A stretch of DNA of 64,000 bases from Herbidospora yilanensis (GTDB lineage Bacteria > Actinomycetota > Actinomycetes > Streptosporangiales > Streptosporangiaceae): NCBI RefSeq assembly GCF_001570565.1, contig NZ_BBXE01000032.1:62001-126000 (forward strand), written 5' to 3'. Shown here piece by piece: positions 1 through 64,000 of this stretch. A program made the translations under genes and the position numbers. How positions within the stretch are numbered: position 1 is the stretch's first letter; every line of letters starts with the position of its first letter. Under the pieces are notes generated by a model, which ran no database searches, was not told where the DNA came from, and saw only the letters and a list, made by a program, of their open reading frames with translations.

Positions 1-447
1 TATTCGGCCAGCGAGGTGTACGGCCCGGTATACCAGCTCATGGCGCAGCAACTCGCCGAGGTCGGGATCGAGCTGAAGCCGACGCCGCTCGACGACGCCA
101 CCAACAGCGCCCGGCAGGGCGAGGGCGACTACGACTTCGTCTCCTGGGCGGTGACCCGGGGCGACCCCTCGGTCCTGGCCAGCGTGTATCCGGTGAAGAG
201 CGCGAACCCGCTGCGGCGTGCCAAGCCGGACGGGGTGGACAGCACGATCGCCCGCATCGCCACCGTGGTCGACCCCGCCGAGCGCGCCCAAGCCGTGTCG
301 GACGCGGCGGAGGCGATCCTGTCCGCCGGGCACGGGATCCCGCTCTTCGAGCAGGCGGCGTCGATCGGGATCGCGGAGAAGGTGACCGGCATCCGTCTCG
401 ACGCGTCGGGACGGGCCATCTTCCAGGACGCGGAGGTCGGGGCATGA
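1..447 (+). CDS. Peptide-type ABC transporter substrate-binding protein, C-terminal part (5' end outside window)
   Basis: The reading frame is open from the first base, so the gene starts before the window; 148 codons are visible. The fragment reads like the last third of family 5 (oligopeptide/nickel/dipeptide) binding proteins: a helix with VYQLMAQQLAEVGIEL, then a YDFVSWAVTRGDPS segment typical of the lobe that closes over the ligand. The stop overlaps the next start by 4 bp (ATGA). Four more genes follow, two of them DppB/DppC-type permeases and one a double ATPase, so this is the extracytoplasmic receptor of that importer. The ligand cannot be told from this part. The signal peptide and lipobox would lie outside the window. 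Confidence 0.85.
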   Translation, partial: YSASEVYGPVYQLMAQQLAEVGIELKPTPLDDATNSARQGEGDYDFVSWAVTRGDPSVLASVYPVKSANPLRRAKPDGVDSTIARIATVVDPAERAQAVSDAAEAILSAGHGIPLFEQAASIGIAEKVTGIRLDASGRAIFQDAEVGA

Positions 448-1622
448 CCTGGAACGACTTCGGCACGGGCCGTGCGGTGGACCCCGCGGCCTTCGTCGCG
501 GCGGCGGCCACGCTGCTGGAATCCGCGATCGCCGCCACCGGCGGCGGCGAGGCCACCCGGGCCGACTTCGTCGCGGGGCTCGAGGCGAGCCTCAGCACGT
601 CCGGTCCCTACGCGACGCTGCGCCTGGACGCCGGTCTCGTCGACCAGGACGTCAGGACCGAGCTGCGCGAGAACACGAACGCGGTGTCCGAGGTGGTCCT
701 GGACCTGGTGCGGACCACGTCCGGCACGCCGGGACCGCTGGACGTCCACAGCAGTTGCGTGGGCTACTCCTGGACTCCCCCGGTGGCCGAACGGCTCATC
801 GGGGGTGCGAACCTGCATGGCGCGCGCAACCTCTACAACGAGTGGCTCTGGCAGCTCGTCCTGCTGCGGGACGCCCTCATCCCGTTCATCGACCCGGCGC
901 GGGTGCGGCTGCTCGCCGACGCCGACGGGCTGACCAGGCTCCAGGACGCCCGCGACTGGTTCGCCGTCCAGGCGATGACCAGGAGGATCGCCCATGCGGC
1001 GATCGTGCGGTTCGCGGCCGAGGCCGTGACGGGCAGGCCCGCCGCCGAGGCCTACGGGTTCCAGCACGGCGGCGCGGTGGTGCTGCCACCGATCGCCTTC
1101 GACGGGGATCTTCTCGGCCCGGCCTACCTGCTGGATCGGCGTGAGGGAACGCTGGTCCCCGAGGACGTCGCCTATTTCGTGTACGGGGGCGAGGAGGCTT
1201 CGGGCCCGCTGTCCGCTCCTACCCGGGAGCTCGGCGACATCGAGGTGGTCAGCCTGACCGACCGGCTGGTGCCCGGTCCGGCGGGTCCTGGCGCCACCCG
1301 CACGCTCAGCCTGGTGGTGGGCTTCGACGGCCACGAGTGGGCGGCCGATCTCGGGCGCGCGCTGCGCGGCCACCGGTACGCCGGTCGCCCGGCCGCTCCG
1401 GGAGACGGACCGGCCGGTTCCGCTGTGGCCGGCGCCTGGTCGGGGTGCGCGGTGCTGAAACAGGACGGGGAGGTGGCGGTGCCCGAGGGCGGCGTCATCC
1501 CGACCGGCGGTCAGCGCGCCCTGACCCTCGCGCTGCTCGGACGGCTCCGGCCGGGCAACGTGGTGCTCTACACCGGCCAGGAGGTCGGCGGGCAGCCGAT
1601 CCTGCTGGACATCCGGGGCTGA
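444..1622 (+). CDS. Unrecognised 392-aa protein embedded in a peptide-type ABC operon
   Basis: I do not recognise this family. The 392-aa protein has no signal peptide and no clear membrane segment. The N-terminal half is helical, and residues roughly 90-135 hold a distinctive stretch (VHSSCVGYSWTPP, then NLYNEWLWQLVLLRDALIPF). The C-terminal half is Gly/Pro rich with beta-like strands. It overlaps the binding-protein gene by 4 bp and ends 1 bp before the first permease, so it is translated with the importer. That position suggests either processing of the imported substrate or assistance to the transporter, but this is only inferred from context. It is not an ATPase, permease or binding protein. 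Confidence 0.75.
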   Translation: MTWNDFGTGRAVDPAAFVAAAATLLESAIAATGGGEATRADFVAGLEASLSTSGPYATLRLDAGLVDQDVRTELRENTNAVSEVVLDLVRTTSGTPGPLDVHSSCVGYSWTPPVAERLIGGANLHGARNLYNEWLWQLVLLRDALIPFIDPARVRLLADADGLTRLQDARDWFAVQAMTRRIAHAAIVRFAAEAVTGRPAAEAYGFQHGGAVVLPPIAFDGDLLGPAYLLDRREGTLVPEDVAYFVYGGEEASGPLSAPTRELGDIEVVSLTDRLVPGPAGPGATRTLSLVVGFDGHEWAADLGRALRGHRYAGRPAAPGDGPAGSAVAGAWSGCAVLKQDGEVAVPEGGVIPTGGQRALTLALLGRLRPGNVVLYTGQEVGGQPILLDIRG

Positions 1623-1623
1623 C

Positions 1624-2541
1624 ATGGTCCGGTTCGTGGCGCGCCGCCTGCTGCAGGCGGTGGCGGTGGTGCTGGCGGCGTACACGCTGACTTTCGCCGT
1701 GTTCTCGGTTCTTCCCGCCGATCCGGTACGGATCATGATGGGCCCGGAGAACACGCGGGACGAAGCGCAGGTGGCCGCGCTGCGCGCCGAATACGGCCTG
1801 GACCGCCCCGTGGCCGAACGCTACGCCGACGGGGTCCTCGGCATCCTGCGCGGTGACCTCGGCACGTCGTTCCAGACCGGGCGGGACGTCGGCGCGACGA
1901 TCGCCGAGGCGGCGCCGCGCACGTTCGCGCTGGCGGGGGCCGCGTTGTCGCTGGCGATACCAGCCGGCTTCCTGATCGCCTGGACGGCCGCCCACACCCG
2001 GCGGTTGTGGCTGCGCCGCCTGCTCGCGGCGCTGCCCGGCCTGTCGTTGTCGGTGCCGACCTTCTGGCTCGGGCTGATGCTGTTGCAGGCGTTCTCGTTC
2101 GGGCTGCCGTGGTTCCCCGCGCGGGGTGGTCTGGTGTTGCCCGCCGTGACGCTGGCGGTGCCGTCGTCGGCGTTCGTGGCGCAGGTGCTGCTCGAACGGC
2201 TGACCGCCGAGATGCGGCAGCCCTATGTGGAGACCGCGCGGGCCAAGGGCGCGTCGCGGGCGCGGGCGGTGACGGCGCACGCGCTGCGCAACGCCGCCAT
2301 GCCGGCGCTGACGATGGCCGCGCTGCTGGTCGGCTGGCTGGTGTCGGGGTCGGTCGTGGTGGAGACGGTATTCGCCCGCAACGGGCTCGGCCGGCTGATC
2401 GAGTCGGCGGTCGCGACCCGGGACCTGCCCCTGTTGCAGGGCCTGGTCGTGGCGGCGACGGCGGCGGTCACGCTGCTCACGCTCACCGTGGACGTGGCGC
2501 ACCCGCTGGTGGACCCCCGGCTGCGGGAGCGTGCCGCGTGA
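1624..2541 (+). CDS. ABC transporter permease, DppB type
   Basis: Inner-membrane subunit (305 aa) of the peptide/nickel-type importer. It starts MVRFVARRLLQAVAVVLAAYTL, the usual DppB opening with one transmembrane helix, then an extracytoplasmic loop with the family sequence LPADPVRIMMGPENT and further membrane helices. The cytoplasmic EAA coupling loop is seen as YVETARAKGASRARAVTAHA near residue 200. The length is normal for the family. The gene starts one base after the previous stop, and its stop overlaps the GTG of the next permease by 4 bp. Confidence 0.92.
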   Translation: MVRFVARRLLQAVAVVLAAYTLTFAVFSVLPADPVRIMMGPENTRDEAQVAALRAEYGLDRPVAERYADGVLGILRGDLGTSFQTGRDVGATIAEAAPRTFALAGAALSLAIPAGFLIAWTAAHTRRLWLRRLLAALPGLSLSVPTFWLGLMLLQAFSFGLPWFPARGGLVLPAVTLAVPSSAFVAQVLLERLTAEMRQPYVETARAKGASRARAVTAHALRNAAMPALTMAALLVGWLVSGSVVVETVFARNGLGRLIESAVATRDLPLLQGLVVAATAAVTLLTLTVDVAHPLVDPRLRERAA

Positions 2542-3344
2542 GGTTCGCCCGGCGGCTCGGCGTCCTGCCGTCCGCCCTGGTGCTGCTGGCGGCCGCGGTC
2601 GCGGCGCTCGCGCCCGGCCTGTTCTCGACCGCCGATCCGGTGCGCGGCGACCTCGGCGAACGGCTGCTGCCGCCTGGGGCCGGGCATCTGTTCGGTACGG
2701 ACGAGCTGGGCCGGGACCTGTTCAGCAGAGTCGTCCACGGGTCGGCCGCCTCGCTCCAGGCCGCCGCCATCGCGGTGGGCATCGCGGTGCTCACCGGCGC
2801 GATGATCGGGCTGGTGGCGGGGACCGCCGGAGGGCGGCTGGACGGCCTGATCATGCGCGGGGTGGAGGTGCTGCTCGCTGTGCCGTCGTTCCTGCTGGTC
2901 CTGGTCGTGGTGGCGGTGCTCGGTCCGGGCACCCGGGAGGTGGCCGTCGGGGTCGGCGTGTCGGCGGCGGCGGTGTTCGCCCGCGTCATGCGCGCCGAGG
3001 TCGTCCGGGTACGCGGGTCGGCATACGTCGAGGCCGCCGCGGTGAGCGGGACCGGACGGGCCGCGACTCTGCTGACCCACGTGCTGCCCAACGCGTCAGG
3101 GCCGCTCGCCGCGCTCGCGACGCTGGAGCTGGGCAACGCCGTCCTGACCGTGGCGTCGCTGGGTTTCCTCGGTTTCGGGGCGCTGCCCCCGGCGCCCGAA
3201 TGGGGATCGCTGATCAGCGCGGGGCGTCCCTACCTGGCCTCGGCGTGGTGGCTGACGACCGTGCCGGGTCTGGTCATCGTCGCCGTGGTGCTCGCGGTCA
3301 ACCACCTCGGACATGTGCTGCGCACCCGATCGGAGCGACGATGA
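2538..3344 (+). CDS. ABC transporter permease, DppC type
   Basis: Second membrane subunit (268 aa). The start is a GTG at 2538 whose bases overlap the TGA of the upstream permease; an upstream extension in this frame is only the shadow of the previous gene. After one helix comes the family signature HLFGTDELGRDLFSRVVHG, and the EAA loop is YVEAAAVSGTGRAATLLTHV. The stop overlaps the ATG of the ATPase gene by 4 bp. It pairs with the DppB-type subunit to form the channel. Confidence 0.92.
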   Translation: MRFARRLGVLPSALVLLAAAVAALAPGLFSTADPVRGDLGERLLPPGAGHLFGTDELGRDLFSRVVHGSAASLQAAAIAVGIAVLTGAMIGLVAGTAGGRLDGLIMRGVEVLLAVPSFLLVLVVVAVLGPGTREVAVGVGVSAAAVFARVMRAEVVRVRGSAYVEAAAVSGTGRAATLLTHVLPNASGPLAALATLELGNAVLTVASLGFLGFGALPPAPEWGSLISAGRPYLASAWWLTTVPGLVIVAVVLAVNHLGHVLRTRSERR

Positions 3345-4855
3345 CACCCCTGCTGGCCGTCCACGGCCTGACCGTGCGCTACGGGCGGGACCGGCCCGCC
3401 GTGGCCGGCGCCGATCTCACGGTGGAGGCGGGGCAGATCGTGGCGGTGGTCGGCGAGTCGGGGTCGGGCAAGTCGACGCTCGCGCACGCACTGGCCGGCC
3501 TGCTGCCTGACACGGCCACGACGACCGGCGGTGTGATCACCTTCGGCGGCGAGCGGATCGATGGCCTGCGGGAACGCGGGTGGCGGCGGCTGCGCGGACG
3601 GCGGATCGCGTTCGTCCCGCAGGACCCGGGAACCGCGCTCAACCCGCTGATGACCGTGCGTGCCCAGCTCGCCGAGGCGCTGCGGCTGGCCGGGACGCCG
3701 CGGCCCGGCCGGGACGCACTCGAAGACGCGCTCGCCCGGGTGGGCATCCCTGACCCGGCGGAGGTGCTCGGCCGCTACCCGCACCAGCTCTCCGGCGGCT
3801 TCCGGCAGCGGGTGCTGCTGGGCATGGCACTGGCCGGACGGCCCGAGTTGCTGATCGCCGACGAGCCGACCTCCGCGCTCGACACCACGGTGCAGAAGAC
3901 CGTGCTCGACCTGATTCAGCAGGTCGCGGTCAGGGACGGCACCAGCATCCTGCTGATCACCCACGACCTGGGGGTCGCGGCGGACCGCGCCGACCGGGTG
4001 GCCGTCATGACCGAGGGCCGGGTGGTGGAGGAAGGCCCGGCGGGGCGGGTGCTCGGACGGCCGGAGGCCGCGTACACCCGACTGCTTCTCGACTCGGCGC
4101 CCCGGCCGCTGACCGGGCCCGCGCCGCCCGAGGGCGAGCCGCTGCTGGCGGTCCGCGACCTGCGCAAAGTGTTTCCTGACGGCAAGGTCGCGGTCGACGG
4201 TGTGTCGTTCTCCCTGACCAGGGCGGGCGCGTTCGGGCTGGTCGGCGCGTCGGGGTCGGGCAAGTCGACCGTCGCCCGCATGATCACCGCATTGATCGAG
4301 CCGACCGCCGGGAGCGTGCTGCTGGACGGGGCTCCGGTGCGGGCCGGGCGGGTGCAGTTCGTCACGCAGAATCCCTACACGTCGCTCGACCCACTGTGGA
4401 GCGTGGGCCGGATCATCGCCGAACCGCTGCGCGCCACCGGTGGGGCGGACCGCAGGGCCCAGGTGCGCCGCCTGCTGGAGGAGGTCGCGCTGCCGCCCGA
4501 GGTCGCCCGGCGGCGGCCCTCGGCGCTGTCCGGGGGGCAGCGCCAGCGGGTCGCCATCGCCCGTGCGCTGGCGCCCTCACCCGACCTGATCGTGCTCGAC
4601 GAGCCGGTCTCCGCCCTGGACGCGGTGACGCAGGCGCAGATCCTGGCCCTGTTGCGCCGGCTCAGGGACAGCCGCGGCATGAGCTCGCTGCTCATCTCGC
4701 ACGACCTGGCCGTGGTGGCGGCCGTCGCGGAGCGGCTCGCGGTGATGCGGGACGGCCGGATCGTCGAATCCGGCCCGACCGCCGACGTGCTGGCCTCCCC
4801 CGAGGCGTCGTTCACCCGTGATCTGCTCGCCGCGATCCCGGGGCGCGGCCGATGA
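3341..4855 (+). CDS. ABC transporter double ATP-binding protein (DppD-DppF fusion type)
   Basis: This 504-aa protein holds two nucleotide-binding domains in one chain. Domain 1 has Walker [10 protein letters not shown] (about 39-47), signature LSGGFRQR (150-157), Walker B LIADEP (171-176) and the switch His at about 208. Domain 2 has Walker [10 protein letters not shown] (about 302-310), LSGGQRQR and [10 protein letters not shown]. It therefore supplies both ATPase sites for the importer and makes a separate DppF unnecessary. The start ATG overlaps the permease stop. Its last 44 bp overlap the 3' end of the hydrolase gene on the opposite strand. Confidence 0.93.
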
Positions 4856-5660
4856 CCTCGGCCACCCCGGCCGGCGCCGCGGCGAAGACGGCGTGCCCCG
4901 CGTGGAGGGTGACCTGGGTGAACGCGGTCACAGGGGCCAGTTCGTCGGCATCCCGGATCATCACGTCCTGGAGCTCGATCGGCAGGGCGCGATCGTGGAG
5001 GGTACGGATGTACGTGCGCGGCACGCTCCCCCAGCGCCCCGCCGTGGCCCCGGTCGGGGTGGAGAGGAACGACAGCGGCTGGTCGGGGGTGAGGGAGGCG
5101 GCCAGCGCCTCGAAATCGGGCCGGTCGAGGTCGCTGAAGTAGGCCGCGTGCAGTTCGTCCTGGTAGGCGGGGTCGGTGCTGCGCGGGTCGAGGCGCACGG
5201 CGCCGATCACCCCCGGGTCGGCCACGAAGAGGCCGCCGCCCAGCGCCGTCTTCGCCTCCGGCAGCGCCAGGTAGGCCCCCGCCGGGCCGCGTGTGGTGGG
5301 GACGAACGCGGTGATGTAGACCAGCGCGGCCACCAGCTCGGGGGCCAGTTCGGCGACCCGGGTGGCGACCGTCCCGCCCATGCTGTGCGCGGCCACGACC
5401 GGCGGCTCGGGGAAGCGGCGCAGCGTGGCCACCACATCGGCCGCGACCTCGTCGAGGCTCAGGCCGGCGAGCGGGGACCTTTCGGTACGCAGCGCGGCGA
5501 GGTCCCTGCTCAGATAGCTCGCCGGAAAGCGGGCCCGGGTGCCGTGGCCAAGCAGGTCGAGGGCCAGGACGCGGTGGCCTCTGGCGGTCAGCTCTCCGGC
5601 GAGCGCCGCGAGGTGCCCGGCGCCGTGCCAGGCTCCGTGGATCAGTACGACGTCATTCAC
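4812..5660 (-). CDS. Alpha/beta hydrolase (esterase-like)
   Basis: 282-aa alpha/beta-hydrolase. It opens with VVLIHGAWHGAGH (oxyanion-hole HGAW), has the nucleophile elbow AHSMGG with Ser93, and a late LHAGHAVF whose His256 is the likely catalytic base. The shape resembles the plant methyl-esterase/hydroxynitrile-lyase-like esterases often found in aromatic catabolism. It starts with GTG and overlaps the end of the upstream hydrolase (5653-6519) by 8 bp, so the two form an operon read from the operator at 6560-6582. The 3' end runs 44 bp into the ABC ATPase gene on the other strand. An ester- or amide-releasing role in feeding the pathway is inferred. Confidence 0.85.
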   Translation of the reverse strand: MNDVVLIHGAWHGAGHLAALAGELTARGHRVLALDLLGHGTRARFPASYLSRDLAALRTERSPLAGLSLDEVAADVVATLRRFPEPPVVAAHSMGGTVATRVAELAPELVAALVYITAFVPTTRGPAGAYLALPEAKTALGGGLFVADPGVIGAVRLDPRSTDPAYQDELHAAYFSDLDRPDFEALAASLTPDQPLSFLSTPTGATAGRWGSVPRTYIRTLHDRALPIELQDVMIRDADELAPVTAFTQVTLHAGHAVFAAAPAGVAEVIGRAPGSRRADHG

Positions 5661-6519
5661 CCTGCTCGACCTCCTGCCAGTTGTCGGTCAGCAGCCGCAC
5701 CAGTTCGGCGGGGCGCTCCTCCGGCACGTAGTGCCCGCACTCTTCGATCCAGCGCGACGACACCTCGGCCACGGCCTCCTGGACCGTGTCGAGCCAGCCG
5801 AGCCCGACGCCGTGTCGCGCGCCCACCACCAGCGCGGGCGTCCGCAGCGGCCCGGCGGCGGACAGTTCCCTGTTGTCGGCGATGTCGGCCGGCAGCGCCC
5901 GGTAGTAGCCCATGGTGGCGCGCACCGCGCCGGGGGCGGCCAGGGCGCGCGCGTAGACGTCCAGGGCCGCGTCGTCGATCGCGTCGGTCACGTACAGGCC
6001 GATCGTGTCGCGGCGGAACATGAACTCCAGGTAGCCGCGCTCACGTCCGGCGAGCAGGAATTCCGGCAGGTCGGGAACCATGTTGAAACCGAAGTGCCAG
6101 GACCCGCCGGTCAACGGGTTCCCGGCGGCGAGGCTGCCGCCGAGCCCGGGGATGCCCGCCTCGACGAACGTCAGGCTGCGCACCGCCTGCGGGTGCAGAG
6201 CGGCGAGCGGGTAGGCGACCTGGCCGCCGACGTCGTGGCCGACGACGTGGTAGCGGTCGTGGCCGAGGGTGGTCATCAGCCGGGCCAGGGTGGCGGCCAC
6301 GGTGCGTTTGTCGCATCCGCCGTCGGGCCGCGAACTGGCCCCGAATCCGGGCAGGTCGGGGGCCACGACGGTGTACCGGCCGGCGAGCAGCGGCACCACC
6401 TCGCGCCAGGCGTGGGCGGTCTGCGGCCATCCGTGGAGCAGCAGGACCGGGGGTCCCTGCCCGGCGACCACGCAGTTGATCACGTGACCCGGGAGCCGGA
6501 CCCTTCGCGGAGAGATCAT
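5653..6519 (-). CDS. Alpha/beta hydrolase of the epoxide hydrolase / dehalogenase type
   Basis: 288-aa hydrolase. HGWPQ (about 29-33) is the oxyanion-hole motif, and the nucleophile elbow is GHDVGG with Asp96 instead of Ser, as in soluble epoxide hydrolases and haloalkane or fluoroacetate dehalogenases. The late ECGHYVPEE supplies the base His. The start is ATG at 6519; an ATG three codons upstream (6528) is equally possible, and longer extensions run into the divergent CaiB gene. It is the first gene of a two-gene operon. The 19-bp inverted repeat lies 43 bp upstream, between this operon and caiB. Confidence 0.85.
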   Translation of the reverse strand: MISPRRVRLPGHVINCVVAGQGPPVLLLHGWPQTAHAWREVVPLLAGRYTVVAPDLPGFGASSRPDGGCDKRTVAATLARLMTTLGHDRYHVVGHDVGGQVAYPLAALHPQAVRSLTFVEAGIPGLGGSLAAGNPLTGGSWHFGFNMVPDLPEFLLAGRERGYLEFMFRRDTIGLYVTDAIDDAALDVYARALAAPGAVRATMGYYRALPADIADNRELSAAGPLRTPALVVGARHGVGLGWLDTVQEAVAEVSSRWIEECGHYVPEERPAELVRLLTDNWQEVEQGE

Positions 6520-6559
6520 GACGACCATGGTGGCGGGCCGGGGCCTGCTCAGGGGGGAC

Positions 6560-6582
6560 GCGTTTCCACTCAGTGGGAACGC
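6560..6582. promoter_or_regulatory. Proposed IclR operator, site 1 (between hydrolase and CaiB operons)
   Basis: Near-perfect inverted repeat with 11-bp arms around one base; the core 19-mer at 6562-6580 is GTTTCCACTCAGTGGGAAC with one G-T mismatch. The same frame (RTTYCC, 7 bases, GGGAAY) recurs at 17165, 18004 and 20832, always just before starts of the catabolic island. It lies 43 bp from the hydrolase start and about 57 bp from the CaiB start, so it could control both divergent operons. Confidence 0.7.
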
Positions 6583-6637
6583 GGCGTTGGGGTGGGGGCC
6601 ATCTGTTCCTACGGTCTTCCTACCGATGGGAGATTGC

Positions 6638-7801
6638 ATGATCGACATGATGAGGGTGCTGAGTTTCTCGCACTTCGTGCAGGGGCCCGCGGCCTCGCAG
6701 TACCTGGCCGATCTCGGCGCCGACGTCGTCAAGGTCGAACCGCCCGGCGGGTCGTGGGAGCGCAGGATCGGCAGCGCGGGAATCAGGGTCGCCGGGCGCA
6801 GTGTGACGTTCCTGGCGGTCAACCGGAACAAACGCTCCATCGCCGTCGACCTCAAGCACCCGGACGCCCTCACTGTGCTCCGCCCGCTGATCGAGCAGGC
6901 GGACGTGCTGCTGGAGAACTACCGGGGCGGCGCGCTGGAGAAACTCGGTCTCGGGTACGAGGCCGTGCGCGCCGTCAAGCCGGACATCATCTACGCCTCG
7001 GCCAGCGGTTGGGGGGCGCGCGGCCCGATGGCCGGCAAGCCGGGGGTCGACCTGCTCGTGCAGGCCAGGACCGGTCTGGTGGACGTCACCGGCGACCGCC
7101 CCACCGCAGCGGGCACGCCCGTGGTCGACCAGCACGGCGCGGCGCTGCTCGCGATGGGGGTGCTGGCGGCGTACGCGCGGAAACTGGCCACCGGCGAGGG
7201 CACGCGGGTCGAGTCGAGCCTGCTCGGCGCCGGGCTGGACCTCCAGGCGGAATCGCTCGCGCTGTACTTCTCGGGCCGCAGGACCGCGACGGACGTGCGC
7301 CGCCCGGCCGAGACGGCCTGCTGGTCGATCGACGCGCCCTACGGCGTCTACCGGCTGCTCGACGCCTCGATCGTGATCGCCCTGAACGGGTCCGAGGACG
7401 ACCTCGGCGACGCGCTCGGGACCCCGGAGCTGGCTGAATACGACCGGCGGGCCCGGCGCGACGAGTACACGGCCGCGCTGGCCGGGGTGCTCGCCGGGAT
7501 GACCTACGCGGAGGCGGCCGCCCGGCTGGAGCCGCGCGGGTTCTGGATCGAGCGGGTGGCCTCCTACGACGACGTGCGCGACGATCCGCAGGTGGCGGCC
7601 GAAGGGCTGCTCGCCGAGTTCCCCGTGGGAGAGGAGCGGGCGACGGTGCTGCGGCACCCGGTCCGCTACGACGGCGAGTATCCCGGCCTGCGCACCGCTC
7701 CCCCCGAGCTCGGCGCGCACACCGTGGAGGTGCTGCGCGCGACCGGGTTCTCCGCTGCCGAGGTCGACGGCTTCCTCGCCGCCGGCGTGGTGTTCGCGTG
7801 A
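6638..7801 (+). CDS. CaiB/BaiF family (class III) CoA-transferase
   Basis: 387-aa class III CoA transferase, which moves CoA between acyl groups through an enzyme-bound anhydride. Family marks are LADLGADVVKVEPPGG near the N-terminus, NRNKRSIAVDLK (about 62-73) and the catalytic Asp138 in GKPGVDLLVQARTG. The length is normal. The chosen ATG follows a GGGAG at 5-base spacing; a longer version would read through the operator. The stop overlaps the GTG of the reductase gene. It is the first gene of a four-gene run with reductase, exporter and the IclR regulator. It implies that a CoA thioester is handled in this pathway; the acyl group is not known. Confidence 0.9.
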   Translation: MIDMMRVLSFSHFVQGPAASQYLADLGADVVKVEPPGGSWERRIGSAGIRVAGRSVTFLAVNRNKRSIAVDLKHPDALTVLRPLIEQADVLLENYRGGALEKLGLGYEAVRAVKPDIIYASASGWGARGPMAGKPGVDLLVQARTGLVDVTGDRPTAAGTPVVDQHGAALLAMGVLAAYARKLATGEGTRVESSLLGAGLDLQAESLALYFSGRRTATDVRRPAETACWSIDAPYGVYRLLDASIVIALNGSEDDLGDALGTPELAEYDRRARRDEYTAALAGVLAGMTYAEAAARLEPRGFWIERVASYDDVRDDPQVAAEGLLAEFPVGEERATVLRHPVRYDGEYPGLRTAPPELGAHTVEVLRATGFSAAEVDGFLAAGVVFA

Positions 7802-8796
7802 GCGGGCGGGCGTTGGTCTGCACCCGGCTCGGCGGGCCCGAAGATCTTGAGCTGGCCGACGTCGCGACCCCCGAGCCGGGGCCGGGGGAAGTGGTGGTCG
7901 CGGTCAGCCATGTGGGGTTGAACTTCCACGACACCCTGATCATCGCGGGCACTCATGTGGTGAAGCCGGAGCCGGTGTTCTCTCCCGGCAGCGAATACGC
8001 CGGCACGGTCGCGGCCGTCGGCGAAGGAGTCCTGTCCGTACGGCCCGGCGACCGCGTGGCGGGCAACGAGGAGTTCGGCTGCGCCCGTGACGCCGTGGTG
8101 GTGAGGGCCGACAGGGTCAGCCTGCTTCCCGCCCACGTCACCGACCGGCAGGCCGCGGCGATCCTGGTCGCCTACTCGACCGCCTATCACGCGCTCGTCC
8201 AGCGGGCCGGACTGCGGGCCGGTGAGACACTCGCCGTGCTCGGCGCGGCGGGCGGGGTCGGCTCCGCCGCCGTGGACGTGGGCAGGCTTCTCGGCGCTCG
8301 GGTGATCGCGGGCGCGTCGACACCGGAGCGGGCCGAGGCGGCCCGGCGGCACGGCGCGCACGCGACCTTCTCCTACGACGACCCCCGCGACGCCAAGACC
8401 ACGATCAAGGAGCTGACCGGGGGCGAGGGCGCCGACGTGGTGTTCGACCCGGTGGGCGGCGCGGTCGCGGAGTCCGCCGTGCGGGCCGTCGCGTGGGGCG
8501 GGAGGTATCTCGTGGTCGGGTTCGCCTCGGGGGGCATTCCGCGCGTCGCGCTGAACATCCCGCTGGTCAAGGGCGCCTCGGTGGTCGGAGTGTTCTGGGG
8601 GGAGTTCGTCCGGCGCGACCGGGCGGCCCAGGAGCGGAACCTCCACGAGATCTTCGACTGGGCCGGGGCGGGGCGGCTGCGCCACCACATCCACGACGTG
8701 CTCCCGCTTGAAGAAGGGCCGCGTGCGCTGCGCGAACTGGCCGACGGGCGGGTCCGGGGCAAGCTGCTGCTTCGTGCGGGCGGTCCGGCGGGATGA
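7798..8796 (+). CDS. Zinc-independent medium-chain reductase (NADPH:quinone oxidoreductase family)
   Basis: 332-aa medium-chain dehydrogenase/reductase. The GroES-like N-terminal domain holds VGLNFHDTLIIAG and no zinc ligand set. The Rossmann NADPH site is LGAAGGVGSAAVDVG near residue 150, followed by the ASTPERAEAARRHGA strand. The closest named groups are quinone oxidoreductase and enoyl reductase-like enzymes. It starts with GTG inside the CaiB stop (GTGA) and ends inside the MFS start (ATGA), so it is translationally coupled on both sides. Reduction of an unsaturated or quinone-like intermediate is inferred. Confidence 0.87.
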   Translation: MSGRALVCTRLGGPEDLELADVATPEPGPGEVVVAVSHVGLNFHDTLIIAGTHVVKPEPVFSPGSEYAGTVAAVGEGVLSVRPGDRVAGNEEFGCARDAVVVRADRVSLLPAHVTDRQAAAILVAYSTAYHALVQRAGLRAGETLAVLGAAGGVGSAAVDVGRLLGARVIAGASTPERAEAARRHGAHATFSYDDPRDAKTTIKELTGGEGADVVFDPVGGAVAESAVRAVAWGGRYLVVGFASGGIPRVALNIPLVKGASVVGVFWGEFVRRDRAAQERNLHEIFDWAGAGRLRHHIHDVLPLEEGPRALRELADGRVRGKLLLRAGGPAG

Positions 8797-10169
8797 CGCG
8801 ACGGCTCGACGGGGCCATGCTCCGGCCGCGGCTGGCTCTGGCCGCGCTGTTCGCGGGCACGATGCTCGCGCCGCTCAACTCCTCGATGGTCGCCGTCGCG
8901 CTCGCGCCCATCCAGCGTGACTTCGCGCAGCCGCTCGCCACGGCAACCTGGGTCGTCACGGTCTTCTACCTGACCGCCTGCGTCTGCCAGCCGGTGCTGG
9001 GCAGGGTGGCCGACCGGATCGGCCCGCGCACGCTGTTCACCGCCGGGATGGCGGTGGCGGCGCTCGCCTCGGCCGCGGCGGCCGTCGCCCCCTCGCTGCC
9101 ACTGCTCGTGTTCTTCCGAGGCCTGCAGGCGGCGGGGGTGTCGGCCGCGTTCCCGTGCGCGATGATCGTCATCCGGCGGAGCGGTGACACGACGGGGCTG
9201 GCCGCCGTCGCGACGGTCAACACGACCGCCGGGGCGGTCGGCCCGGTGCTCGGCGGGTTGCTGACCTCGTGGGCGGGGTGGCAGGCCATCTTCTGGGTCA
9301 ACCTGCCGATCATGGCGGGGGCACTGGTGATCGCGTGGCGCGCCATCGGCCCCGAGGAGCGGCGGCCCGCACGCGGCGGCCTGCTCCGCGCGATCGACCC
9401 GGCCGGGATCGTGCTGTTCGCGGTGGCGGTGGTCGGCCTGCTGGATCTGATGCTCGCCGCGCCGGGGATCTCCGTTCCCGGCCTGTGCGCCGTGCTCGCC
9501 GCCGGGACCGGGTTCCTGTGGTGGGAACGGCGGGCCACCAGGCCTTTCGTGGACGTCCGCGCGTTGTGCGCCGCCCCCGGGATCGTGCTCGTGCTGGGCA
9601 CGTTCGTGCTGTTCAATCTGGCCTACTACGGCGCGTTCTATGGCCTGCCGCAGTGGTTGCAGAACGTGCGCGGCTTCGACGCGGCCCAGGCGGGGCTGCT
9701 GATCATGCCGATCGCGGCCACCAGTGTCGTCGCGACCGTGCTCGGCGGTCCCCTCATGCGCCGGCTCGGCGTCGGCCGCACCCTTCTGGGCGGAGGCGGC
9801 ATGCTGCTGGCCGGGGTCGCCGCGATCACCACCTTCACCCCGGCCACCCCCGTCTGGGCCGTCGTGGTCGACGGCGTCGTGCTCGGGGTCCCTTACGGCC
9901 TGTGCAACCTCGGTCTCCAGCGGCTGATGTACGAGCGGGCGCCCGCCGGCATGTCCGGTGTGGTCGGCGGCCTGTTCCAGTCGGCCAGATATGTCGGCGC
10001 GATCCTCGCGGTCGGGCTGGTCGGCGTGTTCGCCCCCATCGACGTGCGCGCGCTGGCGGTGGCGATGACCTTCGTCGCGGCCGTCGTGGTCGTCGTCCTC
10101 GCCCATGACCTGCGGCGATCCAGAAATGATGCGATATTCTCAGCGAACCGGACGGCTGATCACCGATGA
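8793..10169 (+). CDS. MFS drug/metabolite exporter, 14-helix DHA2 (EmrB/QacA) type
   Basis: 458-aa membrane protein. It opens with LNSSMVAVALAPIQRDF, the family's helix-1 motif C-like sequence, then WVVTVFYLTACVCQPVLGRVADRIGPR (motif A) and FRGLQAAGVSAAFP. Many further helices follow, ending with a long AVAMTFVAAVVVVVLA helix. It is coupled to the reductase upstream and to the IclR gene downstream by ATGA overlaps. Export of a toxic intermediate, or import of a substrate, is possible; the sequence does not settle it. Confidence 0.88.
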   Translation: MTRRLDGAMLRPRLALAALFAGTMLAPLNSSMVAVALAPIQRDFAQPLATATWVVTVFYLTACVCQPVLGRVADRIGPRTLFTAGMAVAALASAAAAVAPSLPLLVFFRGLQAAGVSAAFPCAMIVIRRSGDTTGLAAVATVNTTAGAVGPVLGGLLTSWAGWQAIFWVNLPIMAGALVIAWRAIGPEERRPARGGLLRAIDPAGIVLFAVAVVGLLDLMLAAPGISVPGLCAVLAAGTGFLWWERRATRPFVDVRALCAAPGIVLVLGTFVLFNLAYYGAFYGLPQWLQNVRGFDAAQAGLLIMPIAATSVVATVLGGPLMRRLGVGRTLLGGGGMLLAGVAAITTFTPATPVWAVVVDGVVLGVPYGLCNLGLQRLMYERAPAGMSGVVGGLFQSARYVGAILAVGLVGVFAPIDVRALAVAMTFVAAVVVVVLAHDLRRSRNDAIFSANRTADHR

Positions 10170-11011
10170 CCCGACCCATGATTCTCCCCATGGCCCCGCC
10201 CCGCGATGCCCACAAACCCGGCAAGAGCGTGTCCAGCCGGGTCTTCGCCCTGCTCAACTCCTTCTCCCCCGAGCGCCCGGCACTCCGGCTCGTCGAGCTG
10301 ACCGCCATCACCGGGCTGCCGGTCTCCACGGTCCACCGCATCGCGGCCGAACTGGTCGAGCTGGGGGCGCTGAAGAAGGAACGCGACGGGGTCTACCGGA
10401 TCGGGCTGCGCATGTGGGAGCTGGGCGCCCTGTGCCCGCAGCCCCGCACGCTGCGCGACGTGTCACTGCCGTTCATCCACGACCTCTACGAGGCCACCGA
10501 GGAGAACATCCACCTGGCGGTGCTCGACGGCGACGAGGTCCTCTACGTCGAGCGGGTCTGGGGGCGCCGCTCGGTCGACGTGGTCAGCCGCGTCGGCGGC
10601 CGCTCGCCGCTGCACGCCACTGGGGTCGGCAAGATCCTGCTGGCCCACGCGTCCCGCGAGTTCCAGGAGACCGTGCTCGCGGCCACGCTCAAGCGGTACA
10701 CCCCGCACACGATCGTCATGCCCGGCCTGCTGATGCGCTCGCTCCAGGAGATCCGCGCCACCGGCATCGCCCGATGCGCCGAGGAGCTGTCGCTGGGCAC
10801 GGTGTCCGTGGCGGCCCCCGTCCACGGACCCGACGGCCGGGTGGTGGCCGCGCTCTCCGTCGTCTCGCACACCGTCACCCACACGCGGTCGCTGGCGGCG
10901 GTGGAGCCCGCGTTGCGACTGGCGGCCAAGTCGATCTCGCGCGAGCTCGCCAAGGGCTACGCGGCCGACTCCGCCGGCACGGTCACAACGATCCGGTCAG
11001 CAGCGCGGTGA
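10166..11011 (+). CDS. IclR-family transcription regulator of the catabolic island
   Basis: 281-aa regulator. The N-terminal winged helix has SRVFALLNSFSPERPALRLVELTAITGLPVSTVHRI (about 20-60), and the C-terminal IclR effector domain has VSLPFIHDLYEATEENIHLAVLDGDEVLYVERV and HATGVGKILLAH. It is the only regulator in the island and the last gene of the caiB operon. Its 3' end overlaps the 3' end of the decarboxylase gene by 29 bp. IclR proteins bind short inverted repeats, and four copies of a 19-bp repeat lie before the island's operons. That this protein binds them is inferred. Confidence 0.9.
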   Translation: MTRPMILPMAPPRDAHKPGKSVSSRVFALLNSFSPERPALRLVELTAITGLPVSTVHRIAAELVELGALKKERDGVYRIGLRMWELGALCPQPRTLRDVSLPFIHDLYEATEENIHLAVLDGDEVLYVERVWGRRSVDVVSRVGGRSPLHATGVGKILLAHASREFQETVLAATLKRYTPHTIVMPGLLMRSLQEIRATGIARCAEELSLGTVSVAAPVHGPDGRVVAALSVVSHTVTHTRSLAAVEPALRLAAKSISRELAKGYAADSAGTVTTIRSAAR

Positions 11012-11981
11012 TCGTCCCGGCCCTGATGGCCGCCGCCTCGCCGGGCGCGAGCCCGAGCGCCGCGACCGCGCCCACGGGGTCGGTGTCGGCGAGTTCGAAG
11101 GGGTAGTCCGTGCCGACGAGCACGTGGTCGACGCCGTAGTCCTCGACCAGCCGCCGCAGCAGCGGGGTGGAGAACGTGGCGGTGTCGTAGTAGAGGCGGC
11201 GCAGGTAGTCGCTCGGCGGGTGCGGCGTGGTGCGGGCCACCGGCTTGCGCGACCAGCCCAGGTCCAGCCTGCCGAGCAGGGACGGCAGGCAGCCGCCGCC
11301 GTGCGCGAGGCACAACCGCAGGGCGTGCCGTTCCAGGACGCCGCCGAGCACGAGCCGCGAGACGGCGAGCGCGGTCTCCATCGGGAAGCCCGCGAGCTGG
11401 GGCAGCCAGTAGTCGGCCAGCCGGGACCCACCGGGCACGCTGTTGGGGTGCAGGAAGACGAATGCCCGCCGGTCCGCGAGGAACTCCCAGAGCGGTTCGT
11501 GCACGGGATCGTCCAGCTCCCTCCCGAGGCCACGGGTGCCGATGGCGAGGCCGGCGCATTCCAGTTCGTCCAGGCAGCGACGGGCCTCTTCAACGGCGAC
11601 GGGGGTGCCGAGCGGGACCTGCCCGAGCGGGTCGAGCACCTCGCGGTGCCCGGCGAGGAGCTCGGCGAGCGCGTCGTTGCCGCGGCGGACCACGGCGAGG
11701 AGGTCCTGCTCGTCGGTGGCGTCGGCGCACGTCACGAAGGGTGGCAATGACACGAGCTGGCGGGTCACGCCCGTCTTGCGCAGGTCTTCCAGCCGTTTGG
11801 CGACGTCGTACTGGGCGGGCGGCAGCGGGATCGGCGCGCCCGCCGGTATCCCGGACACCAGCGGGTCGATCGTGACGACGCCGTCGGCGAGGCCGGACAG
11901 GTCGGCCAGGCCGCGATCGGACAACCAGGTCAGCAGGGCCGTCGGCAACGCATGGGTGTGGACGTCGACGACCTCGCTCAT
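10983..11981 (-). CDS. 2-Amino-3-carboxymuconate-6-semialdehyde decarboxylase (ACMSD)
   Basis: 332-aa amidohydrolase-superfamily decarboxylase that removes CO2 from the ring-opened product of 3-hydroxyanthranilate, giving 2-aminomuconate-6-semialdehyde. The zinc-site residues fall where known for ACMSD: His8 and His10 in DVHTHALP, His178 in FLHPN, His227 in LAHGGG and Asp292 in GTDYPF. The length matches the family. The ATG overlaps the stop of the CoA ligase-like gene by 4 bp, and the frame open upstream of it is the shadow of that gene. The ring-opening dioxygenase is two genes upstream, which strongly supports the assignment. Confidence 0.93.
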   Translation of the reverse strand: MSEVVDVHTHALPTALLTWLSDRGLADLSGLADGVVTIDPLVSGIPAGAPIPLPPAQYDVAKRLEDLRKTGVTRQLVSLPPFVTCADATDEQDLLAVVRRGNDALAELLAGHREVLDPLGQVPLGTPVAVEEARRCLDELECAGLAIGTRGLGRELDDPVHEPLWEFLADRRAFVFLHPNSVPGGSRLADYWLPQLAGFPMETALAVSRLVLGGVLERHALRLCLAHGGGCLPSLLGRLDLGWSRKPVARTTPHPPSDYLRRLYYDTATFSTPLLRRLVEDYGVDHVLVGTDYPFELADTDPVGAVAALGLAPGEAAAIRAGTITALLTGSL

Positions 11982-13105
11982 GGGGCCACCCGGCTCACGT
12001 AGTAGAGATAACCGTCGCTGTCGCGCCGGACGACGTCGCCGGTGCGCAGCCACCCGTCCACGACCGGGGTGCCCGGCGGGAAGGCGTAGGCGCGCGCGAT
12101 GGCCGGGCCACGCACCCACAGCTCTCCACCGTCGCCCAGGCGGATCTCCGTCCCGGGGAACGGCCGGCCGAGCGAGAAGCGGCGGAGCGGGTGGAGGTGG
12201 TCGGCCGGGCCGGTCCATGCGATCGTCTTGGGCGCTTCGACCTGGCCGAACACTCCACAGAGCACCTCGCCGAACAGCGCGTGCGCGCGGTCGACCTCGG
12301 CGGCGGTGAGCGAGGTGCCGCTGTAGACCACCAACTCCAGGCCGGACCAGTGAGGCCCTTCGAGCAGGGCGCGCAGCGTGGGAGGCATCGCCAGCAGCAC
12401 GGTCGGGCGGTGCTCGGCGGCGGCCTCCAGCAGCCCGCCGGGGCCGGGGCCTTCCGGGATGACGAAGGCGCCACCCAGCATCAGCGTCGGCAGCACCATG
12501 TTGCCGAAACCGCCGGACACCGAATCCCCGCAGAGCACGCGTGGTCTTCGGGGCCACGGAAGGGTGTCACGCAGCGCGGCCGCCACCGCGCCCAGCGCGC
12601 CGCCGGTCAGCTCGACGCCCTTGACCGGCCCGGTGGTACCGGAAGTGAATGCCAGGCGCACCACCGCCGACGCGGGCGCGGCAGGAGGTGTGAGCGGCTC
12701 CCGCCCGGCGGTCAGGTCACGGTCGGTCAGTACACGGACTTTCGGGTGCGCCCGTAGCCACGCGTCGAGATCGGGGTCGCCCGGCTCGGTGAGTACGGCG
12801 TCCGGCCCGACGAGGTCGAGCCGTCCGGTCAGCGCATCGCCGCGCAGGGCCCCCGGCGGCACCGCGGCGGACCGCAGGCCCGCCACGTAGCAGGCCGCGT
12901 TCACCAGCCACTGGAGCGGATCGTTCGGCCGGATCTGGAGCACCGTGTCACCCGGCCGCAGGCCGGATTCGGCCAGGGCCCCCGCCACGTCCAGCAGCAG
13001 CCGTTCCGCCTGCCGGTAGGTCAGCTCGGTTCTTCCCTGCCGGAAGGCGATCTCGTCGGAGCGGGCGCGTAGCGCGTCGAGGACCAGCCCGCCGATCGCG
13101 GTCAC
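11978..13105 (-). CDS. Acyl-CoA ligase-like protein without the C-terminal domain
   Basis: 375-aa member of the ANL (acyl/aryl-CoA ligase) family. The AMP-binding loop TSGTTGPVKG is at about 154-163, and the late motif LRTGDVVRRDSDGYLYYVSR is present. The chain then ends after RVAP, exactly where the hinge to the mobile C-terminal domain should begin, so about 110-130 residues and the catalytic A10 lysine are missing. There is no room for a lost domain: the stop overlaps the ACMSD start by 4 bp, and its own start overlaps the dioxygenase stop by 4 bp. It could make an acyl-adenylate only, use a partner, or have another role. The domain calls are seen; the function is open. Confidence 0.85.
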   Translation of the reverse strand: MTAIGGLVLDALRARSDEIAFRQGRTELTYRQAERLLLDVAGALAESGLRPGDTVLQIRPNDPLQWLVNAACYVAGLRSAAVPPGALRGDALTGRLDLVGPDAVLTEPGDPDLDAWLRAHPKVRVLTDRDLTAGREPLTPPAAPASAVVRLAFTSGTTGPVKGVELTGGALGAVAAALRDTLPWPRRPRVLCGDSVSGGFGNMVLPTLMLGGAFVIPEGPGPGGLLEAAAEHRPTVLLAMPPTLRALLEGPHWSGLELVVYSGTSLTAAEVDRAHALFGEVLCGVFGQVEAPKTIAWTGPADHLHPLRRFSLGRPFPGTEIRLGDGGELWVRGPAIARAYAFPPGTPVVDGWLRTGDVVRRDSDGYLYYVSRVAP

Positions 13106-13623
13106 AGGCGTTCGTCCGGCATGACCGTGCCGCAGGACTTGCAGGTCCGGGCGTCGACGTCGCCGTAGAAGCGCTGGTAGGCGGCGCCCACCGGGTCGGT
13201 GCGGTAATCGCTCACGTGGACGGCCACCTCGTGCAGGAACTCATCACAGGAGGGACAGAACCAGTGGAAGCGGTCGAGTTCGCCCGGCCGTCGCAGGCGC
13301 TCGATGACCAGCACGAACGAGTCGGGGGCGAACCGGGGCGAATGGGCGATGCCGGTCGGGGTGAAGATGGTGCCGCCCTCGGGGATCACCGCGATGTCCG
13401 AGCCGCCCTCCGGCTTGCGGTAGTGCAGGTTCATCGAGCCACGCACCATGAACATCACCTCGTCGCTCGGGTTGAGGTGGAACTCACTGCGGTACTCGCG
13501 GCCACGGGCGAGGAAGGCGAGTGACTCGCTCTCCTGCCACAGCACCTTGACCCGCTTGCCGCTCTCCTGGAGTTCGACGGTCGCCTTGAGCAGTTCGACG
13601 ATGGGCATCTGGCTGGGGTGCAT
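13102..13623 (-). CDS. 3-Hydroxyanthranilate 3,4-dioxygenase
   Basis: 173-aa cupin that opens the ring of 3-hydroxyanthranilate with O2. Metal ligands of the family line up as His49, Glu55 and His94 (in FHLNPSDE and GIAHSPR). Arg45, Arg97 and Glu108 (VIERLRRPGELD) match substrate-contact positions. The bacterial-type rubredoxin-like iron site is complete: Cys123, Cys126, Cys161 and Cys164. The residue two before His49 is Glu where bacterial homologues usually have Asp. A clear AGGAGG lies 7 bases before the ATG. The gene is followed without gap by the CoA ligase-like gene and ACMSD. Confidence 0.95.
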   Translation of the reverse strand: MHPSQMPIVELLKATVELQESGKRVKVLWQESESLAFLARGREYRSEFHLNPSDEVMFMVRGSMNLHYRKPEGGSDIAVIPEGGTIFTPTGIAHSPRFAPDSFVLVIERLRRPGELDRFHWFCPSCDEFLHEVAVHVSDYRTDPVGAAYQRFYGDVDARTCKSCGTVMPDERL

Positions 13624-13647
13624 CTCGTTGCCTCCTGAATCTGCCGG

Positions 13648-15216
13648 TCAGCCGAGCCGGCCGGTGTCGTACACGATCTGACCGTCGACGACGGTCATCA
13701 GCACTTCGGTCGCCCGGAGCCGGTCGCCGGACGCGGTGAGCGGGTCGGCGTCGACGACGGCGAGGTCGGCGAGGGCGTCCACGACGAGCCGGCCCTTCAC
13801 CTCCTGTTCGCCGGTGTGCGCGGCGCCCGAGGCGGTGTAGAGGCGCAGGGCCTCGGCCCGGCTGATCGCCTGCGCGGCCCCGGCGACCTCGCCCGCCGCG
13901 TCATGCCTGGTCGTCATGGCGTGGATGTTCTGGAACGGGTCGAGGTCGTTGATCGGATAGTCGGTGCCGGCCGCGACGCCGTCGGGGCCGAGGCCGTCGA
14001 CGAGGTCGCGCAGCGGCACGGCGGCCTCGGCGCGGGCCGGGCCGAGATGGCCGGCGATGACCTTCCGGTTGCGCCACAGGAACGGGATCTGCGCGGCCAC
14101 CTGCACGCCGAGCGCGCGGGCGCGGGCGATCTGGTCGCGGGTGATGAGGCTGGCGTGGATGAGCACGTCCGGGAGGAGACCCGGGTGCCGGGTGGCCTCG
14201 TAGACGTCGAGCGCGAGGTCGATCGCGGCGTCGCCCACCACATGGGTGCCGACCGGCCAGCCCGCGCGGTGCGCCGCGCCGACCAGCTCACCCAGCCGGG
14301 CGCGGTCGGTGAACAGCTCGCCGTGGTAGCCGGGGCGGCCGAGGTAGGGCTCGCGGGTGGCCGCGGTGCCGAGTGTCATGCCGCCGTCCACCTGGAGTTT
14401 GACTCCACGGGTGAGGTAGTGGCGGCCGACGGGCGCGGGCGGCCCGCCGGCCAGCAGCGACTCCCAGTCGGCGAGCGGGATCGACGGGTTGAGCTCGCCG
14501 GTCGGCATGACCATCGCGGCCACCCGGAGAGTCGATCTTCCGTCCGCGGCCAGTTCACGGATCGACTCGACGTCGGGCGGCGGCAGCGCGCCCGCCACGA
14601 CGGAGGTGATCCCGCGCCGGTTGAGCGCCCGCATGGCGGCGGTGAGCTGGGCCGCCCGCTCCTGGCGGGTCCACCGCGGCACCACCAGGGCGACGGCCTG
14701 CATGGCGCCCTCCACCAGCCTGCCGTCGTGCCCGGCGGGGTCGACTCCGGCCCGCTCCAGCGCGGCGGTGCTGACCGTCGCGGCGTGGCCCTCCGGCAGG
14801 TAGACCGGGCGTCCACCCGCCGCGCGGTCCAGCTCGTGCCGGTCCGGCCCGCGCCTTTCCGCGAGCTGGAGCGCGGGGTTCCACGGTTGTCCCTGCACCC
14901 AGGCGCCAGGCTCGCGGGTGGCGGCCAGCGCGGCGACGCGGTCGAGCGCTTCGCCGAGCGTGCGCGCACCCGCGAACGACACGGTGTGGCCGTCCATGCC
15001 CGCGTTCTCGAAGTGGGCGTGTGAGTCGATCAGCCCGGGGATCACGGTCCGGCCCGCCAGGTCGACCACTCGGGTGGACGGCCCGGCCAGGCGGGCGACG
15101 TCGGCGGTCGTGCCGACGGCGGAGATCCGGCCGCCGGTCACCGCGATCGCCTCGGCGGCCGTGCCGCGCGCGTCCGGCACGAGCACCCGGCCGCCGAGCA
15201 GGATCAGGTCGGTCAT
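13648..15216 (-). CDS. Amidohydrolase family 3 (YtcJ-type) metal-dependent hydrolase
   Basis: 522-aa amidohydrolase. Its first metal motif is VIPGLIDSHAHFEN (near residue 65), later come GTHVVGDAAIDLAL and LIHASLI, and the last motif is AAGTDYPINDLDPF. This is the layout of the YtcJ/N-acyl amide hydrolase group, which cleaves amides or carbamates. It starts at ATG 15216, overlapping the RidA stop by 4 bp, and ends 24 bp before the dioxygenase start. It is not part of the known 3-hydroxyanthranilate pathway. One inference is that it frees 3-hydroxyanthranilate or a relative from an N-acylated precursor. Confidence 0.88.
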   Translation of the reverse strand: MTDLILLGGRVLVPDARGTAAEAIAVTGGRISAVGTTADVARLAGPSTRVVDLAGRTVIPGLIDSHAHFENAGMDGHTVSFAGARTLGEALDRVAALAATREPGAWVQGQPWNPALQLAERRGPDRHELDRAAGGRPVYLPEGHAATVSTAALERAGVDPAGHDGRLVEGAMQAVALVVPRWTRQERAAQLTAAMRALNRRGITSVVAGALPPPDVESIRELAADGRSTLRVAAMVMPTGELNPSIPLADWESLLAGGPPAPVGRHYLTRGVKLQVDGGMTLGTAATREPYLGRPGYHGELFTDRARLGELVGAAHRAGWPVGTHVVGDAAIDLALDVYEATRHPGLLPDVLIHASLITRDQIARARALGVQVAAQIPFLWRNRKVIAGHLGPARAEAAVPLRDLVDGLGPDGVAAGTDYPINDLDPFQNIHAMTTRHDAAGEVAGAAQAISRAEALRLYTASGAAHTGEQEVKGRLVVDALADLAVVDADPLTASGDRLRATEVLMTVVDGQIVYDTGRLG

Positions 15217-15629
15217 GGCTGCCTGACGGCGGCGATGCACTCGACCTCGACCTGCACGCCGGTGCGGTGCGGGGTCGCGATGATCGTGGTCCGCGCGGGG
15301 AAGTGCGGGTTGCCCTCGAAGAACTCGCGGTAGACGGCGTTGAAGGTCGGGAAGTTCGCCACGTCGGCCACGAAGCAGGTGCACTTGAGGATGGTCTCCC
15401 GGCCGCCGCCCGCCGCCTCGACGACCGCGACCAGGTTGGCGAGCGTCTGCCTGACCTGGGCGGCGAAGTCGTCGGAGACGATGGTGCGGGTCTCCGGGTC
15501 GAGCGGCCCGGTGCCCGAGCAGTAGATGGTGCCGCCGTGCACGATCGCCTGGGACAGCGGCGCGGCCGTCCCCGTGGAGAAGCCCACCGTGGGCGCGTTG
15601 CGGGTGCTGACGGCTCGGATTTCGGTCAT
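15213..15629 (-). CDS. RidA-family protein, probable 2-aminomuconate deaminase
   Basis: 138-aa Rid/YjgF protein. The conserved Arg113 (FPARTTIIA) and Glu130 are present, as in enamine/imine deaminases of this fold. The ATG at 15629 has AAGGAG 7 bases upstream; a start further upstream is not supported. Its gene sits between the aldehyde dehydrogenase and the amidohydrolase. In 3-hydroxyanthranilate and 2-aminophenol pathways the 2-aminomuconate deaminase is a protein of this family and size, converting 2-aminomuconate to 4-oxalocrotonate. The specific reaction is inferred from neighbours. Confidence 0.85.
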   Translation of the reverse strand: MTEIRAVSTRNAPTVGFSTGTAAPLSQAIVHGGTIYCSGTGPLDPETRTIVSDDFAAQVRQTLANLVAVVEAAGGGRETILKCTCFVADVANFPTFNAVYREFFEGNPHFPARTTIIATPHRTGVQVEVECIAAVRQP

Positions 15630-15667
15630 GCTCTGCTCCTTGCGAGTCGGACGTGCGATGACGCCCG

Positions 15668-17113
15668 TCACGAGATCTCCATGATGACGGCTTTGGGCTC
15701 GGTGAAGAACTCCCGGCTGTACGTACCGCCTTCACGTCCGACACCCGAGTTTTTGGCCCCGCCGAAAGGAGCCCGCAGATCCCGGACGAAGAAGCAGTTC
15801 GCCCAGACGGTGCCGACCCGCAGCGCGCGGGCGACGCGGTGGGCGCGGGAGAGGTCCCGGGTGAACAACATGGCGTTCAGGCCGTACGGCGTGTCGTTGG
15901 CCAACGCCACCGCGTCCGCCTCGCCGTCGAACGGGAGCACGACCACGACCGGCCCGAAGATCTCCTCCTGGGTGACCCGGTCGTGCTGCCCGGCGCCGAC
16001 CACCACTGTCGGCCGGACGGTCCAGCCCTCGCCCACGCCGCCCGTGTGCAGCCGCGCGCCGGCCCCGGTCGCGATGTCGAGGTAACCGGCGACCTTGGTG
16101 AAGTGCTCCCGCGAGGACAGCGGGCCGACCTCGGTGGCCGGATCCTTGGGGTCGCCGATCACCAGCGCGTCGGCCGCCGCGGTGAACTTGGCGAGGAACT
16201 CGTCGTAGACCTCGCGCTGCACGTAGAGCCGGCTTCCGGCCAGGCACACCTGCCCGCTGTTGCTGAACACGGCCTGGATGGACCAGCGGACCGCGTGGTC
16301 GAGGTCGGCGTCGGCGAAGACGATGTTCGCGCCCTTGCCGCCCAGTTCCAGGCTCACCGGGGTCAGGTTGGCCGCGGCCGCCCGGGAGATCAGGCGGCCG
16401 GTGGTCGACTCGCCGGTGAAGGTGATCCGGTCGACCAGCGGCGACTCGGTCAGCGCCTGGCCGACGGAGTCCGGCCCGAATCCGTGGACGACGTTCAGCA
16501 CACCCGGCGGCAGACCCGCCTCGAGCGCCAGCCGCGCCAGGATGGTGGCCGAGGCGGGCGACTGCTCGGCGGGCTTGAGCACGACCGTGTTCCCCCAGGC
16601 CAGCGCGGGCGCGACCTTCCAGCTCGCCATCATGAGCGGGAAGTTCCACGGCGCGATGGCGGCCACCACCCCGGCGGGGTCGTACTGGGTGAAGGCGTGG
16701 TGCCCGGCCGGCATCGGGAACGTCTCGTTGGGGGTGAGCTGCGCGTGGTCGGCGAAGAACCGGAAGTTCCGCGCGGCGCGGGGGACGTCGTGGCCCGCCG
16801 TCTGGGTGATCGGTTTGCCCATGTCCGAGGTGTCGGCCGCCGCCAGTTCACCGACGTGCTCCTCCAGCAGGTCGGCGAGGCGGTGCAGGATCGCGCCGCG
16901 TTCGGCGAAGTTCATCCGGGGCCAGGGCCCCTCGTCGAAGGCCGACCGCGCGACGCGTACGGCGCGGTCGGCGTCACCGGCCGAGCCGAGCGCCACCGTG
17001 GCCCACGGCTCCCGCGTCCAGGGGTCCACCGACTCGAACCCCGTCCCATCGGCCGAGGCGACCTCCTCACCCGCGATGACGTGCCCGAACGATTCCACCC
17101 TGGTCCTCCTCAT
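15668..17113 (-). CDS. Aldehyde dehydrogenase, probable 2-aminomuconate-6-semialdehyde dehydrogenase
   Basis: 481-aa NAD-dependent aldehyde dehydrogenase. Asn157 (APWNFP), Glu256 (LELGGK) and the nucleophile Cys290 (NSGQVCLAGSR) are in place. The sequence around Cys290 resembles the hydroxymuconic/aminomuconic semialdehyde dehydrogenases. With ACMSD and the RidA-type deaminase in the same operon, oxidation of 2-aminomuconate-6-semialdehyde is the likely step. ATG 17113 is preferred; a TTG at 17158 would add 15 residues. An operator-like repeat lies 52 bp upstream, between this gene and the enoyl-CoA hydratase, so it may have its own promoter. Confidence 0.9.
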   Translation of the reverse strand: MRRTRVESFGHVIAGEEVASADGTGFESVDPWTREPWATVALGSAGDADRAVRVARSAFDEGPWPRMNFAERGAILHRLADLLEEHVGELAAADTSDMGKPITQTAGHDVPRAARNFRFFADHAQLTPNETFPMPAGHHAFTQYDPAGVVAAIAPWNFPLMMASWKVAPALAWGNTVVLKPAEQSPASATILARLALEAGLPPGVLNVVHGFGPDSVGQALTESPLVDRITFTGESTTGRLISRAAAANLTPVSLELGGKGANIVFADADLDHAVRWSIQAVFSNSGQVCLAGSRLYVQREVYDEFLAKFTAAADALVIGDPKDPATEVGPLSSREHFTKVAGYLDIATGAGARLHTGGVGEGWTVRPTVVVGAGQHDRVTQEEIFGPVVVVLPFDGEADAVALANDTPYGLNAMLFTRDLSRAHRVARALRVGTVWANCFFVRDLRAPFGGAKNSGVGREGGTYSREFFTEPKAVIMEIS

Positions 17114-17164
17114 GTCTCGGTGCAGGTAACTTTCGGCGTGCGACCAGCGCACGCTCAACGAACG

Positions 17165-17183
17165 GTTTCCATTCGCCGGGAAT
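17165..17183. promoter_or_regulatory. Proposed IclR operator, site 2 (before the dehydrogenase gene)
   Basis: GTTTCC, seven bases, GGGAAT: the same 19-bp frame as site 1. It lies in the 75-bp gap between the enoyl-CoA hydratase stop and the aldehyde dehydrogenase start, 52 bp before that start. It would give the dehydrogenase-RidA-amidohydrolase-dioxygenase-ACMSD segment its own regulated promoter. Confidence 0.6.
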
Positions 17184-17188
17184 CGCGG

Positions 17189-17962
17189 TCAGCGGCCTCG
17201 TACCGCGTGCGACCACTCCGCCCAGCGCAGGGCGAACCCGGGCGAGTTCGTCGCCCGGATCTGCTCGGCGATCTCCCGGTCCACCGCGTCGGCGAACCCG
17301 CCCTCGGCCGCCGCCGCGATCAGGCGTTTGGTGGCCCTGGCCGCTTCGGGGGGCGCCGCCGCGAGTTGCCCGGCGCGATCGAGAGCCTGTGCGAGCGGGT
17401 CATCCGTCACGACGTCGAGCAGGCCGATCCGGGCGGCCTCCGCCGCCGTGACCTTGCGTCCCGACACCGCGAGTTCCGTCGCCCGCGCCGCGCCGACCGC
17501 TCTCGTGAGCAGCCACGGCACGCCGAAGTCGGGGACCAGCGCCATCTTGACGAAGGTGCTGGCGAACAGCGCGCCGGGTGAGCCGATCCGCAGGTCGCAC
17601 GCGAGGGCGAGGGCCATCCCGGCGCCGACGGCCGGGCCGTCCACGGCGGCGACGGTCGGGGCGGGGAAGTCCAGGATCAGTTCGGCGATGGAGAATTCGT
17701 GGGTCATCCGCTCCCGTGCGTCTTCGGGTGTCTCGTTCCCCAGGTCGCCTATCGCGTCCAGGTCCCCGCCCGCGCAGAACGCGCCGCCGCGTCCGGTCAC
17801 CACCAGGGCCCGCACATCGGTGTCGCCGTGCAGCCCGCGCAGCACCCCGGGCAGCCTGTCGAGCAGGGCCCGATCCAGCGCGTTGCGGCGGTGCGGCCGA
17901 TCGAGTTCCAGCAGCACGATCCCGTCGGAGGGGTGCGTCAGCCGCAGTCCAGGTACGTCCAT
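17189..17962 (-). CDS. Enoyl-CoA hydratase/isomerase family protein
   Basis: 257-aa crotonase-fold protein. The oxyanion-hole segments are GGAFCAGGDLDAIGDL (about 60-75) and VDGPAVGAGMALALACDLRIG (about 110-130), and the C-terminal helix region ends in the usual trimerisation segment. The normal active-site Glu pattern is not clear enough to name a reaction. It is transcribed away from the short-chain dehydrogenase, with an operator-like repeat 42 bp before its start. With CaiB and the ligase-like gene it points to a CoA-thioester branch in this island. Confidence 0.88.
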   Translation of the reverse strand: MDVPGLRLTHPSDGIVLLELDRPHRRNALDRALLDRLPGVLRGLHGDTDVRALVVTGRGGAFCAGGDLDAIGDLGNETPEDARERMTHEFSIAELILDFPAPTVAAVDGPAVGAGMALALACDLRIGSPGALFASTFVKMALVPDFGVPWLLTRAVGAARATELAVSGRKVTAAEAARIGLLDVVTDDPLAQALDRAGQLAAAPPEAARATKRLIAAAAEGGFADAVDREIAEQIRATNSPGFALRWAEWSHAVRGR

Positions 17963-18003
17963 GGCCCCAGCCGACCGGACGCGGGCCCCGGCTGCCAGGA
18001 ACG

Positions 18004-18022
18004 GTTCTCATTGAGCGGAAGC
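18004..18022. promoter_or_regulatory. Proposed IclR operator, site 3 (between enoyl-CoA hydratase and short-chain dehydrogenase)
   Basis: Read on the minus strand the 19-mer is GCTTCCGCTCAATGAGAAC, matching site 1 at 15 of 19 positions in the same register. It lies 42 bp before the hydratase start and 64 bp before the dehydrogenase start on the other strand, so one site could serve both. Confidence 0.6.
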
Positions 18023-18085
18023 CCGCAGGTGGCGGGTGGCGTGCCGCCGAGCATGATCGGGTCGTACACCGATTTCTTGGAGGAC

Positions 18086-18829
18086 ATGGTGACTGGGCAG
18101 TTGCGCGGCAAGACGGCGATCGTCACCGGCGCGGCGTCGGGCATCGGACGCGCGACCGCCGCGCTGTTCGCGGCCCGAGGCGCGGCGGTGCTCGCCGTGG
18201 ACCGCGACGAGAAGGGCCTGTCGGAACTGCGGGACGTTTCCGTGCTGGCCGTGGATCTCACCACGGCGGGCGCGGCGGAGCGGGTCTTCGCCCACTGCGC
18301 CGAGGTCGTCGGCGTGCCGGACGTGCTCGCCAACATCGCGGGCCGGGCCGGCGACCGCTCCGCCGCCGAGACCACGGACGAGGACTTCGACGCGTTCCTG
18401 CGGACCAACCTCGGCACGACGTTCGCGCTCAGCCGCGCGGCGGTGATCGCGTTCGGCGAGGCGGGCGGGGCCATCGTCAACACGTCCTCGGCGTTCGCGC
18501 TGACCGGGGTCGCGGGGTCGGCGCCGTACTCGGCGGCCAAGGGGGCGGTCTCCAGCCTCACCCGCCAGATGGCGGCCGACTACGGCAGGCGCGGCATCCG
18601 GGTGAACGCGGTGGCGCCCGGCCTCATCGAGACCCCGGCCACCGCCGCGAGGATCGCGACGGGGACCTTCGACGACCTGGTGACCAGGTCGCGCCCGCTG
18701 GCCAGGGTCGGGCAGCCGATCGACGTCGCGCGGGTGATCGCGTTCCTGGCCTCCGACGAGGCTGACTTCGTCACCGGCCTCACCGTCCCGGTGGACGGCG
18801 GCTGGAGCAGCACCCACTTCCGCGACTGA
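18086..18829 (+). CDS. Short-chain dehydrogenase/reductase
   Basis: 247-aa classical SDR. The NAD(P) site is GAASGIGRA (about 12-20), followed by NIAGRAG, the catalytic Ser in NTSSAF, and the active-site pair in YSAAK. VAPGLIETP and VDGGW close the fold. GGAGG sits only 2 bases before the ATG, so the adjacent GTG (18089) or an ATG at 18052 could be used instead. It stands alone on the plus strand between the divergent hydratase operon and a strong terminator. It may oxidise or reduce a hydroxy-acyl intermediate; this is inferred. Confidence 0.88.
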   Translation: MVTGQLRGKTAIVTGAASGIGRATAALFAARGAAVLAVDRDEKGLSELRDVSVLAVDLTTAGAAERVFAHCAEVVGVPDVLANIAGRAGDRSAAETTDEDFDAFLRTNLGTTFALSRAAVIAFGEAGGAIVNTSSAFALTGVAGSAPYSAAKGAVSSLTRQMAADYGRRGIRVNAVAPGLIETPATAARIATGTFDDLVTRSRPLARVGQPIDVARVIAFLASDEADFVTGLTVPVDGGWSSTHFRD

Positions 18830-18835
18830 TCGTGA

Positions 18836-18868
18836 AAAGGCCGGAGCCGCTGGACGGCTCCGGCCTTT
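18836..18868. terminator. Strong bidirectional hairpin terminator
   Basis: A perfect 14-bp stem (AAAGGCCGGAGCCG and its complement) around a 5-base loop CTGGA, with A-rich and T-rich flanks. It lies 6 bp after the short-chain dehydrogenase stop and 8 bp before the tautomerase stop on the other strand, so it ends both converging transcripts. Confidence 0.85.
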
Positions 18869-18875
18869 CTGTTTG

Positions 18876-19073
18876 TCACGAACGCGCCCGCTGCTCCGCG
18901 ATCGTCTCGCCGCCCGCGGTCCAGCGGGCCGGTGGCACCTCCCGTACCAGGATTCGCACGGATGCCGAGGGCACTCCGAGGGAACGCACGACCGCCTCGT
19001 GCACGGCCGAGATCATCTCGCGCAGTTCCGATTCGGTACGGCCGGTCAGCAGTGACACGTCGATGATCGGCAT
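18876..19073 (-). CDS. 4-Oxalocrotonate tautomerase
   Basis: 65-aa tautomerase that interconverts 2-hydroxymuconate and 4-oxalocrotonate. After loss of Met, the catalytic Pro1 is exposed, and Arg11 and Arg39 fall exactly at the canonical catalytic positions. Position 50 is Trp where the reference enzymes have Phe. The start overlaps the stop of the MFS transporter gene (ATGA), so it is the second gene of a two-gene operon. It links deamination of 2-aminomuconate to the decarboxylase at 20893. Confidence 0.92.
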   Translation of the reverse strand: MPIIDVSLLTGRTESELREMISAVHEAVVRSLGVPSASVRILVREVPPARWTAGGETIAEQRARS

Positions 19074-20734
19074 CAGACGTCCTGGCGGACGACGGCCGGT
19101 TCTTCGGCGGTGTCACCGGGGATGCGGACGTCGGCGAGGTCCACGCCCTTGCTCTCCGGCAGCGTGAACAGCAGGATCAGCAGGCCCAGCGCCAGCCCGC
19201 CGACCGGATACCAGAGTGCGGCGGTGGTGCTGCCTATCTCCGCGCCGATCGCGACCATCGTGGCCGGCAGGAGCCCGCCGAACACGCCGACGCCCAACTG
19301 GTAGGGGATCGAGAGCGCGGTGGCCCGGATGCGGGTCGGGAACACCTCCGCCATCGCCGCCGAGGCCGGGCCCTGGGCCATCTGCGCGAACGCGACCAGG
19401 GCGAGCAGCAGCAGCGCCACGGTGATGACGGGCCCGCTGAAGAAGTCACCGATTCCACTGATCCTGATGGTGTTCGCGGAACCGCCGACCGGATATCCGG
19501 CCGTCTTGAGGGCGGCCGACAGGTCGTCCTTCAGCGCCGGACCGCCGGTCACCGTGGCGCCGTTCACAATGATCTTGGTGGGGCCGGTGACGTCCTCCCG
19601 GTCGAAGGAGACCGAATTCGACTGGAGCACGCTCCGCGCCACGTCGCAGTCGGAGGTGAAGGTCGCGGTGCCCGCCGGGTTGAACTGGAAGGAACACTCG
19701 GCCGGGTCGGCCTGGATGGTGACCGACACCGTGTCCTGGGCGCGGGCGAGATCGGGGTTGGCGTTCGAGATGACGCCGGCGGTGATCGGGAACACCAGCA
19801 GGGCGGCGAGCCCGAGCCCGGCGAACAGCACCGGCTTGCGCCCGATCCGGTCGGACAACCAGGTCGCGAAGACGCACAGGAAGAACCCGATCAGCAGGAT
19901 CACCATGAAGATCGCGTTGACGGTGAAGGAGTCGACCTTGAGGTAGGTCCTCATCGTGGTCACCATGTAGACGGTCGACAGGTAGCCGATGAACGACTGC
20001 GCCGACGCCATCACGAACACGATCGCCACCATGCGGACCCGGGCCCGTGAGCCGAACGCCTCGCGCAGCGGCGCCTTGGTCTGGGTGCCCTCCTGCTTCA
20101 TCTTCTGGAACAGCGGGCTCTCGTTCAGCTTGCTGCGGATCCACACCGAGAACGCGAGCGGCACGACGGAGATGAGGAACGGCACCCGCCAGCCCCAGTC
20201 CTCGAAGGCGTCCGCGCCCACGATGGCCTGCACCAGCAGCTGCACCCCCACCGACAGGCTGAAAGCGAGCGCCGTGGTGCCCGTCAGCCAGCCGATGAAG
20301 TAGCCGCGCTGCCGCGCCGGGGCGTATTCGGAGACGTAGGTGACCGCGGCGCCGAACTCACCGCTGACCGCCAGACCCTGCAGGATGCGGCAGGTCACCA
20401 GCAGGATCGGCGCCAGGATGCCGATCTCCTCGGAGGTGGGCAGCAGCCCGACGACGACCGTCGAGAGGCCCATCAGCACCAGCGTCACCAGGAAGACGAT
20501 CTTCCGGCCGAGGATGTCGGTGATCCGGGCGAACAGCAGCGCGCCGATGGGGCGGACGATGAACCCGGCGGCGAAGGTCAGCAGCGCGAACACGGTCTGC
20601 GCGGAGGGGCTGTAATCGCCGAAGAACTTGCTGCCGATCACCGGGACGAGCGCGCCGTAGAGAAAGAAGTCGTACCACTCGAACGCCGTACCGACGGCAG
20701 ACGCGCCGACGACCTTGAATTCCTGTTTGTTCAT
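19073..20734 (-). CDS. MFS transporter of the metabolite:H+ symporter type with an inserted extracytoplasmic segment
   Basis: 553-aa transporter. The start MNKQEFKVVGASAVGTAFEWYDFFLYG, and RPIGALLFARITDILGRK soon after, are hallmarks of the MHS group (proline/betaine, shikimate and aromatic-acid importers). Usual length is about 430-450. Here a segment of roughly 100 residues, starting NANPDLARAQDTVSVTIQADP and ending near GIGDFFSGP, is inserted between late helices and looks extracytoplasmic, with two cysteines. GGAGGA lies 8 bases before ATG 20734. It is cotranscribed with the tautomerase. Uptake of the pathway substrate is the likely role. Confidence 0.88.
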   Translation of the reverse strand: MNKQEFKVVGASAVGTAFEWYDFFLYGALVPVIGSKFFGDYSPSAQTVFALLTFAAGFIVRPIGALLFARITDILGRKIVFLVTLVLMGLSTVVVGLLPTSEEIGILAPILLVTCRILQGLAVSGEFGAAVTYVSEYAPARQRGYFIGWLTGTTALAFSLSVGVQLLVQAIVGADAFEDWGWRVPFLISVVPLAFSVWIRSKLNESPLFQKMKQEGTQTKAPLREAFGSRARVRMVAIVFVMASAQSFIGYLSTVYMVTTMRTYLKVDSFTVNAIFMVILLIGFFLCVFATWLSDRIGRKPVLFAGLGLAALLVFPITAGVISNANPDLARAQDTVSVTIQADPAECSFQFNPAGTATFTSDCDVARSVLQSNSVSFDREDVTGPTKIIVNGATVTGGPALKDDLSAALKTAGYPVGGSANTIRISGIGDFFSGPVITVALLLLALVAFAQMAQGPASAAMAEVFPTRIRATALSIPYQLGVGVFGGLLPATMVAIGAEIGSTTAALWYPVGGLALGLLILLFTLPESKGVDLADVRIPGDTAEEPAVVRQDV

Positions 20735-20831
20735 CGACGAATTCCTCCAGCCAGGAGTGCTATGCCCGCCACGGGCTCGACGGCGGGTTGGAGCGACCGT
20801 AGGACCGGTGGTGACGGAAGCAACCACGTCG

Positions 20832-20850
20832 ATTCCCGGTGTGTGGGAAT
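20832..20850. promoter_or_regulatory. Proposed IclR operator, site 4 (between MFS and decarboxylase genes)
   Basis: ATTCCC, seven bases, GGGAAT: perfect 6-bp arms in the same 19-bp frame as the other three sites. It is 43 bp before the decarboxylase start and about 98 bp before the divergent MFS start. Confidence 0.65.
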
Positions 20851-20892
20851 GCCGGGTGGAACTCGTGCCCGGAGCCGTCCACGGTGGCCACC

Positions 20893-21672
20893 ATGAACAC
20901 ATGGACGGTCGAAAGAGCCGTCGAGGAACTGCGCACGGCGGAATCGGCCCGCACCGCGCGCCACCCCTTCACCGACGACTGGCCCGGCCTCGACCTCGGC
21001 ACCGCCTACCGGGTGCAGTCGGACCTGGTGGCGGCCAGGGTCGCCGACGGCGAGAGGATCGTCGGGGTCAAGCTCGGCCTCACCTCGCGAGCCAAGCAGC
21101 GGCGCATGGGCGTGAACGCGCCGCTCACGGGCTGGCTCACCGACGGCATGGCCCTCGACGCCGGCACACCCGTCCCGGTCGACCGGCTCATCCACCCGAG
21201 AGTGGAACCCGAGATCGTCTTCACACTCGGGCGGCGGCTGGAAGGCCCCGGGGTCACCCCGACGTCCGCGATGGCCGCGGTGCGGAGCGTGTCGGCGGGC
21301 CTCGAAGTGATCGACAGCCGCTACCGCGACTTCCGGTTCACCCTCGCCGACGTGGTCGCCGACAACGCGTCGTCGGCCTGCTTCGTCGTGGGTGACGTGG
21401 AGGCGGACCCCGCCGGGCTGGACCTCGCGCTGGAGGCGTGCGTGCTGGGGGTGGCGGGCGCGGTGGTGGACACCGCGACAGGAGCGGCCGTCCAAGGCCA
21501 TCCGGCGCGGGCGCTCGCACTGGCCGCGAACTCGCTCGCCGAACGGGGACTGGCCCTGGAGGAGGGCTGGATCGTCCTCACCGGTGGAATGACCGACGCC
21601 GTCCCGCTGGAACCGGGCCGCCCGATCACCGGAGAGTTCACCCACCTGGGCACTCTCACTGTGTGGTCCTGA
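20893..21672 (+). CDS. 4-Oxalocrotonate decarboxylase / 2-keto-4-pentenoate hydratase family enzyme
   Basis: 259-aa member of the fumarylacetoacetate-hydrolase-related family that holds both the decarboxylase and the vinylpyruvate hydratase of meta-cleavage pathways. Visible marks are GVKLGLTSRAKQRRMGVNAP, HPRVEPEIVFTLG (the metal-binding Glu pair) and SVSAGLEVIDSRYRDFRF. In this island the step after the tautomerase is decarboxylation of 4-oxalocrotonate, so decarboxylase is preferred, but the two activities cannot be told apart by eye. Only one such gene is present. The ATG at 20893 is used because an upstream extension would run through the operator. Confidence 0.87.
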   Translation: MNTWTVERAVEELRTAESARTARHPFTDDWPGLDLGTAYRVQSDLVAARVADGERIVGVKLGLTSRAKQRRMGVNAPLTGWLTDGMALDAGTPVPVDRLIHPRVEPEIVFTLGRRLEGPGVTPTSAMAAVRSVSAGLEVIDSRYRDFRFTLADVVADNASSACFVVGDVEADPAGLDLALEACVLGVAGAVVDTATGAAVQGHPARALALAANSLAERGLALEEGWIVLTGGMTDAVPLEPGRPITGEFTHLGTLTVWS

Positions 21673-21824
21673 CCTGGGGGTTCCGGGGCCGATTCCGGCG
21701 CCCGAGGTGAACACCCTGTCGGGCGGAGCTCACACAGAACCTCACACACCACGAAAGTTGTGCCTCCAGCTATGCCGTTCCGGGCACTGGAGTGGGGAGG
21801 AAGACGGCCTGAGAATCAGGACAC

Positions 21825-24800
21825 GTGGATGATCTCCCCGACCCAGCGCTCATCGTCACCCGCCAGGAATTCGCCCGCGGCCTCACTCTTCTCCGCGAAC
21901 GCACCGGGCTGACCGTGCGGCAGATCGCGGTCCGGCTCGACGTCCAGGGAGCACACAGCACCCTGGGCGACTGGTTCTCCGGGCGGGGGCTGCCCTCCCC
22001 GGCGATGCGCGATCTGTTCGTGCGGCTGCTCGACTTCTGCGAGGTGGCGCCGGATCCCTGGTTGAGCGCCTGGCTGCGGGTGCGGCGGGTGCCCGGGAGG
22101 CGGCCCGCTGGGGCGGTGCCGTACAAGGGACTGAACTGTTTCGAACCCGGTGACGCCGAGTGGTTCTTCGGACGGGCCAGGCTCGTGGAGGTGCTGGTCG
22201 CCCGGGTGGAGGAGCTGCGAGCGGCCGGTGGTGGGGTGCAGGTCGTGGTCGGGGCCTCAGGCTCCGGTAAGTCCTCGTTGCTCAGGGCGGGGCTCGTCGC
22301 GTCGCTCGGGGTCGAGAACACCCTTCTCGGTACGCCCGGATCTCAGCCGCTCGCCCACCTGCCGCTCACCGGGCGGCCGACGGTGGTGGTCGACCAGTTC
22401 GAGGAACTGTTCACCGTCGAGGCGACCGAAGAGGAGCGGCGCGCGTTCATCGCGCGAGTGTGCGCGGCGGCGCGCGGCGGGGTCGTCGTGGTGCTCGGGC
22501 TGCGGGCCGACTTCTACGGCGAGCTGCTCCGGTACGCCGAACTCGTGGCGGCCGAGCAGCTCGCGGTCGGCCCGATGGGAGAGGCCGAACTGCGGCTGGC
22601 CATCCAGGAACCGGCGCGCAAGGCCCGCATCGAGCTGGAGGACGGGCTGGTCGAGCTGCTGCTGCGCGACGGGCGCGGCGACCCGGCGGCGCTGCCGCAG
22701 CTCTCCCACGCCCTCTACGCCACCTGGTCGCGCAGCAAAGGACGGCGCCTGACCATCGCCGACTACCGCGACACGGGCGGCATCGACGGCGCGGTCGCGG
22801 CCAGCGCCGCCAAGGTGTACGACGAGCTGGATGCCCGGCAGCGCGAGCTGGCCCGTCGGCTCTTCCTCGATCTCGTCCACGTGTCCAACGACACCGCCGA
22901 CACCCGCCGCCACCTGCGCACCGACGAACTGCTGGCGGGGCGGGACGACGTCGAGGACGTGCTCGACCGGTTCGTCGCCCAGCGGCTGATCACGGTGGAG
23001 GCCGACACCGTGCGCATCAGCCACGAGGCGCTGCTCACGGCGTGGCCGCTGCTGCGCTCCTGGCTGGAGGCCGATCGGGCCGCACTGGTGGTCGGGCGCA
23101 GGCTGGAGGCGGCGGCCGGGACGTGGCGGCGCGAGCTGCGCGACCCGGCGGCGCTCTACCGGGGGACGCGGCTGGCCTCGGCGCTGGAGTGGGTGGAGAC
23201 CTCGCCCGCCTCGGCCGACCTGAGCGCACTGGCCAGTGAGTTCCTGCACGCCTCGGCCCGCCGCGAGAACGACGAACACGCGGCGGAGCGGCGGCGCACC
23301 CGCGTATTGCAGCGCCTGGTCGCGGTGCTGGCCGTGCTCGTGCTGCTGGCGGCGGGGGCGGGCGTCGCCGCCTACCGGGGACAGCTGGACCTGCGGGAGC
23401 AGCAGGACCGGCTCGATCTCGCCTTCTCGGCGAAGGTGGCGCAGGACGCCACGGCGCTCCGGGCAGCCGACCCCGCGCTGTCCGCGCGGCTCAGCCTGGC
23501 GGCCTACCGGATGACGCCCGCGCCCGAGGCTCTCGGCTCGCTTCTCAGCTCTTTCGCCGTGCCCTACAACACCCGGCTCACCGGACACACGCTCCCCGTG
23601 TACGCGGCGGGGTTCAGCCACGACGGCCGGTTGCTCCTGTCCGGCGCGCTCGACGGCACGATCCGCCTCTACGACGGCGGTGATCACCGCCACCTCTCCA
23701 CGATCCCGGGCCACGCCAAGGGTGTCACCGCGGCCGGCTTCACCCGGGACGGCCGGTATCTGATCACGGGGTCCGACGACGCGACCCTGCGAATCTGGGA
23801 CCTCGCCGTCCCCCGCGAACCGAAGAGGATCGCCACGCTCACCGGTCACACCCTGGGCGTCCGGCGCATCTCCATCAGCCCCGACGACCGCACCCTCGCC
23901 AGCTCGTCCTACGACGGAACCGTGCGGCTGTGGGATGTCACCGATCCCTACCGCCCGTCCTCGCTGACCACGATCGACGGCGAGGAGGGCAACACCGGAC
24001 CGGTGGTGTTCAGCCCCGACGGGCACACCCTCGCCGCCAGGCACGGCGTGGACGAGATCGTGTTGTGGGATGTGCGCGACCGCGAGGACCCCCGCGAGCT
24101 GCGGCGTCTGAAGGGACACACCGACCGGCTGCTGTCGGCCGCTTTCAGCCCTGACGGCCGATACCTGGCCACCGGCAGCTTCGACGCCAGTGTCCGGGTG
24201 TGGGATCTCCGGGGCGACGGCGTGACCGTGCTCGACGGGCATCGCAACGGTGTGGTCGCGGTCGCGTTCTCACCCGACGGCCGGACCGTCGCCTCCGGCA
24301 GTTACGACACCACGGTCAAGCTGTGGGACGTCGCGGACAAGGACCTGCCGGGTGCGCCCGCCACCCTGGAGGGCCACACCGACGTCGTCTACACCGTCGC
24401 CTTCTCCCCCGACGGCCGCACGCTGGTCAGCGGCGGCCAGGACAACGTGGTGCGGCTCTGGGAGCTGCCCGGCGACGTGATCACCGGCCACACCGGCGCG
24501 GTCACCGCCGCCGAGTTCAGCCCCGACGGCACGCTCCTGGCCACCGGCAGCCACCGCACCGCGAAGTTGTGGCGGGTGGCCGACCGCACCCTCCTGGCCA
24601 CCCTCAAGGGCCACACCGACGGCGTGACCTGGGTGGACTTCCGGGCGGACGGCCGTTACCTGGCCACCTCGGGCCTCGACTTCACCGTCCGCCTCTGGGA
24701 GGCCACCGGCCGCCCGGCGGGCACGCTGACGGGCCACACCGACAACGTCTTCTCCGCCGACTTCTCCCCCGACGGCCGCACGCTGGTCAGCGCCGGAGCC

Positions 24801-25490
24801 GACGAGACCGTCCGGATCTGGGACGTGACGGCGCCGGGCGACCCCCGCCCGGTGACCACATTCCGCCCGCACGCCGGCCCGGTGATGGCCGCGATGTACG
24901 CCCCGTCGGGGAAGGTGCTGGCCACGGCGGGCGCCGACCACCTCGTCCACCTCTGGAACCCGGCCGACCTCACCCGGCCGCTGGCCACGCTGAGGGGCCA
25001 CACGGCGAGCGTGCTGCGGGTCCGGTTCTCCCCCGACGGCCGGACCCTGGCCACCGCGGGCACCGACCACACGGTGCGGCTCTGGGACGTGCACGATCCG
25101 GGCAGACCACGCCGGCTCACTGTTCTGACCGGCCACACCAAGAACGTCAACGGGCTGGTCTTCACCCCGGACGGCACAACCCTGGCCACCGCCGGGGCCG
25201 ATCGCACCCTGCGGTTGTGGTCCACGGCCGAGCCGTACACCCCGACGATCCTGACCGCCCACACGGACACCCTCTACGCGGTCGCCGCGACCGGCCGCAC
25301 GCTGGTCACCGGAAGCGGCGACGCCACCGCCCGCCTGTGGCGGCTCGACCCGGAGGAGGTGGCCGCCGAGGTCTGCGCCCGCGCCGGGGAGCTCGGCCCG
25401 GCCGAGTGGGCGCACCACTTCCCCGCTCTTCCCCCCAGTCCGTCCTGTACGGGCTTGTACGGACGATCCCGCGCGCCTCGACCTGCGTAG
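21825..25490 (+). CDS. HTH-STAND NTPase-WD40 repeat protein with one membrane helix
   Basis: 1221-aa multidomain protein starting with GTG. In order: a helix-turn-helix-like region (about 15-60, RERTGLTVRQIAVRLDV); a novel STAND NTPase with PYKGLNCFEPGDAEWFFGR, Walker [10 protein letters not shown] (143-151) and Walker B VVVDQFEELF (187-196); a single hydrophobic helix near residue 500-520; and 14 WD40 repeats to the end, enough for two seven-bladed propellers. Repeats mostly read GHT..V...FSPDGRTLA.G..D.TVRLWD and are very alike, so recent expansion is likely. Such actinobacterial proteins are thought to sense and scaffold; no target is evident. A 152-bp gap separates it from the decarboxylase gene. 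Confidence 0.92.
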   Translation: MDDLPDPALIVTRQEFARGLTLLRERTGLTVRQIAVRLDVQGAHSTLGDWFSGRGLPSPAMRDLFVRLLDFCEVAPDPWLSAWLRVRRVPGRRPAGAVPYKGLNCFEPGDAEWFFGRARLVEVLVARVEELRAAGGGVQVVVGASGSGKSSLLRAGLVASLGVENTLLGTPGSQPLAHLPLTGRPTVVVDQFEELFTVEATEEERRAFIARVCAAARGGVVVVLGLRADFYGELLRYAELVAAEQLAVGPMGEAELRLAIQEPARKARIELEDGLVELLLRDGRGDPAALPQLSHALYATWSRSKGRRLTIADYRDTGGIDGAVAASAAKVYDELDARQRELARRLFLDLVHVSNDTADTRRHLRTDELLAGRDDVEDVLDRFVAQRLITVEADTVRISHEALLTAWPLLRSWLEADRAALVVGRRLEAAAGTWRRELRDPAALYRGTRLASALEWVETSPASADLSALASEFLHASARRENDEHAAERRRTRVLQRLVAVLAVLVLLAAGAGVAAYRGQLDLREQQDRLDLAFSAKVAQDATALRAADPALSARLSLAAYRMTPAPEALGSLLSSFAVPYNTRLTGHTLPVYAAGFSHDGRLLLSGALDGTIRLYDGGDHRHLSTIPGHAKGVTAAGFTRDGRYLITGSDDATLRIWDLAVPREPKRIATLTGHTLGVRRISISPDDRTLASSSYDGTVRLWDVTDPYRPSSLTTIDGEEGNTGPVVFSPDGHTLAARHGVDEIVLWDVRDREDPRELRRLKGHTDRLLSAAFSPDGRYLATGSFDASVRVWDLRGDGVTVLDGHRNGVVAVAFSPDGRTVASGSYDTTVKLWDVADKDLPGAPATLEGHTDVVYTVAFSPDGRTLVSGGQDNVVRLWELPGDVITGHTGAVTAAEFSPDGTLLATGSHRTAKLWRVADRTLLATLKGHTDGVTWVDFRADGRYLATSGLDFTVRLWEATGRPAGTLTGHTDNVFSADFSPDGRTLVSAGADETVRIWDVTAPGDPRPVTTFRPHAGPVMAAMYAPSGKVLATAGADHLVHLWNPADLTRPLATLRGHTASVLRVRFSPDGRTLATAGTDHTVRLWDVHDPGRPRRLTVLTGHTKNVNGLVFTPDGTTLATAGADRTLRLWSTAEPYTPTILTAHTDTLYAVAATGRTLVTGSGDATARLWRLDPEEVAAEVCARAGELGPAEWAHHFPALPPSPSCTGLYGRSRAPRPA

Positions 25491-25541
25491 ACGCCCCATG
25501 TGACGGTCGTCCGGACATCACCCGACGCAGGGAGACTCGAA

Positions 25542-26093
25542 ATGAAGCGACTGACCGCCACCGCCCTGACCCTCGCCACGGCCGCGGCCGGGCTCGTCCT
25601 CTCCGCCGCCCCGGCCACCGCCGCCTCGGCGGGCCGGGCGGCCCTCGCGGAGGCGCCTGGCGAACGGCGCAACGTGCTGCTGTGGAACATCCGGGACCGG
25701 CGCTGCGTCAACGGCCCCGGCGTCGACGGCGGCAACGTGCTGGTGCTCAACTGCAACTCGGGCTGGGGCTCCGACCGCTGGGATCTCGTCAAGGTCAGGG
25801 ACGCGGCCGGCAACGAGGTGGCCAGGCAGTACTTCGTGATCAACAGCAAGACCAAGGCGTGCCTGGAGATCGGCGGCTGGTCCAGCGTGGACGGCGCGAC
25901 CGCGATGACGTGGTCGTGTCACAAGGGCACCAACCAGATCTGGCTGATCTGGCCGCGCGACGACGGCTACTACGAGTTCCAGAACCTGGCGGGCAAGAAG
26001 TGCCTGGATGCCCGGCACACCGCGGAATGGACCGACATCACCCAGTGGCGCTGCCACGGCGGCGGCGAGCAGGTGTGGTGGATCAACGCCTAG
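25542..26093 (+). CDS. Secreted ricin-type beta-trefoil lectin domain protein
   Basis: 183-aa exported protein. MKRLTATALTLATAAAGLVLSA is a signal peptide with probable cleavage after ATA or ASA. The mature part is a single beta-trefoil with three units seen from CVNGPG.../SDRWDL, CLEIGG.../NQIWLIW and CLDAR.../EQVWWI, each with a Cys and a Q-x-W-like end. AGGGAG precedes the ATG. It stands alone after the WD40 gene. Sugar binding is likely, and no catalytic domain is attached. Two pectate lyases lie close by on the other strand, which suggests a plant-polysaccharide setting. Confidence 0.87.
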   Translation: MKRLTATALTLATAAAGLVLSAAPATAASAGRAALAEAPGERRNVLLWNIRDRRCVNGPGVDGGNVLVLNCNSGWGSDRWDLVKVRDAAGNEVARQYFVINSKTKACLEIGGWSSVDGATAMTWSCHKGTNQIWLIWPRDDGYYEFQNLAGKKCLDARHTAEWTDITQWRCHGGGEQVWWINA

Positions 26094-26094
26094 A

Positions 26095-26375
26095 TGAACT
26101 TGGTGACGGTCTGCTGATGGGTGGCCTACCGCCGAAAGCTGAGTGAGGGCGGCTGGTGTCGCAGTACTCCAGCCAGGGTTTCAATGCCTGGGTGCGGTGC
26201 TGGTTGCTGGCGTAAGGCCGGCGGTAGGCCCATTCGGTGGCCATGGTGCGGTTGAGGCGTTCGGCTTTGCCGTTGGTCCGGGGGCGATGTGGCCGGGTGA
26301 ACTTCCGCCGGGCGTCCAGTGCGGCGACGACGTGGGAAGGGCGCCCGGCGGAGTGGTCGGACGACCGCTACCGGG
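26095..26375 (-). pseudogene. IS481-type transposase C-terminal remnant
   Basis: Read on the minus strand, about 90 codons are open in one frame. They give the end of an IS481-family transposase: RKFTRPHRPRTNGKAERLNR, then EWAYRRPYASN, RPHSAFGGRPPISR. These are the last part of the catalytic core, including the final Glu region (NGKAER). There is no start, no upstream core with the two Asp residues, and no terminal repeats were found, so this is a dead fragment. It fills the gap between the lectin gene and the pectate lyase gene and may have arrived with either. Confidence 0.75.
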
Positions 26376-26460
26376 CCGGTAGCGTGACGTTCGCGATCCG
26401 CGTCGCGGCGGGCGCCCTCGTTGTGCATCCGCAGGACCAGGGTCTCCCGATCGGGAGCCG

Positions 26461-28068
26461 CTAGCCGGCGTAGGTTTCGAACTCGGCGACCTTCGGCGTG
26501 CCGGTGGAGCCGACGATCCTGAAGGTGATCTTGCTGAGCGAGGTCGGGGCGAAGGTGACGACGCCCGCTCCGCTGCCGGTCTTCAGGACCGCGCCGGTGG
26601 TGCCGTCGAGGGTCTGCCAGGATCCGATGACGCCCGTGGAGCCCGCCGCCTCCCGGATGACGATCCTGGAGACCTGCCGGGCCGAGCTCCACTTGATCGA
26701 GATGTCACCGGTCGAACCGGCGGGCGACCAGTAGGTGCTCATGTCGCCGTCCCGCACGTTGCCGTAGCTCGTCCCGCCGCCCTTGCTGGAGCCGTCGGAA
26801 CCCGCTCCGATGCTGAGGTTGTTCCCGCCGGGCGTGGGGCTGGCCGTCGGGGTGGGACTGGCCGTCGGCGTGGGGCCGGTGGGTGTCGGCGTGGGTGTCG
26901 GCGTGGGTGTCGGCGTGGGTGTCGGCGTGGGTGTCGGCGTGGGTGTCGGCGTGGGTGTCTGGGGTGCGCAGTTGCCGTTGGACACCTGCAGGCCCTTCTG
27001 GGCGCCCGCCGTCTGGCGGACGATGGCCGGGACGCAGCCCGCCCCGTCGAGGCTGTAGGAGTAGGGGATGCTGACGGTGGTGTTCGACTGCGGGTTGGGA
27101 CCGGCGGGCTGGTTCTCGCTGCCGGGGGCTGACCAGGTCACGTTGTCGAAGACGTTGCCGCCGACCTGCCAGTAGCCGGCCTCGCTGGTGTAGAAGGTGC
27201 CCAGCACGTCCTTGGAGTCCTTGAAGTGGTTGTTCTCCACCTTGGCGCGGGCTCCGGCCCGGGAGTTGATGCCGGACTCGTGCAGGTTCACATAGGAGTT
27301 GTTGTAGATGTGAGCTATGCCGCCACGCAGCAGGGGCGTGCGGGAGTCGATGTTCTCGTACAGGTTGTGGTGGAAGGTGATGAAGCCGTTGGAGCGGTCG
27401 CTCTCGCTCGACCCGATGAGCCCGCCCCGGCCGGAGTTCCGCAGGATGCTGTAGGACAGGGTCACGTACTGGGTGTCGTCCTTCATGTCGAAGAGGCCGT
27501 CGAACCCCTCCGGCTCCCCGCCCGAGGCCTCCAGGGTGACGTGGTCGACCCAGACGTTGCGGACACTGCTCTCCATGGAGATGGCGTCGCCGCCGTTGGA
27601 CGTGGGCGATCCCGACTTCTTGACGTTCCGGACCGTCACGTTCCGGATGACGATGTTGCGGGCCTCGCGGATGTGGATGCCCAGTTGGTCGAAGACGGCG
27701 CCGTTGCCGACCCCGATGATCGTGACGTTGCTGATCTGCTTGAGTTCGATCACGCCGGCCGCGGTGTTGCAGCTCGCGCCCGACACCTTGCCGGTGTTGC
27801 CGTGGTTGATGGTGCCCTCGACCTCGATGGTGATCGGGGTGCTGCTGCTGGCCCGGCCGCACAGAGCGGCGTGGATCGCGGTCCCGGTGGTGGCCCGCAC
27901 CGTCTGCCCGCCCGCGCCGCCGGTGGTCCCGCCGTTGACGCTCGCGTATCCGGTGGCGGTGCCGGCCGCCGCCGACGCCTGCATCATGGGAACGGCCACG
28001 CCGACCGCGGCCGCGGTGACCGCCGTGACCAGTACCGCCTGAAATCGTAAGACGGCTGTTCGTCTCAT
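26461..28068 (-). CDS. Secreted pectate lyase (PL1) with Pro-Thr linker and carbohydrate-binding-like C-terminal domain
   Basis: 535-aa exported enzyme that cleaves polygalacturonate by beta-elimination. A signal peptide ends near MQASAAAG. The right-handed beta-helix domain (about 35-365) has the PL1 marks IIGVGNGAVFDQLGIHIREARNIVIRN, WVDHVTLEASGGEPEGFDGLFDMKDD (Ca2+ region) and ITFHHNLYENIDSRTP. A linker of PT repeats follows (about 372-415), then about 115 residues resembling an F5/8-type carbohydrate-binding domain (DMSTYWSPAGSTGDISIKW). It lies 36 bp downstream of the PL3 gene in the same direction, so both are probably one operon. Confidence 0.92.
   Translation of the reverse strand: MRRTAVLRFQAVLVTAVTAAAVGVAVPMMQASAAAGTATGYASVNGGTTGGAGGQTVRATTGTAIHAALCGRASSSTPITIEVEGTINHGNTGKVSGASCNTAAGVIELKQISNVTIIGVGNGAVFDQLGIHIREARNIVIRNVTVRNVKKSGSPTSNGGDAISMESSVRNVWVDHVTLEASGGEPEGFDGLFDMKDDTQYVTLSYSILRNSGRGGLIGSSESDRSNGFITFHHNLYENIDSRTPLLRGGIAHIYNNSYVNLHESGINSRAGARAKVENNHFKDSKDVLGTFYTSEAGYWQVGGNVFDNVTWSAPGSENQPAGPNPQSNTTVSIPYSYSLDGAGCVPAIVRQTAGAQKGLQVSNGNCAPQTPTPTPTPTPTPTPTPTPTPTPTPTPTGPTPTASPTPTASPTPGGNNLSIGAGSDGSSKGGGTSYGNVRDGDMSTYWSPAGSTGDISIKWSSARQVSRIVIREAAGSTGVIGSWQTLDGTTGAVLKTGSGAGVVTFAPTSLSKITFRIVGSTGTPKVAEFETYAG
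26877..26960. repeat. 12-bp tandem repeat encoding the Pro-Thr linker
   Basis: About seven near-perfect copies of GGGTGTCGGCGT, read on the minus strand as Thr-Pro-Thr-Pro per unit inside the pectate lyase gene. Copies are identical at the DNA level, so the linker length may vary by slippage without frame change. Confidence 0.9.
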
Positions 28069-28104
28069 GCTCGTCTCTCTTTCGTCAGCGCCTGTCCGGC
28101 GGCT

Positions 28105-29397
28105 CTAGCGGCGGGTGATGTCGGATTCGGAGTACAGGCAGTACGTGCCGTCGGGCCCTTCGCCGATCTTGCTGGGCTCGCTGCCCTTGGGCACGCCCTT
28201 GTAGCGCTCGCAGATGGTGGTGCTGCCGTAGACGGTGATCCGCCTGAAGCGCGCGGTGTCGCCCCAGTTGGAGTTGATGCCGGCCAGGACCTTGGTGGAG
28301 CGGGCGGTGACGCCGTCCATCACCACGTGGCGCTGGTAGGAGGTGGAGCAGTTGCCGCACGCCCGGTACAGCTTGCCGGAGCCGTGCACCTGGAAGTTCT
28401 TGATGGTGACCGTGCCGGCGCCGTTGTGCTGGAAGACCTTGTCGGCACCGGACTTGGCGCCGCCGCCGTCCACCAGATAGGTGGCGGAGGAACTGGAGGA
28501 CCGGAACGTGGCGGCGTCCTCGCCGACGTCGTTCCACCACACGTTGCGGATGGTGCAGGATCCCTCGCAGTGGATGCCGTCACCGGCCGGGGCGTCGAGG
28601 ATGACGTTCTGGATGGTGCCGCCGTTGGCCACCACGAACATCGGGTCCTGGCTCTCGCCCTGGCCTCCGTCGCCGATGCCGTAGTAACGCTTCATGCCGC
28701 CGTCGAAGAACGTGCCGACGTTGCGGGTCGTGGTCTGGTGCACGCTGCCGGTGTCGGAGGGCCAGGGGCCGCTGCCGTCCCCGCCGCCGCTGGTCGGAGT
28801 CGGAGTCGGGGTGGGCGTCACGGTAGGAGTGACGGTGGGAGTCGGGTTGGGGCTGGGGTTGCCGCCGCCGGCGGGCCGCAGCGTCCACTGCTTGGTCGCC
28901 ACCGAGTCGCAGGAGTTCTGCTGCAACAGGGCGCCGCTGGAGGTGGAGTTGTCCTTGACGTTGATGCACTTGCCGCCGTTGGCGTTGACCACCCGGTAGT
29001 CGGATCCCGACGCGGTGAGCTGCCAGGTCTGCGAAGCGGCCCCCGTGCATGACTCCTGCTGGACCGCCTTGCCGGCGCTGGTGGAGGCATCGCGAACACC
29101 GACGCACTTGCCGCTGTGGCCGGCCTTGATCTGGTAGCCGCTGCCCGTGGCGGTGAGGGTGAAGACCTGTCCTGCCGCGGTGGCGCAGGCGTTCTGGGTC
29201 AACTGGACACCGTCGCCGGTGCTTTGCCCGGGTACCGCGGCGCACAGTCCGCTGCCGGCGTTGACCAGCGTGTAGTCGCCGTTGGACGGCGCCGCCGAGG
29301 CGGGCGTGTCGAGCACGACCGCCAGCCCGAAGGCGGTGGTGAGGCCCGCGGTCAGGACGACCGCGATTCTCCTGCCGAGATGATCCTTGTGGTGCAC
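28105..29397 (-). CDS. Secreted ricin-lectin / pectate lyase (PL3) fusion
   Basis: 430-aa exported enzyme. The start is GTG 29397 with AAGGGAG 6 bases upstream, followed by a signal peptide ending near TPASAAPS. Residues about 37-160 are a ricin-type beta-trefoil with three QxW units (AGQVFTL, ASQTWQL, TKQWTL). A short Pro-Thr linker follows, then the PL3 catalytic domain with the family hallmark DGIHCEGSCTIRNVWWNDVGEDAATFR. Family members usually have Cys where this one has Gly (DVGEDAAT versus DVCEDAAT), so one disulphide may be lost. The PL1 gene follows closely. Together they form a pectin-degrading pair. Confidence 0.92.
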   Translation of the reverse strand: MHHKDHLGRRIAVVLTAGLTTAFGLAVVLDTPASAAPSNGDYTLVNAGSGLCAAVPGQSTGDGVQLTQNACATAAGQVFTLTATGSGYQIKAGHSGKCVGVRDASTSAGKAVQQESCTGAASQTWQLTASGSDYRVVNANGGKCINVKDNSTSSGALLQQNSCDSVATKQWTLRPAGGGNPSPNPTPTVTPTVTPTPTPTPTSGGGDGSGPWPSDTGSVHQTTTRNVGTFFDGGMKRYYGIGDGGQGESQDPMFVVANGGTIQNVILDAPAGDGIHCEGSCTIRNVWWNDVGEDAATFRSSSSSATYLVDGGGAKSGADKVFQHNGAGTVTIKNFQVHGSGKLYRACGNCSTSYQRHVVMDGVTARSTKVLAGINSNWGDTARFRRITVYGSTTICERYKGVPKGSEPSKIGEGPDGTYCLYSESDITRR

Positions 29398-29713
29398 GAC
29401 GAGCTCCCTTTTTCTCGATCGCGGGGGCGAATGTGAGGGATTGCGGACATGGCGAACAGAGGTAGCGGCCTCGGTGCGGTCGGAGGTGGCTACCTGAGGG
29501 GTGAATTGGAGAAGCCCGGCCCCGGTCCGGCGATCTGGGTGGCGTGCGGGGTCGGCCGGAGCTCCTTGAGGTGAGGTGAATGCCGGCGGCAGCGCACGGC
29601 AAGGCACAGGCGGCCACGGGTGGGGCCGGCCGCTTGTCCCTGAATCGGGATGTACCTCCTTGAGGCGAGTCCCCGGCGGGTCGGGGCGTCTTCGACGCAG
29701 CGGTCAGGAGTGT

Positions 29714-29746
29714 GTTGTTTGGGCTGTTCAGCCAAACAACCGGTTG
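29714..29746. promoter_or_regulatory. Hairpin plus CAACCGGTTG box upstream of the pectate lyases
   Basis: GTTGTTTGGGCTG is complementary, with one bulged G, to CAGCCAAACAAC across a 2-base gap (29714-29740). It runs directly into the perfect 10-bp palindrome CAACCGGTTG (29737-29746), which has the central CG of LacI-family operators. It lies about 340 bp before the PL3 start. No T-run follows, so it is not an obvious terminator. Confidence 0.35.
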
Positions 29747-29835
29747 CAGACACAGTCGCGTTACATGGAGGAAACGTCAATACGTCCAGGTAAAACTGCA
29801 ACTGCCGCAGGAGGTTTCGCCTGGTCGCGTCGCGA

Positions 29836-29861
29836 TTTCTGCAACAACCGCTTGCAAGAAA
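29836..29861. promoter_or_regulatory. Second LacI-like box within an inverted repeat
   Basis: CAACCGCTTG (29845-29854) differs by one base from the box at 29737 and sits inside a wider inverted repeat, TTTCTGCAA and TTGCAAGAAA. It is about 108 bp further upstream of the pectate lyase operon. No LacI gene is visible in the window. Confidence 0.3.
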
Positions 29862-29875
29862 CCCGAAGACGATCA

Positions 29876-30648
29876 CTCCTGGTCGTCGATCTGCCCGAGG
29901 TGGTCGGCCAGGTAGGCGTGCAGGTCCTTCTGCCGTCCAGCAGCAGGAATAGCCGCCCCAGTTCCGCTGTTGTCGCTGGCTTCCCGGCTGGCAGCCCGCC
30001 GCATGGTCCCGGGGACGCGGGCCGTCTTCTCAGGCTGGTGAGCTGCTAGTGGGGGCGGTTGTTTTGCGGCAAATGCCCGGCGCCTTTACAAAGTATATTT
30101 CCTATTGGTTCGAGAGCCGCGACGCTGCTGGTGCCGTCTCGGCCCTCGGGTCTTCTGGCCGGTCATCAGCTGGTCGCGCAGGATCGTCCGCACTTCGCAG
30201 TTGCCAGCGCGATCAGCTCGTCGTCGGTCAGGTCGCGGAACAGTTCGGCGTACTCGTAGGCCGGGCGGCTGCGCCACCGTCAGGTTCGGCAGCAGGGTCC
30301 GCACCCCGTCGTACTGGCCCCTCGGGTAGGGGGTAAAGTACGGGAACTCGTCGGCGATCATCTTGTAGTACGGGCCGGTCACTCGGCGACGCCCTTGCCG
30401 CCACTCCCCCACTGGTCGACTCCGAGCCGCACCTTCTTGGCGAGGAAGTCGCCGAACCGCTTCAGGGCGTCCAGGACGAGTTCGGCCCGCCTGTCATCGC
30501 CGCCGACCAGCCCACGAACGCGACGGAGACGACCCCGGCCCAGGTAAGGGCGCGCGTTCCCGGTCAAGTGATCTATCCCGGCGAAGTTGCCATTACAGGC
30601 ACACAATCAGTCGTGATCATCCGTGGTTGGGGCTGGTGACACGTTCGT
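29876..30648. other. Intergenic region with unidentified minus-strand gene fragments
   Basis: No intact gene is evident. On the minus strand two short open pieces overlap as GTGA at about 30380-30383: one ending ...RFGDFLAKKVRLGVDQWGSGGKGVAE and one beginning VTGPYYKMIADEFPYFTPYPRGQYDG. The second then loses frame (YEYAELFRDLTDDELIALA reads in another frame). This looks like decayed mobile-element or phage-type small genes. I do not recognise the families. The region ends at the target duplication of the large transposon. Confidence 0.4.
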
Positions 30649-30653
30649 TGATG
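30649..30653. repeat. Target-site duplication TGATG, left
   Basis: Five bases before the left terminal repeat, matching TGATG at 42510-42514 after the right end. Confidence 0.9.
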
Positions 30654-30711
30654 GGGGTCCCGGTAGCAATGAAGAAATTTCCAACGAAGTAGCGCCTGAC
30701 CTGCGGTAACG
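30654..30711 (+). repeat. Left terminal inverted repeat of the large transposon
   Basis: 58 bp beginning GGGGTCCCGG, matching the reverse complement of 42452-42509 at 57 of 58 bases. Confidence 0.93.
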
Positions 30712-33214
30712 GCGGAGTTGACCTTCTGTGGCGTGCCGATGATCACTGCCGCTACGGTCGTTCCGGTTTTGTCCGGTACGGCACGTGGAGTGGTGCATTG
30801 TCAGAGAAGATGTTCTCCGAGGAGCAGCTGGGCCAGCTGTGCTCGTTCCCGGAGATCAGCGCGGATGAGTTGATCCGGTATTTCACGCCGACGGCGGCTG
30901 ACGTGGCGTTCGTGAGTCCAAGCGGGCGGGGCCCTGTCGACCGGCTGGGCATGCTGGTCCAGCTCTGTACGCTGCCCTGGCTGGGGTTCGTGCCCGACGA
31001 TGTGGCCTCGGCACCGTCGGCGGCCGTGGCCCGGGTCGCGGAGCGGCTGGGCGTGGCGCCGGCGGCTGTACGGTAAGCGCGAGCAGACCCGCTCGGACCA
31101 CCTGGGCCAGGTGGCCAGGTATCTGGAGTGGCAGAGCGCCCCGGCGGGCAGCCAGGCGATGAAGGAGCTGGAGCAGTTCCTGCTGGACCGGGCGATGGAG
31201 CACGACTCGCCGACGCTGCTGTTCAACCTGGCGCGCGAGTATCTGATGGCGGCCAAGGTGATCCGGCCCGGCGCGCTCATCTTGGCCAAGATGGTCGGCA
31301 CGGCCCGCAAGGGCGCCGCCGATCTGACCTCGCAACTGGTGGGGCACCTGCTGACGAAGGAGCTCCGCGCCGATCTGGAACGGATGCTGGTGGTGGACGC
31401 GGGGCTGGGGATGACGCGGCTGGAGTGGCTGGTCAGCCCGGCCCGGGACGCGTCGGCGACCTCGGTGAAGACGGCGATCGACAAGCTGGCCTGGCTGCGC
31501 GCGATCGACGCGCACCAGATGGATGTGTCGGTGCTGCCGAACGAGCGGCGCCGGTTCCTGGCGCAGGTCGCGCGCCGTTCGACCAACCAGGGGCTGGAGC
31601 GGCGCAAGGAGCGCAAGTTCCCGATCCTGCTGGCGTTTGTCGCCCAGGCCGCGGTCGACCAGCTGGATGAGGTGGTGGCCCTGTTCGACCAGGCCGTCAG
31701 CGCGCGGGAGTCGCGGGCCAAATCCAAGACGGATGAGGCGCTGGTCGAGCGGGCCAAGAAGGGCGAGGCCCGGCAGCTGGTGATGGAGCTGATCCTGCCG
31801 GTGCTGGCGACCCGTCGATCCCCGATGATGAGGTGGGCGGGATGCTGCGCGAGCGGATCGGCATGCAGCGGCTGCGGGAGATCACCTCTGATGTGTGGAA
31901 TCCGCTGCCCCGCGATCACGGCCGGTTGTCGGAGCTGGACTCCTCCTACACCTATCTGCGCCAGTTCACCCCGAACGTGCTGGCCGCGATCGACTTCCAG
32001 GGCGGACCGGGCACCGACGAGCTGATGGAGGCCGTGGCCATCTTGAAGGAGATGAACCGGCTCGGCGGCCGGAAGGTGCCCGCGGGCGCGCCGACCGGGT
32101 TCGTGCCCGCCAAGTACGCCGACTACCTGGCCAAGGCCCGCAAGTCCGGTGAGGACACCGCCTACCGCCACTTCTGGGAACTGTGCGTGATCTTGTGCCT
32201 GCGGGACGGGCTGCGCTCTGGGGACGTCTTCGTGCCGGGCTCGCGCCGCTACGCCGACCCGGCCACCTACCTGTACACGCCCGAGCAGTGGGCGCCGCGG
32301 CGCGGCGAGTACTGCCGCCTGGTGGGCAAGCCGCCGAACGCGGCGGACGCGCTGGAACAGGGCAAGGAGGAACTGCACGCCGCCCTGGAAGAGCTGGAGA
32401 CGACGCTGGCCGGTGCCGCTCCGGGCGACACCGGCATGGTCCGGCTGGATGAGGACGAGCATCTGGTGGTGCCGCCGCTGTCGGCCGAGGACGTGCCGGC
32501 CGAGGCCAAGGCGCTGAAGGACGAGCTGGCCGCGATGCTGCCGTTCGCGCCGATCGCCTCGCTGCTGATCGAGCTGGACGCGCGCACGCATTTCCTGGAC
32601 TGCTTCACCCACGCCGGCGGGCGCAAGCTGAGCACGTCGGCGGAGACCAAGCGCAACATCCTGGCCGTGCTCATCGCGATGTCCACCAACCTGGGCCTGG
32701 CCCGGATGTCGGAGGCCTGCGGGGTGTCCTACGACGTGCTGGCCTGGACGATGGAGTGGTACGTACGGGAGGAGACGCTGCGCGAGGCCAACACGGCCAT
32801 CGTCGACCACCATTACGGCCTGGAGCTGGCCAAGGTGTTCGGTGGCGGCACCATGTCCAGCTCGGACGGCCAGCGTTTCCCGGTCCGTGGCAAGACGCTG
32901 ACCGGCCGGACCATGGTCATTCACGGCGGTCAGGTGCTGTCCACCTACACTCACGTCTCCGACCAGTGGTCCACGTACGGCACGAAGATCATCGTGCCGA
33001 CGGCGCGGGAGGCGCACTACGTGCTGGACGACTTCCTCGGCAACGCCACCGACCTTCCGATCACCGAGCACGCAACGGATACGCACGGCGCCACGTTGAT
33101 CAACTTTGCGCTGTTCGACCTGGTCGGCAAGGCCCTAACGCCGCGGATGCGGGACTTGACCCGGGTCACCCTGGTGCGCGACGACACCCCGACCGAGATC
33201 GCCAAGCGCTACCC

Positions 33215-33257
33215 GGGGTGTCGGTAAGACTCGTGCAACCAGGTACACGCGATTGAG
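33215..33257 (+). repeat. Left end repeat of the nested element
   Basis: 43 bp identical to the reverse complement of 33973-34015, starting GGGGTGTCGGTAAGACTCGT. Confidence 0.9.
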
Positions 33258-33945
33258 CCCCGCCGCCTCCGCGACGTCGAACAGCGCCCCGTCATCCTCG
33301 GCCTGCGATTCGGCTTCTCCGCCCGGGTCGGCGCTCTTGGCGATCAGGGCCAGCAGCAGCGGGATCGCCTCGGAGCCGGCTGGAGATGTGGGCGGTCTGC
33401 GACCGCTCGGCCTGCCGCAGCGCCGTCCCGATGATCCGCCGGATCCGGTCGCGGTCCGCCTGCCGCTCCTTGTCGCACACCTTGACGGCCAGCCAGTGCG
33501 CGGCCTTGTCGGCATCCGCGAGTGAGCACTCCCGGAACCCGAAGTACTTTCCGATGTCCCCGCGGTGCGCCTTGATCGTCCGGCCGTCCCACTCATACAG
33601 CCCCAGCTCTGAGGGGGAACATCCACCAACCGCGCCACGTAGGCGACCGCCTGATCGGGGATCTCCGCACGGCCCGCCGGGAACCGGCCATGCACCGCGT
33701 AGAAGCGCAGCAGCAGAGCGAACCCCAGCTTGTCGCGCCCCGCCGACCTGACAGCAGCTCAAACTCCTCCCCGACCAGCGTCCAGTTCCCCACGAGCTCG
33801 TGCTCGTCCAGCACACGCACCACGCGGCATCCGGCTCTCTCACGAAGCGGGCAGCCCAGCCGCCGCAAATCCCACGAATCCGGATCAATACTGACCCCGT
33901 GCGATCACCGATGCCCGACGATCGGGAAAGATCCCTCACCGCCAC
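33258..33945 (-). pseudogene. Decayed Tn3 transposase N-terminal (DUF4158) fragment
   Basis: Minus-strand pieces in three frames line up with the N-terminal domain of Tn3-type transposases: DEHELVGNWTLVGEEFELLSGRRG, then HGRFPAGRAEIPDQAVAYVARLVDVP, then SELGLYEWDGRTIKAHRGDIGKYFGFRECS and KAAHWLAVKVCDKERQADR. Two frameshifts separate them and no catalytic domain follows. It is bounded by the perfect 43-bp inverted repeats at 33215 and 34015, so this is the shrunken relic of a Tn3 element reduced to about 0.8 kb. Confidence 0.75.
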
Positions 33946-33972
33946 CTGAGCACCGTCGCGGAGCCGGGCGAA

Positions 33973-34015
33973 CTCAATCGCGTGTACCTGGTTGCACGAG
34001 TCTTACCGACACCCC
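33973..34015 (-). repeat. Internal end repeat of the nested element
   Basis: Perfect inverted copy of 33215-33257. The 5 bases outside it (TCCTC) do not match TACCC, so the moved unit was the larger 33215-35324 segment and not this inner 0.8 kb. Confidence 0.88.
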
Positions 34016-34234
34016 TCCTCACCCAGGGGACGGTGCGGAGCTACCCGTCGTCGGCGATCGGGAAGACGGGCGCCCGCAACCGGGCCGAGGCGGTCAGCGT
34101 GGCGAGGTCGCGCGGCTGGCTCTGAGACCTGCGCATATACCTCGCGTATAGCGGGTTGCCGGAGCTTGGAACCGGTTCCCGCCCGGCGTTCCCACCGCTC
34201 AGGGCGGAGCCGTCCCTCTCCTAAGGAGCAAGCG

Positions 34235-35161
34235 ATGAAAACAGGAAGCAAGGTCCTCGCCACGCTCGCGGTGACGCTGTCGGTCACCGTGGCGACGTGG
34301 GCGCCGTCCCTGCTCACGGCGGGTGCCAGTGCCGACGCGCGGGACGCGTCCGCCGTGACGGCCGACGCCGTCGCGGTGGCCGTGGGTGCCGAGTCGGAGC
34401 AGACCAGCCTGACGGCGTCGGGGTCGGTCTCGACCTCGCTCGGCGACCTCAAGGTCCCGGCCGACGCGAGCCAGGCCATCACCCTCGGCCCGCTCGCGGT
34501 GAACCTCCCGGCCACCGGCGCGACCGAACTGGTGGGCGGCGACGCCGTCGTCACTGGTGAGGACACCTCGTTCGTCGTGGACGCCCTGCCCGACGGGCTG
34601 CGCATCGCGTCGGTGCTGAACTCGGCCGACGCCGACCACTCGATCACCTACGAACTCGGCCTGCCTGCGGGGGTCACGCCGAAGCTCAAGTCCGACGGCA
34701 GCGTCGACCTCGGCGTCGCCTCGTTCGCCACCCCGTGGGCCGTCGACGCCAACGGCAAGGAGGTCGCCACGGAGTACGTCGTGACCGGCAGCACCGTCAC
34801 CCAGGTCGTCACGCCGGACGCGGACGCGGTCTACCCGATCGTCGCCGACCCGAGGGTGTCCGGCTGTCTCATCGGCGGGTGGTACCCGGCGATGTGCATC
34901 ACGTACAACCGGCAGGAGACGATCAACGCGTACAACTCCATCGCCTGGGGCATCGGCGCGGCGGCCGGCGCCGCCGAGCTGTGCAGCGGGATTCCGAGCG
35001 CGCCCGTCAAGATCGCCTGCAAGGCAGGTGTCGCGTTGATCTTCTACACCGTCATCGACAGCGCCAGGAACGCCTACAACTCGGGGCGGTGCCTGCAGAT
35101 CCGGTTCACCTACCCGGCGATCCCGGCGATCCTCGGTTACAGCAACGTCGTGAACTGCTAG
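34235..35161 (+). CDS. Exported protein of unknown function carried by the nested element
   Basis: 308-aa protein with AAGGAG 7 bases before its ATG. MKTGSKVLATLAVTLSVTVATWAPSLLTAGASA is a signal peptide. The middle is rich in beta-type Val/Thr/Ser stretches (SVSTSLGDLKVPADAS, TELVGGDAVVTGEDTSFVVDALPDGLR). The last 100 residues hold VADPRVSGCLIGGWYPAMCITYNRQET, then an Ala/Gly helix with cysteines (GAAAGAAELCSGIPSAPVKIACKAGVAL) and a final ...NSGRCLQIRF...NVVNC. Six cysteines in the C-terminal third suggest disulphides outside the cell. I recognise no named domain. Being the sole intact gene of a transposable unit, it is true cargo. An antimicrobial or surface role is possible but unproven. 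Confidence 0.8.
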   Translation: MKTGSKVLATLAVTLSVTVATWAPSLLTAGASADARDASAVTADAVAVAVGAESEQTSLTASGSVSTSLGDLKVPADASQAITLGPLAVNLPATGATELVGGDAVVTGEDTSFVVDALPDGLRIASVLNSADADHSITYELGLPAGVTPKLKSDGSVDLGVASFATPWAVDANGKEVATEYVVTGSTVTQVVTPDADAVYPIVADPRVSGCLIGGWYPAMCITYNRQETINAYNSIAWGIGAAAGAAELCSGIPSAPVKIACKAGVALIFYTVIDSARNAYNSGRCLQIRFTYPAIPAILGYSNVVNC

Positions 35162-35175
35162 CAAACGGCTTCAGG

Positions 35176-35202
35176 AGCCCCGGGCCCGGTCGGTCCGGGG
35201 CT
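35176..35202 (+). terminator. Hairpin after the exported-protein gene
   Basis: AGCCCCGG pairs with CCGGGGCT around an 11-base loop, 14 bp after the stop. There is no clear T-run, so it is a weak terminator call. Confidence 0.5.
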
Positions 35203-35289
35203 TCGCCGCGCGGTGACGTTCGCCCAGCTCAGCCGGGCTGAGCTCGGCGCCCTTTGCTGGCGAGGCTCTGAACAGGCATAACGCCAACG

Positions 35290-35324
35290 CATGTACTTGG
35301 TTGCACCACTCTTACCGACACCCC
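35290..35324 (-). repeat. Right end repeat of the nested element
   Basis: Inverted copy of the left end with about 4 differences, ending CCCC and followed by the TACCC duplication. Confidence 0.88.
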
Positions 35325-36117
35325 TACCCGCACGCCGGGCCGCTGCTGGGCGCGCGCTGGAATGAAGACCTCATCGCCGGTTGCTGGCCGGATCTGCTGC
35401 GGATGGCCGGGTCGCTGAAGTACGGCCAGGCCACCGCCTCGCTGATCGTCGGCAAGTGGTCGGCCGCCTCGCGGCAGAACACCCTGGCCGCCGCGCTGAA
35501 GGAGTGGGGCATGCTGCGCAGGACCGTCCACCTGGCCAAATACCTGTCGGACCCCGTCTTCAGAAGGAAGATCTCCCGCCAGCTCAACAAGGGCGAGAGC
35601 CTGCACGCGCTCCGCCGTGACCTGCACTACGCCCAGCAGGGCACCATCACCCGGCCGCACCTGGAGCAGCAGACCGAGCAGGCGTGGTGCCTGACCCTGC
35701 TGACCAACGCGGTGGTCGCCTGGACGACCGAATATTATTCCAGGGCGGTGCTGGAGCTGCGTTCCCAGGGTCGGGACGTGCCGGACGAGATCCTGTCGCA
35801 CATCTCGCCCGGCCACAGCGACAACATCAACTTCTTCGGCGTCATCAACGTGGACGTGGAGGCGGAACTGGCCAAGCTCGACACCAGCGGCTGGCGGCCG
35901 TTGCGGCCGGCGCAGCTGCGCGAGCTGGGTCTGACGCCCTAAGGGCCAAACCCCTCGGGCGAACCTTGGTCTACGCCGATGGCCGACGATAGTGTCGGCC
36001 ATCGGCAGCGGGCGGGCGGCGAACGGGCTAGGTCGAAGGCGACATCGCGTCGGTGCGATAGTGGGCCTGGGCGATCGACACCCATCCGTGAGCCGATCAG
36101 GTCGAAAGGCGCAGCGC

Positions 36118-36193
36118 ATGGCCGCAGAGAGCACCACCGACAACGCCACGGCGAAACTGGCGGTACTGATCGACGCCGACAACACCCCCCCCC
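36118..36193 (+). pseudogene. NYN-domain protein, 5' fragment only
   Basis: ATG 36118 opens MAAESTTDNATAKLAVLIDADNTPP. KLAVLIDADN is the first strand and metal-binding Asp motif of NYN/LabA-type nuclease domains. The frame is lost straight after, at a run of nine C followed by GGGG, where unrelated DNA begins. Only 25 codons remain, so the gene was cut by an insertion or deletion. It lies 175 bp after the end of tnpA. Confidence 0.6.
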
Positions 36194-36231
36194 GGGGCTC
36201 CGGGACTCTACTGACGGGTAGCTACGCTAAG
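36194..36231 (+). repeat. Single 38-bp GGGG...TAAG sequence, possible orphan Tn3 end
   Basis: Starts GGGGCTCCGGGACTC and ends CTACGCTAAG, exactly 38 bp, the length and terminal bases typical of Tn3-family ends. It begins at the point where the NYN gene is broken. I found no partner copy in the window. It could also simply be the left flank of an IS110-type element whose start codon follows at 36353. Confidence 0.4.
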
Positions 36232-36352
36232 GACGGATCGGGGGATTGACGCTGGTGAGCGACGGGATCGCTCGGTTGGTTGGCTTTGGAGGTCTCCACC
36301 AGCACCGCTTGTAGGTCAGTGCTGACACCACCCAGACCAGGAGGGCACCCTA

Positions 36353-36607
36353 GTGTTGGTGGGAGTTGACACCACCCTGGCGGGCGCGCAAGCGGAGCTC
36401 GTAGAGCAGGCCAAGGGGTGGGAGAACCCGAACCCCGACATTCCCGAACACGTCCGCGATCAGGCCGAACTGCGGGCGGGACACGCACGCACCAAACTGG
36501 AGTGGGCGAAGAGCCTGAGCAAACGACTGTCTGAGGGCGCCTACACCATGGCCGATGATCCGGGTTCGTGGCGAACGGTCCACGATCCCCTCAAGATGCG
36601 CTTCTAA
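36353..36607 (+). pseudogene. Chimeric fragment: IS110-like transposase start fused to a PadR C-terminus
   Basis: The frame reads MLVGVDT, the usual opening of IS110-family transposases, and then switches to AELVEQAKGWENPNPDIPEHVRDQAEL, a near copy of the last 72 residues of the PadR regulator downstream. The switch falls near 36390, the left edge of the 354-bp duplication. A product, if made, would lack both a nuclease site and a DNA-binding domain. Confidence 0.6.
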
Positions 36608-36744
36608 TCAACCTTGACTAGACGTTCCTCCTCGTGCACTCTGGCCAAGTAGTCAAATTGGAATAGTCTCTACCAATCCGTTCGCAACACCGAGAGAAGG
36701 ACTCGAACCCATGGGAAAGTTCGCGATCGAGACGAGAGGGTTGA
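36390..36744 (+). repeat. Upstream copy of a 354-bp direct duplication
   Basis: Matches 37135-37488 almost base for base. It contains the PadR 3' end, the intergenic operator region and the first 11 codons of the ABC ATPase gene. Most differences cluster in about 20 bp of the promoter (36656-36676), where the second operator palindrome is lost in this copy. Confidence 0.88.
36605..36620. promoter_or_regulatory. PadR-operator-like palindrome before the padR gene
   Basis: TAATCAACCTTGACTA, 7-bp arms with one mismatch around CC. The same sequence is at 37350 and a perfect version at 37395, both before the ABC ATPase. Autoregulation of the PadR gene is inferred. Confidence 0.55.
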
Positions 36745-36758
36745 GCGGAGGTGGGCGT

Positions 36759-37352
36759 ATGTCGGCGACGAAGCTCCTGGTACTCGGTATCGTGCACCTC
36801 TCCGGCGGCGCACATGGCTACCAGGTGCGGTCCGAACTGCAGAGCTGGGGTGCGGAGAGTTGGGCCAAGATCAAGCCCGGCTCGATTTATCACGCGCTGA
36901 AGAAGGCGGCGGCTGATGGCCTCCTCACCGAACACGCCGAGCCGGGCAACTCCGGGCCGGAGCGCGTTTTGTACCGCGCGACAGCTCGGGGACGTGACGA
37001 GATGGTCGAACTGGTCCGCGACGGTCTGCGGCGCACCCACGACGCGGACATGCTCAACGCGTCCATCGCCATGTTGCCCATGCTGACCAGGACAGATGCC
37101 ATCGCGCAGGTTAACGAGCGGGTCGCGCGCCTGGAAGCGGAGCTCGTAGGGCAGGCCAAGGGGTGGGAGAACCCGAACCCCGACATTCCCGAGCACGTCC
37201 GCGATCAGGCCGAACTGTGGGCGGGACACGCACGCACCGAACTGGAGTGGGCGAAGAGCCTGAGCAAACGACTGTCTGAGGGCGCCTACACCATGGCCGA
37301 TGATCCGGGTTCGTGGCGAACGGTCCACGATCCCCTCAAGATGCGCTTCTAA
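36759..37352 (+). CDS. PadR-family transcription regulator
   Basis: 197-aa PadR-type repressor. The winged helix is LLVLGIVHLSGGAHGYQVRSELQSWG...IKPGSIYHALKKAAADGLL (about 5-65), and the C-terminal helical dimerisation region ends ...YTMADDPGSWRTVHDPLKMRF. ATG 36759 has GGAGGTG 7 bases upstream. A frame open from 36711 would add MGKFAIETRGL, which is only the duplicated start of the ABC ATPase gene. It lies 102 bp before that ATPase, with two operator-like palindromes between, and probably represses the exporter until a toxic compound binds. Confidence 0.9.
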   Translation: MSATKLLVLGIVHLSGGAHGYQVRSELQSWGAESWAKIKPGSIYHALKKAAADGLLTEHAEPGNSGPERVLYRATARGRDEMVELVRDGLRRTHDADMLNASIAMLPMLTRTDAIAQVNERVARLEAELVGQAKGWENPNPDIPEHVRDQAELWAGHARTELEWAKSLSKRLSEGAYTMADDPGSWRTVHDPLKMRF

Positions 37353-37488
37353 TCAACCTTGACTAGACGTTCCTCCTCGTGCACTCTGGCCAAGTAGTCA
37401 AACTTGACTAGCTCAACCAATCCGTTCGCAACACCGAGAGAAGGACTCGAACCCATGGGAAAGCTCGCGATCGAGACGAGAGGGTTGA
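37135..37488 (+). repeat. Downstream copy of the 354-bp direct duplication
   Basis: Partner of 36390-36744. This copy is in its functional setting: padR 3' end, both operators, and the start of the ATPase gene. Confidence 0.88.
37350..37410. promoter_or_regulatory. Two PadR-operator-like palindromes before the exporter operon
   Basis: TAATCAACCTTGACTA at 37350-37365 and TAGTCAAACTTGACTA at 37395-37410, the second with perfect 7-bp arms. They are 45 bp apart centre to centre, on one helix face if four turns are counted. They sit in the gap before the ABC ATPase gene. Confidence 0.65.
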
Positions 37489-38420
37489 AGAAGAGCTTCG
37501 GCAAGACCCACGCGGTCGCCGGTGTGGATCTGGCCGTGAGCGCCGGTGGCGTGTACGGCGTGCTCGGCCCGAACGGGGCGGGCAAGACCACCACGATCCG
37601 CATACTCGCCACGCTCCTGCGCCCCGACGCCGGAGAGGCGCAAGTGCTCGGCTACGACGTCGTGCGTGATGCGCGTTCGGTACGGACCCGGGTGAGCCTT
37701 ACCGGGCAGTTCGCGTCGGTCGATGAGGATCTCACCGGGGTGGAGAACCTGTTGCTGCTCGCCAGGCTGCTCGGCTACTCGCGCCCGCGGGGCAGGCGGC
37801 GAGCGGCCGACCTGCTCGACGCGTTTGGCCTCGCCAATGCCGCCGACCGGCAGGTGAAGAAGTACTCCGGCGGGATGCGCCGGCGCATCGACATCGCAGC
37901 GAGCCTGGTCGTCCCCCCGGAACTGATCTTCCTCGACGAGCCGACCACCGGGCTCGACCCGCGCAGCAGGAACCAGGTGTGGGAGATCGTCAGGGGTTTG
38001 GTCGCCGAAGGCACGACCGTGTTGTTGACCACGCAGTACCTCGACGAGGCCGACCAGCTGGCCGACCGCATAGCGGTGATCGACCACGGGAAGGTCATCG
38101 CCGAGGGCTCCAGCGGCCAGCTCAAGGCATCGGTCGGCGCCGGCTCGCTGCACGTACGCCTCCGTAGTCCCGAGCAGCGGGCCGAGGCCGAGCGGGTCCT
38201 TGCCGCCGCTCTCGACGTGCCGGCCGAACCGTCCGCCGACCCGGTCGCGCTGTCCGCGCGGATCTCCGACCCCGAGCGGGTCGCCCGCGCCCTGGCCGAG
38301 CTATCCCGCAGCGGCATCGACGTCACCGAGTTCGCGCTCGGTCAGCCGAGCCTGGACGAGGTGTTCCTCGCCCTGACCGGACACGCCGCCGAGGAGACAC
38401 CCCAGGAGGATGCCACATGA
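37455..38420 (+). CDS. ABC exporter ATP-binding protein, DrrA (daunorubicin resistance) type
   Basis: 321-aa ATPase. Walker A is [10 protein letters not shown], the signature is KYSGGMRRR, Walker [13 protein letters not shown], and the D-loop and H-loop region is [22 protein letters not shown]. The C-terminal tail ending [12 protein letters not shown] is typical of the DrrA subfamily. ATG 37455 follows AAGGA at 10-base spacing. Its stop overlaps the permease ATG by 4 bp. It powers export of hydrophobic drugs or metabolites under probable PadR control, and it is transposon cargo. Confidence 0.93.
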
Positions 38421-39259
38421 ATGCCACGTCCGCGGAGCAGGCGTCGGCGCCGGTCACCGAGGACGCGCTGCGCAGTGTGCTGGCCGGCGAGCGGCCGTCT
38501 AGCCCCGGCCCGGTGCTCACCTCGTTGACATTCGGCTGGCGCGCTTTGCTGAAGATCAAACACGTCCCGGAGCAGCTCGTCGACGTGACCATGTTCCCGA
38601 TCATGTTCACACTGATGTTCACCTACCTGTTCGGTGGCGCGCTCGCCGGGTCGACTCAGGAGTACCTGCAGTTCCTGCTGCCCGGCATCCTGGTGCAGGC
38701 GAACGTCATGATCACCATGAACACCGGCATAACGCTGAACACCGACATCCAGAAGGGGGTGTTCGACAGGTTCAGGTCACTTCCGGTGTGGCGACCGTCG
38801 CCGCTGGTCGGCGCCCTGCTCGGCGATGTGATGCGCTACTCGATCGGGTCGGCGATCGTGATCACGCTCGGACTGGTCCTAGGGTTCCGGCCGGAGGGTG
38901 GCGCCGTCGGCGTGGTGCTGTCGGTCGCGCTGCTGCTGGTGTTCTCGTTCTGCCTGTCGTGGCTGTGGACGATGCTCAGCCTGATCCTGCGCACGCCGAA
39001 CTCGGTGGCGGGAGTCAGCATGATGGTGATGTTCCCACTGACGTTCGTGAGCAACATCTTCGTGGACCCGAAGACGATGCCCGGGTGGATGCAGGCGGTC
39101 GTCGAGGTCAACCCGATCACCCACCTGGCGACCGTGGTACGCGGCCTGATGCACGGCTCGGTGCCCGCCGGGGAAATCGGCTGGGTGCTCGCCTCGTCCG
39201 TACTTCTCGTCGCGGTCTTCGGTCCCATCACCATGGTCCTCTACCGCAACAAGAAGTAG
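38417..39259 (+). CDS. ABC-2 type exporter permease, DrrB type
   Basis: 280-aa membrane subunit with six predicted helices. [30 protein letters not shown] and a late [35 protein letters not shown] are hallmarks of the DrrB/ABC-2 family. It overlaps the ATPase stop (ATGA). Together they form a two-component efflux pump. Confidence 0.92.
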
Positions 39260-39362
39260 ATGCCGCTACCGCGAGCACTTGGTCGAAATCAACTCCGACA
39301 ACCCGGCCCACTCGGCCAACGCCATCACCGCCACCAGACCCGGACACGACAAGGAGAGCCGA

Positions 39363-39785
39363 ATGAGCGCCATCCCCAAGAACAACTCGGAAACCGTTGC
39401 GCACACGCCCGGGCGGGCGAGCAGCATCGGGGTCTGGATTCTGCAAGTCGTGCTGGCGGCGATAATCGCCGGCGGCGGAATCTCGAAGCTCGCCGGCGAC
39501 CCGGTCATGGTGGACATGTTCGCCGACATCGGGGCTGGCCAGTGGCTCCGGTACCTGGTCGGAGCGCTGGAGGTCGCGGGAGGGGTTGGACTTCTGATCC
39601 CGGCACTGGCGGGCATGGCCGGTCTCGGGCTGGTCGCGCTGCTGGCGGGTGCCACCATCACCAATCAATTCGTGCTCGAGCAGAGCCCCTGGCATCCGCT
39701 GGCATTCCTGGTGGTGGCGGCCGTGATCGCAAAGGCGCGCTGGTCGCGCACCGAGGCCGTCGTCGGCACGCTGCTCAGGCGCTGA
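39363..39785 (+). CDS. DoxX-family membrane protein
   Basis: 140-aa protein with four hydrophobic helices: WILQVVLAAIIAGGGISKLAG, YLVGALEVAGGVGLLIPAL, GMAGLGLVALLAGATITN and HPLAFLVVAAVIA. This is the DoxX/DoxD-like layout (helix 1 ...GxxKL, helix 2 ...G.ALE..GG.GLL). AAGGAG lies just before the ATG. It follows the exporter genes by about 100 bp and precedes the hydrolase by 27 bp. Function in this family is mostly unknown; links to redox stress have been described. Confidence 0.85.
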   Translation: MSAIPKNNSETVAHTPGRASSIGVWILQVVLAAIIAGGGISKLAGDPVMVDMFADIGAGQWLRYLVGALEVAGGVGLLIPALAGMAGLGLVALLAGATITNQFVLEQSPWHPLAFLVVAAVIAKARWSRTEAVVGTLLRR

Positions 39786-39812
39786 GACAAACCTCTCGAA
39801 CGGAGATGTGAG

Positions 39813-40646
39813 ATGAACGAGATGGCCTTTCGCGTGACGTCAAACGATGGCACCACCATCGCCTACGACCGGAAGGGAAGCGGTCCGGCCGTCATTCTGG
39901 TGGGCGGGGGACTCGACGACGGGGTGGAGAATGCGCCCTTGGCGCCGGCTCTCGCCGAGCGCTTCACGGTTTACAACTATGCCCGTCGGGGACGCGGCGC
40001 TAGCGGCTTCACCGAGCCCTACGCCGTGGAAAGGGAGATCGAGGACCTGGATGCGTTGATCGCGGAGGCAGGCGGCTCGGCACACCTGTTCGGGGCGTCC
40101 TCTGGTGGCGCGCTGGCGCTGGAAGCCGCCGCGGCTGGGTCAGCCATCGACACGATCGCCGTGTGGGAGGTGCCCTATGTGGTCGGGGACGACATACGCC
40201 CGCGATTCGAGGAGTACATCGCGGACACCCGACGCGCCTTCGACGCCGGGCGAGACGAGGAGGTTCTCGAACTGTTCATGCGCGTGACCGGCGCCTCCGA
40301 CGACAACATCGCGGCCAGGAAAGCGGCAGGCAAGCAGACGGCGCATTGGGCGGATTCGGTCGCCCTCGCGCCCACGCTGGTCCACGACAGCGTCTTCCTC
40401 AACCGCTACCAATTGCCGGCCGATCGACTGGCAACGGTCACCCAACCGGTCCTGGTCACCACCGGAGGACCGATCACGGTCCCCTACATGGCAGGCCTGC
40501 CCTCGGACTTCTTCGACCGCGCGGCCGACGAGCTCGCAGACCTACTACCCCACGCTCAACGGGAGACCCTCGAGGGGCCGGATCACGTCGTCGACCCACA
40601 GACCGTCGGCCCGCTGTTGCTACGGTTCTTCAGCAGCGAACGCTGA
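39813..40646 (+). CDS. Alpha/beta hydrolase
   Basis: 277-aa serine hydrolase. FRVTSNDGTTIAYDRKGSGPAVILVGGG opens the fold, YARRGRGASG follows, the nucleophile elbow is GASSGG, and a late LEGPDHVVDP holds the base His. It is the fourth gene of the PadR-linked cargo set. The substrate is unknown; hydrolysis of the compound exported by the DrrAB-type pump is one possibility. Confidence 0.87.
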   Translation: MNEMAFRVTSNDGTTIAYDRKGSGPAVILVGGGLDDGVENAPLAPALAERFTVYNYARRGRGASGFTEPYAVEREIEDLDALIAEAGGSAHLFGASSGGALALEAAAAGSAIDTIAVWEVPYVVGDDIRPRFEEYIADTRRAFDAGRDEEVLELFMRVTGASDDNIAARKAAGKQTAHWADSVALAPTLVHDSVFLNRYQLPADRLATVTQPVLVTTGGPITVPYMAGLPSDFFDRAADELADLLPHAQRETLEGPDHVVDPQTVGPLLLRFFSSER

Positions 40647-40658
40647 GGGGCCCGCGAG

Positions 40659-40961
40659 GTGCTGCGGGAAGACCGATTAGGCACCGCGCAAGCAGATCTT
40701 CGTCGCGCCAGGGACACGGGGCGGACAGGTGGTGTCGAGGTTGATGTCGTCGGCGGCATCACAGGCCTGATCCTGGGCGTGCGCGTCACCAACGTCTTCG
40801 TCACGCAAGGTCGGGCCGCCGTACTGACCTGGGCTTCAGTGGGACTCGACCTGGCCTACTCGCTGCTCATCGGTTCCGTCGTCGGTCGTACCCCGCACTC
40901 CGGGCCGACTCAGTACCGCCCACCGAAGCCCTGCGCAGCACATGACCAGACACCTCGGTAG
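40659..40961 (+). CDS. Possible small membrane protein or gene remnant
   Basis: A 100-codon frame from GTG 40659, 12 bp after the hydrolase stop. Two hydrophobic stretches are seen (VVGGITGLILGVRVTNVFV and VLTWASVGLDLAYSLLIGSVVG). No ribosome-binding site and no known family. The frame bias is weak, and it may be chance or a remnant. Confidence 0.3.
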   Translation: MLREDRLGTAQADLRRARDTGRTGGVEVDVVGGITGLILGVRVTNVFVTQGRAAVLTWASVGLDLAYSLLIGSVVGRTPHSGPTQYRPPKPCAAHDQTPR

Positions 40962-41064
40962 GGCCAGTGATTCCGGGCTGTGGTCGCATGCGGTCACCGT
41001 TCCCGGGCGGTGGCCCGGTGCCGAAAGTCGTGCCCACGGCGTGCTCACGTCAGGAGTGCCACCG

Positions 41065-41156
41065 ATGACGCAGCCGCGTTCCCGGGTCGACCTGTACGCG
41101 GCGATCCGACGGGATGCCCGATCTGGGATGTCCAACCGCGCGCTGCAGTTCCAGGG
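41065..41156 (+). pseudogene. IS21-like transposase N-terminal fragment
   Basis: After AGGAG and ATG the frame reads MTQPRSRVDLYAAIRRDARSGMSNRALQ, resembling the helix-turn-helix start of IS21-type transposases. It breaks off at 41156, where inverted resolvase DNA begins. About 30 codons remain. Confidence 0.5.
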
Positions 41157-41159
41157 CAG

Positions 41160-41310
41160 CTGACCGGCGGGCCGCCGTCCGACCCCGCGACAGCGGCGAG
41201 GTCGAGGCCGCGGCCGAGCCGCTTGTGCTCGTGCACCACGAGCGTGACCGCCACCTCCGCCGACCGCAGTTCCCGCCTCGATCGCCCGGCCGGCCGACTT
41301 CGGCTGGCCG
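41160..41310 (-). pseudogene. Inverted resolvase gene fragment
   Basis: Read on the minus strand it gives LRSAEVAVTLVVHEHKRLGRGLDLAAVA, nearly the same as residues of the intact resolvase at 41472-42368, but in opposite orientation and cut at both ends. It points to a second related Tn3 element, or a rearranged copy, having once been here. Confidence 0.7.
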
Positions 41311-41347
41311 TCGGCCGGCGCCGACATGCCTGCGGGCTGATGGCACT

Positions 41348-41465
41348 GCTGTTTCATAGGCGAACATCTATGAAACAGCGCTTTCAGCCGGACGCGTTCT
41401 GGGCGAACACCGTTTCATGAGTCGGTGCAAACGGGTGGCAGCCTGAAACACTCCTATGAAACGAT
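41348..41465. other. Probable res site of the Tn3 resolvase
   Basis: Directly before the resolvase gene are repeated TTTCAT/ATGAAA half-sites. Subsite I is a perfect 12-bp inverted repeat, GCTGTTTCATAG at 41348-41359 and CTATGAAACAGC at 41368-41379. A second unit holds CGTTTCATGA (about 41411-41420), and a third holds CTGAAACA and CTATGAAACG (about 41442-41462). Three dimer sites next to the resolvase gene is the usual res layout. Confidence 0.65.
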
Positions 41466-41471
41466 CTCGGG

Positions 41472-42368
41472 GTGATCGACGACGACTTCCTCCGCGTGGA
41501 GGCCCACGCCTGCCCGATGACCTCCTGCGCCGCCCCGGCCGGCTCGCCCTGCCGGACCGGCCGGGGCAAGGTGGCCGTCCAGTACCACACCGCCCGCTTC
41601 CGGCTCGTGCCAGAGTTCGCCAAGGCGCTCAACGTCCCCACTCCGGCCCTGCGCAAGCCGGGCACCCTGTGGATCGAGCTGCCCCGCCCGGTCGCGGCCG
41701 ACGCCGAACCGGCCGGGCACGCGCGGATCGGCTACGCCCGCGCCTCCACGCTCCGCCAATCCCTCGACACCCAGCTCGACGCGCTCAAGGCCGCCGGCGT
41801 CACCCGCGTCTTCGCCGAGAAGATCTCCACCCGCGCCACGGTGCGGCCCGAGCTCGACAAGGCTGTCACCCTGGCCCGGGAACTGCGCGCGGCCGGGGTG
41901 GCGGTCACGCTCGTGGTGCATGAGCACAAGCGGCTCGGCCGCGGCCTGGACCTGGCCGCCCTCGCCGAGCAACTGAAGGCGGCCGGCATCGGCCTGGAGT
42001 TCCTCACCGGCGAACTGCAGGGCTCCCACGACCCCTCGGGCGTGGTGTTCACCGTGCTCGCCGCCCTGTCGGGGATGGAACGCGAGTACATCCGCGACCG
42101 CACCCTGGAAGGCCACGAATCCGCCCGCGCCCGCGGCAAACATATCGGTGGCGCCGCCGTCACCGACGAGAACATGCTGTCCATGGCCCTGCACCTGCGC
42201 GGCCAGGACCTCAGCCTGCGCGACATCGCCGCCCGGCTCGTCATCACCAGCGGCAAGAAGAAGGGACGTCACCCCTCGGCCGCGACCGTCCTGCGCATGC
42301 TGCGCGACCACGACACCAGCATCACCGAGGTGGACGCCGGAGCCGACGATGCGAAGCAACGGCCGTAA
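41472..42368 (+). CDS. tnpR: Tn3-family serine resolvase with N-terminal extension
   Basis: 298-aa site-specific serine recombinase. The catalytic domain starts near residue 85 with IGYARASTLRQSLDTQLDAL, where the Ser in ARAST is the nucleophile, and continues with HKRLGRGLDLAALAEQL, GVVFTVLAALSGMEREYIRDRTLEG and a C-terminal helix-turn-helix (LRDIAARLVIT...PSAATVLRML). The first 80 residues form an extra domain with CPMTSCAAPAGSPCRTGRGKVAVQYHTAR, a possible zinc-binding part. It would resolve cointegrates at the repeats just upstream. It is the only intact mobility gene in the large transposon. Confidence 0.9.
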   Translation: MIDDDFLRVEAHACPMTSCAAPAGSPCRTGRGKVAVQYHTARFRLVPEFAKALNVPTPALRKPGTLWIELPRPVAADAEPAGHARIGYARASTLRQSLDTQLDALKAAGVTRVFAEKISTRATVRPELDKAVTLARELRAAGVAVTLVVHEHKRLGRGLDLAALAEQLKAAGIGLEFLTGELQGSHDPSGVVFTVLAALSGMEREYIRDRTLEGHESARARGKHIGGAAVTDENMLSMALHLRGQDLSLRDIAARLVITSGKKKGRHPSAATVLRMLRDHDTSITEVDAGADDAKQRP

Positions 42369-42451
42369 TCCCTGGCCGGTACCCGAGCCCGAACTTCCTT
42401 GGCCATGATCCAACGTCGTGATCAAACCGAGACGCCAGGCGGCGGCTCTCG

Positions 42452-42509
42452 CGTTATCGCAGGTCAGGCGCTACTTCGTTGGAAATTTCTTCATTGCTAC
42501 CGGGACCCC
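42452..42509 (-). repeat. Right terminal inverted repeat of the large transposon
   Basis: Inverted partner of 30654-30711, ending ACCCC at 42509. Confidence 0.93.
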
Positions 42510-42514
42510 TGATG
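42510..42514. repeat. Target-site duplication TGATG, right
   Basis: Matches the five bases before the left end of the transposon. Confidence 0.9.
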
Positions 42515-42590
42515 GCACCCACACTGGCCGCAGTCCGGGAGAACAGAGTGGGGCCTCGCTCGCCGGCAGCGCGGCCCCGGTGGCGTGTCG

Positions 42591-43241
42591 TCAGGACGTC
42601 GCCGGCCCGGTCGCTAACTGCCTGGTCTGCTGTGCGGCCCATTGGGCGGCTGCCGCGGCGACCGGGATATTCGGGTCCACCAGCCACGCGGCCTCGATGC
42701 CGGAGCAGAAAGCGATGATCTCCATTGCTTTGAGCTGCGGGTCGATGTCCTCCCGCATCTCGCCGCGTTCCTGTGCGGACCGCAGGGTTGCCGTCACGCG
42801 GTCGATCGTTGTTCGGTAGCCATCGACCAGCCGTTGGTGCAGTTCGGTGTCGGGGCTGACGTTTTCGCCGAGGACGACGGTGTTCATGCCGAGCAGGCTG
42901 GCCACCTTGCTGTCGTGCTGGCTGGGCCAGCTGGCCATGTGCTTGGCGATGATGTCGACGATCTTGATGCCGGGGTCGGGTCCCTCGCCCCACAGCCACT
43001 GCTCGGAGAAGGCCAGGTGCCGATCCATGACGGCGTTGAGCAGGGCCTCCTTGCTGCGGAAGTGATAGAGCAGCCCGGTCTGTGACACGCCGGCCTCGGC
43101 CGCGATGTCGGCGAGGCTCGTGCCGCGCGCTCCGTTGCGGGCGATGAATCGTACGGCGACGTCGACGATGCGATCCCGTGTCTCGAGGCCCTTCGCTGAG
43201 GTTTTGGGCTTCTGGGCAGGGGACACGGTTGATCTCCTCAC
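42591..43241 (-). CDS. TetR-family repressor (next to esterase)
   Basis: 216-aa regulator. The helix-turn-helix is TRDRIVDVAVRFIARNGARGTSLADIAAEAGVSQTGLLYHFRSKEALLNAVM (about 22-72); the rest is the variable ligand domain. It is divergent from the esterase gene at 43352. Two GACTGAG/CTCAGTC-type palindromes lie in the 110-bp gap, so it probably represses both itself and the esterase. Its 3' end is 77 bp from the large transposon's right duplication. Confidence 0.9.
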   Translation of the reverse strand: MRRSTVSPAQKPKTSAKGLETRDRIVDVAVRFIARNGARGTSLADIAAEAGVSQTGLLYHFRSKEALLNAVMDRHLAFSEQWLWGEGPDPGIKIVDIIAKHMASWPSQHDSKVASLLGMNTVVLGENVSPDTELHQRLVDGYRTTIDRVTATLRSAQERGEMREDIDPQLKAMEIIAFCSGIEAAWLVDPNIPVAAAAAQWAAQQTRQLATGPATS

Positions 43242-43276
43242 GATGGTCGGAACGGGTCATAGGCAAGCATAGACAA

Positions 43277-43325
43277 ACCGACTGAGCACTCGGTAACCTC
43301 TGCGAAACCGACTGAGTGCTCAGTC
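43277..43325. promoter_or_regulatory. Two TetR-operator palindromes between repressor and esterase
   Basis: GACTGAGTGCTCAGTC (43310-43325) has perfect 7-bp arms around TG. ACCGACTGAGCACTCGGT (43277-43294) is a second copy with one mismatch. They are 31-32 bp apart (three helical turns), in the middle of the divergent gap. Confidence 0.75.
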
Positions 43326-43351
43326 TTAACTTTGGCGAGAGGCCCGATCGA

Positions 43352-44344
43352 ATGAGTACAGCTTCCCGGCGGGGAATCCCGGCCGTCCGCGGGGGAGACA
43401 CTCCGCCACGGCCGCACAAGCAGGTTCAGGCCTTCCTGGACAACTCCGGATCATCGCCCGACCCGTGGGCCGCCGACATCGCGGCCGTGCGGGCGGACGC
43501 ACGTGCGAAGGTGCTGGCCGTGACCGGTGAGACTGCGCCGGTCGCCTCCGTCGAGTCGGTCGACGCGGACGGCGTACCGGCCCGGCTCTACCGGCCCAAG
43601 GGCGGGGAACAGGAGGTGCTGGTCTGGGCACACGGCGGCGGCTGGATTCACGGAGACCTCGACACCGCCGAGGGCGTCGCCCGGGAACTCGCGAACCGGG
43701 CCGGGTGCGGGGTGTTGTCCATCGACTACCGGCTCGCGCCCGAACACCCGTTTCCGGCCGGCCTTGACGACACCTGGACGGCCGTCGCATGGGCACGCCG
43801 CAACTTCGGCAGCGTGGCTGTCGGCGGAGACAGTTCGGGCGGCAACCTCGCCGCGGCTGTCGCGCTCAAAGCACGTGACGAAGGTGTCCGGCTGGCCGCC
43901 CAGCTCCTCGTCTACCCGGTACTCGACAGCTTCGAGAACACCGACTACAAGGTCGCGTTCCGGCGGCGGTACGAGACCTTCGCGGGCCTGCCGGGTTTCG
44001 GCCCCAACACCTACCGACGGCTCCAGCACATCTGGGCGACGTACGTTCCCGACCCGGCACACCGCACGGCGTCGTACGCATCCCCCCTGCACGCTGAATC
44101 CGTGCGCGGTGTCGCGCCCGCGACGATCATCACGGCCGAGCACGACTTCCTCCGTGGCGAGGCCGAGGACTATGCCCGGCGTCTGCGGGCGGCCGGCGTG
44201 CCGGTCGAGCTGATCGAGTACGCGGGGCAGATCCATGGCTTCTTCGAGATGTTCGCCGTGATGACCGACGCGCACCACGCCGCCGGCAAGGCAGGCGACG
44301 CGATACGCCGCGCGTTCCAGTCAACCCGCACCATCGAGCCTTAA
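43352..44344 (+). CDS. Alpha/beta hydrolase of the hormone-sensitive-lipase family
   Basis: 330-aa esterase. The HSL-family HGGGW motif (VWAHGGGWIHGDLDTA), the nucleophile elbow GGDSSGGNLA and the late AEHDFLRGEAEDYARRL and GQIHGFF (acid and base) are all present. YRLAPEHPFPA is the classic segment before the nucleophile. ATG 43352 is chosen because the frame further upstream would cover the operators. Likely cleaves short acyl esters; the inducer and substrate are unknown. The sugar importer starts 10 bp after its stop. Confidence 0.9.
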   Translation: MSTASRRGIPAVRGGDTPPRPHKQVQAFLDNSGSSPDPWAADIAAVRADARAKVLAVTGETAPVASVESVDADGVPARLYRPKGGEQEVLVWAHGGGWIHGDLDTAEGVARELANRAGCGVLSIDYRLAPEHPFPAGLDDTWTAVAWARRNFGSVAVGGDSSGGNLAAAVALKARDEGVRLAAQLLVYPVLDSFENTDYKVAFRRRYETFAGLPGFGPNTYRRLQHIWATYVPDPAHRTASYASPLHAESVRGVAPATIITAEHDFLRGEAEDYARRLRAAGVPVELIEYAGQIHGFFEMFAVMTDAHHAAGKAGDAIRRAFQSTRTIEP

Positions 44345-44353
44345 GGACTTCCC

Positions 44354-45712
44354 GTGCGATCGCTGATCCATTACCGCCGGAACCTCCGGGCGACCGGGGT
44401 CGCCGCGGCGGCCGCCCTGCTGCTGGCCGCCTGCGCACCCGGCGGCACCTCCGAAGCCGGCCCGGTACCGTCCAAGCCGGTCTCCACCGGTATCGGAAGC
44501 GAACCGGTCACCCTGAAGCTGCTCGTCACCAGCGGCGTCGACGTCCCGTTCTACACCGCACTCGGCAAGCTGTTCCACGCCAAGCACGGCAACGTGACCG
44601 TCAAGGTCGAGAACCAGGACTACGCCACCTTGACCACGACCATCGCGCGCACTCTCGCCGGGGACAACGTGCCCGACCTCGTCCGCGTGCCGCAGCTCGG
44701 CAACCTGACCAAGGACCACCTGCTGCTCAGCCTCGACCCGTATGCGGAGGCCTATGGGTGGAACGCGTGGCCGCAGTCGCAGTTCGCCTCCACCCGTGTC
44801 GGCCCGGACGGCACACAACGGGGGACGGGCTCGTTGTACGCCGCGGGTGCCGGTTTCGGCCTGACCGGGGTCTACTACAACAAGGCGCTCGCGCAGCGGC
44901 TCGGGATGACGCGGCCACCGGCGACCGTCGCCGAGTTCGAGCAGCTGCTCGCCAAGGCGAAGGACGCCGGGCTCCAGCCGATCATGACCAACGGCAAGGA
45001 CGGCGGCAGCGTCTATCCGCTGCAGAATCTGATGATCTCCTACGCCGGTGACGCGCAAGCCGTCCAGGACTGGAACTACACCAAGCCCGGCGCGAGCATC
45101 GACAACGCGGCGACGGTCAAGGGCGCCACGACATTGCAACGCTGGGGACAGGCGGGATATCTGCCGGCCGACGCGAACGACATCGACCAGACCCGGGCAC
45201 CGGCCGAGTTCATCAAGGGCAACGGCGTGTTCTTCCCGAGCGGCAACTGGCAGGCCCCGAACCTCGACAAGACCGCACCCGGTCAGTTCGGCTTCTTCCT
45301 GTTCCCGCCCGACGTCGCCGGTGGGCCGTCGTACGCGATGACCGCCGCCGCCAACCTGGGCATTCCGGCGAAGTCACAGAACGCGGACGTGGCGGCGGCG
45401 TTCCTGGACTTCGTGCAGACGGACCCGCAGGCGCGGCAGGAGACGGTCACCCTCGGCGGGCTGGTACCGGCGGGCCCGACCGACGCGCCGGCTCCGACCA
45501 CGCCCGAGGGGTCGGCGGTCGCCGCCACCGTCAACGCGTTCCAGGAGTTGCTGAAGAGCAACGGGCTGGTCGGCTTCATGGCTGATGCGACGGCTTCGAT
45601 CCACGTCAACAGCCTCGTCCCGCAAACGCAGCTGCTGCTGGCCGGCAAGACGACGCCCGAGGCGTTCGCGGCCAAGGTGCAGTCCGACTACGAACGCGAT
45701 CTCGGGCGATGA
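44354..45712 (+). CDS. Sugar ABC transporter substrate-binding lipoprotein (CUT1 type)
   Basis: 452-aa binding protein. A lipoprotein signal ends LLLAACAPGG, with Cys as the lipid anchor. The family 1 solute-binding fold is seen from TLKLLVTSGVDVPFYTALGKLFHAKHG and LAGDNVPDLVRVPQLG through GLTGVYYNKALAQRLGM and FFPSGNWQ. The stop overlaps the next permease by 4 bp. It captures a sugar or oligosaccharide outside the cell; the ligand is not evident. It starts right after the esterase and may be read with it. Confidence 0.92.
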   Translation: MRSLIHYRRNLRATGVAAAAALLLAACAPGGTSEAGPVPSKPVSTGIGSEPVTLKLLVTSGVDVPFYTALGKLFHAKHGNVTVKVENQDYATLTTTIARTLAGDNVPDLVRVPQLGNLTKDHLLLSLDPYAEAYGWNAWPQSQFASTRVGPDGTQRGTGSLYAAGAGFGLTGVYYNKALAQRLGMTRPPATVAEFEQLLAKAKDAGLQPIMTNGKDGGSVYPLQNLMISYAGDAQAVQDWNYTKPGASIDNAATVKGATTLQRWGQAGYLPADANDIDQTRAPAEFIKGNGVFFPSGNWQAPNLDKTAPGQFGFFLFPPDVAGGPSYAMTAAANLGIPAKSQNADVAAAFLDFVQTDPQARQETVTLGGLVPAGPTDAPAPTTPEGSAVAATVNAFQELLKSNGLVGFMADATASIHVNSLVPQTQLLLAGKTTPEAFAAKVQSDYERDLGR

Positions 45713-46641
45713 TCGCGGCGAGCCGACCCAGGGGTGATGCGGCGGCTGTGACCGACCCGTCGAGCGTTCCCGCGGCACGCCGGCGGCGGAGTTGGAGCGC
45801 GCTGCTCTGGGTTGTGCCGGCGTTCGGCATGTACGGCGTCTTCGTGCTGTTCCCGATGCTCCAGTCCGTGCAGTACTCGTTCTACGACTGGGACGGCATC
45901 GGCCCGGCGACGCCTGCCGGACTGGACAACTGGAAAGCGATCTTCACCCAGCCGGAGCTACTGCAATCGGTGGTGCACGCGTTCGTCCTCGTCCTGTTCT
46001 ACACGGTCCTGCCGGTCGGGCTCGGTCTGGTCGCCGCGTCGTTCATCCGCGAACTGAAGCCCGGCGCGTTCAGCACCACCGCCCGGGTCGTACTGTTCGT
46101 CCCGCAGGTGCTTCCGCTGGTCGCGGCCGGTATCGCGTGGACGTGGATGTACTCCTCGGACGGCCTGGTCAATCAGGTCCTGCGCGCGGTCGGCCTCGAT
46201 CGGTACACGCGGGCCTGGCTCGGCGACTTCACTTTCGCCCTGCCCGCGGTCGGTGTGATCGGGGTCTGGGTCATGCTCGGCTTCTGCACGGTGCTGCTGC
46301 TGGCGGGCATCGGCAAGATCGACCCGGCGCTGTACGAGGCGGCCCGGCTCGAGGGGGCCGGGCGGGTCAGTGAGTTCTTCGCCGTGACGCTGCCCGGGTT
46401 GCGGCGCGAACTCGTCGTGTGCACGACGTTCACGATCATCGCCGCGCTGGCGAGCTTCGACGTCGTCCAGGTCGCGACGCAAGGCGGTCCCGGCTACCAG
46501 ACGATGGTGCCCGGCGTGCAGATCTACCGGTTGACGTTCCTGCAGCAGCACGTCGGCCAGGCCTCGGCGCTCGCGGTGTTCCTGGCCGTCGTCGTGCTGG
46601 TGGTCATCTGGCCGATCCAGCGTCTCGGGAGGGAGAAATGA
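45709..46641 (+). CDS. Sugar ABC transporter permease, MalF type
   Basis: 310-aa membrane subunit. LLWVVPAFGMYGVFVLFPMLQSVQYSFYDWDG is the usual MalF/UgpA-type first helix and loop, and the EAA coupling loop is YEAARLEGAGRVSEFFAVTLPGL. It is coupled to genes on both sides by 4-bp overlaps. Confidence 0.93.
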   Translation: MIAASRPRGDAAAVTDPSSVPAARRRRSWSALLWVVPAFGMYGVFVLFPMLQSVQYSFYDWDGIGPATPAGLDNWKAIFTQPELLQSVVHAFVLVLFYTVLPVGLGLVAASFIRELKPGAFSTTARVVLFVPQVLPLVAAGIAWTWMYSSDGLVNQVLRAVGLDRYTRAWLGDFTFALPAVGVIGVWVMLGFCTVLLLAGIGKIDPALYEAARLEGAGRVSEFFAVTLPGLRRELVVCTTFTIIAALASFDVVQVATQGGPGYQTMVPGVQIYRLTFLQQHVGQASALAVFLAVVVLVVIWPIQRLGREK

Positions 46642-47462
46642 CCAGATCGGGCCTCGCCCATCGGGTAACGCGCACCGGGATCCTCCTCGCGCTGATGCTG
46701 TTCGCCGTGGTACCGCTGCTGAGCATGTTCACCACGGCACTGGCACCGCCGGGCAGCACGCCGCAAGGCCTCAGTTGGCCCAGCGACCCGCACTGGCACA
46801 ACTTCGTCGATGCGTGGAGCGCGGCGAACTTCGTCGCGCTGTTCCGCTCGAGCACCCTCATCGTGCTCGGCGTCGTACCGGCCACGGTCGCGATGGCCAC
46901 CGCCGCGGGCTACGCCCTCGCCCAGCTGAACGTGCCCTTCGGTAAGGCGATCTACGGTCTTCTCCTCGTCGGACTCACCCTGCCGTTCGAGGCGCTGATC
47001 ACACCGTTGTACTACGACCTGCGCAGCATGGGATTGCTCGGGACGCGGCTGGCGATCATCCTGCCGCTCATCGGACTGCTCATGCCATTCGGCGTCTTCT
47101 GGATGCGCGCACACTTCCTCGGCACCGAGCCCGCGCTCGCCGAAGCCGCGAAAGTCGACGGCGCCAACACCTGGCAGACGTTCCGCCGCATCCACCTGCC
47201 GCTGGCCACCCCGGCGTGGTCCGCACTATCCGTGCTCTTCTTCCTCTCCAGCTGGAACCAGTATCTGCTGCCCCTCGTCCTTGTCGACGACCCGACGAAG
47301 CGCACCGTGGCCGGCGGGCTGGGCGCCTTCCAGGGGCAGTACGGCACCGACATCGTGCTGCTCTGCGCCGGATCCCTGCTGATCATCCTGCCTTCGCTGG
47401 TGATCTTCTTGATCTTCCAGCGCAACTTCGTCAAGGCGCTGATGCAAGGAGCCGTCAAGTGA
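46638..47462 (+). CDS. Sugar ABC transporter permease, MalG type
   Basis: 274-aa membrane subunit starting at ATG 46638 with GGGAG upstream, inside the previous stop. The EAA loop is LAEAAKVDGANTWQTFRRIHLPLATPAW, as in MalG/UgpE. No ATPase gene follows. In actinomycetes such importers commonly share one ATPase (MsiK type) encoded elsewhere, which is the likely arrangement here. A GTG overlapping its stop opens only 16 codons (VTVRVSHLEVPSHLVD) before a stop, as if a downstream gene had been cut off. Confidence 0.92.
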   Translation: MTRSGLAHRVTRTGILLALMLFAVVPLLSMFTTALAPPGSTPQGLSWPSDPHWHNFVDAWSAANFVALFRSSTLIVLGVVPATVAMATAAGYALAQLNVPFGKAIYGLLLVGLTLPFEALITPLYYDLRSMGLLGTRLAIILPLIGLLMPFGVFWMRAHFLGTEPALAEAAKVDGANTWQTFRRIHLPLATPAWSALSVLFFLSSWNQYLLPLVLVDDPTKRTVAGGLGAFQGQYGTDIVLLCAGSLLIILPSLVIFLIFQRNFVKALMQGAVK

Positions 47463-47519
47463 CCGTCCGAGTCTCGCACCTGGAGGTCCCATCGCATCTG
47501 GTCGACTGACTGCTTCAAC

Positions 47520-47690
47520 GAACCGACAGGCCAAGCCCGCGTTGAACGCGCCGAAGCGCACGACCTTACCGTCGGCCCGCACGCTGAAGTGGTGGGGAAC
47601 GCCGCCGGAGTCCCGCTTGCCGAGGTCGCCCTTGGAGATCAGTGCCATCGTCCTGTCCAGCCGGTCGGCCTGGAGGAAGACCCCGAATGG
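47520..47690 (-). pseudogene. Unidentified gene fragment between sugar importer and TetR gene
   Basis: On the minus strand one frame reads VFLQADRLDRTMALISKGDLGKRDSGGVPHHFSVRADGKVVRFGAFNAGL without a start or plausible end. It has coding character but I cannot place the family. It sits where the gene after the sugar permease seems to be truncated, so this gap is probably a recombination scar. Confidence 0.35.
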
Positions 47691-47699
47691 TCAGGTCCT

Positions 47700-48293
47700 T
47701 CAGGGCGCGGTCGGTCGCGAGGGTGCTCCCGCTGCGGCCATGACACCGTGCACCACCCCGGCGATGCGGTCGGCGGCCTGGTCGGGATCGGGTCGGCCGG
47801 CGTCGAGCCAGGCGATGACCGCCTCGACGGTGAGCACCGGAATCAGGTCGGCGGCCCACTCCAGCCACGGGCCCGGAGGGATGACGCGGGCCAGGTTGCG
47901 ATGGGCGAGCTCTCGGGAGGCGACCGCCATGAAGTTCGTCAGGTCGCGGAACTCGCGCTCGCGCGCGGCATGGCGGAACAACAACCGGAACCCGTCAGGG
48001 TCGGCGCTCGCGGCCTCGATCAGCGCGGGGATCGCGCGATCGTCGTAGTCGCCGGAGCCGGTGGCCTCGATGAGGCGGGCGCAGGACCGGTCGAGCACGG
48101 CCCGGTAGAGGTCGGCCTTGGATTCGAAGTGCCGGTAGAGCATGGCCCGCGTCAGTTCCGCCTCGGCGGCGATGTCGTCGAGGCCGGTGTCGGCGAACCC
48201 GTTGCGGGCGAAGGCGCGGGTGGCCGCGTCGAGGATCTGTTCGCGCCGCTCGGCGCGCCGCAACCGCCGGACCGGGGCCGCCTGGTCGACCAT
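47700..48293 (-). CDS. TetR-family repressor (next to P450)
   Basis: 197-aa regulator. ERREQILDAATRAFARNGFADTGLDDIAAEAELTRAMLYRHFESKADLYRAV is the DNA-binding part; the C-terminal domain is variable. It is divergent from the cytochrome P450 gene, with 91 bp between the start codons and a TATAC/GTATA inverted repeat in the gap, so P450 control is likely. Confidence 0.9.
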   Translation of the reverse strand: MVDQAAPVRRLRRAERREQILDAATRAFARNGFADTGLDDIAAEAELTRAMLYRHFESKADLYRAVLDRSCARLIEATGSGDYDDRAIPALIEAASADPDGFRLLFRHAAREREFRDLTNFMAVASRELAHRNLARVIPPGPWLEWAADLIPVLTVEAVIAWLDAGRPDPDQAADRIAGVVHGVMAAAGAPSRPTAP

Positions 48294-48338
48294 TCGGATT
48301 CTCCTCTTGTATCCCCCAAAGTGTACAAGTTAGATTCT

Positions 48339-48354
48339 TATACGTCGGAGTATA
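48339..48354. promoter_or_regulatory. Inverted repeat in the TetR-P450 gap
   Basis: TATAC, six bases, GTATA. An outer pair CTTGTA and TACAAG lies at about 48305-48328. A TetR operator is plausible; only one copy of the core is present. Confidence 0.4.
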
Positions 48355-48384
48355 CAAAGGAGTGTCTACTTATCGGGAGGTCCC

Positions 48385-49560
48385 ATGTCCACACTTCCGT
48401 TCAAACAGTCCGACGGCCCGCTGCGCCGCGCTCCTGAGCTGCGCGAACTCCAGAAACAGGGTCCGGTGCACGCGGTGACCACGGCGGTCGGCGACCCCGC
48501 CTGGCTCGTCACCGGATACGAGGAAGTACGCCGGCTGCTCGCCGACGATCGCTTCGGCCGGGCCCATCCCGAGCCGGAACGCGCCTCCCGCAGCGGAGAG
48601 TCGGCCCTTTTCGGCGGCCCGCTCGGCGACTTCGACACCGAGCAGAACGACCATCGCCGCATGCGTGCCCTGCTGCAGCCCCACTTCTCCCCCAAGCGCA
48701 TGCGGGCGTTGCGGCCCCGGATCGAGGCCCTCACCGCATCGCTGCTCGACGAGATGGAGGCCGCCGGCTCCCCCGCCGACCTGCACAGCGCTCTGGCGCT
48801 GCCGCTGCCGATCGCCGTCATCTGCGAACTTCTCGGCGTGCCCTACGACGACCGCGACCGGTTCCGCGCCTGGAGCCAGGCCGCCGCGGACGTCACCGAC
48901 CGCGCCCGCTCGGAGCAGGGACTGGCCGACCTGTTCCGGTACGGCCGTGACCTGGTCGCCCGCAAACGCGCCGAAGGCGACCCGGACGCCGACGTGATCT
49001 CCCGCCTGGCCGCCACCGAGGGCGTCGGCGACGACGAGGCCGCCATGCTCGGCATGTCGTTGTTGTTCGCCGGTCACGAGACCACGGTCACCGCGATCGG
49101 CATGGGCACCCTGTGGATGATGTCCACCCCCGGCCAGTGGCAGGCCCTGGCCGCCGACCCCAGCCGCGTCGACGCCACGGTGGAGGAGATCCTGCGCGGC
49201 TTCGGCCTGGGCGGCGGCGGCCTGGTGCGCTATGCCCGTACCGACCTCGACATGGAAGGCGTCCCGGTACGCGCCGGTGACCTGGTCCTGCTGGACACGG
49301 GCGCGGCCAACCACGACCCCGCCGCCTACCCCGAACCGGAGCGCTTCGACCCCGGCAGCCCCGTGGCGGCCCACCTGAGCTTCGGCCACGGCCCGCGCTA
49401 CTGCATGGGCGCACCCCTGGCCCGTATCGAGCTGAGTGTGGTCTTCGCCCAGCTCGTCACCCGTTTCCCGACCATGCGGCTGGGACGCCCACTGGAAGAG
49501 ATGACCTTCGACCCGAAGACCCTCACCGGCGGGCTGACCGCTCTGCCGGTCACCTGGTGA
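48385..49560 (+). CDS. Cytochrome P450
   Basis: 391-aa soluble bacterial P450. The heme loop is FGHGPRYCMGAPLAR with Cys340 as iron ligand, the oxygen-activating I-helix is LLFAGHETT, and the K-helix region holds EEILRGFGLGGGGLVRYA. The usual ExxR in the K-helix is seen as EEIL...VRYA with Glu and Arg spaced as in short actinobacterial P450s, and FDPGSPVAAHLSFG follows. No ferredoxin gene is adjacent. A hydroxylase for a secondary metabolite or xenobiotic, controlled by the divergent TetR, is inferred. Confidence 0.92.
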   Translation: MSTLPFKQSDGPLRRAPELRELQKQGPVHAVTTAVGDPAWLVTGYEEVRRLLADDRFGRAHPEPERASRSGESALFGGPLGDFDTEQNDHRRMRALLQPHFSPKRMRALRPRIEALTASLLDEMEAAGSPADLHSALALPLPIAVICELLGVPYDDRDRFRAWSQAAADVTDRARSEQGLADLFRYGRDLVARKRAEGDPDADVISRLAATEGVGDDEAAMLGMSLLFAGHETTVTAIGMGTLWMMSTPGQWQALAADPSRVDATVEEILRGFGLGGGGLVRYARTDLDMEGVPVRAGDLVLLDTGAANHDPAAYPEPERFDPGSPVAAHLSFGHGPRYCMGAPLARIELSVVFAQLVTRFPTMRLGRPLEEMTFDPKTLTGGLTALPVTW

Positions 49561-49567
49561 ACTTACG

Positions 49568-50026
49568 TCAGCAGCAGGTGGCGGCACCCGGCGTGCTCCG
49601 CCCGGCGGACGGCCCGCACACACATGCCGCACCGTCACGGGAGGGGCCCGCCGAGGTGTCGGCGTCGGCCTTGACCACGTACACCTCCCAGGGTTCGGCG
49701 CCGGGGCCGCGGACCCACACCTTGTCCTGCAGGGCGTAGCAGCAGGAGGTGTCGTTCTCGGTGAAGGTGGCCAGCCCCGCCGCCGCCAGGCGCCGGGTGG
49801 CGGCGGCGACCTCCTCGCCCGTCTCGACCTCGACGCCCAGGTGGTCCATGACGGTCTCCTGGCCTGGCTCGCCTTCCAGCAGGACCAGCTTGAGCGGGGG
49901 CTCGGTGACGGCGAAGTTGGCGTAGCCGGGGCGGCGCTTGGCCGGTTCGACCCCGAACAGCCGGGTGTAGAAGGCGATCGAGCCTTCGAGGTCGGCGACG
50001 CGGAGCGCGAGCTGGACACGGGACAT
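49568..50026 (-). CDS. arsI: ArsI/CadI-type glyoxalase-fold protein (C-As lyase)
   Basis: 152-aa dioxygenase of the vicinal-oxygen-chelate fold. Metal ligands of ArsI line up as Gln5, His62 and Glu114, and the vicinal cysteines that bind trivalent organoarsenicals are Cys95-Cys96 in TSCCYALQD. ArsI cleaves the C-As bond of compounds such as methylarsenite. A Cys-rich tail (GAACVCGPS...TCC) is an extra that may bind metal. It is divergent from arsR, with the operator region between. The start is ATG 50026; longer frames run into arsR. Confidence 0.9.
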   Translation of the reverse strand: MSRVQLALRVADLEGSIAFYTRLFGVEPAKRRPGYANFAVTEPPLKLVLLEGEPGQETVMDHLGVEVETGEEVAAATRRLAAAGLATFTENDTSCCYALQDKVWVRGPGAEPWEVYVVKADADTSAGPSRDGAACVCGPSAGRSTPGAATCC

Positions 50027-50039
50027 GACGTCTCCTTGT

Positions 50040-50097
50040 ATTGACGAATGTCGATACAGTGGAACTTGCCATGCTGATTCGATGAATGTCAACATAG
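50040..50097. promoter_or_regulatory. ArsR operator region between arsI and arsR
   Basis: Two related sequences lie in the 75-bp gap: TTGACGAATGTCGATACA (about 50041-50058) and GATGAATGTCAACATAG (50081-50097). Both contain GAATGTCRA, as in ArsR/SmtB-type sites that overlap the promoter. Confidence 0.55.
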
Positions 50098-50101
50098 ACG
50101 C

Positions 50102-50461
50102 ATGCCGAAACAAGAACTGCCGGTCGTCCAGGCCGCGGAGGAGTGCTGCGCGCCGATGGTCCGCGAACCGCTGGGCGAGCAGGACGCGGCCGAGCTGGCC
50201 CGGATGTTCAAGGCGCTGGCCGACCCGGTCCGGCTGCGGCTGCTGTCGCTGATCGCCTCCTTCGCGGGCGGCGAGGCGTGCGTGTGCGACCTGACCGGTC
50301 CGTTCGAGGTGTCCCAGCCGACCATCTCCCACCACCTCAAGGTCCTGCGCGAAGCCGGGCTGGTCGGGTCGGAACGGCGCGGCACCTGGGTGTACTACTG
50401 GGTCGTCCCGGCCGCGCTCAACCGGCTGTCCGGCCTGCTCCAGGCCCCCGTCCCGGCGTGA
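50102..50461 (+). CDS. arsR: ArsR-family arsenic-sensing repressor
   Basis: 119-aa winged-helix repressor. LARMFKALADPVRLRLLSLIASFAGGEACVCDLTGPFEVSQPTISHHLKVLREAGLV holds the recognition helix. CVC in EACVCDL is the arsenite-binding pair of the classic ArsR site, with extra cysteines at the N-terminus (EECCAP). The stop overlaps the aquaporin GTG by 4 bp. It should release both divergent transcripts on arsenite. Confidence 0.93.
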   Translation: MPKQELPVVQAAEECCAPMVREPLGEQDAAELARMFKALADPVRLRLLSLIASFAGGEACVCDLTGPFEVSQPTISHHLKVLREAGLVGSERRGTWVYYWVVPAALNRLSGLLQAPVPA

Positions 50462-51180
50462 ACCGCACCGGACTGGGGCGGCGGCTGGCCGCCGAGGCGG
50501 TCGGCACGGCGGCCCTGGTGGCCGTCGTGGTGGGCTCGGGCGTCCAGGCCGACCGGCTCAGCGGCGACGGCGGGGTCGAGCTGCTGGCCAACTCCCTGGC
50601 CACGGTTCTCGGCCTGGGCGTGCTGATCGCCCTGTTCGGGCCGGTCTCAGGAGCGCACTTCAACCCGGTGGTCACCGCCGCCGCCTGGTGGCACGGCCGC
50701 GCCTCCGCGGAGACCATCGGCTATGTGGGCGCGCAGGTCGCCGGGGCCATCGGCGGGGCCGTGCTGGCCAACGCCATGTTCGGGTTGCCGCCGGTCACCT
50801 GGTCGGGGCATGAGCGGTTCGCCGCCCATCTGTGGCTGGCCGAAGCGGTCGCCACCGCCGGGCTGATCCTGCTCGTCACCGGCCTGGCCCGCGCCGACCG
50901 GGGTCGGCTCGCCGCACCGGCGGTGGCCGCCTACATCGGCGCCGCCTACTGGTTCACCTCCTCCACCGGCTTCGCCAACCCCGCCGTCACCATCGGCCGC
51001 GCCTTCACCGACACCTACGCCGGCATCGCCCCCGGCTCGGTGGCCCCCTTCGTCGCCGCCCAGATGGTGGGCGGATTCATCGGCATCGGCCTGGCCGCGA
51101 TCCTGTTCCCCCGGGCCGCCGCCGGGGACCGGCCGGCGGAAGACGGCGTATCCGCCCTGATCAGCAAAGGAAACGCGTGA
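50458..51180 (+). CDS. Aquaglyceroporin-type channel in the ars operon (AqpS-like)
   Basis: 240-aa MIP channel. The two half-helix motifs are HFNPVV (Val for the usual Ala) and FANPAVT, with six membrane helices, starting at GTG 50458. Its place between arsR and arsC, where an arsenite pump usually sits, matches the AqpS arrangement in which arsenite made by ArsC leaves through the channel down its gradient. No ArsB/Acr3 pump is seen in the window. Confidence 0.9.
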   Translation: MNRTGLGRRLAAEAVGTAALVAVVVGSGVQADRLSGDGGVELLANSLATVLGLGVLIALFGPVSGAHFNPVVTAAAWWHGRASAETIGYVGAQVAGAIGGAVLANAMFGLPPVTWSGHERFAAHLWLAEAVATAGLILLVTGLARADRGRLAAPAVAAYIGAAYWFTSSTGFANPAVTIGRAFTDTYAGIAPGSVAPFVAAQMVGGFIGIGLAAILFPRAAAGDRPAEDGVSALISKGNA

Positions 51181-51590
51181 CCACTCCTGTTCCGTCGGTG
51201 CTGTTCGTCTGCGTACACAACGCGGGCCGCTCCCAGATGGCCGCCGCCTTCCTGAGCCATCTGGCCGGCGGCCGGATCCAGGTCCGCTCGGCCGGATCGG
51301 CCCCCGCCGACCACGTGAACCCGGCCGTGGTCGAGGCGATGAAGGAAGCCGGCGTCGACATCTCCGCCGAGATCCCCAAGGTGCTCACCGTCGAGGCCGT
51401 CCAGTCCAGCGACGTGGTCGTCACGATGGGCTGCGGGGACGCCTGCCCGATCTTCCCCGGCAAACGCTACGAAGACTGGCGACTGGCCGACCCGGCCGGG
51501 CAGGGCGTCGCCGCCGTGCGGCCCATCCGCGACGAGATCGAGGCCCGCGTCCGCGCGCTGATCGGCGAACTCCTCCGGGAACCGTCATGA
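51177..51590 (+). CDS. arsC: Arsenate reductase, low-molecular-weight phosphatase type
   Basis: 137-aa enzyme starting at GTG 51177 in the aquaporin stop. The P-loop CVHNAGRS has Cys12 and Arg18 (CX5R). The second redox motif is TMGCGDACPIFPGKRYEDW. This pattern matches thioredoxin- or mycothiol-linked arsenate reductases of actinobacteria. It turns arsenate into arsenite for the channel. The stop overlaps the acetyltransferase start. Confidence 0.93.
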   Translation: MTTPVPSVLFVCVHNAGRSQMAAAFLSHLAGGRIQVRSAGSAPADHVNPAVVEAMKEAGVDISAEIPKVLTVEAVQSSDVVVTMGCGDACPIFPGKRYEDWRLADPAGQGVAAVRPIRDEIEARVRALIGELLREPS

Positions 51591-52090
51591 CGGGCGACAC
51601 CGTGCGGATCGCCGCCATGACGGCGGGGCACGCCGACCAGGTGCTGGACATCTACCGGCTCGGCATCGAGGAAGGTCAGGCCACCTTCGAGACCCAGGCT
51701 CCCACCTGGGCCGGGTTCGACGCCGCCAAACTGCCCGGCCACCGCCACGTGGCCGTCGACACGACCGGGCGCGTCCTGGGCTGGGTCGCGGCGGTCGCGG
51801 TCTCCGACCGGTGCGCCTACGCCGGGGTCGTCGAGCACTCCGTCTACGTCCACCCCGAGGCCCGCAACCGCGGCGTCGGCTCCGCCCTGCTGGCCGCGCT
51901 CGTCTCCTCCACCGAGGCCGCCGGGATCTGGACCGTCCAGTCCGGAATCTTCCCCGAGAACACCGGCAGCCTGGTCCTCCATGAGCGCGCCGGATTCCGC
52001 GTGATCGGCATTCGGGAGCGCATCGGCCGGCACCACGGGGTGTGGCGCGACGTCGTCCTCGTCGAGCGCCGCAGCCCGATCATCACCTGA
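51587..52090 (+). CDS. GNAT acetyltransferase, ArsN1 type
   Basis: 167-aa N-acetyltransferase. The acetyl-CoA loop is VHPEARNRGVGSALLAALV, followed by GIWTVQSGIFPENTGSLVLHERAGFRVIG, as in phosphinothricin acetyltransferase and ArsN1. ArsN1 acetylates the arsenical herbicide/antibiotic arsinothricin, and such genes are often in ars operons. It is translationally coupled to arsC. Specificity between phosphinothricin and arsinothricin cannot be read from the sequence. Confidence 0.88.
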   Translation: MTGDTVRIAAMTAGHADQVLDIYRLGIEEGQATFETQAPTWAGFDAAKLPGHRHVAVDTTGRVLGWVAAVAVSDRCAYAGVVEHSVYVHPEARNRGVGSALLAALVSSTEAAGIWTVQSGIFPENTGSLVLHERAGFRVIGIRERIGRHHGVWRDVVLVERRSPIIT

Positions 52091-52192
52091 ATCCGGACGG
52101 GCCGGTCGAGCACGCCGACCCAGAGTTTGCTCTTCCGCGGCGCCTGGGAACAGAGGAACCGGCGCCACCGTATCCACGGCGAGGTCGTCACC

Positions 52193-53179
52193 TCACGAGA
52201 AGCTCATCTCCGCCAGACCTTTCTCCACCGTCACGTCAGGCGAGTAGCCCAGTTCCCTCCGCGCGGCGGTGATGTCGTAGGAACGGTCACGGCCGGTGAA
52301 GCTCACCAGCCAGCTCGTCAGCGGGGGCGCCGTTCCGCGGCGGAGCAGGCGTGCCGTGCGGTCCATCATCGCCGCCATGGGCGCCGCGATCGCCAGAGGG
52401 ACGCTGCGGCTCTTGGACAGATCCACGCCGCGGGTCGCCAGCAGGGGGGTGAGGAAGTCTCGGATGGGCATCGGCGTGCCGTCCGTCACGTAGTACACCC
52501 CGCGGTGGCGGCCCCGTGTGAGCGCGCGGATCGCGGCACCGGCCAGGTTTTCGACGTGCACGAAGTCGACGATGTGCTTGCCGTGATCGATCCAGGCGAA
52601 CCGTCCCGTCTCGGCGACCTTGACCAGTTCGTCGATCGTCGTCATTCCGCGGCCCCAGATGAACGGAGGCCGGAGCACGACCAGCTCGGTGTTCTCGTTG
52701 TGGGCTTTCAACAGCGCGCGCTCGGTGGCCAGCTTGACCCGGCTGTAGGCGATGTTCGGCCGGCCTTCCGGCGTCGACTCGTCGACGACGGGACGACGCT
52801 GACTGCCCGTGGAGACGGACGCGGCGCTGATGAGCACGAAGCGCCGCACCCCGGCCGCGGCGCTCGCGGCGTGCAGGGCGACGGTCGGCACGTGATTGGC
52901 CTGCTCGAAGAGGGAGTCGGGCCCCCAGAACTCCATGTGGGCCGCGACGTGCACGACCGCGTCGGCCTCGCACAGCCTGGCGAGCCAGATCGGCGCCGGG
53001 GAACCGGCCCGGCCGAGCTCGGCGAGATCGCCGGGAACGGCATCGGCTCCGGCCGCGCGTACCCGCTGAATGCTGGAGCCCGATCTGGCAAGCGCCGTGA
53101 CCTCATGCCCTTCGGCGAGGAGGCGATGGACGAGAACGCCGCCGACGAAACCGCTGCCGCCGGTGACAAAGACCTTCAT
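52193..53179 (-). CDS. NAD-dependent epimerase/3-beta-hydroxysteroid dehydrogenase-type protein
   Basis: 328-aa extended short-chain dehydrogenase. MKVFVTGGSGFVGGVLVHRLLAEGHEV is the NAD site. The catalytic pair is in YSRVKLATE, and LRPPFIWGRG, then FVHVENLAGAAIRAL, follow as in the 3-beta-HSD/dihydroflavonol reductase branch. ATG 53179 has AAGGAG 7 bases upstream. It is divergent from a MarR regulator with a long inverted repeat between, so it is probably the regulated target. Confidence 0.9.
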   Translation of the reverse strand: MKVFVTGGSGFVGGVLVHRLLAEGHEVTALARSGSSIQRVRAAGADAVPGDLAELGRAGSPAPIWLARLCEADAVVHVAAHMEFWGPDSLFEQANHVPTVALHAASAAAGVRRFVLISAASVSTGSQRRPVVDESTPEGRPNIAYSRVKLATERALLKAHNENTELVVLRPPFIWGRGMTTIDELVKVAETGRFAWIDHGKHIVDFVHVENLAGAAIRALTRGRHRGVYYVTDGTPMPIRDFLTPLLATRGVDLSKSRSVPLAIAAPMAAMMDRTARLLRRGTAPPLTSWLVSFTGRDRSYDITAARRELGYSPDVTVEKGLAEMSFS

Positions 53180-53241
53180 GCTTGCACTCCTTGTAATTGA
53201 GTACGCACTTCTGGTGCGCGCCCGGCTGTCGATGCCCTCCA

Positions 53242-53278
53242 GATGCATAGTCATCAAATAGTTCGACATCAATGCATC
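53242..53278. promoter_or_regulatory. Wide inverted repeat in the epimerase-MarR gap
   Basis: GATGCAT at 53242-53248 and ATGCATC at 53272-53278 are perfect complements, centred between the two divergent starts. This is a candidate MarR operator pair. Confidence 0.45.
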
Positions 53279-53328
53279 GACGCCTATGTAACCTCCCGTA
53301 CGATGGGTGCGTCAAGTGGAGGTGGGCG

Positions 53329-53781
53329 ATGCCGCAGGCGAGGAAGAGCGTGACCGCAGCACAGGTCGCCGACGAGTTCAGTCGAACGGCGAAGGTGCTC
53401 GTACGTCACTTCAACGAGCGTCTGGGCGAGCACGGGGTGTCGACACCGAGGTCACGCCTGGTGGTGGAGGTGGCACGTTCGCAGCCGGTTCGGCTGACCG
53501 AGCTCGCTCTCGCGGTCGGCATCGCCCAGGGGACCGCCTCCACCCTGGTCGACGCGCTCGTCCGTGACGGACTGCTCGAACGCCAGACCAGCGCCGACGA
53601 CCGCCGGTCCGTCCTCCTTCGAGTGACGGCGCAAGGGGCCGCACTGGCCCAGGACTGGACGGCCGGCTATGAACTGGCGGCGGAAGAGCTGTTCAGGCCA
53701 CTCACCCCCGAGCAGTTGTCGACGCTGGTCGACATACTGCGGACCCTCAGCGCCGACGAGGCGTCGCCCGCCGGCGGCTGA
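53329..53781 (+). CDS. MarR-family regulator
   Basis: 150-aa winged-helix protein. RLTELALAVGIAQGTASTLVDALVRDGLLERQTSADDRRSVLLRVTAQG is the MarR recognition helix and wing with the DDRR signature. ATG 53329 has GGAGG upstream. Its divergent partner is the epimerase gene. It ends 75 bp from the convergent epoxide hydrolase gene. Confidence 0.9.
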   Translation: MPQARKSVTAAQVADEFSRTAKVLVRHFNERLGEHGVSTPRSRLVVEVARSQPVRLTELALAVGIAQGTASTLVDALVRDGLLERQTSADDRRSVLLRVTAQGAALAQDWTAGYELAAEELFRPLTPEQLSTLVDILRTLSADEASPAGG

Positions 53782-53855
53782 GGAAGACGTCGCCGGAGCG
53801 TTGAGCCCAGAATCCTCAGTGGCCAGGCGTCTTCGCAGGCCGGGATCACGAGACG

Positions 53856-54797
53856 TCAGGCGTCGTCCCGCTTATCCAGCCATGTGAGAATGGCCTGGTT
53901 TGTCTCTTCGGGTCTTTCCCGCTGGATCCAGTGGCCGCAGTCCAGGCAGACCACTTCCACGTCGGGCACGAACTCTGCCAGGTTCTCCGACCTCGCGACC
54001 GGGTCCCGGTCGCCGTAGATCATGAGGGCGGGCCGGTGGATGATCGGGTCCACGTCCGCCAGGAGACGCCAGTTGCGGTCGAGGTTCCTGTACCAGTTGA
54101 TACCGCCGGTGAATCCGGATGTTTCGAAGGCGGAGACGAGGATGGCCAGTTCGTTGTCGCTCATGATGGGTTCGCCGAGGGGTGTTCGCGCTCGGGCGAG
54201 GTTGATCAGTGCCATGCCCGGCTGAGGCTCCGGCGGCGGCTGGTTCTTCCGGTACAGGTTGCGGAGGAACTGGGCGGTGTTGTCTTCGAACACGGCGTCG
54301 GCGACGCCCGGCTGCCGGTTGAAGTGGACGAAGTAGAAGTCGCCGCCGAGCATGTCCTCCATGGACTCGATCCACGGCTTTTCCCCGCGCTCCTGGTAGG
54401 GCAAGCTCAGGTTGATCACCTTGTTCACACGGGTGGGGTGCAGCAGGGTCAGGCCCCAGACGACGAACGCGCCCCAGTCGTGGCCGATGAAGGTGGCGTC
54501 TTGGTATCCGTAGTGGTCCAGGAGCGCGACGAGGTCACCCGACAGGTGTTCGATGTCGTAGTCCGTCACCTCGGCCGGGCGGGAGGAGTTGCCGTAGCCG
54601 CGCTGGTTCGGGGCGATGACGTGGTAGCCGGCCGCGGCGAGGGCGGGCATCTGGTGGCGCCAGGTGAAGGCGTGGTCGGGCCAGCCGTGGCAGAGCACGA
54701 TGGGCCTTCCCGCGTTCTCTCGGCCCGCTTCGAAGACTTCGAGTTCCACCCCGTTGACCGGAATGAGGGTTGGCTTGGGGAAATCGGTTGAGATCAC
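53856..54797 (-). CDS. Epoxide hydrolase (alpha/beta fold)
   Basis: 313-aa soluble epoxide hydrolase. HGWPD (37-41) forms the oxyanion hole, GHDWGA carries the nucleophile Asp107, and the late CGHWIQRERPEE holds the base His. Cap-domain tyrosines are present (PYQERGEKPW, NWYRNLDRNW). The RGYGNSSRP segment is typical. It opens epoxides by attack on water through an Asp ester. It is divergent from the WYL regulator, 63 bp between starts, which probably controls it. Confidence 0.91.
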   Translation of the reverse strand: MISTDFPKPTLIPVNGVELEVFEAGRENAGRPIVLCHGWPDHAFTWRHQMPALAAAGYHVIAPNQRGYGNSSRPAEVTDYDIEHLSGDLVALLDHYGYQDATFIGHDWGAFVVWGLTLLHPTRVNKVINLSLPYQERGEKPWIESMEDMLGGDFYFVHFNRQPGVADAVFEDNTAQFLRNLYRKNQPPPEPQPGMALINLARARTPLGEPIMSDNELAILVSAFETSGFTGGINWYRNLDRNWRLLADVDPIIHRPALMIYGDRDPVARSENLAEFVPDVEVVCLDCGHWIQRERPEETNQAILTWLDKRDDA

Positions 54798-54859
54798 GTC
54801 GCCATCCTGACGCCGAAATCGGTCACCTCATGACCGGTTTGTGTGGGAGTTTTGCGGGC

Positions 54860-55807
54860 GTGCGAACCGACCGGCTGGTGGCCGTCCTCCTCATGCTGCA
54901 ACGGCGCGAGCAGGTGACGGCGGCAGAGGTCGCCCGGGAGCTGGAGGTCTCCGAGCGCACCGCCCGCCGCGACCTCGACGCCCTGGCCATGGCCGGGGTG
55001 CCCGTGTACTCCACGCAAGGACGGGGCGGCGGCTGGCGCCTGGTGGGCGGCGCCCGTACCGACCTGTCCGGGTTGACCGCGGGTGAGGCCCGCGCCCTGT
55101 TCCTGGTCGCCGGCCCGGCCTCGGCCGCGACCCCGGCCGTGAAAGCAGCCCTGCGCAAACTCGTCCAAGCCCTGCCGGAACCCTTCCGCGCCCAAGCCGA
55201 GGCAGCAGCATCATCCTTGGTCATGGACCCGCGACGATGGGGGTCGAGCCGGGTCGAGCACCGACCACCTCGTTTCCTCGACGACCTCCAGGACGCGGTG
55301 ATCCGCGGCGTCCGGGTGCGGCTCGGCTATGTCGATGGCAAAGACGCCGAAACCGAGAGGACCGTCCACCCGCTGGGCATCGTCGCCAAAGGCCCGGTGT
55401 GGTATCTCGTCTGCCACACCGAGGCCGGCCGACGGACCTTCCGGATCGACCGCGTGACATCCGCCGACCCGACCGGCGATCCCGTGCACCGGCCCGAGGA
55501 CTTCGACCTCGCCGAGAGCTGGCACGAGATCGCCGACGAGATCGACCGCAAACGAACCCCTCTGGAGGCCCAGGCCGTCTGCGCGCCCCACGCCATGGGC
55601 ATTCTCCGGATCGGGTTCGGCGACCGACTCGAAGTCGGAGGCACCACGACCGACGGACGCATCGACGTCGTGATCCGCGGCCACGACGACTACACCCTCG
55701 CCGGCGAACTCGCCGGGCTGGTCGAATGGCTCGAAGTGACCGGCCCCCCGGGTGTGCGAGACCACCTGGCCTCGATCGGCAACGCCCTCGTCGAGCGATA
55801 TAGCTGA
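54860..55807 (+). CDS. HTH-WYL transcription regulator (YafY/DeoR type)
   Basis: 315-aa regulator. The N-terminal helix-turn-helix is VRTDRLVAVLLMLQRREQVTAAEVARELEVSERTARRDLDALAMAGVPV. The WYL domain holds VWYLVCHTEAGRRTFRIDRV, and a C-terminal WCX-like part follows. GTG 54860 is chosen as the usual start of the family; ATG 54830 would add 10 residues. It likely senses a small ligand and controls the divergent epoxide hydrolase. Confidence 0.88.
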   Translation: MRTDRLVAVLLMLQRREQVTAAEVARELEVSERTARRDLDALAMAGVPVYSTQGRGGGWRLVGGARTDLSGLTAGEARALFLVAGPASAATPAVKAALRKLVQALPEPFRAQAEAAASSLVMDPRRWGSSRVEHRPPRFLDDLQDAVIRGVRVRLGYVDGKDAETERTVHPLGIVAKGPVWYLVCHTEAGRRTFRIDRVTSADPTGDPVHRPEDFDLAESWHEIADEIDRKRTPLEAQAVCAPHAMGILRIGFGDRLEVGGTTTDGRIDVVIRGHDDYTLAGELAGLVEWLEVTGPPGVRDHLASIGNALVERYS

Positions 55808-55882
55808 CGCGCCGGCGCTTCGCGGCGTGACCTGCGAACCCACGCGGGGAATCCGTCGAGCGTGTGACATTCTGCCGCCGGC

Positions 55883-57106
55883 TCACGCCCCGGTGGGCTC
55901 CAGACCCGCGCGCGACGCCTCAGGTGAGAGTTGACCGAGGTGAGGTCCCGTGACGACGTCGACGACGGTGAGAGCCATCGCCAAGGCGCCGTCGATGGCG
56001 GCGCGTTCCGCGGCCGGGCCTGTCGCGTCTGCGGCGAACTCGGGGGTGTGCGGCCAGGACGTACTCCCGAGGACCGCGATGAGAGGGTGGATCGACGGCA
56101 CCACGTGCGACACGTTTCCCATGTCGGTGGACCCGGCCGGAGGGCGCGGCCGTTCGTGTATTTCGCGGCCGAGCGATGCGAGGCTGCGGTCCCATGCGGC
56201 CGCCAGGATCGGATCCTGGCGCATGTCGGCGTAGGTCGGCTCCGCCTCATCCCAGCTCCATGTGCATCCCGCCGCGGTCGCTCCTCCCTCGAAGCAGGTG
56301 AGAATTCGTCGTCGTGTCTCTTGCAGGTCCTCAAGGGTGTCGGCGCGAACCTCGACTTGCACGGCGGCCGCGGCGGGGATGACATTGGTCGTCTGCCCGC
56401 CCTCGGAGACGAACGCGTTGGCGCGAACGCCGTCGGGGAGATGCTGGCGGAGCAGACCGAGGGCGACGAGTGCGATCGTCGCCGCGTTCGAGGCGTTGTC
56501 GCTGGTCGGCGTAGGCCCGCCCGCGTGTCCCGGCCGGCCTTGGAACATGATGTGCATTCGGCACACGGCCTGCGTGCGGACATCGAGGCAGCGGACGTCC
56601 TCGCCGGGAGCACCGTGCACCATGAGGGAGAACGTGACGTCGTCCCACGCGCCCGCGTCCAGCATGATCACCTTTCCGCCGCCGTGCTCCTCCGCGGGGG
56701 TGCCGAGCAGCTTGATACGGAGGCCGATTCGATCGGCGACGGCCGTCAGCGCGATGGCCGCGCCGACCGCTGCCGCGCCGATGATGTTGTGACCACACGC
56801 GTGACCGATGCCGGGGAGCGCGTCGTACTCGGCGCAGATGGCCACGGTCACGTCGCCGCTCCCGTAGGTCGCCTCGACCGCGGTGTCGAGTCCATACGCG
56901 CCGATCGCGACGTCGAAGCCCGCGGCCTCGAGCTCTCGCGCGACGAGGGCCGACGCGTGGCGCTCCTGGAAGGCGATCTCGGGGACTCGGTGTATCTCTC
57001 GGCTGAGTGCGATCGCGGACTCCTCCCATTCCGTCCGGGAGGCGAGGACCGCCTCCCGGACGGAGTCGGACGATTCCGGGTGGGAGGGGCGTGCTGCGGT
57101 GGTCAT
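55883..57106 (-). CDS. M20-family amidohydrolase/peptidase (aminobenzoyl-glutamate hydrolase-like)
   Basis: 407-aa metallopeptidase. VAICAEYDALPGIGHACGHNIIG carries the metal-binding Asp and His set, LLGTPAEEHGGGKVIMLDAG the catalytic Glu pair, and RPGHAGGPTPTSDN the dimerisation-domain His. GSTDMGNVSHVVPSIHP is typical of the AbgA/AbgB-like group, which cleaves amide bonds of amino-acid conjugates. Its ATG overlaps the stop of the MFS gene, so transporter and hydrolase are made together. The substrate is unknown. Confidence 0.9.
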   Translation of the reverse strand: MTTAARPSHPESSDSVREAVLASRTEWEESAIALSREIHRVPEIAFQERHASALVARELEAAGFDVAIGAYGLDTAVEATYGSGDVTVAICAEYDALPGIGHACGHNIIGAAAVGAAIALTAVADRIGLRIKLLGTPAEEHGGGKVIMLDAGAWDDVTFSLMVHGAPGEDVRCLDVRTQAVCRMHIMFQGRPGHAGGPTPTSDNASNAATIALVALGLLRQHLPDGVRANAFVSEGGQTTNVIPAAAAVQVEVRADTLEDLQETRRRILTCFEGGATAAGCTWSWDEAEPTYADMRQDPILAAAWDRSLASLGREIHERPRPPAGSTDMGNVSHVVPSIHPLIAVLGSTSWPHTPEFAADATGPAAERAAIDGALAMALTVVDVVTGPHLGQLSPEASRAGLEPTGA

Positions 57107-58557
57107 CTTTCCTCGATCGGTTCGGCGGTGGATGTCTCGTCGGTGTCGGGTTCTCTCGCCACGCGCATCCGCAGGGCCAGGGCGGAGAGCGTCAGGGAGA
57201 TCGCCAGGCAGATCCCCCAGACGGCGAAGAACGACAGTGGCGTCGAACTCACCGCGGTCGATCCTTCGACGTTCCGCGTGGTGACGAAGAGGGACATCAC
57301 CAGCGCGAAGACGGCGCCCGCGGCCGCGCCCGCCGCCGTGCGCGCGGTGTTGAACAACGCCGAGGCGATGCCCACGGAATCGGCGGGTGCGTTGCGCACC
57401 ACGATCGAGGGGAGGACGGCGAGGAGGACACCGGCGGAAAGACCGCCCATGGCCATCCAGGCGATGAACATCGCCGTCGACCCGGAGAAGACGATCATGA
57501 GGACGAAGCTCGCCCCCGCGACGACACCGGCCAGCGCGACGGCTCTCGGCGGGGTGATCCACCGTGCGAGGCGTTCGCCCAGCAGCGTCCCGGCGAACGC
57601 GGCGATCGCGTAGAGCACGATGACGGCGCCGGCGCCGGCCGGGGGCAGACCGAGTCCGTATCCCTCCCGGGCCGGATCGCTGAGAAGCCAGAGGAAGCTC
57701 GCGGTCTGCCCGCCGTAGGTCTGCGCTCCGAAGAGTGCGGATACGACGATCGGCAGGCCGATGCCGCTCTTCGCCAGCATCGACAGATCGACCAGGGGGT
57801 TCTCCACCCGGCGCTCCACGAACACCCAGAGCGTGAGCACGGCGGCGCCGCCGAGCACCAGAGAGAGGGTCCTCGCCTCAAGCCAGCCCCAGGCGCCGCC
57901 GTTGGAGATTCCCGTGAGGGTGGCGAGGAGACCGACAGTGAGCAGGATCGCGCCTGCCCAGTCGATGCGGCCCGTCTTGCGTACGGTCGTCTCGGGCACG
58001 AGGAAGATCACCACTGGAACGCACAGGGCGATGAAGATCGCGGGGAACAGCAGGACCACGTTCAGGTTCTGCGTCGAGGCGTACAGCAGGCCAGAGGCGA
58101 GCGAGCCCACGGCCGCGCCGAGAGTGAGGGCACCGACCAGGACGCCGATGTTCCTGCCTGCCGACTTCGCGTCGCGGGAGCGGACGATCGCGAACTCAAG
58201 CGGCAGGAAAGCCGCCAGCGGCGCCTGAAGCGCGCGACCGAGAAGGAACAACTCGAAGGTCGGCGCGAGAGCGACGACCAGCGAGCCGACGGCGACGAGT
58301 GCCGCGGCGGCGACGAGGAGCCGCTTGTGACCGAACATGTCCCCGAGCTTCGCCAGGATCGGCACACACGCGACCGTGACCAGCATGTACATCGCGTTGA
58401 CCCAGTTGAGGGAGCCCGCACTGACGGAGAACTGCTGCCCGATCGCCGCGAGCAGAGGCGAGAACCACCCCTGCAGCATGCCGCTCCCCAGCTCCATGAC
58501 GACCAGGAAGCCCACGACGCCGAACGGCGATCGGGAGCGGAAGGCGAATCGCATCAT
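57103..58557 (-). CDS. MFS transporter, 14-helix DHA2 type
   Basis: 484-aa transporter. SAGSLNWVNAMYMLVTVACVPILAKLGDMFGHKR is the DHA2 helix-2 motif A region, LFLLGRALQAPLAAFLPLEFAIVRSR follows, and about 14 helices can be counted. ATG 58557 has GGAG 6 bases upstream; an ATG at 58584 is less likely. First gene of a two-gene operon with the M20 hydrolase. It moves either the amide substrate or its product. Confidence 0.87.
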   Translation of the reverse strand: MMRFAFRSRSPFGVVGFLVVMELGSGMLQGWFSPLLAAIGQQFSVSAGSLNWVNAMYMLVTVACVPILAKLGDMFGHKRLLVAAAALVAVGSLVVALAPTFELFLLGRALQAPLAAFLPLEFAIVRSRDAKSAGRNIGVLVGALTLGAAVGSLASGLLYASTQNLNVVLLFPAIFIALCVPVVIFLVPETTVRKTGRIDWAGAILLTVGLLATLTGISNGGAWGWLEARTLSLVLGGAAVLTLWVFVERRVENPLVDLSMLAKSGIGLPIVVSALFGAQTYGGQTASFLWLLSDPAREGYGLGLPPAGAGAVIVLYAIAAFAGTLLGERLARWITPPRAVALAGVVAGASFVLMIVFSGSTAMFIAWMAMGGLSAGVLLAVLPSIVVRNAPADSVGIASALFNTARTAAGAAAGAVFALVMSLFVTTRNVEGSTAVSSTPLSFFAVWGICLAISLTLSALALRMRVAREPDTDETSTAEPIEER

Positions 58558-58584
58558 CAATGACTCCAATGTCAGCGCGTGCAC

Positions 58585-58696
58585 GGACGCGCGTCACGGT
58601 GGAGCCGGTGCCGCCACCGGCCGCGGTGGTCACGCTCGGGTGGGTGCGGGCGTCGATCACGCCCGGCGTGACGAGCGCGCCGCCGAGGTTCTCCAC
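58585..58696 (-). pseudogene. Tiny amidohydrolase remnant
   Basis: On the minus strand a short frame reads ENLGGALVTPGVIDARTHPSVTTAAGGGTGSTVTRVRA. The VTPGVIDxHTHP pattern is the first metal motif of imidazolonepropionase-like amidohydrolases, here with Arg for the first His. Only about 35 codons remain, without the rest of the barrel. Confidence 0.35.
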
Positions 58697-58793
58697 GTCC
58701 TCGCGCCGACCGTATCGCCGAGGCCGTGATCAGGCGATTTCAAGCGAGTCATGTGCTGATAGTCGTACGCCGACGGCACTAGGGTGACAGTTC

Positions 58794-59849
58794 ATGGACG
58801 AAGAAGACAACAATCCGCAGATTCGCGGCCTGGACGAGATCGACAGGCGACTGATCCACGCGCTTCAGATCCATCCCCGGGCGCGATGGGCGGCGATCGC
58901 ACCGATCGTGGGGGTGGATTCGGTGACGCTCTCCCGCCGCTGGGAACGCCTGTCCGGCGACGGTCTCGCCTGGATCACCGGGCATCCGGGGGCGAACGCC
59001 CGCGGACCCTGCGCGATCCTCGAAGTGGAATCCCACCCTGGTTCGACCCTGGAGATCGCTCAGGCGCTGGCGGCCGATCGGGAGGCGTTCACCGTCGACC
59101 TCACCGCAGGCGGCCGCGACATGCTGGTCATCGCGGGCGCCGAGAGCCTGGACGCCCTCGGCGAGTACGTCATGACCCGGATGCGTCGGCTTGAGGGCGT
59201 CCGGGCGACGCGGACGCATCTCCTGTCCTCGCCGTTCACCGACGCGGGTCAGTGGCGACTCCGCTCGCTGAGCGCCGCCGAGGTCGCCGCGGTCAAACGC
59301 ACGGTCCCGGCCGACGCGCCCGAATCGGTGCGCATCGACCCCCGGCTTGAGCGTGAGCTCCTGAAACTGCTCGGTGTGAACGGGCGGGTGACCATCGCCT
59401 CGATGGCGAGGGTTCTCGACGTCAGTGAGCGGCGCGTGCGGGAGACCATGGCTTCGCTGGCGAGCGGCGGCCGCCTGGTGGTTCGTCTCGACCTCGCGCG
59501 GGCGCACTCCGGCTGGCCCGTGCACGCATGGTATTTCCTGCGGGTCCCCGCCAGGCTGACCGCTCGGGCGGGGGCCGCCCTCGCCGGCATCAGCGAGGTC
59601 CGCCTCGCCGTCTCGACGATCGGCCCGTGCAATCTCGTCCTCTCCGTCTGGATGAAGACGCTGGCGGACGTTCAGAGGCTTGAGGTGGCGATCGAGGAGA
59701 ACATCCCGGAAGTGGCCATCGCGGATCGATCGCTGGTGCTGCGGACGCTCAAGAAGGAGGGCCGCCACCTCGACGCGAACGGGAACGCAACCGGCGATTT
59801 TGTGCCGCTTCTGATGTCTTTCACGCGTGCGGGAGCGCCTCTGCGATAG
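58794..59849 (+). CDS. Double Lrp/AsnC-type transcription regulator
   Basis: 351-aa protein made of two Lrp-like units in tandem. Unit 1 has the helix-turn-helix GLDEIDRRLIHALQIHPRARWAAIAPIVGVDSVTLSRRWERL and a RAM-like part; unit 2 has RIDPRLERELLKLLGVNGRVTIASMARVLDVSERRVRETMASL and a second effector part. Ordinary Lrp proteins are about 150 aa, so this is a fused dimer. It is divergent from the MFS-M20 operon and lies 51 bp before the serine dehydratase gene, so it may control both. Confidence 0.88.
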   Translation: MDEEDNNPQIRGLDEIDRRLIHALQIHPRARWAAIAPIVGVDSVTLSRRWERLSGDGLAWITGHPGANARGPCAILEVESHPGSTLEIAQALAADREAFTVDLTAGGRDMLVIAGAESLDALGEYVMTRMRRLEGVRATRTHLLSSPFTDAGQWRLRSLSAAEVAAVKRTVPADAPESVRIDPRLERELLKLLGVNGRVTIASMARVLDVSERRVRETMASLASGGRLVVRLDLARAHSGWPVHAWYFLRVPARLTARAGAALAGISEVRLAVSTIGPCNLVLSVWMKTLADVQRLEVAIEENIPEVAIADRSLVLRTLKKEGRHLDANGNATGDFVPLLMSFTRAGAPLR

Positions 59850-59900
59850 AAACCTGCATCGTATGGATCTGGGCCGTCATGGTGCGTACGGTCGTCATTC

Positions 59901-61298
59901 ATGACTGTCCCGGAGCCGACTGTCGGCGTGTTCGACCTTTTCACGATCGGTATCGGTCCTTCGAGTTCACACACGGTGGGCCCCATGAGAGCCGCCGCCG
60001 AGTTCGTCGATCGTCTCACCGGCGAGACGATCATCGATCGGGTGCACGAGGTACGCGTGGAGATCTTCGGTTCCCTCGCCGCGACCGGTGCCGGACATGG
60101 CACGTTCACTGCCGTGCTCCTCGGGCTGGAGGGAGTCCGGCCCGATGCGGTGACCCCGGCGGAGGTCACCGCGAAGCTCGCCGTGATCGAAGAGACAGGC
60201 GTTGTCGCCCTCGGCGGCCGTCATCGTGTCCACTGCCGCGTCGAAGACTTCATCCTCCGCCCCCTGACGGTCCGCGCCCGGCACAACAACGCGTTGTCCT
60301 TCACCGCGTTCGACTCCACCGGCGCGGAGCTCGCCACGGATACGTACTACTCGATCGGTGGCGGCTTCGTCGTGCGTGATGGTGACGAGGAGAACGCCGG
60401 ACCGCCGGCGGCGCGCCGGCCCTTTCCGTTCCGGACCGCGGCCGAGTTGCTCGCCGTCTGTGAGGAGACCGGGTTCAGCATCGCCGAGGTGATGATGGCG
60501 AACGAACGGGTCCTGCGCTCGGAAACCGACATCCGGCACCTGCTGCGAGGTCTGTGGGATGTCATGGAGTCGTGTGTCCGCTCGTCGATCGCCCGCGACG
60601 GAGTTCTGCCCGGCGGCCTCGGCGTACGTCGCCGCGCCGGGGAATGGGCCGCCCGTCTCGCCGCGGAAGACCCCGACCACGCCAACCGGTACTGGCAGCA
60701 ACGAGTCAACCTCGTCGCCCTCGCCGTGAACGAGGAGAACGCGAGCGGCGGGCGTATCGTCACGGCACCGACGAACGGCGCCGCGGGCATCATCCCCGCC
60801 GTGCTGTACTACGCCCTGCACTACACCCCGGCCAGCCGATCAACGACCACGAGCGAAGACGACATCGTCCAGCGGTTCCTGCTCACCGCCGGGGCGATCG
60901 GCACCCTGTACAAGGCGAACGCGTCCATCTCCGGCGCAGAGGTCGGCTGCCAGGGCGAGGTGGGCTCCGCCTCGTCGATGGCCGCCGCCGGCCTCGCCGA
61001 GATCCTCGGGGGCACCCCCCAGCAGGTCGAGAACGCCGCCGAGATCGCCATGGAACACAATCTTGGCCTCACCTGCGACCCCATCGGCGGACTCGTCCAG
61101 ATCCCGTGCATCGAACGCAACGCCATCGCCGCGGCCAAAGCCATCAACGCCGCGAACATGGCGCTCTGGGGGGACGGCGAACACCATGTCTCCCTCGACC
61201 AGGTCATCGCGACGATGCGGGAGACCGGCGCGGATATGAGCGACAAATACAAGGAAACCGCCCGCGGGGGCCTCGCCGTCAACGTCGTCGAATGCTGA
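59901..61298 (+). CDS. L-serine ammonia-lyase (iron-sulfur, single chain)
   Basis: 465-aa enzyme turning L-serine into pyruvate and ammonia. [25 protein letters not shown] is the family N-terminus (serine-binding SSSHT). The three cysteines of the 4Fe-4S cluster are in [31 protein letters not shown]. Both domains are fused, as in SdaA. The amidohydrolase follows within about 50 bp. Its pairing with a peptidase, MFS and Lrp regulator suggests use of a serine-containing amide as carbon and nitrogen source; that link is inferred. Confidence 0.94.
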
Positions 61299-61348
61299 TC
61301 GACGCCCCCTACGTCCCAGCCGGATCAGTCCAGGAGAAGCGAGCCCAC

Positions 61349-62569
61349 ATGCACTCCCGTACCGTGTTCAAGAACGGCGTCGTCTTCGACGGCACGTCCG
61401 TCTCCGACGCCGATGTCGCCGTGGCAGGTGACCGCGTCGTCGAAATAGGCGTGGACCTGGACGGCGACGAGGTCATCGACTGCACCGGAATGTCGGTCGT
61501 TCCGGGCCTGTTCGACTGTCACGTCCACGTGATGGCGCGCGATCTGAACGTCGCGCGCACCGAACAGCAGGCCTTCTCGCTTCAGTACTTCGAGGCCGGT
61601 CGCAATCTGTCCCTGCTACTGGACCAGGGCATCACCTCCGCGCGGGACGCCGCGGGGGCCGACCTCGGCGTCAAGCAGGCGATCGAGCACAAGCTCATCG
61701 AGGGGCCGCGGCTGCAGATCGCCATCGTGATGTTGTCGCAGACCGGAGGGCACAGCGATCTGCATCTCCCGTCGGGCGGAGAACGCTCGGTGCCGATGAT
61801 GCTCGAACATCCCGGCCGGCCACGTTCGATCGTCGACGGGGTGGACGGCCCCGGCGGCGTTCGGCGTGGCGTCCGGGAGGTCCTGCGCGCCGGCGCCGAC
61901 GTGATCAAGATCGCTACGACTGGCGGGGTCATGTCGCTGGGAGACGATCCCCGGCATTCACACTTCCGTGACGACGAGCTCGCGGCCATCGTGGCGGAGG
62001 CCGCGGCAGCCGAAACCTACGTCTTCGCTCACGCGCAGGGGACCGAGGGCATCAAAGCGGCATTGCGTCACGGGGTTCGCTCGATCGAGCACGGCTACTA
62101 CCTCGACGACGAGGCGGTCGCCCTCATGCTGAAGCACGAGGCCTGGCTGGTCCCGACGCTCTCGGCGACGCGCGCCATCATCGACGCGGCGGCAGGCGGG
62201 GTGCCGATACCGGCCGAAAGTCTCGCGCTCGCCCAAGAGGCGCTCGAGGCTCACCGCGCGAGTTTCGCGCTGGCGGTCAACGCCGGCGTGAAGGTCGCGA
62301 TGGGCACGGATACCCCGCCGTACTGGAGCCCGTCCGCCGGCAACCTGGACGAGCTGGGGCTCATGACCGAGGCGTCCTCCATGTCGGCGATCGAGGCGTG
62401 GCGAACCGCGACGTCGAGCGCGGCGAAGCTGCTCGGGCACGACGATCTCGGCGTCATCGAGCCGGGCGCGCTGGCTGACATCGTCGTCGTGGACGGCGAC
62501 CTGCTCGATCTCCGAGGCCTTCGCGGCCGGATCCGTCAGGTGTGGCTCGCGGGTGCCCGCGTCCGCTGA
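61349..62569 (+). CDS. Amidohydrolase (imidazolonepropionase/prolidase-like)
   Basis: 406-aa metal-dependent hydrolase. GMSVVPGLFDCHVHVMARD is the first metal motif, DVIKIATTGGVMS the bridging Lys strand, FAHAQGTEGIKAALRHGVRSIEHGYY the two His, and AMGTDTPPYW the last Asp. This is the family that includes Xaa-Pro and N-acyl amino-acid hydrolases. ATG 61349 has AGGAG upstream at 12 bases; an in-frame ATG at 61292 overlaps the serine dehydratase stop and would add 19 residues. Likely releases an amino acid from an amide for the neighbouring pathway. Confidence 0.88.
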   Translation: MHSRTVFKNGVVFDGTSVSDADVAVAGDRVVEIGVDLDGDEVIDCTGMSVVPGLFDCHVHVMARDLNVARTEQQAFSLQYFEAGRNLSLLLDQGITSARDAAGADLGVKQAIEHKLIEGPRLQIAIVMLSQTGGHSDLHLPSGGERSVPMMLEHPGRPRSIVDGVDGPGGVRRGVREVLRAGADVIKIATTGGVMSLGDDPRHSHFRDDELAAIVAEAAAAETYVFAHAQGTEGIKAALRHGVRSIEHGYYLDDEAVALMLKHEAWLVPTLSATRAIIDAAAGGVPIPAESLALAQEALEAHRASFALAVNAGVKVAMGTDTPPYWSPSAGNLDELGLMTEASSMSAIEAWRTATSSAAKLLGHDDLGVIEPGALADIVVVDGDLLDLRGLRGRIRQVWLAGARVR

Positions 62570-62576
62570 GTGCGCG

Positions 62577-62615
62577 TACCGGGAACGGGTCCCCGCCGGG
62601 GACCCGTTCCCGGTA
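62577..62615. terminator. Perfect 18-bp hairpin between converging genes
   Basis: TACCGGGAACGGGTCCCC pairs fully with its complement across a 3-base loop. It fills the gap between the amidohydrolase stop and the hydrolase stop at 62616. There is no long T-run, but its place between convergent genes fits termination in both directions. Confidence 0.75.
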
Positions 62616-63404
62616 CTAATCCGAGCCGGTCAGGAACGCTGCGATCAGCGCGGCGGCCGATGCGGGCCGTTCGTTCTCCCACGCGTGACCCGCGTCCGCG
62701 AGCTGCAGAACGCCGGCGCCGGGGATCTCCTCCGCCATCGCCAGGACGTCGGCGACCCGTATCGTCGCGTCCCGTCGACCGTGCACCACGAGGGTCGGCG
62801 ACGCGACGGAGCCGAGGAGGCCACGCGTGTCGAACCCGCGTGCGGCGGCGAACCGCCGCACGAGCCGCTCGCTCGCGGACTCCGGCGTCTCCTCTTCCGG
62901 ATCCCCCGATCTCGCGGCGGCGGGGGCGAGCCGAGCCAGAAGATCTCGGGCTCGCGCGTGATCGCCCGCTTCGAGCGCCCCGAGAAGGGCGCGGACGCCG
63001 TCAGGCAGCCGGTCGGGATCGAAGGGAAACCGATTCGTGGAGCCGAGGACGAGCCGGTCCAACCGATTCGCATGCCGCAGCGCGAACGCCTGCGCGATCA
63101 TTCCCCCGTAGGAGGTGCCCAGGACGTGGGCCCGGCCGAAGCCGAGAGCCGAGATCAGCGCGGCGAGATCGTCGGCGAGATCGTCGATCGTGTACGGCTC
63201 CGGGGCGAAGACGCTGGCACCCCGATCGCGCTGATCGTACGTCACGACCGTGAACGTGTCGGTGAGGTGACGGCGGAACGCGTCGAAGAGGGACTGCCCG
63301 ATCTGCAGTCCGTGGACGAGGACGACCGGGGGCCCCGCTCCGTCGATCCGGCAGGAAGTGCGGCCGCCGTTGGTAACGGCGACCGCGCCCTCACCTCCGG
63401 TCAC
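62616..63404 (-). CDS. Alpha/beta hydrolase
   Basis: 262-aa serine hydrolase. VVLVHGLQIGQSLFDAF opens the fold, VVTYDQRDRGAS follows, the nucleophile elbow is LGTSYGGMIAQAFALRHANRLDRLVLGST, and DAGHAWENE holds the base His. It resembles the 3-oxoadipate enol-lactonase/homoserine acetyltransferase-like hydrolases. It begins 4 bp after the enoyl-CoA hydratase stop, so the two are one operon. Substrate unknown. Confidence 0.88.
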   Translation of the reverse strand: MTGGEGAVAVTNGGRTSCRIDGAGPPVVLVHGLQIGQSLFDAFRRHLTDTFTVVTYDQRDRGASVFAPEPYTIDDLADDLAALISALGFGRAHVLGTSYGGMIAQAFALRHANRLDRLVLGSTNRFPFDPDRLPDGVRALLGALEAGDHARARDLLARLAPAAARSGDPEEETPESASERLVRRFAAARGFDTRGLLGSVASPTLVVHGRRDATIRVADVLAMAEEIPGAGVLQLADAGHAWENERPASAAALIAAFLTGSD

Positions 63405-63408
63405 CGTC

Positions 63409-64000
63409 TCACCAGACCCTGCGCCGGCGGGCGTCCGCGACCAGATCAGGGTCGGGGATCAACGCCTTCGACCCGACCGTCGCGAGCGACTGCTGCGAGA
63501 AGTGGAAACCGAAGTCCTCCGCGACGAGCTTGCGCCAGGGGCGGTTGACGATGTTGTGCGTCGCCCATCGTGCGAATCGCGGCCGCTTCATGATGTCGCG
63601 CGCGAGCTCCCACGCCTTGGGCAGCAGTTCCTCGCGGGGCAGGACGTCGCTCACGAGCCCGTACTCAAGCGCCTTGGGCGCCGGGATGGAGCTGCCCCCG
63701 TAGATCGCGTAGGCGGCGCGCTTGCTCCCCATGAGGTGCTGCAGCGCGAGCGCGAGACCGTCACCGGGGGCGGTGCCGGCCATGAAGTGGGGATCCATGA
63801 AGTCCGCGTCCTCGGCGGCCAGGGTGACGTCGCACATGAGCGCGAACTCGGTGTGAATGCCCGGCCCGTTCACCGCGGCGATCGTGGGGATGTCGATGTT
63901 GTTGACGAAGTTCTCGATCAGCTTCCAGGCGTCGATCGTCTGCTGAAAGATGTAGTCGGGCTCCTCCTCGACCAGCGGCTTCGGCCACGTCTGTCGCGGG
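63409..64000 (-). CDS. Enoyl-CoA hydratase/isomerase family protein (5' end outside window)
   Basis: The frame is open to the window edge; about 197 codons are seen. PTIAAVNGPGIHTEFALMCDVTLAAEDADFMDPHF is the second oxyanion-hole segment of the crotonase fold, then KALEYGLVSDVLPREELLPKAWELARDIMKRP. It differs clearly from the hydratase at 17189. Read with the hydrolase downstream, it suggests another CoA-linked degradation step. The N-terminus and first oxyanion segment lie outside. Confidence 0.87.
   Translation of the reverse strand, partial: PRQTWPKPLVEEEPDYIFQQTIDAWKLIENFVNNIDIPTIAAVNGPGIHTEFALMCDVTLAAEDADFMDPHFMAGTAPGDGLALALQHLMGSKRAAYAIYGGSSIPAPKALEYGLVSDVLPREELLPKAWELARDIMKRPRFARWATHNIVNRPWRKLVAEDFGFHFSQQSLATVGSKALIPDPDLVADARRRRVW

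Follow-up and report, generated by a model that had tools for sequence, protein, structure and literature searches.

A conserved 19-bp palindrome predicts an IclR regulon for uptake and breakdown of an aromatic compound in Herbidospora yilanensis

The window, i.e., the 64,000 nucleotides of Herbidospora yilanensis DNA analysed here, carries four 19-bp palindromes in a catabolic gene island, and a fifth lies 1.2 kb to its left. We consider it likely that this mobile island has its pathway-specific regulator in the IclR protein encoded at 10166, which would act via five palindromes on nine transcription units by activation from a fixed position. That is, an IclR dimer or tetramer would bind the five sites and control 24 genes in nine units: ABC importer; hydratase-acetaldehyde dehydrogenase-aldolase; hydrolase pair; caiB-adh-MFS-iclR; aldh to acmsd; ech; sdr; MFS-tautomerase; and decarboxylase. 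Control of caiB-adh-MFS-iclR would be autoregulation, and a pathway metabolite would serve as effector. Sites, conservation, gene content and spacing are the computed parts of this model, while operon limits, binding by the IclR protein (10166), effector and activation are the parts we infer.

Operators and their genes

A first-pass annotation had claimed four 19-bp sites at 6562, 17165, 18004 and 20832. All four are there, in promoter gaps (coordinates given without strand), with a consensus of about GTTTCC-N7-GGAAAC and the core TTTCC-N7-GGAAA. They had been placed 42-64 bp from the nearest gene starts, which holds for several genes (hyd2 and od, each with its ATG at 42 bp; caiB, 57 bp) but not for ech (ATG at 41 bp), sdr (66 bp) and mfs2 (97 bp). 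For aldh, the distance is 51 or 66 bp, depending on the start chosen.

Operator 1 (GTTTCCACTCAGTGGGAAC, 6562-6580) is flanked on the minus strand by two alpha/beta hydrolase genes, hyd2 (5653-6519) and hyd1 (4812-5660). On the plus strand follow a CaiB-type CoA transferase (caiB, 6638-7801), a zinc-type dehydrogenase/quinone reductase (adh, 7798-8796), MFS transporter 1 (mfs1, 8793-10169) and, as last gene of this operon with its 4-bp gene overlaps, the IclR-family regulator (10166-11011), the presumed operator binder.

Operator 2 (GTTTCCATTCGCCGGGAAT, 17165-17183) lies upstream of six minus-strand genes: aldh, an aldehyde dehydrogenase of muconate-semialdehyde type (15668-17113); a RidA-type protein, 2-aminomuconate deaminase-like by context (15213-15671); an amidohydrolase (13648-15216, PF07969); hao, a 3-HAO-like ring-cleaving dioxygenase of the HSPRF subfamily (13102-13623); an AMP-binding enzyme (AMP ligase, 11978-13105); and acmsd, an ACMSD-like amidohydrolase (10983-11990, PF04909, no NCBIfam match). 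On the other side it meets the 3' end of the enoyl-CoA hydratase gene ech (17189-17962, minus strand). This gene in turn flanks operator 3 (GTTCTCATTGAGCGGAAGC, 18004-18022), which faces the short-chain dehydrogenase gene sdr (18089-18829) on the plus strand. Operator 4 (ATTCCCGGTGTGTGGGAAT, 20832-20850) is flanked by MFS transporter 2 (mfs2, 19073-20734) and a 4-oxalocrotonate tautomerase-like gene (18876-19073), both on the minus strand, and by the 4-oxalocrotonate decarboxylase-like gene od (20893-21672) on the plus strand.

Operator 5 (contig coordinates C32:60812-60830) separates the hydratase/acetaldehyde-dehydrogenase/aldolase genes from an ABC importer operon that runs into the window's left end. 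On the plus strand, this operon comprises the solute-binding protein (3' end at 1-447; start at L017:18873, left of the window), the conserved orf392 (444-1622; no Pfam or NCBIfam match, mean pLDDT of the predicted fold 43), a permease (1624-2541) and a large ORF with two ABC ATPase stretches (2531-4855), whose N-terminal part has no permease match. Operator 5 and its genes extend the motif to genes not used in defining it. Sites upstream of the importer are found in 5/6 other genomes (L018, L019, L020, L021, L023), the importer not being located in the sixth, and sites upstream of the hydratase in the genomes of L018, L019 and L023. On this sequence evidence, the importer operon is predicted to belong to the regulon, beyond the gene set first proposed.

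Conservation and specificity of the motif

A syntenic island with iclR occurs in six other genomes of four genera, with the palindrome in the corresponding gaps. Operators 1, 2 and 3 are each present in 7/7 islands, and operator 4 in 4/4 islands where mfs2 and od are adjacent in the DNA examined. When five of the relatives' loci are scored with the four-site matrix, the top three or four matches (18.4-25.8) lie in the corresponding gaps. In the Streptomyces locus (L023), where gene order is rearranged but the operators are retained, this holds for the top two matches (24.2 and 22.2), while operator 3 is weak (14.0). The sites are thus conserved upstream of orthologues, and the comparison with six other genomes supports co-regulation of the originally listed genes by a shared operator.

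For sequence conservation within the gaps, the operator window between mfs2 and od comes only 41st of 140. This rank, as well as the frequency of loose pattern matches (see below), would fit an origin of the shared 19-mers as chance palindromes or generic promoter sequence. We regard such an origin as extremely improbable, given that the operator windows of the remaining gaps rank 1 of 101, 4 of 74 and 2 of 108, that the palindromes are retained in seven islands despite the rearranged gene order in Streptomyces, and that the background elsewhere in the genome is about one comparable score per Mb.

This background was obtained with a symmetric matrix built from 18 sites of other genomes (relatives' matrix). 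With this matrix, which is out-of-sample in sequence though not fully motif-independent because its sites were chosen with the four-site matrix, operators 1-4 score 27.7, 24.8, 18.3 and 19.3, i.e., operator 3 is lowest, and nothing else in the window scores above 9.9. Five sites of at least 18.3 fall within 22 kb of the H. yilanensis genome. A background sample of 2.02 Mb from this genome contains 2 positions scoring 18 or more, neither of which attains 20, and abundance of the motif throughout the genome was thus not observed. One place outside the island (C21:7853, 18.6) outranks operator 3, and a matrix from Amycolatopsis and Streptomyces alone puts operator 4 only 11th of 36 candidate places. 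Simulated random sequence (8 Mb), scored with the all-sites matrix, yields 2 positions of at least 18 and 1 of at least 20.

Whole-genome scans with a loose IUPAC motif (up to one mismatch) find 35 places in the genome compared to 6 for a reversed control pattern. Such scans are too permissive for specificity and were thus replaced by the other-genome matrices and the 2.02-Mb background sample. Specificity resides in the full matrix and the clustering of sites, not in the loose IUPAC form.

A further model from the relatives' sites (R1) gives two matches with E ≤ 10 in the 7.85-Mb genome, both of them island sites, with 150 of 2936 candidates scored; the remaining 3/5 own sites are unreported, being below threshold or unscored. 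Genomes without this island show scattered R1 matches (7/9 genomes whose hao locus has no iclR match), as does 1/6 congeners without it. Extra matches in relatives (L082, L083, L085) and in H. yilanensis (L188, L155) were rejected; all of them fall within open frames and lack YANNNT at offset 29/30. A Streptomyces site (L081) 96 bp before an HsaA-type monooxygenase operon, with TAGTGT at offset 29, was left uncounted because it is possibly the site of another IclR protein.

The regulator and the sign of control

The protein encoded at 10166 matches both IclR domains (PF09339, 46.2 bits, cut-off 22; PF01614, 139.4 bits, cut-off 24). Its gene is found in 6/6 other islands, and its presumed recognition helix is nearly identical in all 7 orthologues. 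Its best NCBIfam match is TIGR02431 (PcaR/PcaU/PobR, E 8.7e-45), of which it is not a member by that test (153 bits compared to a cut-off of 284.75). The assignment of the operators to an IclR protein is supported, since motif and iclR are conserved together and the motif fits a published IclR class. That the island's own IclR binds them, rather than another IclR-type protein of the genome, would follow from its accompanying the operators in 7/7 islands and from the site at its own operon. Binding by a different paralogue, or sharing of the sites among several, is quite unlikely on these grounds, even though IclR_C finds 14 matches in the genome (some of them on one frame) and IclR genes stand beside such sites in other species. 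In Amycolatopsis jejuensis (L084), the neighbour is a paralogous IclR of 48% identity, such that IclR paralogues can share this motif type; in A. tucumanensis, it is an IclR-HTH gene beside the importer site (L089:11208-11867). We also rejected a LuxR-type regulator left of the hydratase operon (L017:12583-15321, typed from sequence) as an alternative; the other loci examined contain no match to it at E ≤ 1e-20.

A -10-like box (YANNNT) lies 29-30 bp from the operator edge in 35/58 promoter sides, often on both sides of the palindrome, compared to 6 for the highest pair of offsets clear of this peak. In H. yilanensis, the box is found at 29/30 in 6/9 sides, a count reached at any offset by 0/1000 base shuffles. 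A weak -35-like box typically starts 6-7 bp from the palindrome end, and the palindrome centre is near -52 of the inferred start. Genes face both ways at four of the five sites. The -10-like box is absent before the hydratase (0/6) and rare before aldh (1/7) and ech (2/7). The mfs2 leader contains a weak hairpin (z -0.4 to -2.6).

Because the palindrome keeps a fixed spacing from the promoter-like boxes, with its centre near -52, we favour activation over blocking; the architecture suggests the former. An operator ending 6 bp above the -35 is compatible with repression too. That is, the same IclR could keep the same regulon repressed until a pathway intermediate releases the protein; when bound, the dimer or tetramer would extend over the -35 box. 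The IclR family has repressors, activators and dual regulators among its members (according to the review text consulted, PMC8222616), and the -35-like box would be within reach of a footprint broader than the palindrome. Steric repression, however, needs no fixed two-sided spacing, and neither the inferred -10 region nor the inferred start region is overlapped by the palindromes. We thus rate repression as rather unlikely and retain activation as the preferred mode.

Pathway and relation to known systems

The first-pass name, 3-hydroxyanthranilate island, has only partial support, since the dioxygenase departs from characterised 3-HAO. It has the Pfam 3-HAO domain (67 bits, cut-off 25) but stays below the cut-off of TIGR03037 (NbaC, 3-hydroxyanthranilate 3,4-dioxygenase; 110.3 compared to 145.95 bits), and here as well as in 33/33 homologues its loop reads HSPRF instead of the HSPQR of characterised enzymes. 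In characterised 3-HAO, the Arg of the HSPQR loop, which is shifted in HSPRF, binds the substrate carboxylate. HSPQR is present in 7/7 distant copies of the genus and in PDB 1yfu. The 2-aminomuconate lower pathway is complete (semialdehyde dehydrogenase, deaminase, tautomerase, decarboxylase, hydratase, aldolase, acetaldehyde dehydrogenase), with acetaldehyde dehydrogenase and aldolase called above NCBIfam cut-offs and the other five below equivalog cut-offs or by Pfam domain only. All genes, the CoA-type ones included, would serve one pathway, as initially proposed.

GenR of Corynebacterium glutamicum (3-hydroxybenzoate/gentisate), likewise an actinobacterial IclR regulator of aromatic catabolism, both activates and represses. 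It serves another pathway, whereas the island has five operators, nine units and a regular, often two-sided spacing. Its operator, ATTCC-N7(5)-GGAAT (Table 1 of PMC8222616), is close to the island core. In the same source, as far as its text was available, PcaR/PcaU/PobR operators are of GTNCG type, unlike the island palindromes; most IclR sites are centred between -20 and -80 relative to the gene start; and the usual reach of an IclR regulator is its own gene plus one or two neighbouring operons, compared to nine units here. Published IclR group-1 palindromes have odd length, and the inner 17 bp of the island operator fit WTTYCRYW3RYGRAAW at most positions (by eye). The island operator, at 19 bp, adds an outer G/C pair to this 17-bp form.

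The actinobacterial ARO microcompartment locus also combines 2-aminophenol-type meta-cleavage genes with an IclR regulator, its lower-pathway genes being in satellite loci (PMC10470539, available sections). The island dioxygenase differs from that of the ARO locus, and unlike in the latter, no shell-protein domain was found among 20 island proteins scanned with Pfam. In the island, it is the operator that ties in the lower-pathway genes; for the ARO satellites, these sections leave that question open. Our literature search (titles and abstract openings) found no publication on the island or its operator.

The island operator system adds a well-supported new case to a known type of bacterial gene switch. 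Judged from sequence, a single IclR protein very probably binds the five palindromes and thereby governs, as one unit, uptake and breakdown of a nitrogen-containing aromatic compound in several soil actinobacteria. More tentatively, and with some doubt, one IclR may activate an import-to-pyruvate programme from a palindrome midway between outward-facing, often leaderless promoters in mirror symmetry (about -52 on each side), the programme degrading an amide- or CoA-processed aminophenolic compound via a dioxygenase subfamily distinct from classical 3-HAO.

According to the analysis, 24 genes, among them those for CoA-type enzymes, an orphan protein and the importer, form one putative regulated unit, which appears to move between actinobacterial genera together with its operators. 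A concrete predicted binding site, a predicted promoter map and a candidate regulator are now on hand, and the operator is a handle for finding the substrate. The system also provides a clean case for the question of how a single site could allow an IclR protein to activate divergent promoters on either side.

Operator sites in the window and in orthologous islands

The first-pass annotation had proposed one 19-bp operator at four promoters as the mark of an IclR regulon over a "3-hydroxyanthranilate island". All four sites were confirmed as 19-bp palindromes, exactly placed at 6562, 17165, 18004 and 20832. A symmetric matrix of these four scores them at 21.9-28.6 vs. 12.1 for the next place in the window, which is an in-sample comparison.

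Using the dioxygenase as query against the GTDB species genomes, we obtained 33 loci. Six of them hold the island together with iclR, namely those of Acrocarpospora pleiomorpha (L018), Microbispora siamensis (L019), Acrocarpospora catenulata (L020), Amycolatopsis tucumanensis (L021), Amycolatopsis jejuensis (L022) and Streptomyces samsunensis (L023). Dioxygenase identity is 74-94% in these six genomes, while the copies in the six other genomes of the own genus reach just 35-37%, which suggests that the island was spread by horizontal transfer.

The operator is conserved upstream of the orthologues. Counting the own island, it is found in 7/7 islands in the gap between hyd2 (hydrolase) and caiB (CoA transferase), upstream of aldh (aldehyde dehydrogenase), and between ech (enoyl-CoA hydratase) and sdr (short-chain dehydrogenase; score 14.0 in L023), as well as in all four islands where mfs2 (transporter) and od (decarboxylase) are adjacent in the examined DNA. 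In L022, it precedes mfs2, and od was not found at the locus; neither gene was found in the examined stretches of the L020 genome, and the L023 genome carries mfs2 at another place with two sites upstream (16.8, 18.2). With 4-7 islands aligned per gap, the operator window comes 1st of 101, 4th of 74 and 2nd of 108 in conservation for three gaps. For mfs2/od it ranks only 41 of 140, since the mfs2 leader is conserved even more than the operator. This leader (20735-20790, minus strand) could form a GC-rich hairpin; its stem bases are changed in relatives and folding z-scores are weak. In L018, ech shows by eye an internal deletion (L018:6134-6529), with both flanking operators retained.

We also scored the window with a matrix of 18 sites from the other genomes (relatives' matrix), a set selected by means of the four-site matrix. 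It excludes the ech/sdr site of L023, which is weak, and those of L018-L020, which have the same sequence as the window site. Here, the window sites score 27.7, 24.8, 18.3 and 19.3, and the next place 9.9. As background, 2.02 Mb of the own genome (about a quarter) contain two positions of at least 18 and none reaching 20.

The fifth site and genome-wide scans

A fifth operator lies left of the window, which spans G000:C32:62001-126000, at C32:60812-60830 (19.9 with the relatives' matrix), such that the island holds five positions of at least 18.3 inside 22 kb. On one side, the first gene is a hydratase with its start at 43 bp, and acetaldehyde dehydrogenase and hydroxy-oxovalerate aldolase come next; on the other, an ABC solute-binding protein (SBP) starts with GTG at 42 bp, and its operon extends into the window as far as 4855. 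Sites precede the orthologous importer in 5/6 other genomes (L018-L021, L023), while no importer was located in the examined stretches of the L022 genome. The Streptomyces importer site has the lowest score (18.2), and with ~185 bp between it and the beginning of the SBP match, it lacks the usual spacing. The hydratase is preceded by sites in three genomes: those of L018 and L019 (tandem sites) and that of L023, where it is relocated and uses the aldh site jointly; its operon was not located in the L020, L021 and L022 genomes. That is, gene order is altered in Streptomyces, yet the operators still adjoin the genes. In A. pleiomorpha, the hydratase matches only as pieces (L093:6956-7218), and in M. 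siamensis acetaldehyde dehydrogenase and aldolase are broken into frame pieces (L095:7385-8664), with operators kept in both; this reflects either decay or assembly error.

For genome scans, we used model R1, i.e., 34 rows from relatives' sites, mostly entered in both orientations, searched at E up to 10. In the own genome, with 150 of 2936 candidates scored, R1 reports two places, both island sites, and leaves the remaining three island sites unreported. In the six relatives, 16/21 distinct places by our tally are within the island or its satellite operons. Since 15 of these 16 were used to build R1, the scan is informative only for the five places that lie elsewhere, plus a single satellite site (G008:C40:43506). 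Among six congeners without the island, five yield no place and one yields a single place.

The annotation had further expected hits to be lost where iclR is absent. In nine dioxygenase loci without iclR hit, drawn from the 27 non-island loci, the four-site matrix scores nothing above 13.2 (top score across all 27: 15.4, in L037). R1 matches in 7/9 of the respective genomes. The motif type is thus probably common to other IclR regulons as well, and the specific feature is the clustering of sites. A further site in S. samsunensis (L081:7023-7041), with TAGTGT at the -10 offset, precedes an HsaA-type flavin monooxygenase operon; it possibly belongs to a different regulon or to an extension of the island regulon.

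The probable regulator and the putative pathway

The protein at 10166 exceeds the cut-off for both IclR domains. Its gene is present in 7/7 islands, with the presumed recognition helix GLPVSTVHR or GMPVSTVHR, and is the last of an operon that itself bears an operator. The motif resembles published palindromes of IclR group 1 and also the operator of GenR (PMC8222616). Assigning the operators to this protein would be non-exclusive, because the own genome has 14 IclR_C matches.

The island encodes enzymes for a lower metabolism of the 2-aminomuconate type; most were recognised from family matches under equivalog cut-offs. The dioxygenase (13102-13623) belongs to a subfamily with the loop HSPRF, which all 33 homologues from the GTDB search carry as well. 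PDB 1yfu has HSPQR at this place, as do seven copies of the genus that are more distant, one of them the own second copy (C56:13268-13672, L016). Given this loop and a TIGR03037 score under the cut-off, the enzyme may act on a compound other than 3-hydroxyanthranilate itself. The presence of an ACMSD-like gene speaks for a carboxylated product. Hydrolases, CoA transferase, AMP-binding enzyme, hydratase, amidohydrolase, importer and orf392 suggest a putative upper pathway for some precursor. The importer-operon protein orf392 (444-1622) has no Pfam or NCBIfam match, its AlphaFold2 model is of too low quality for use, and it is kept in the importer operon of all five other genomes where the importer was found. 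The dioxygenase also occurs in two loci from alphaproteobacterial MAGs (L036, L037); both contain a CaiB-type gene, and L037 also an SDR, hinting that CoA-type steps are part of the pathway more widely.

Promoter layout and extent of the probable regulon

We inspected the gene-facing DNA at 58 operator sides from seven genomes, many of them related by descent. Counted from the operator edge, YANNNT begins at 29 or 30 bp on 35/58 sides (the best offset pair clear of this peak reaches 6 of 58), and TTG or TGG at 6 or 7 bp on 37/58. The YANNNT box is found for hyd2 (7/7), od (4/4), caiB and mfs2 (6/7 each), SBP (5/6), sdr (4/7), ech (2/7, counting the L018 remnant), aldh (1/7) and the hydratase (0/6); respective TTG/TGG counts are 0/7, 4/4, 6/7 and 3/7, 1/6, 7/7, 6/7, 7/7 and 3/6. 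The own genome has the box on 6/9 sides, and 0/1000 base shuffles reach six at any offset.

The own start codons of hyd2, od, ech and SBP are 41-42 bp from the operator edge (hydratase 43 bp). These five starts fall directly past the -10 position, resembling leaderless transcripts. Box and start-codon distances together would put the operator centre at about -52. Activation would suit the near-constant two-sided distance better than blocking.

Both the observation and the interpretation of the first-pass annotation are supported, and they are extended by the fifth site and the importer operon. On sequence grounds, the island is supported as an IclR catabolic regulon with a strikingly regular promoter layout. 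It would be broad for its family, since IclR regulators, according to PMC8222616, usually act on their own gene and on one or two neighbouring operons.
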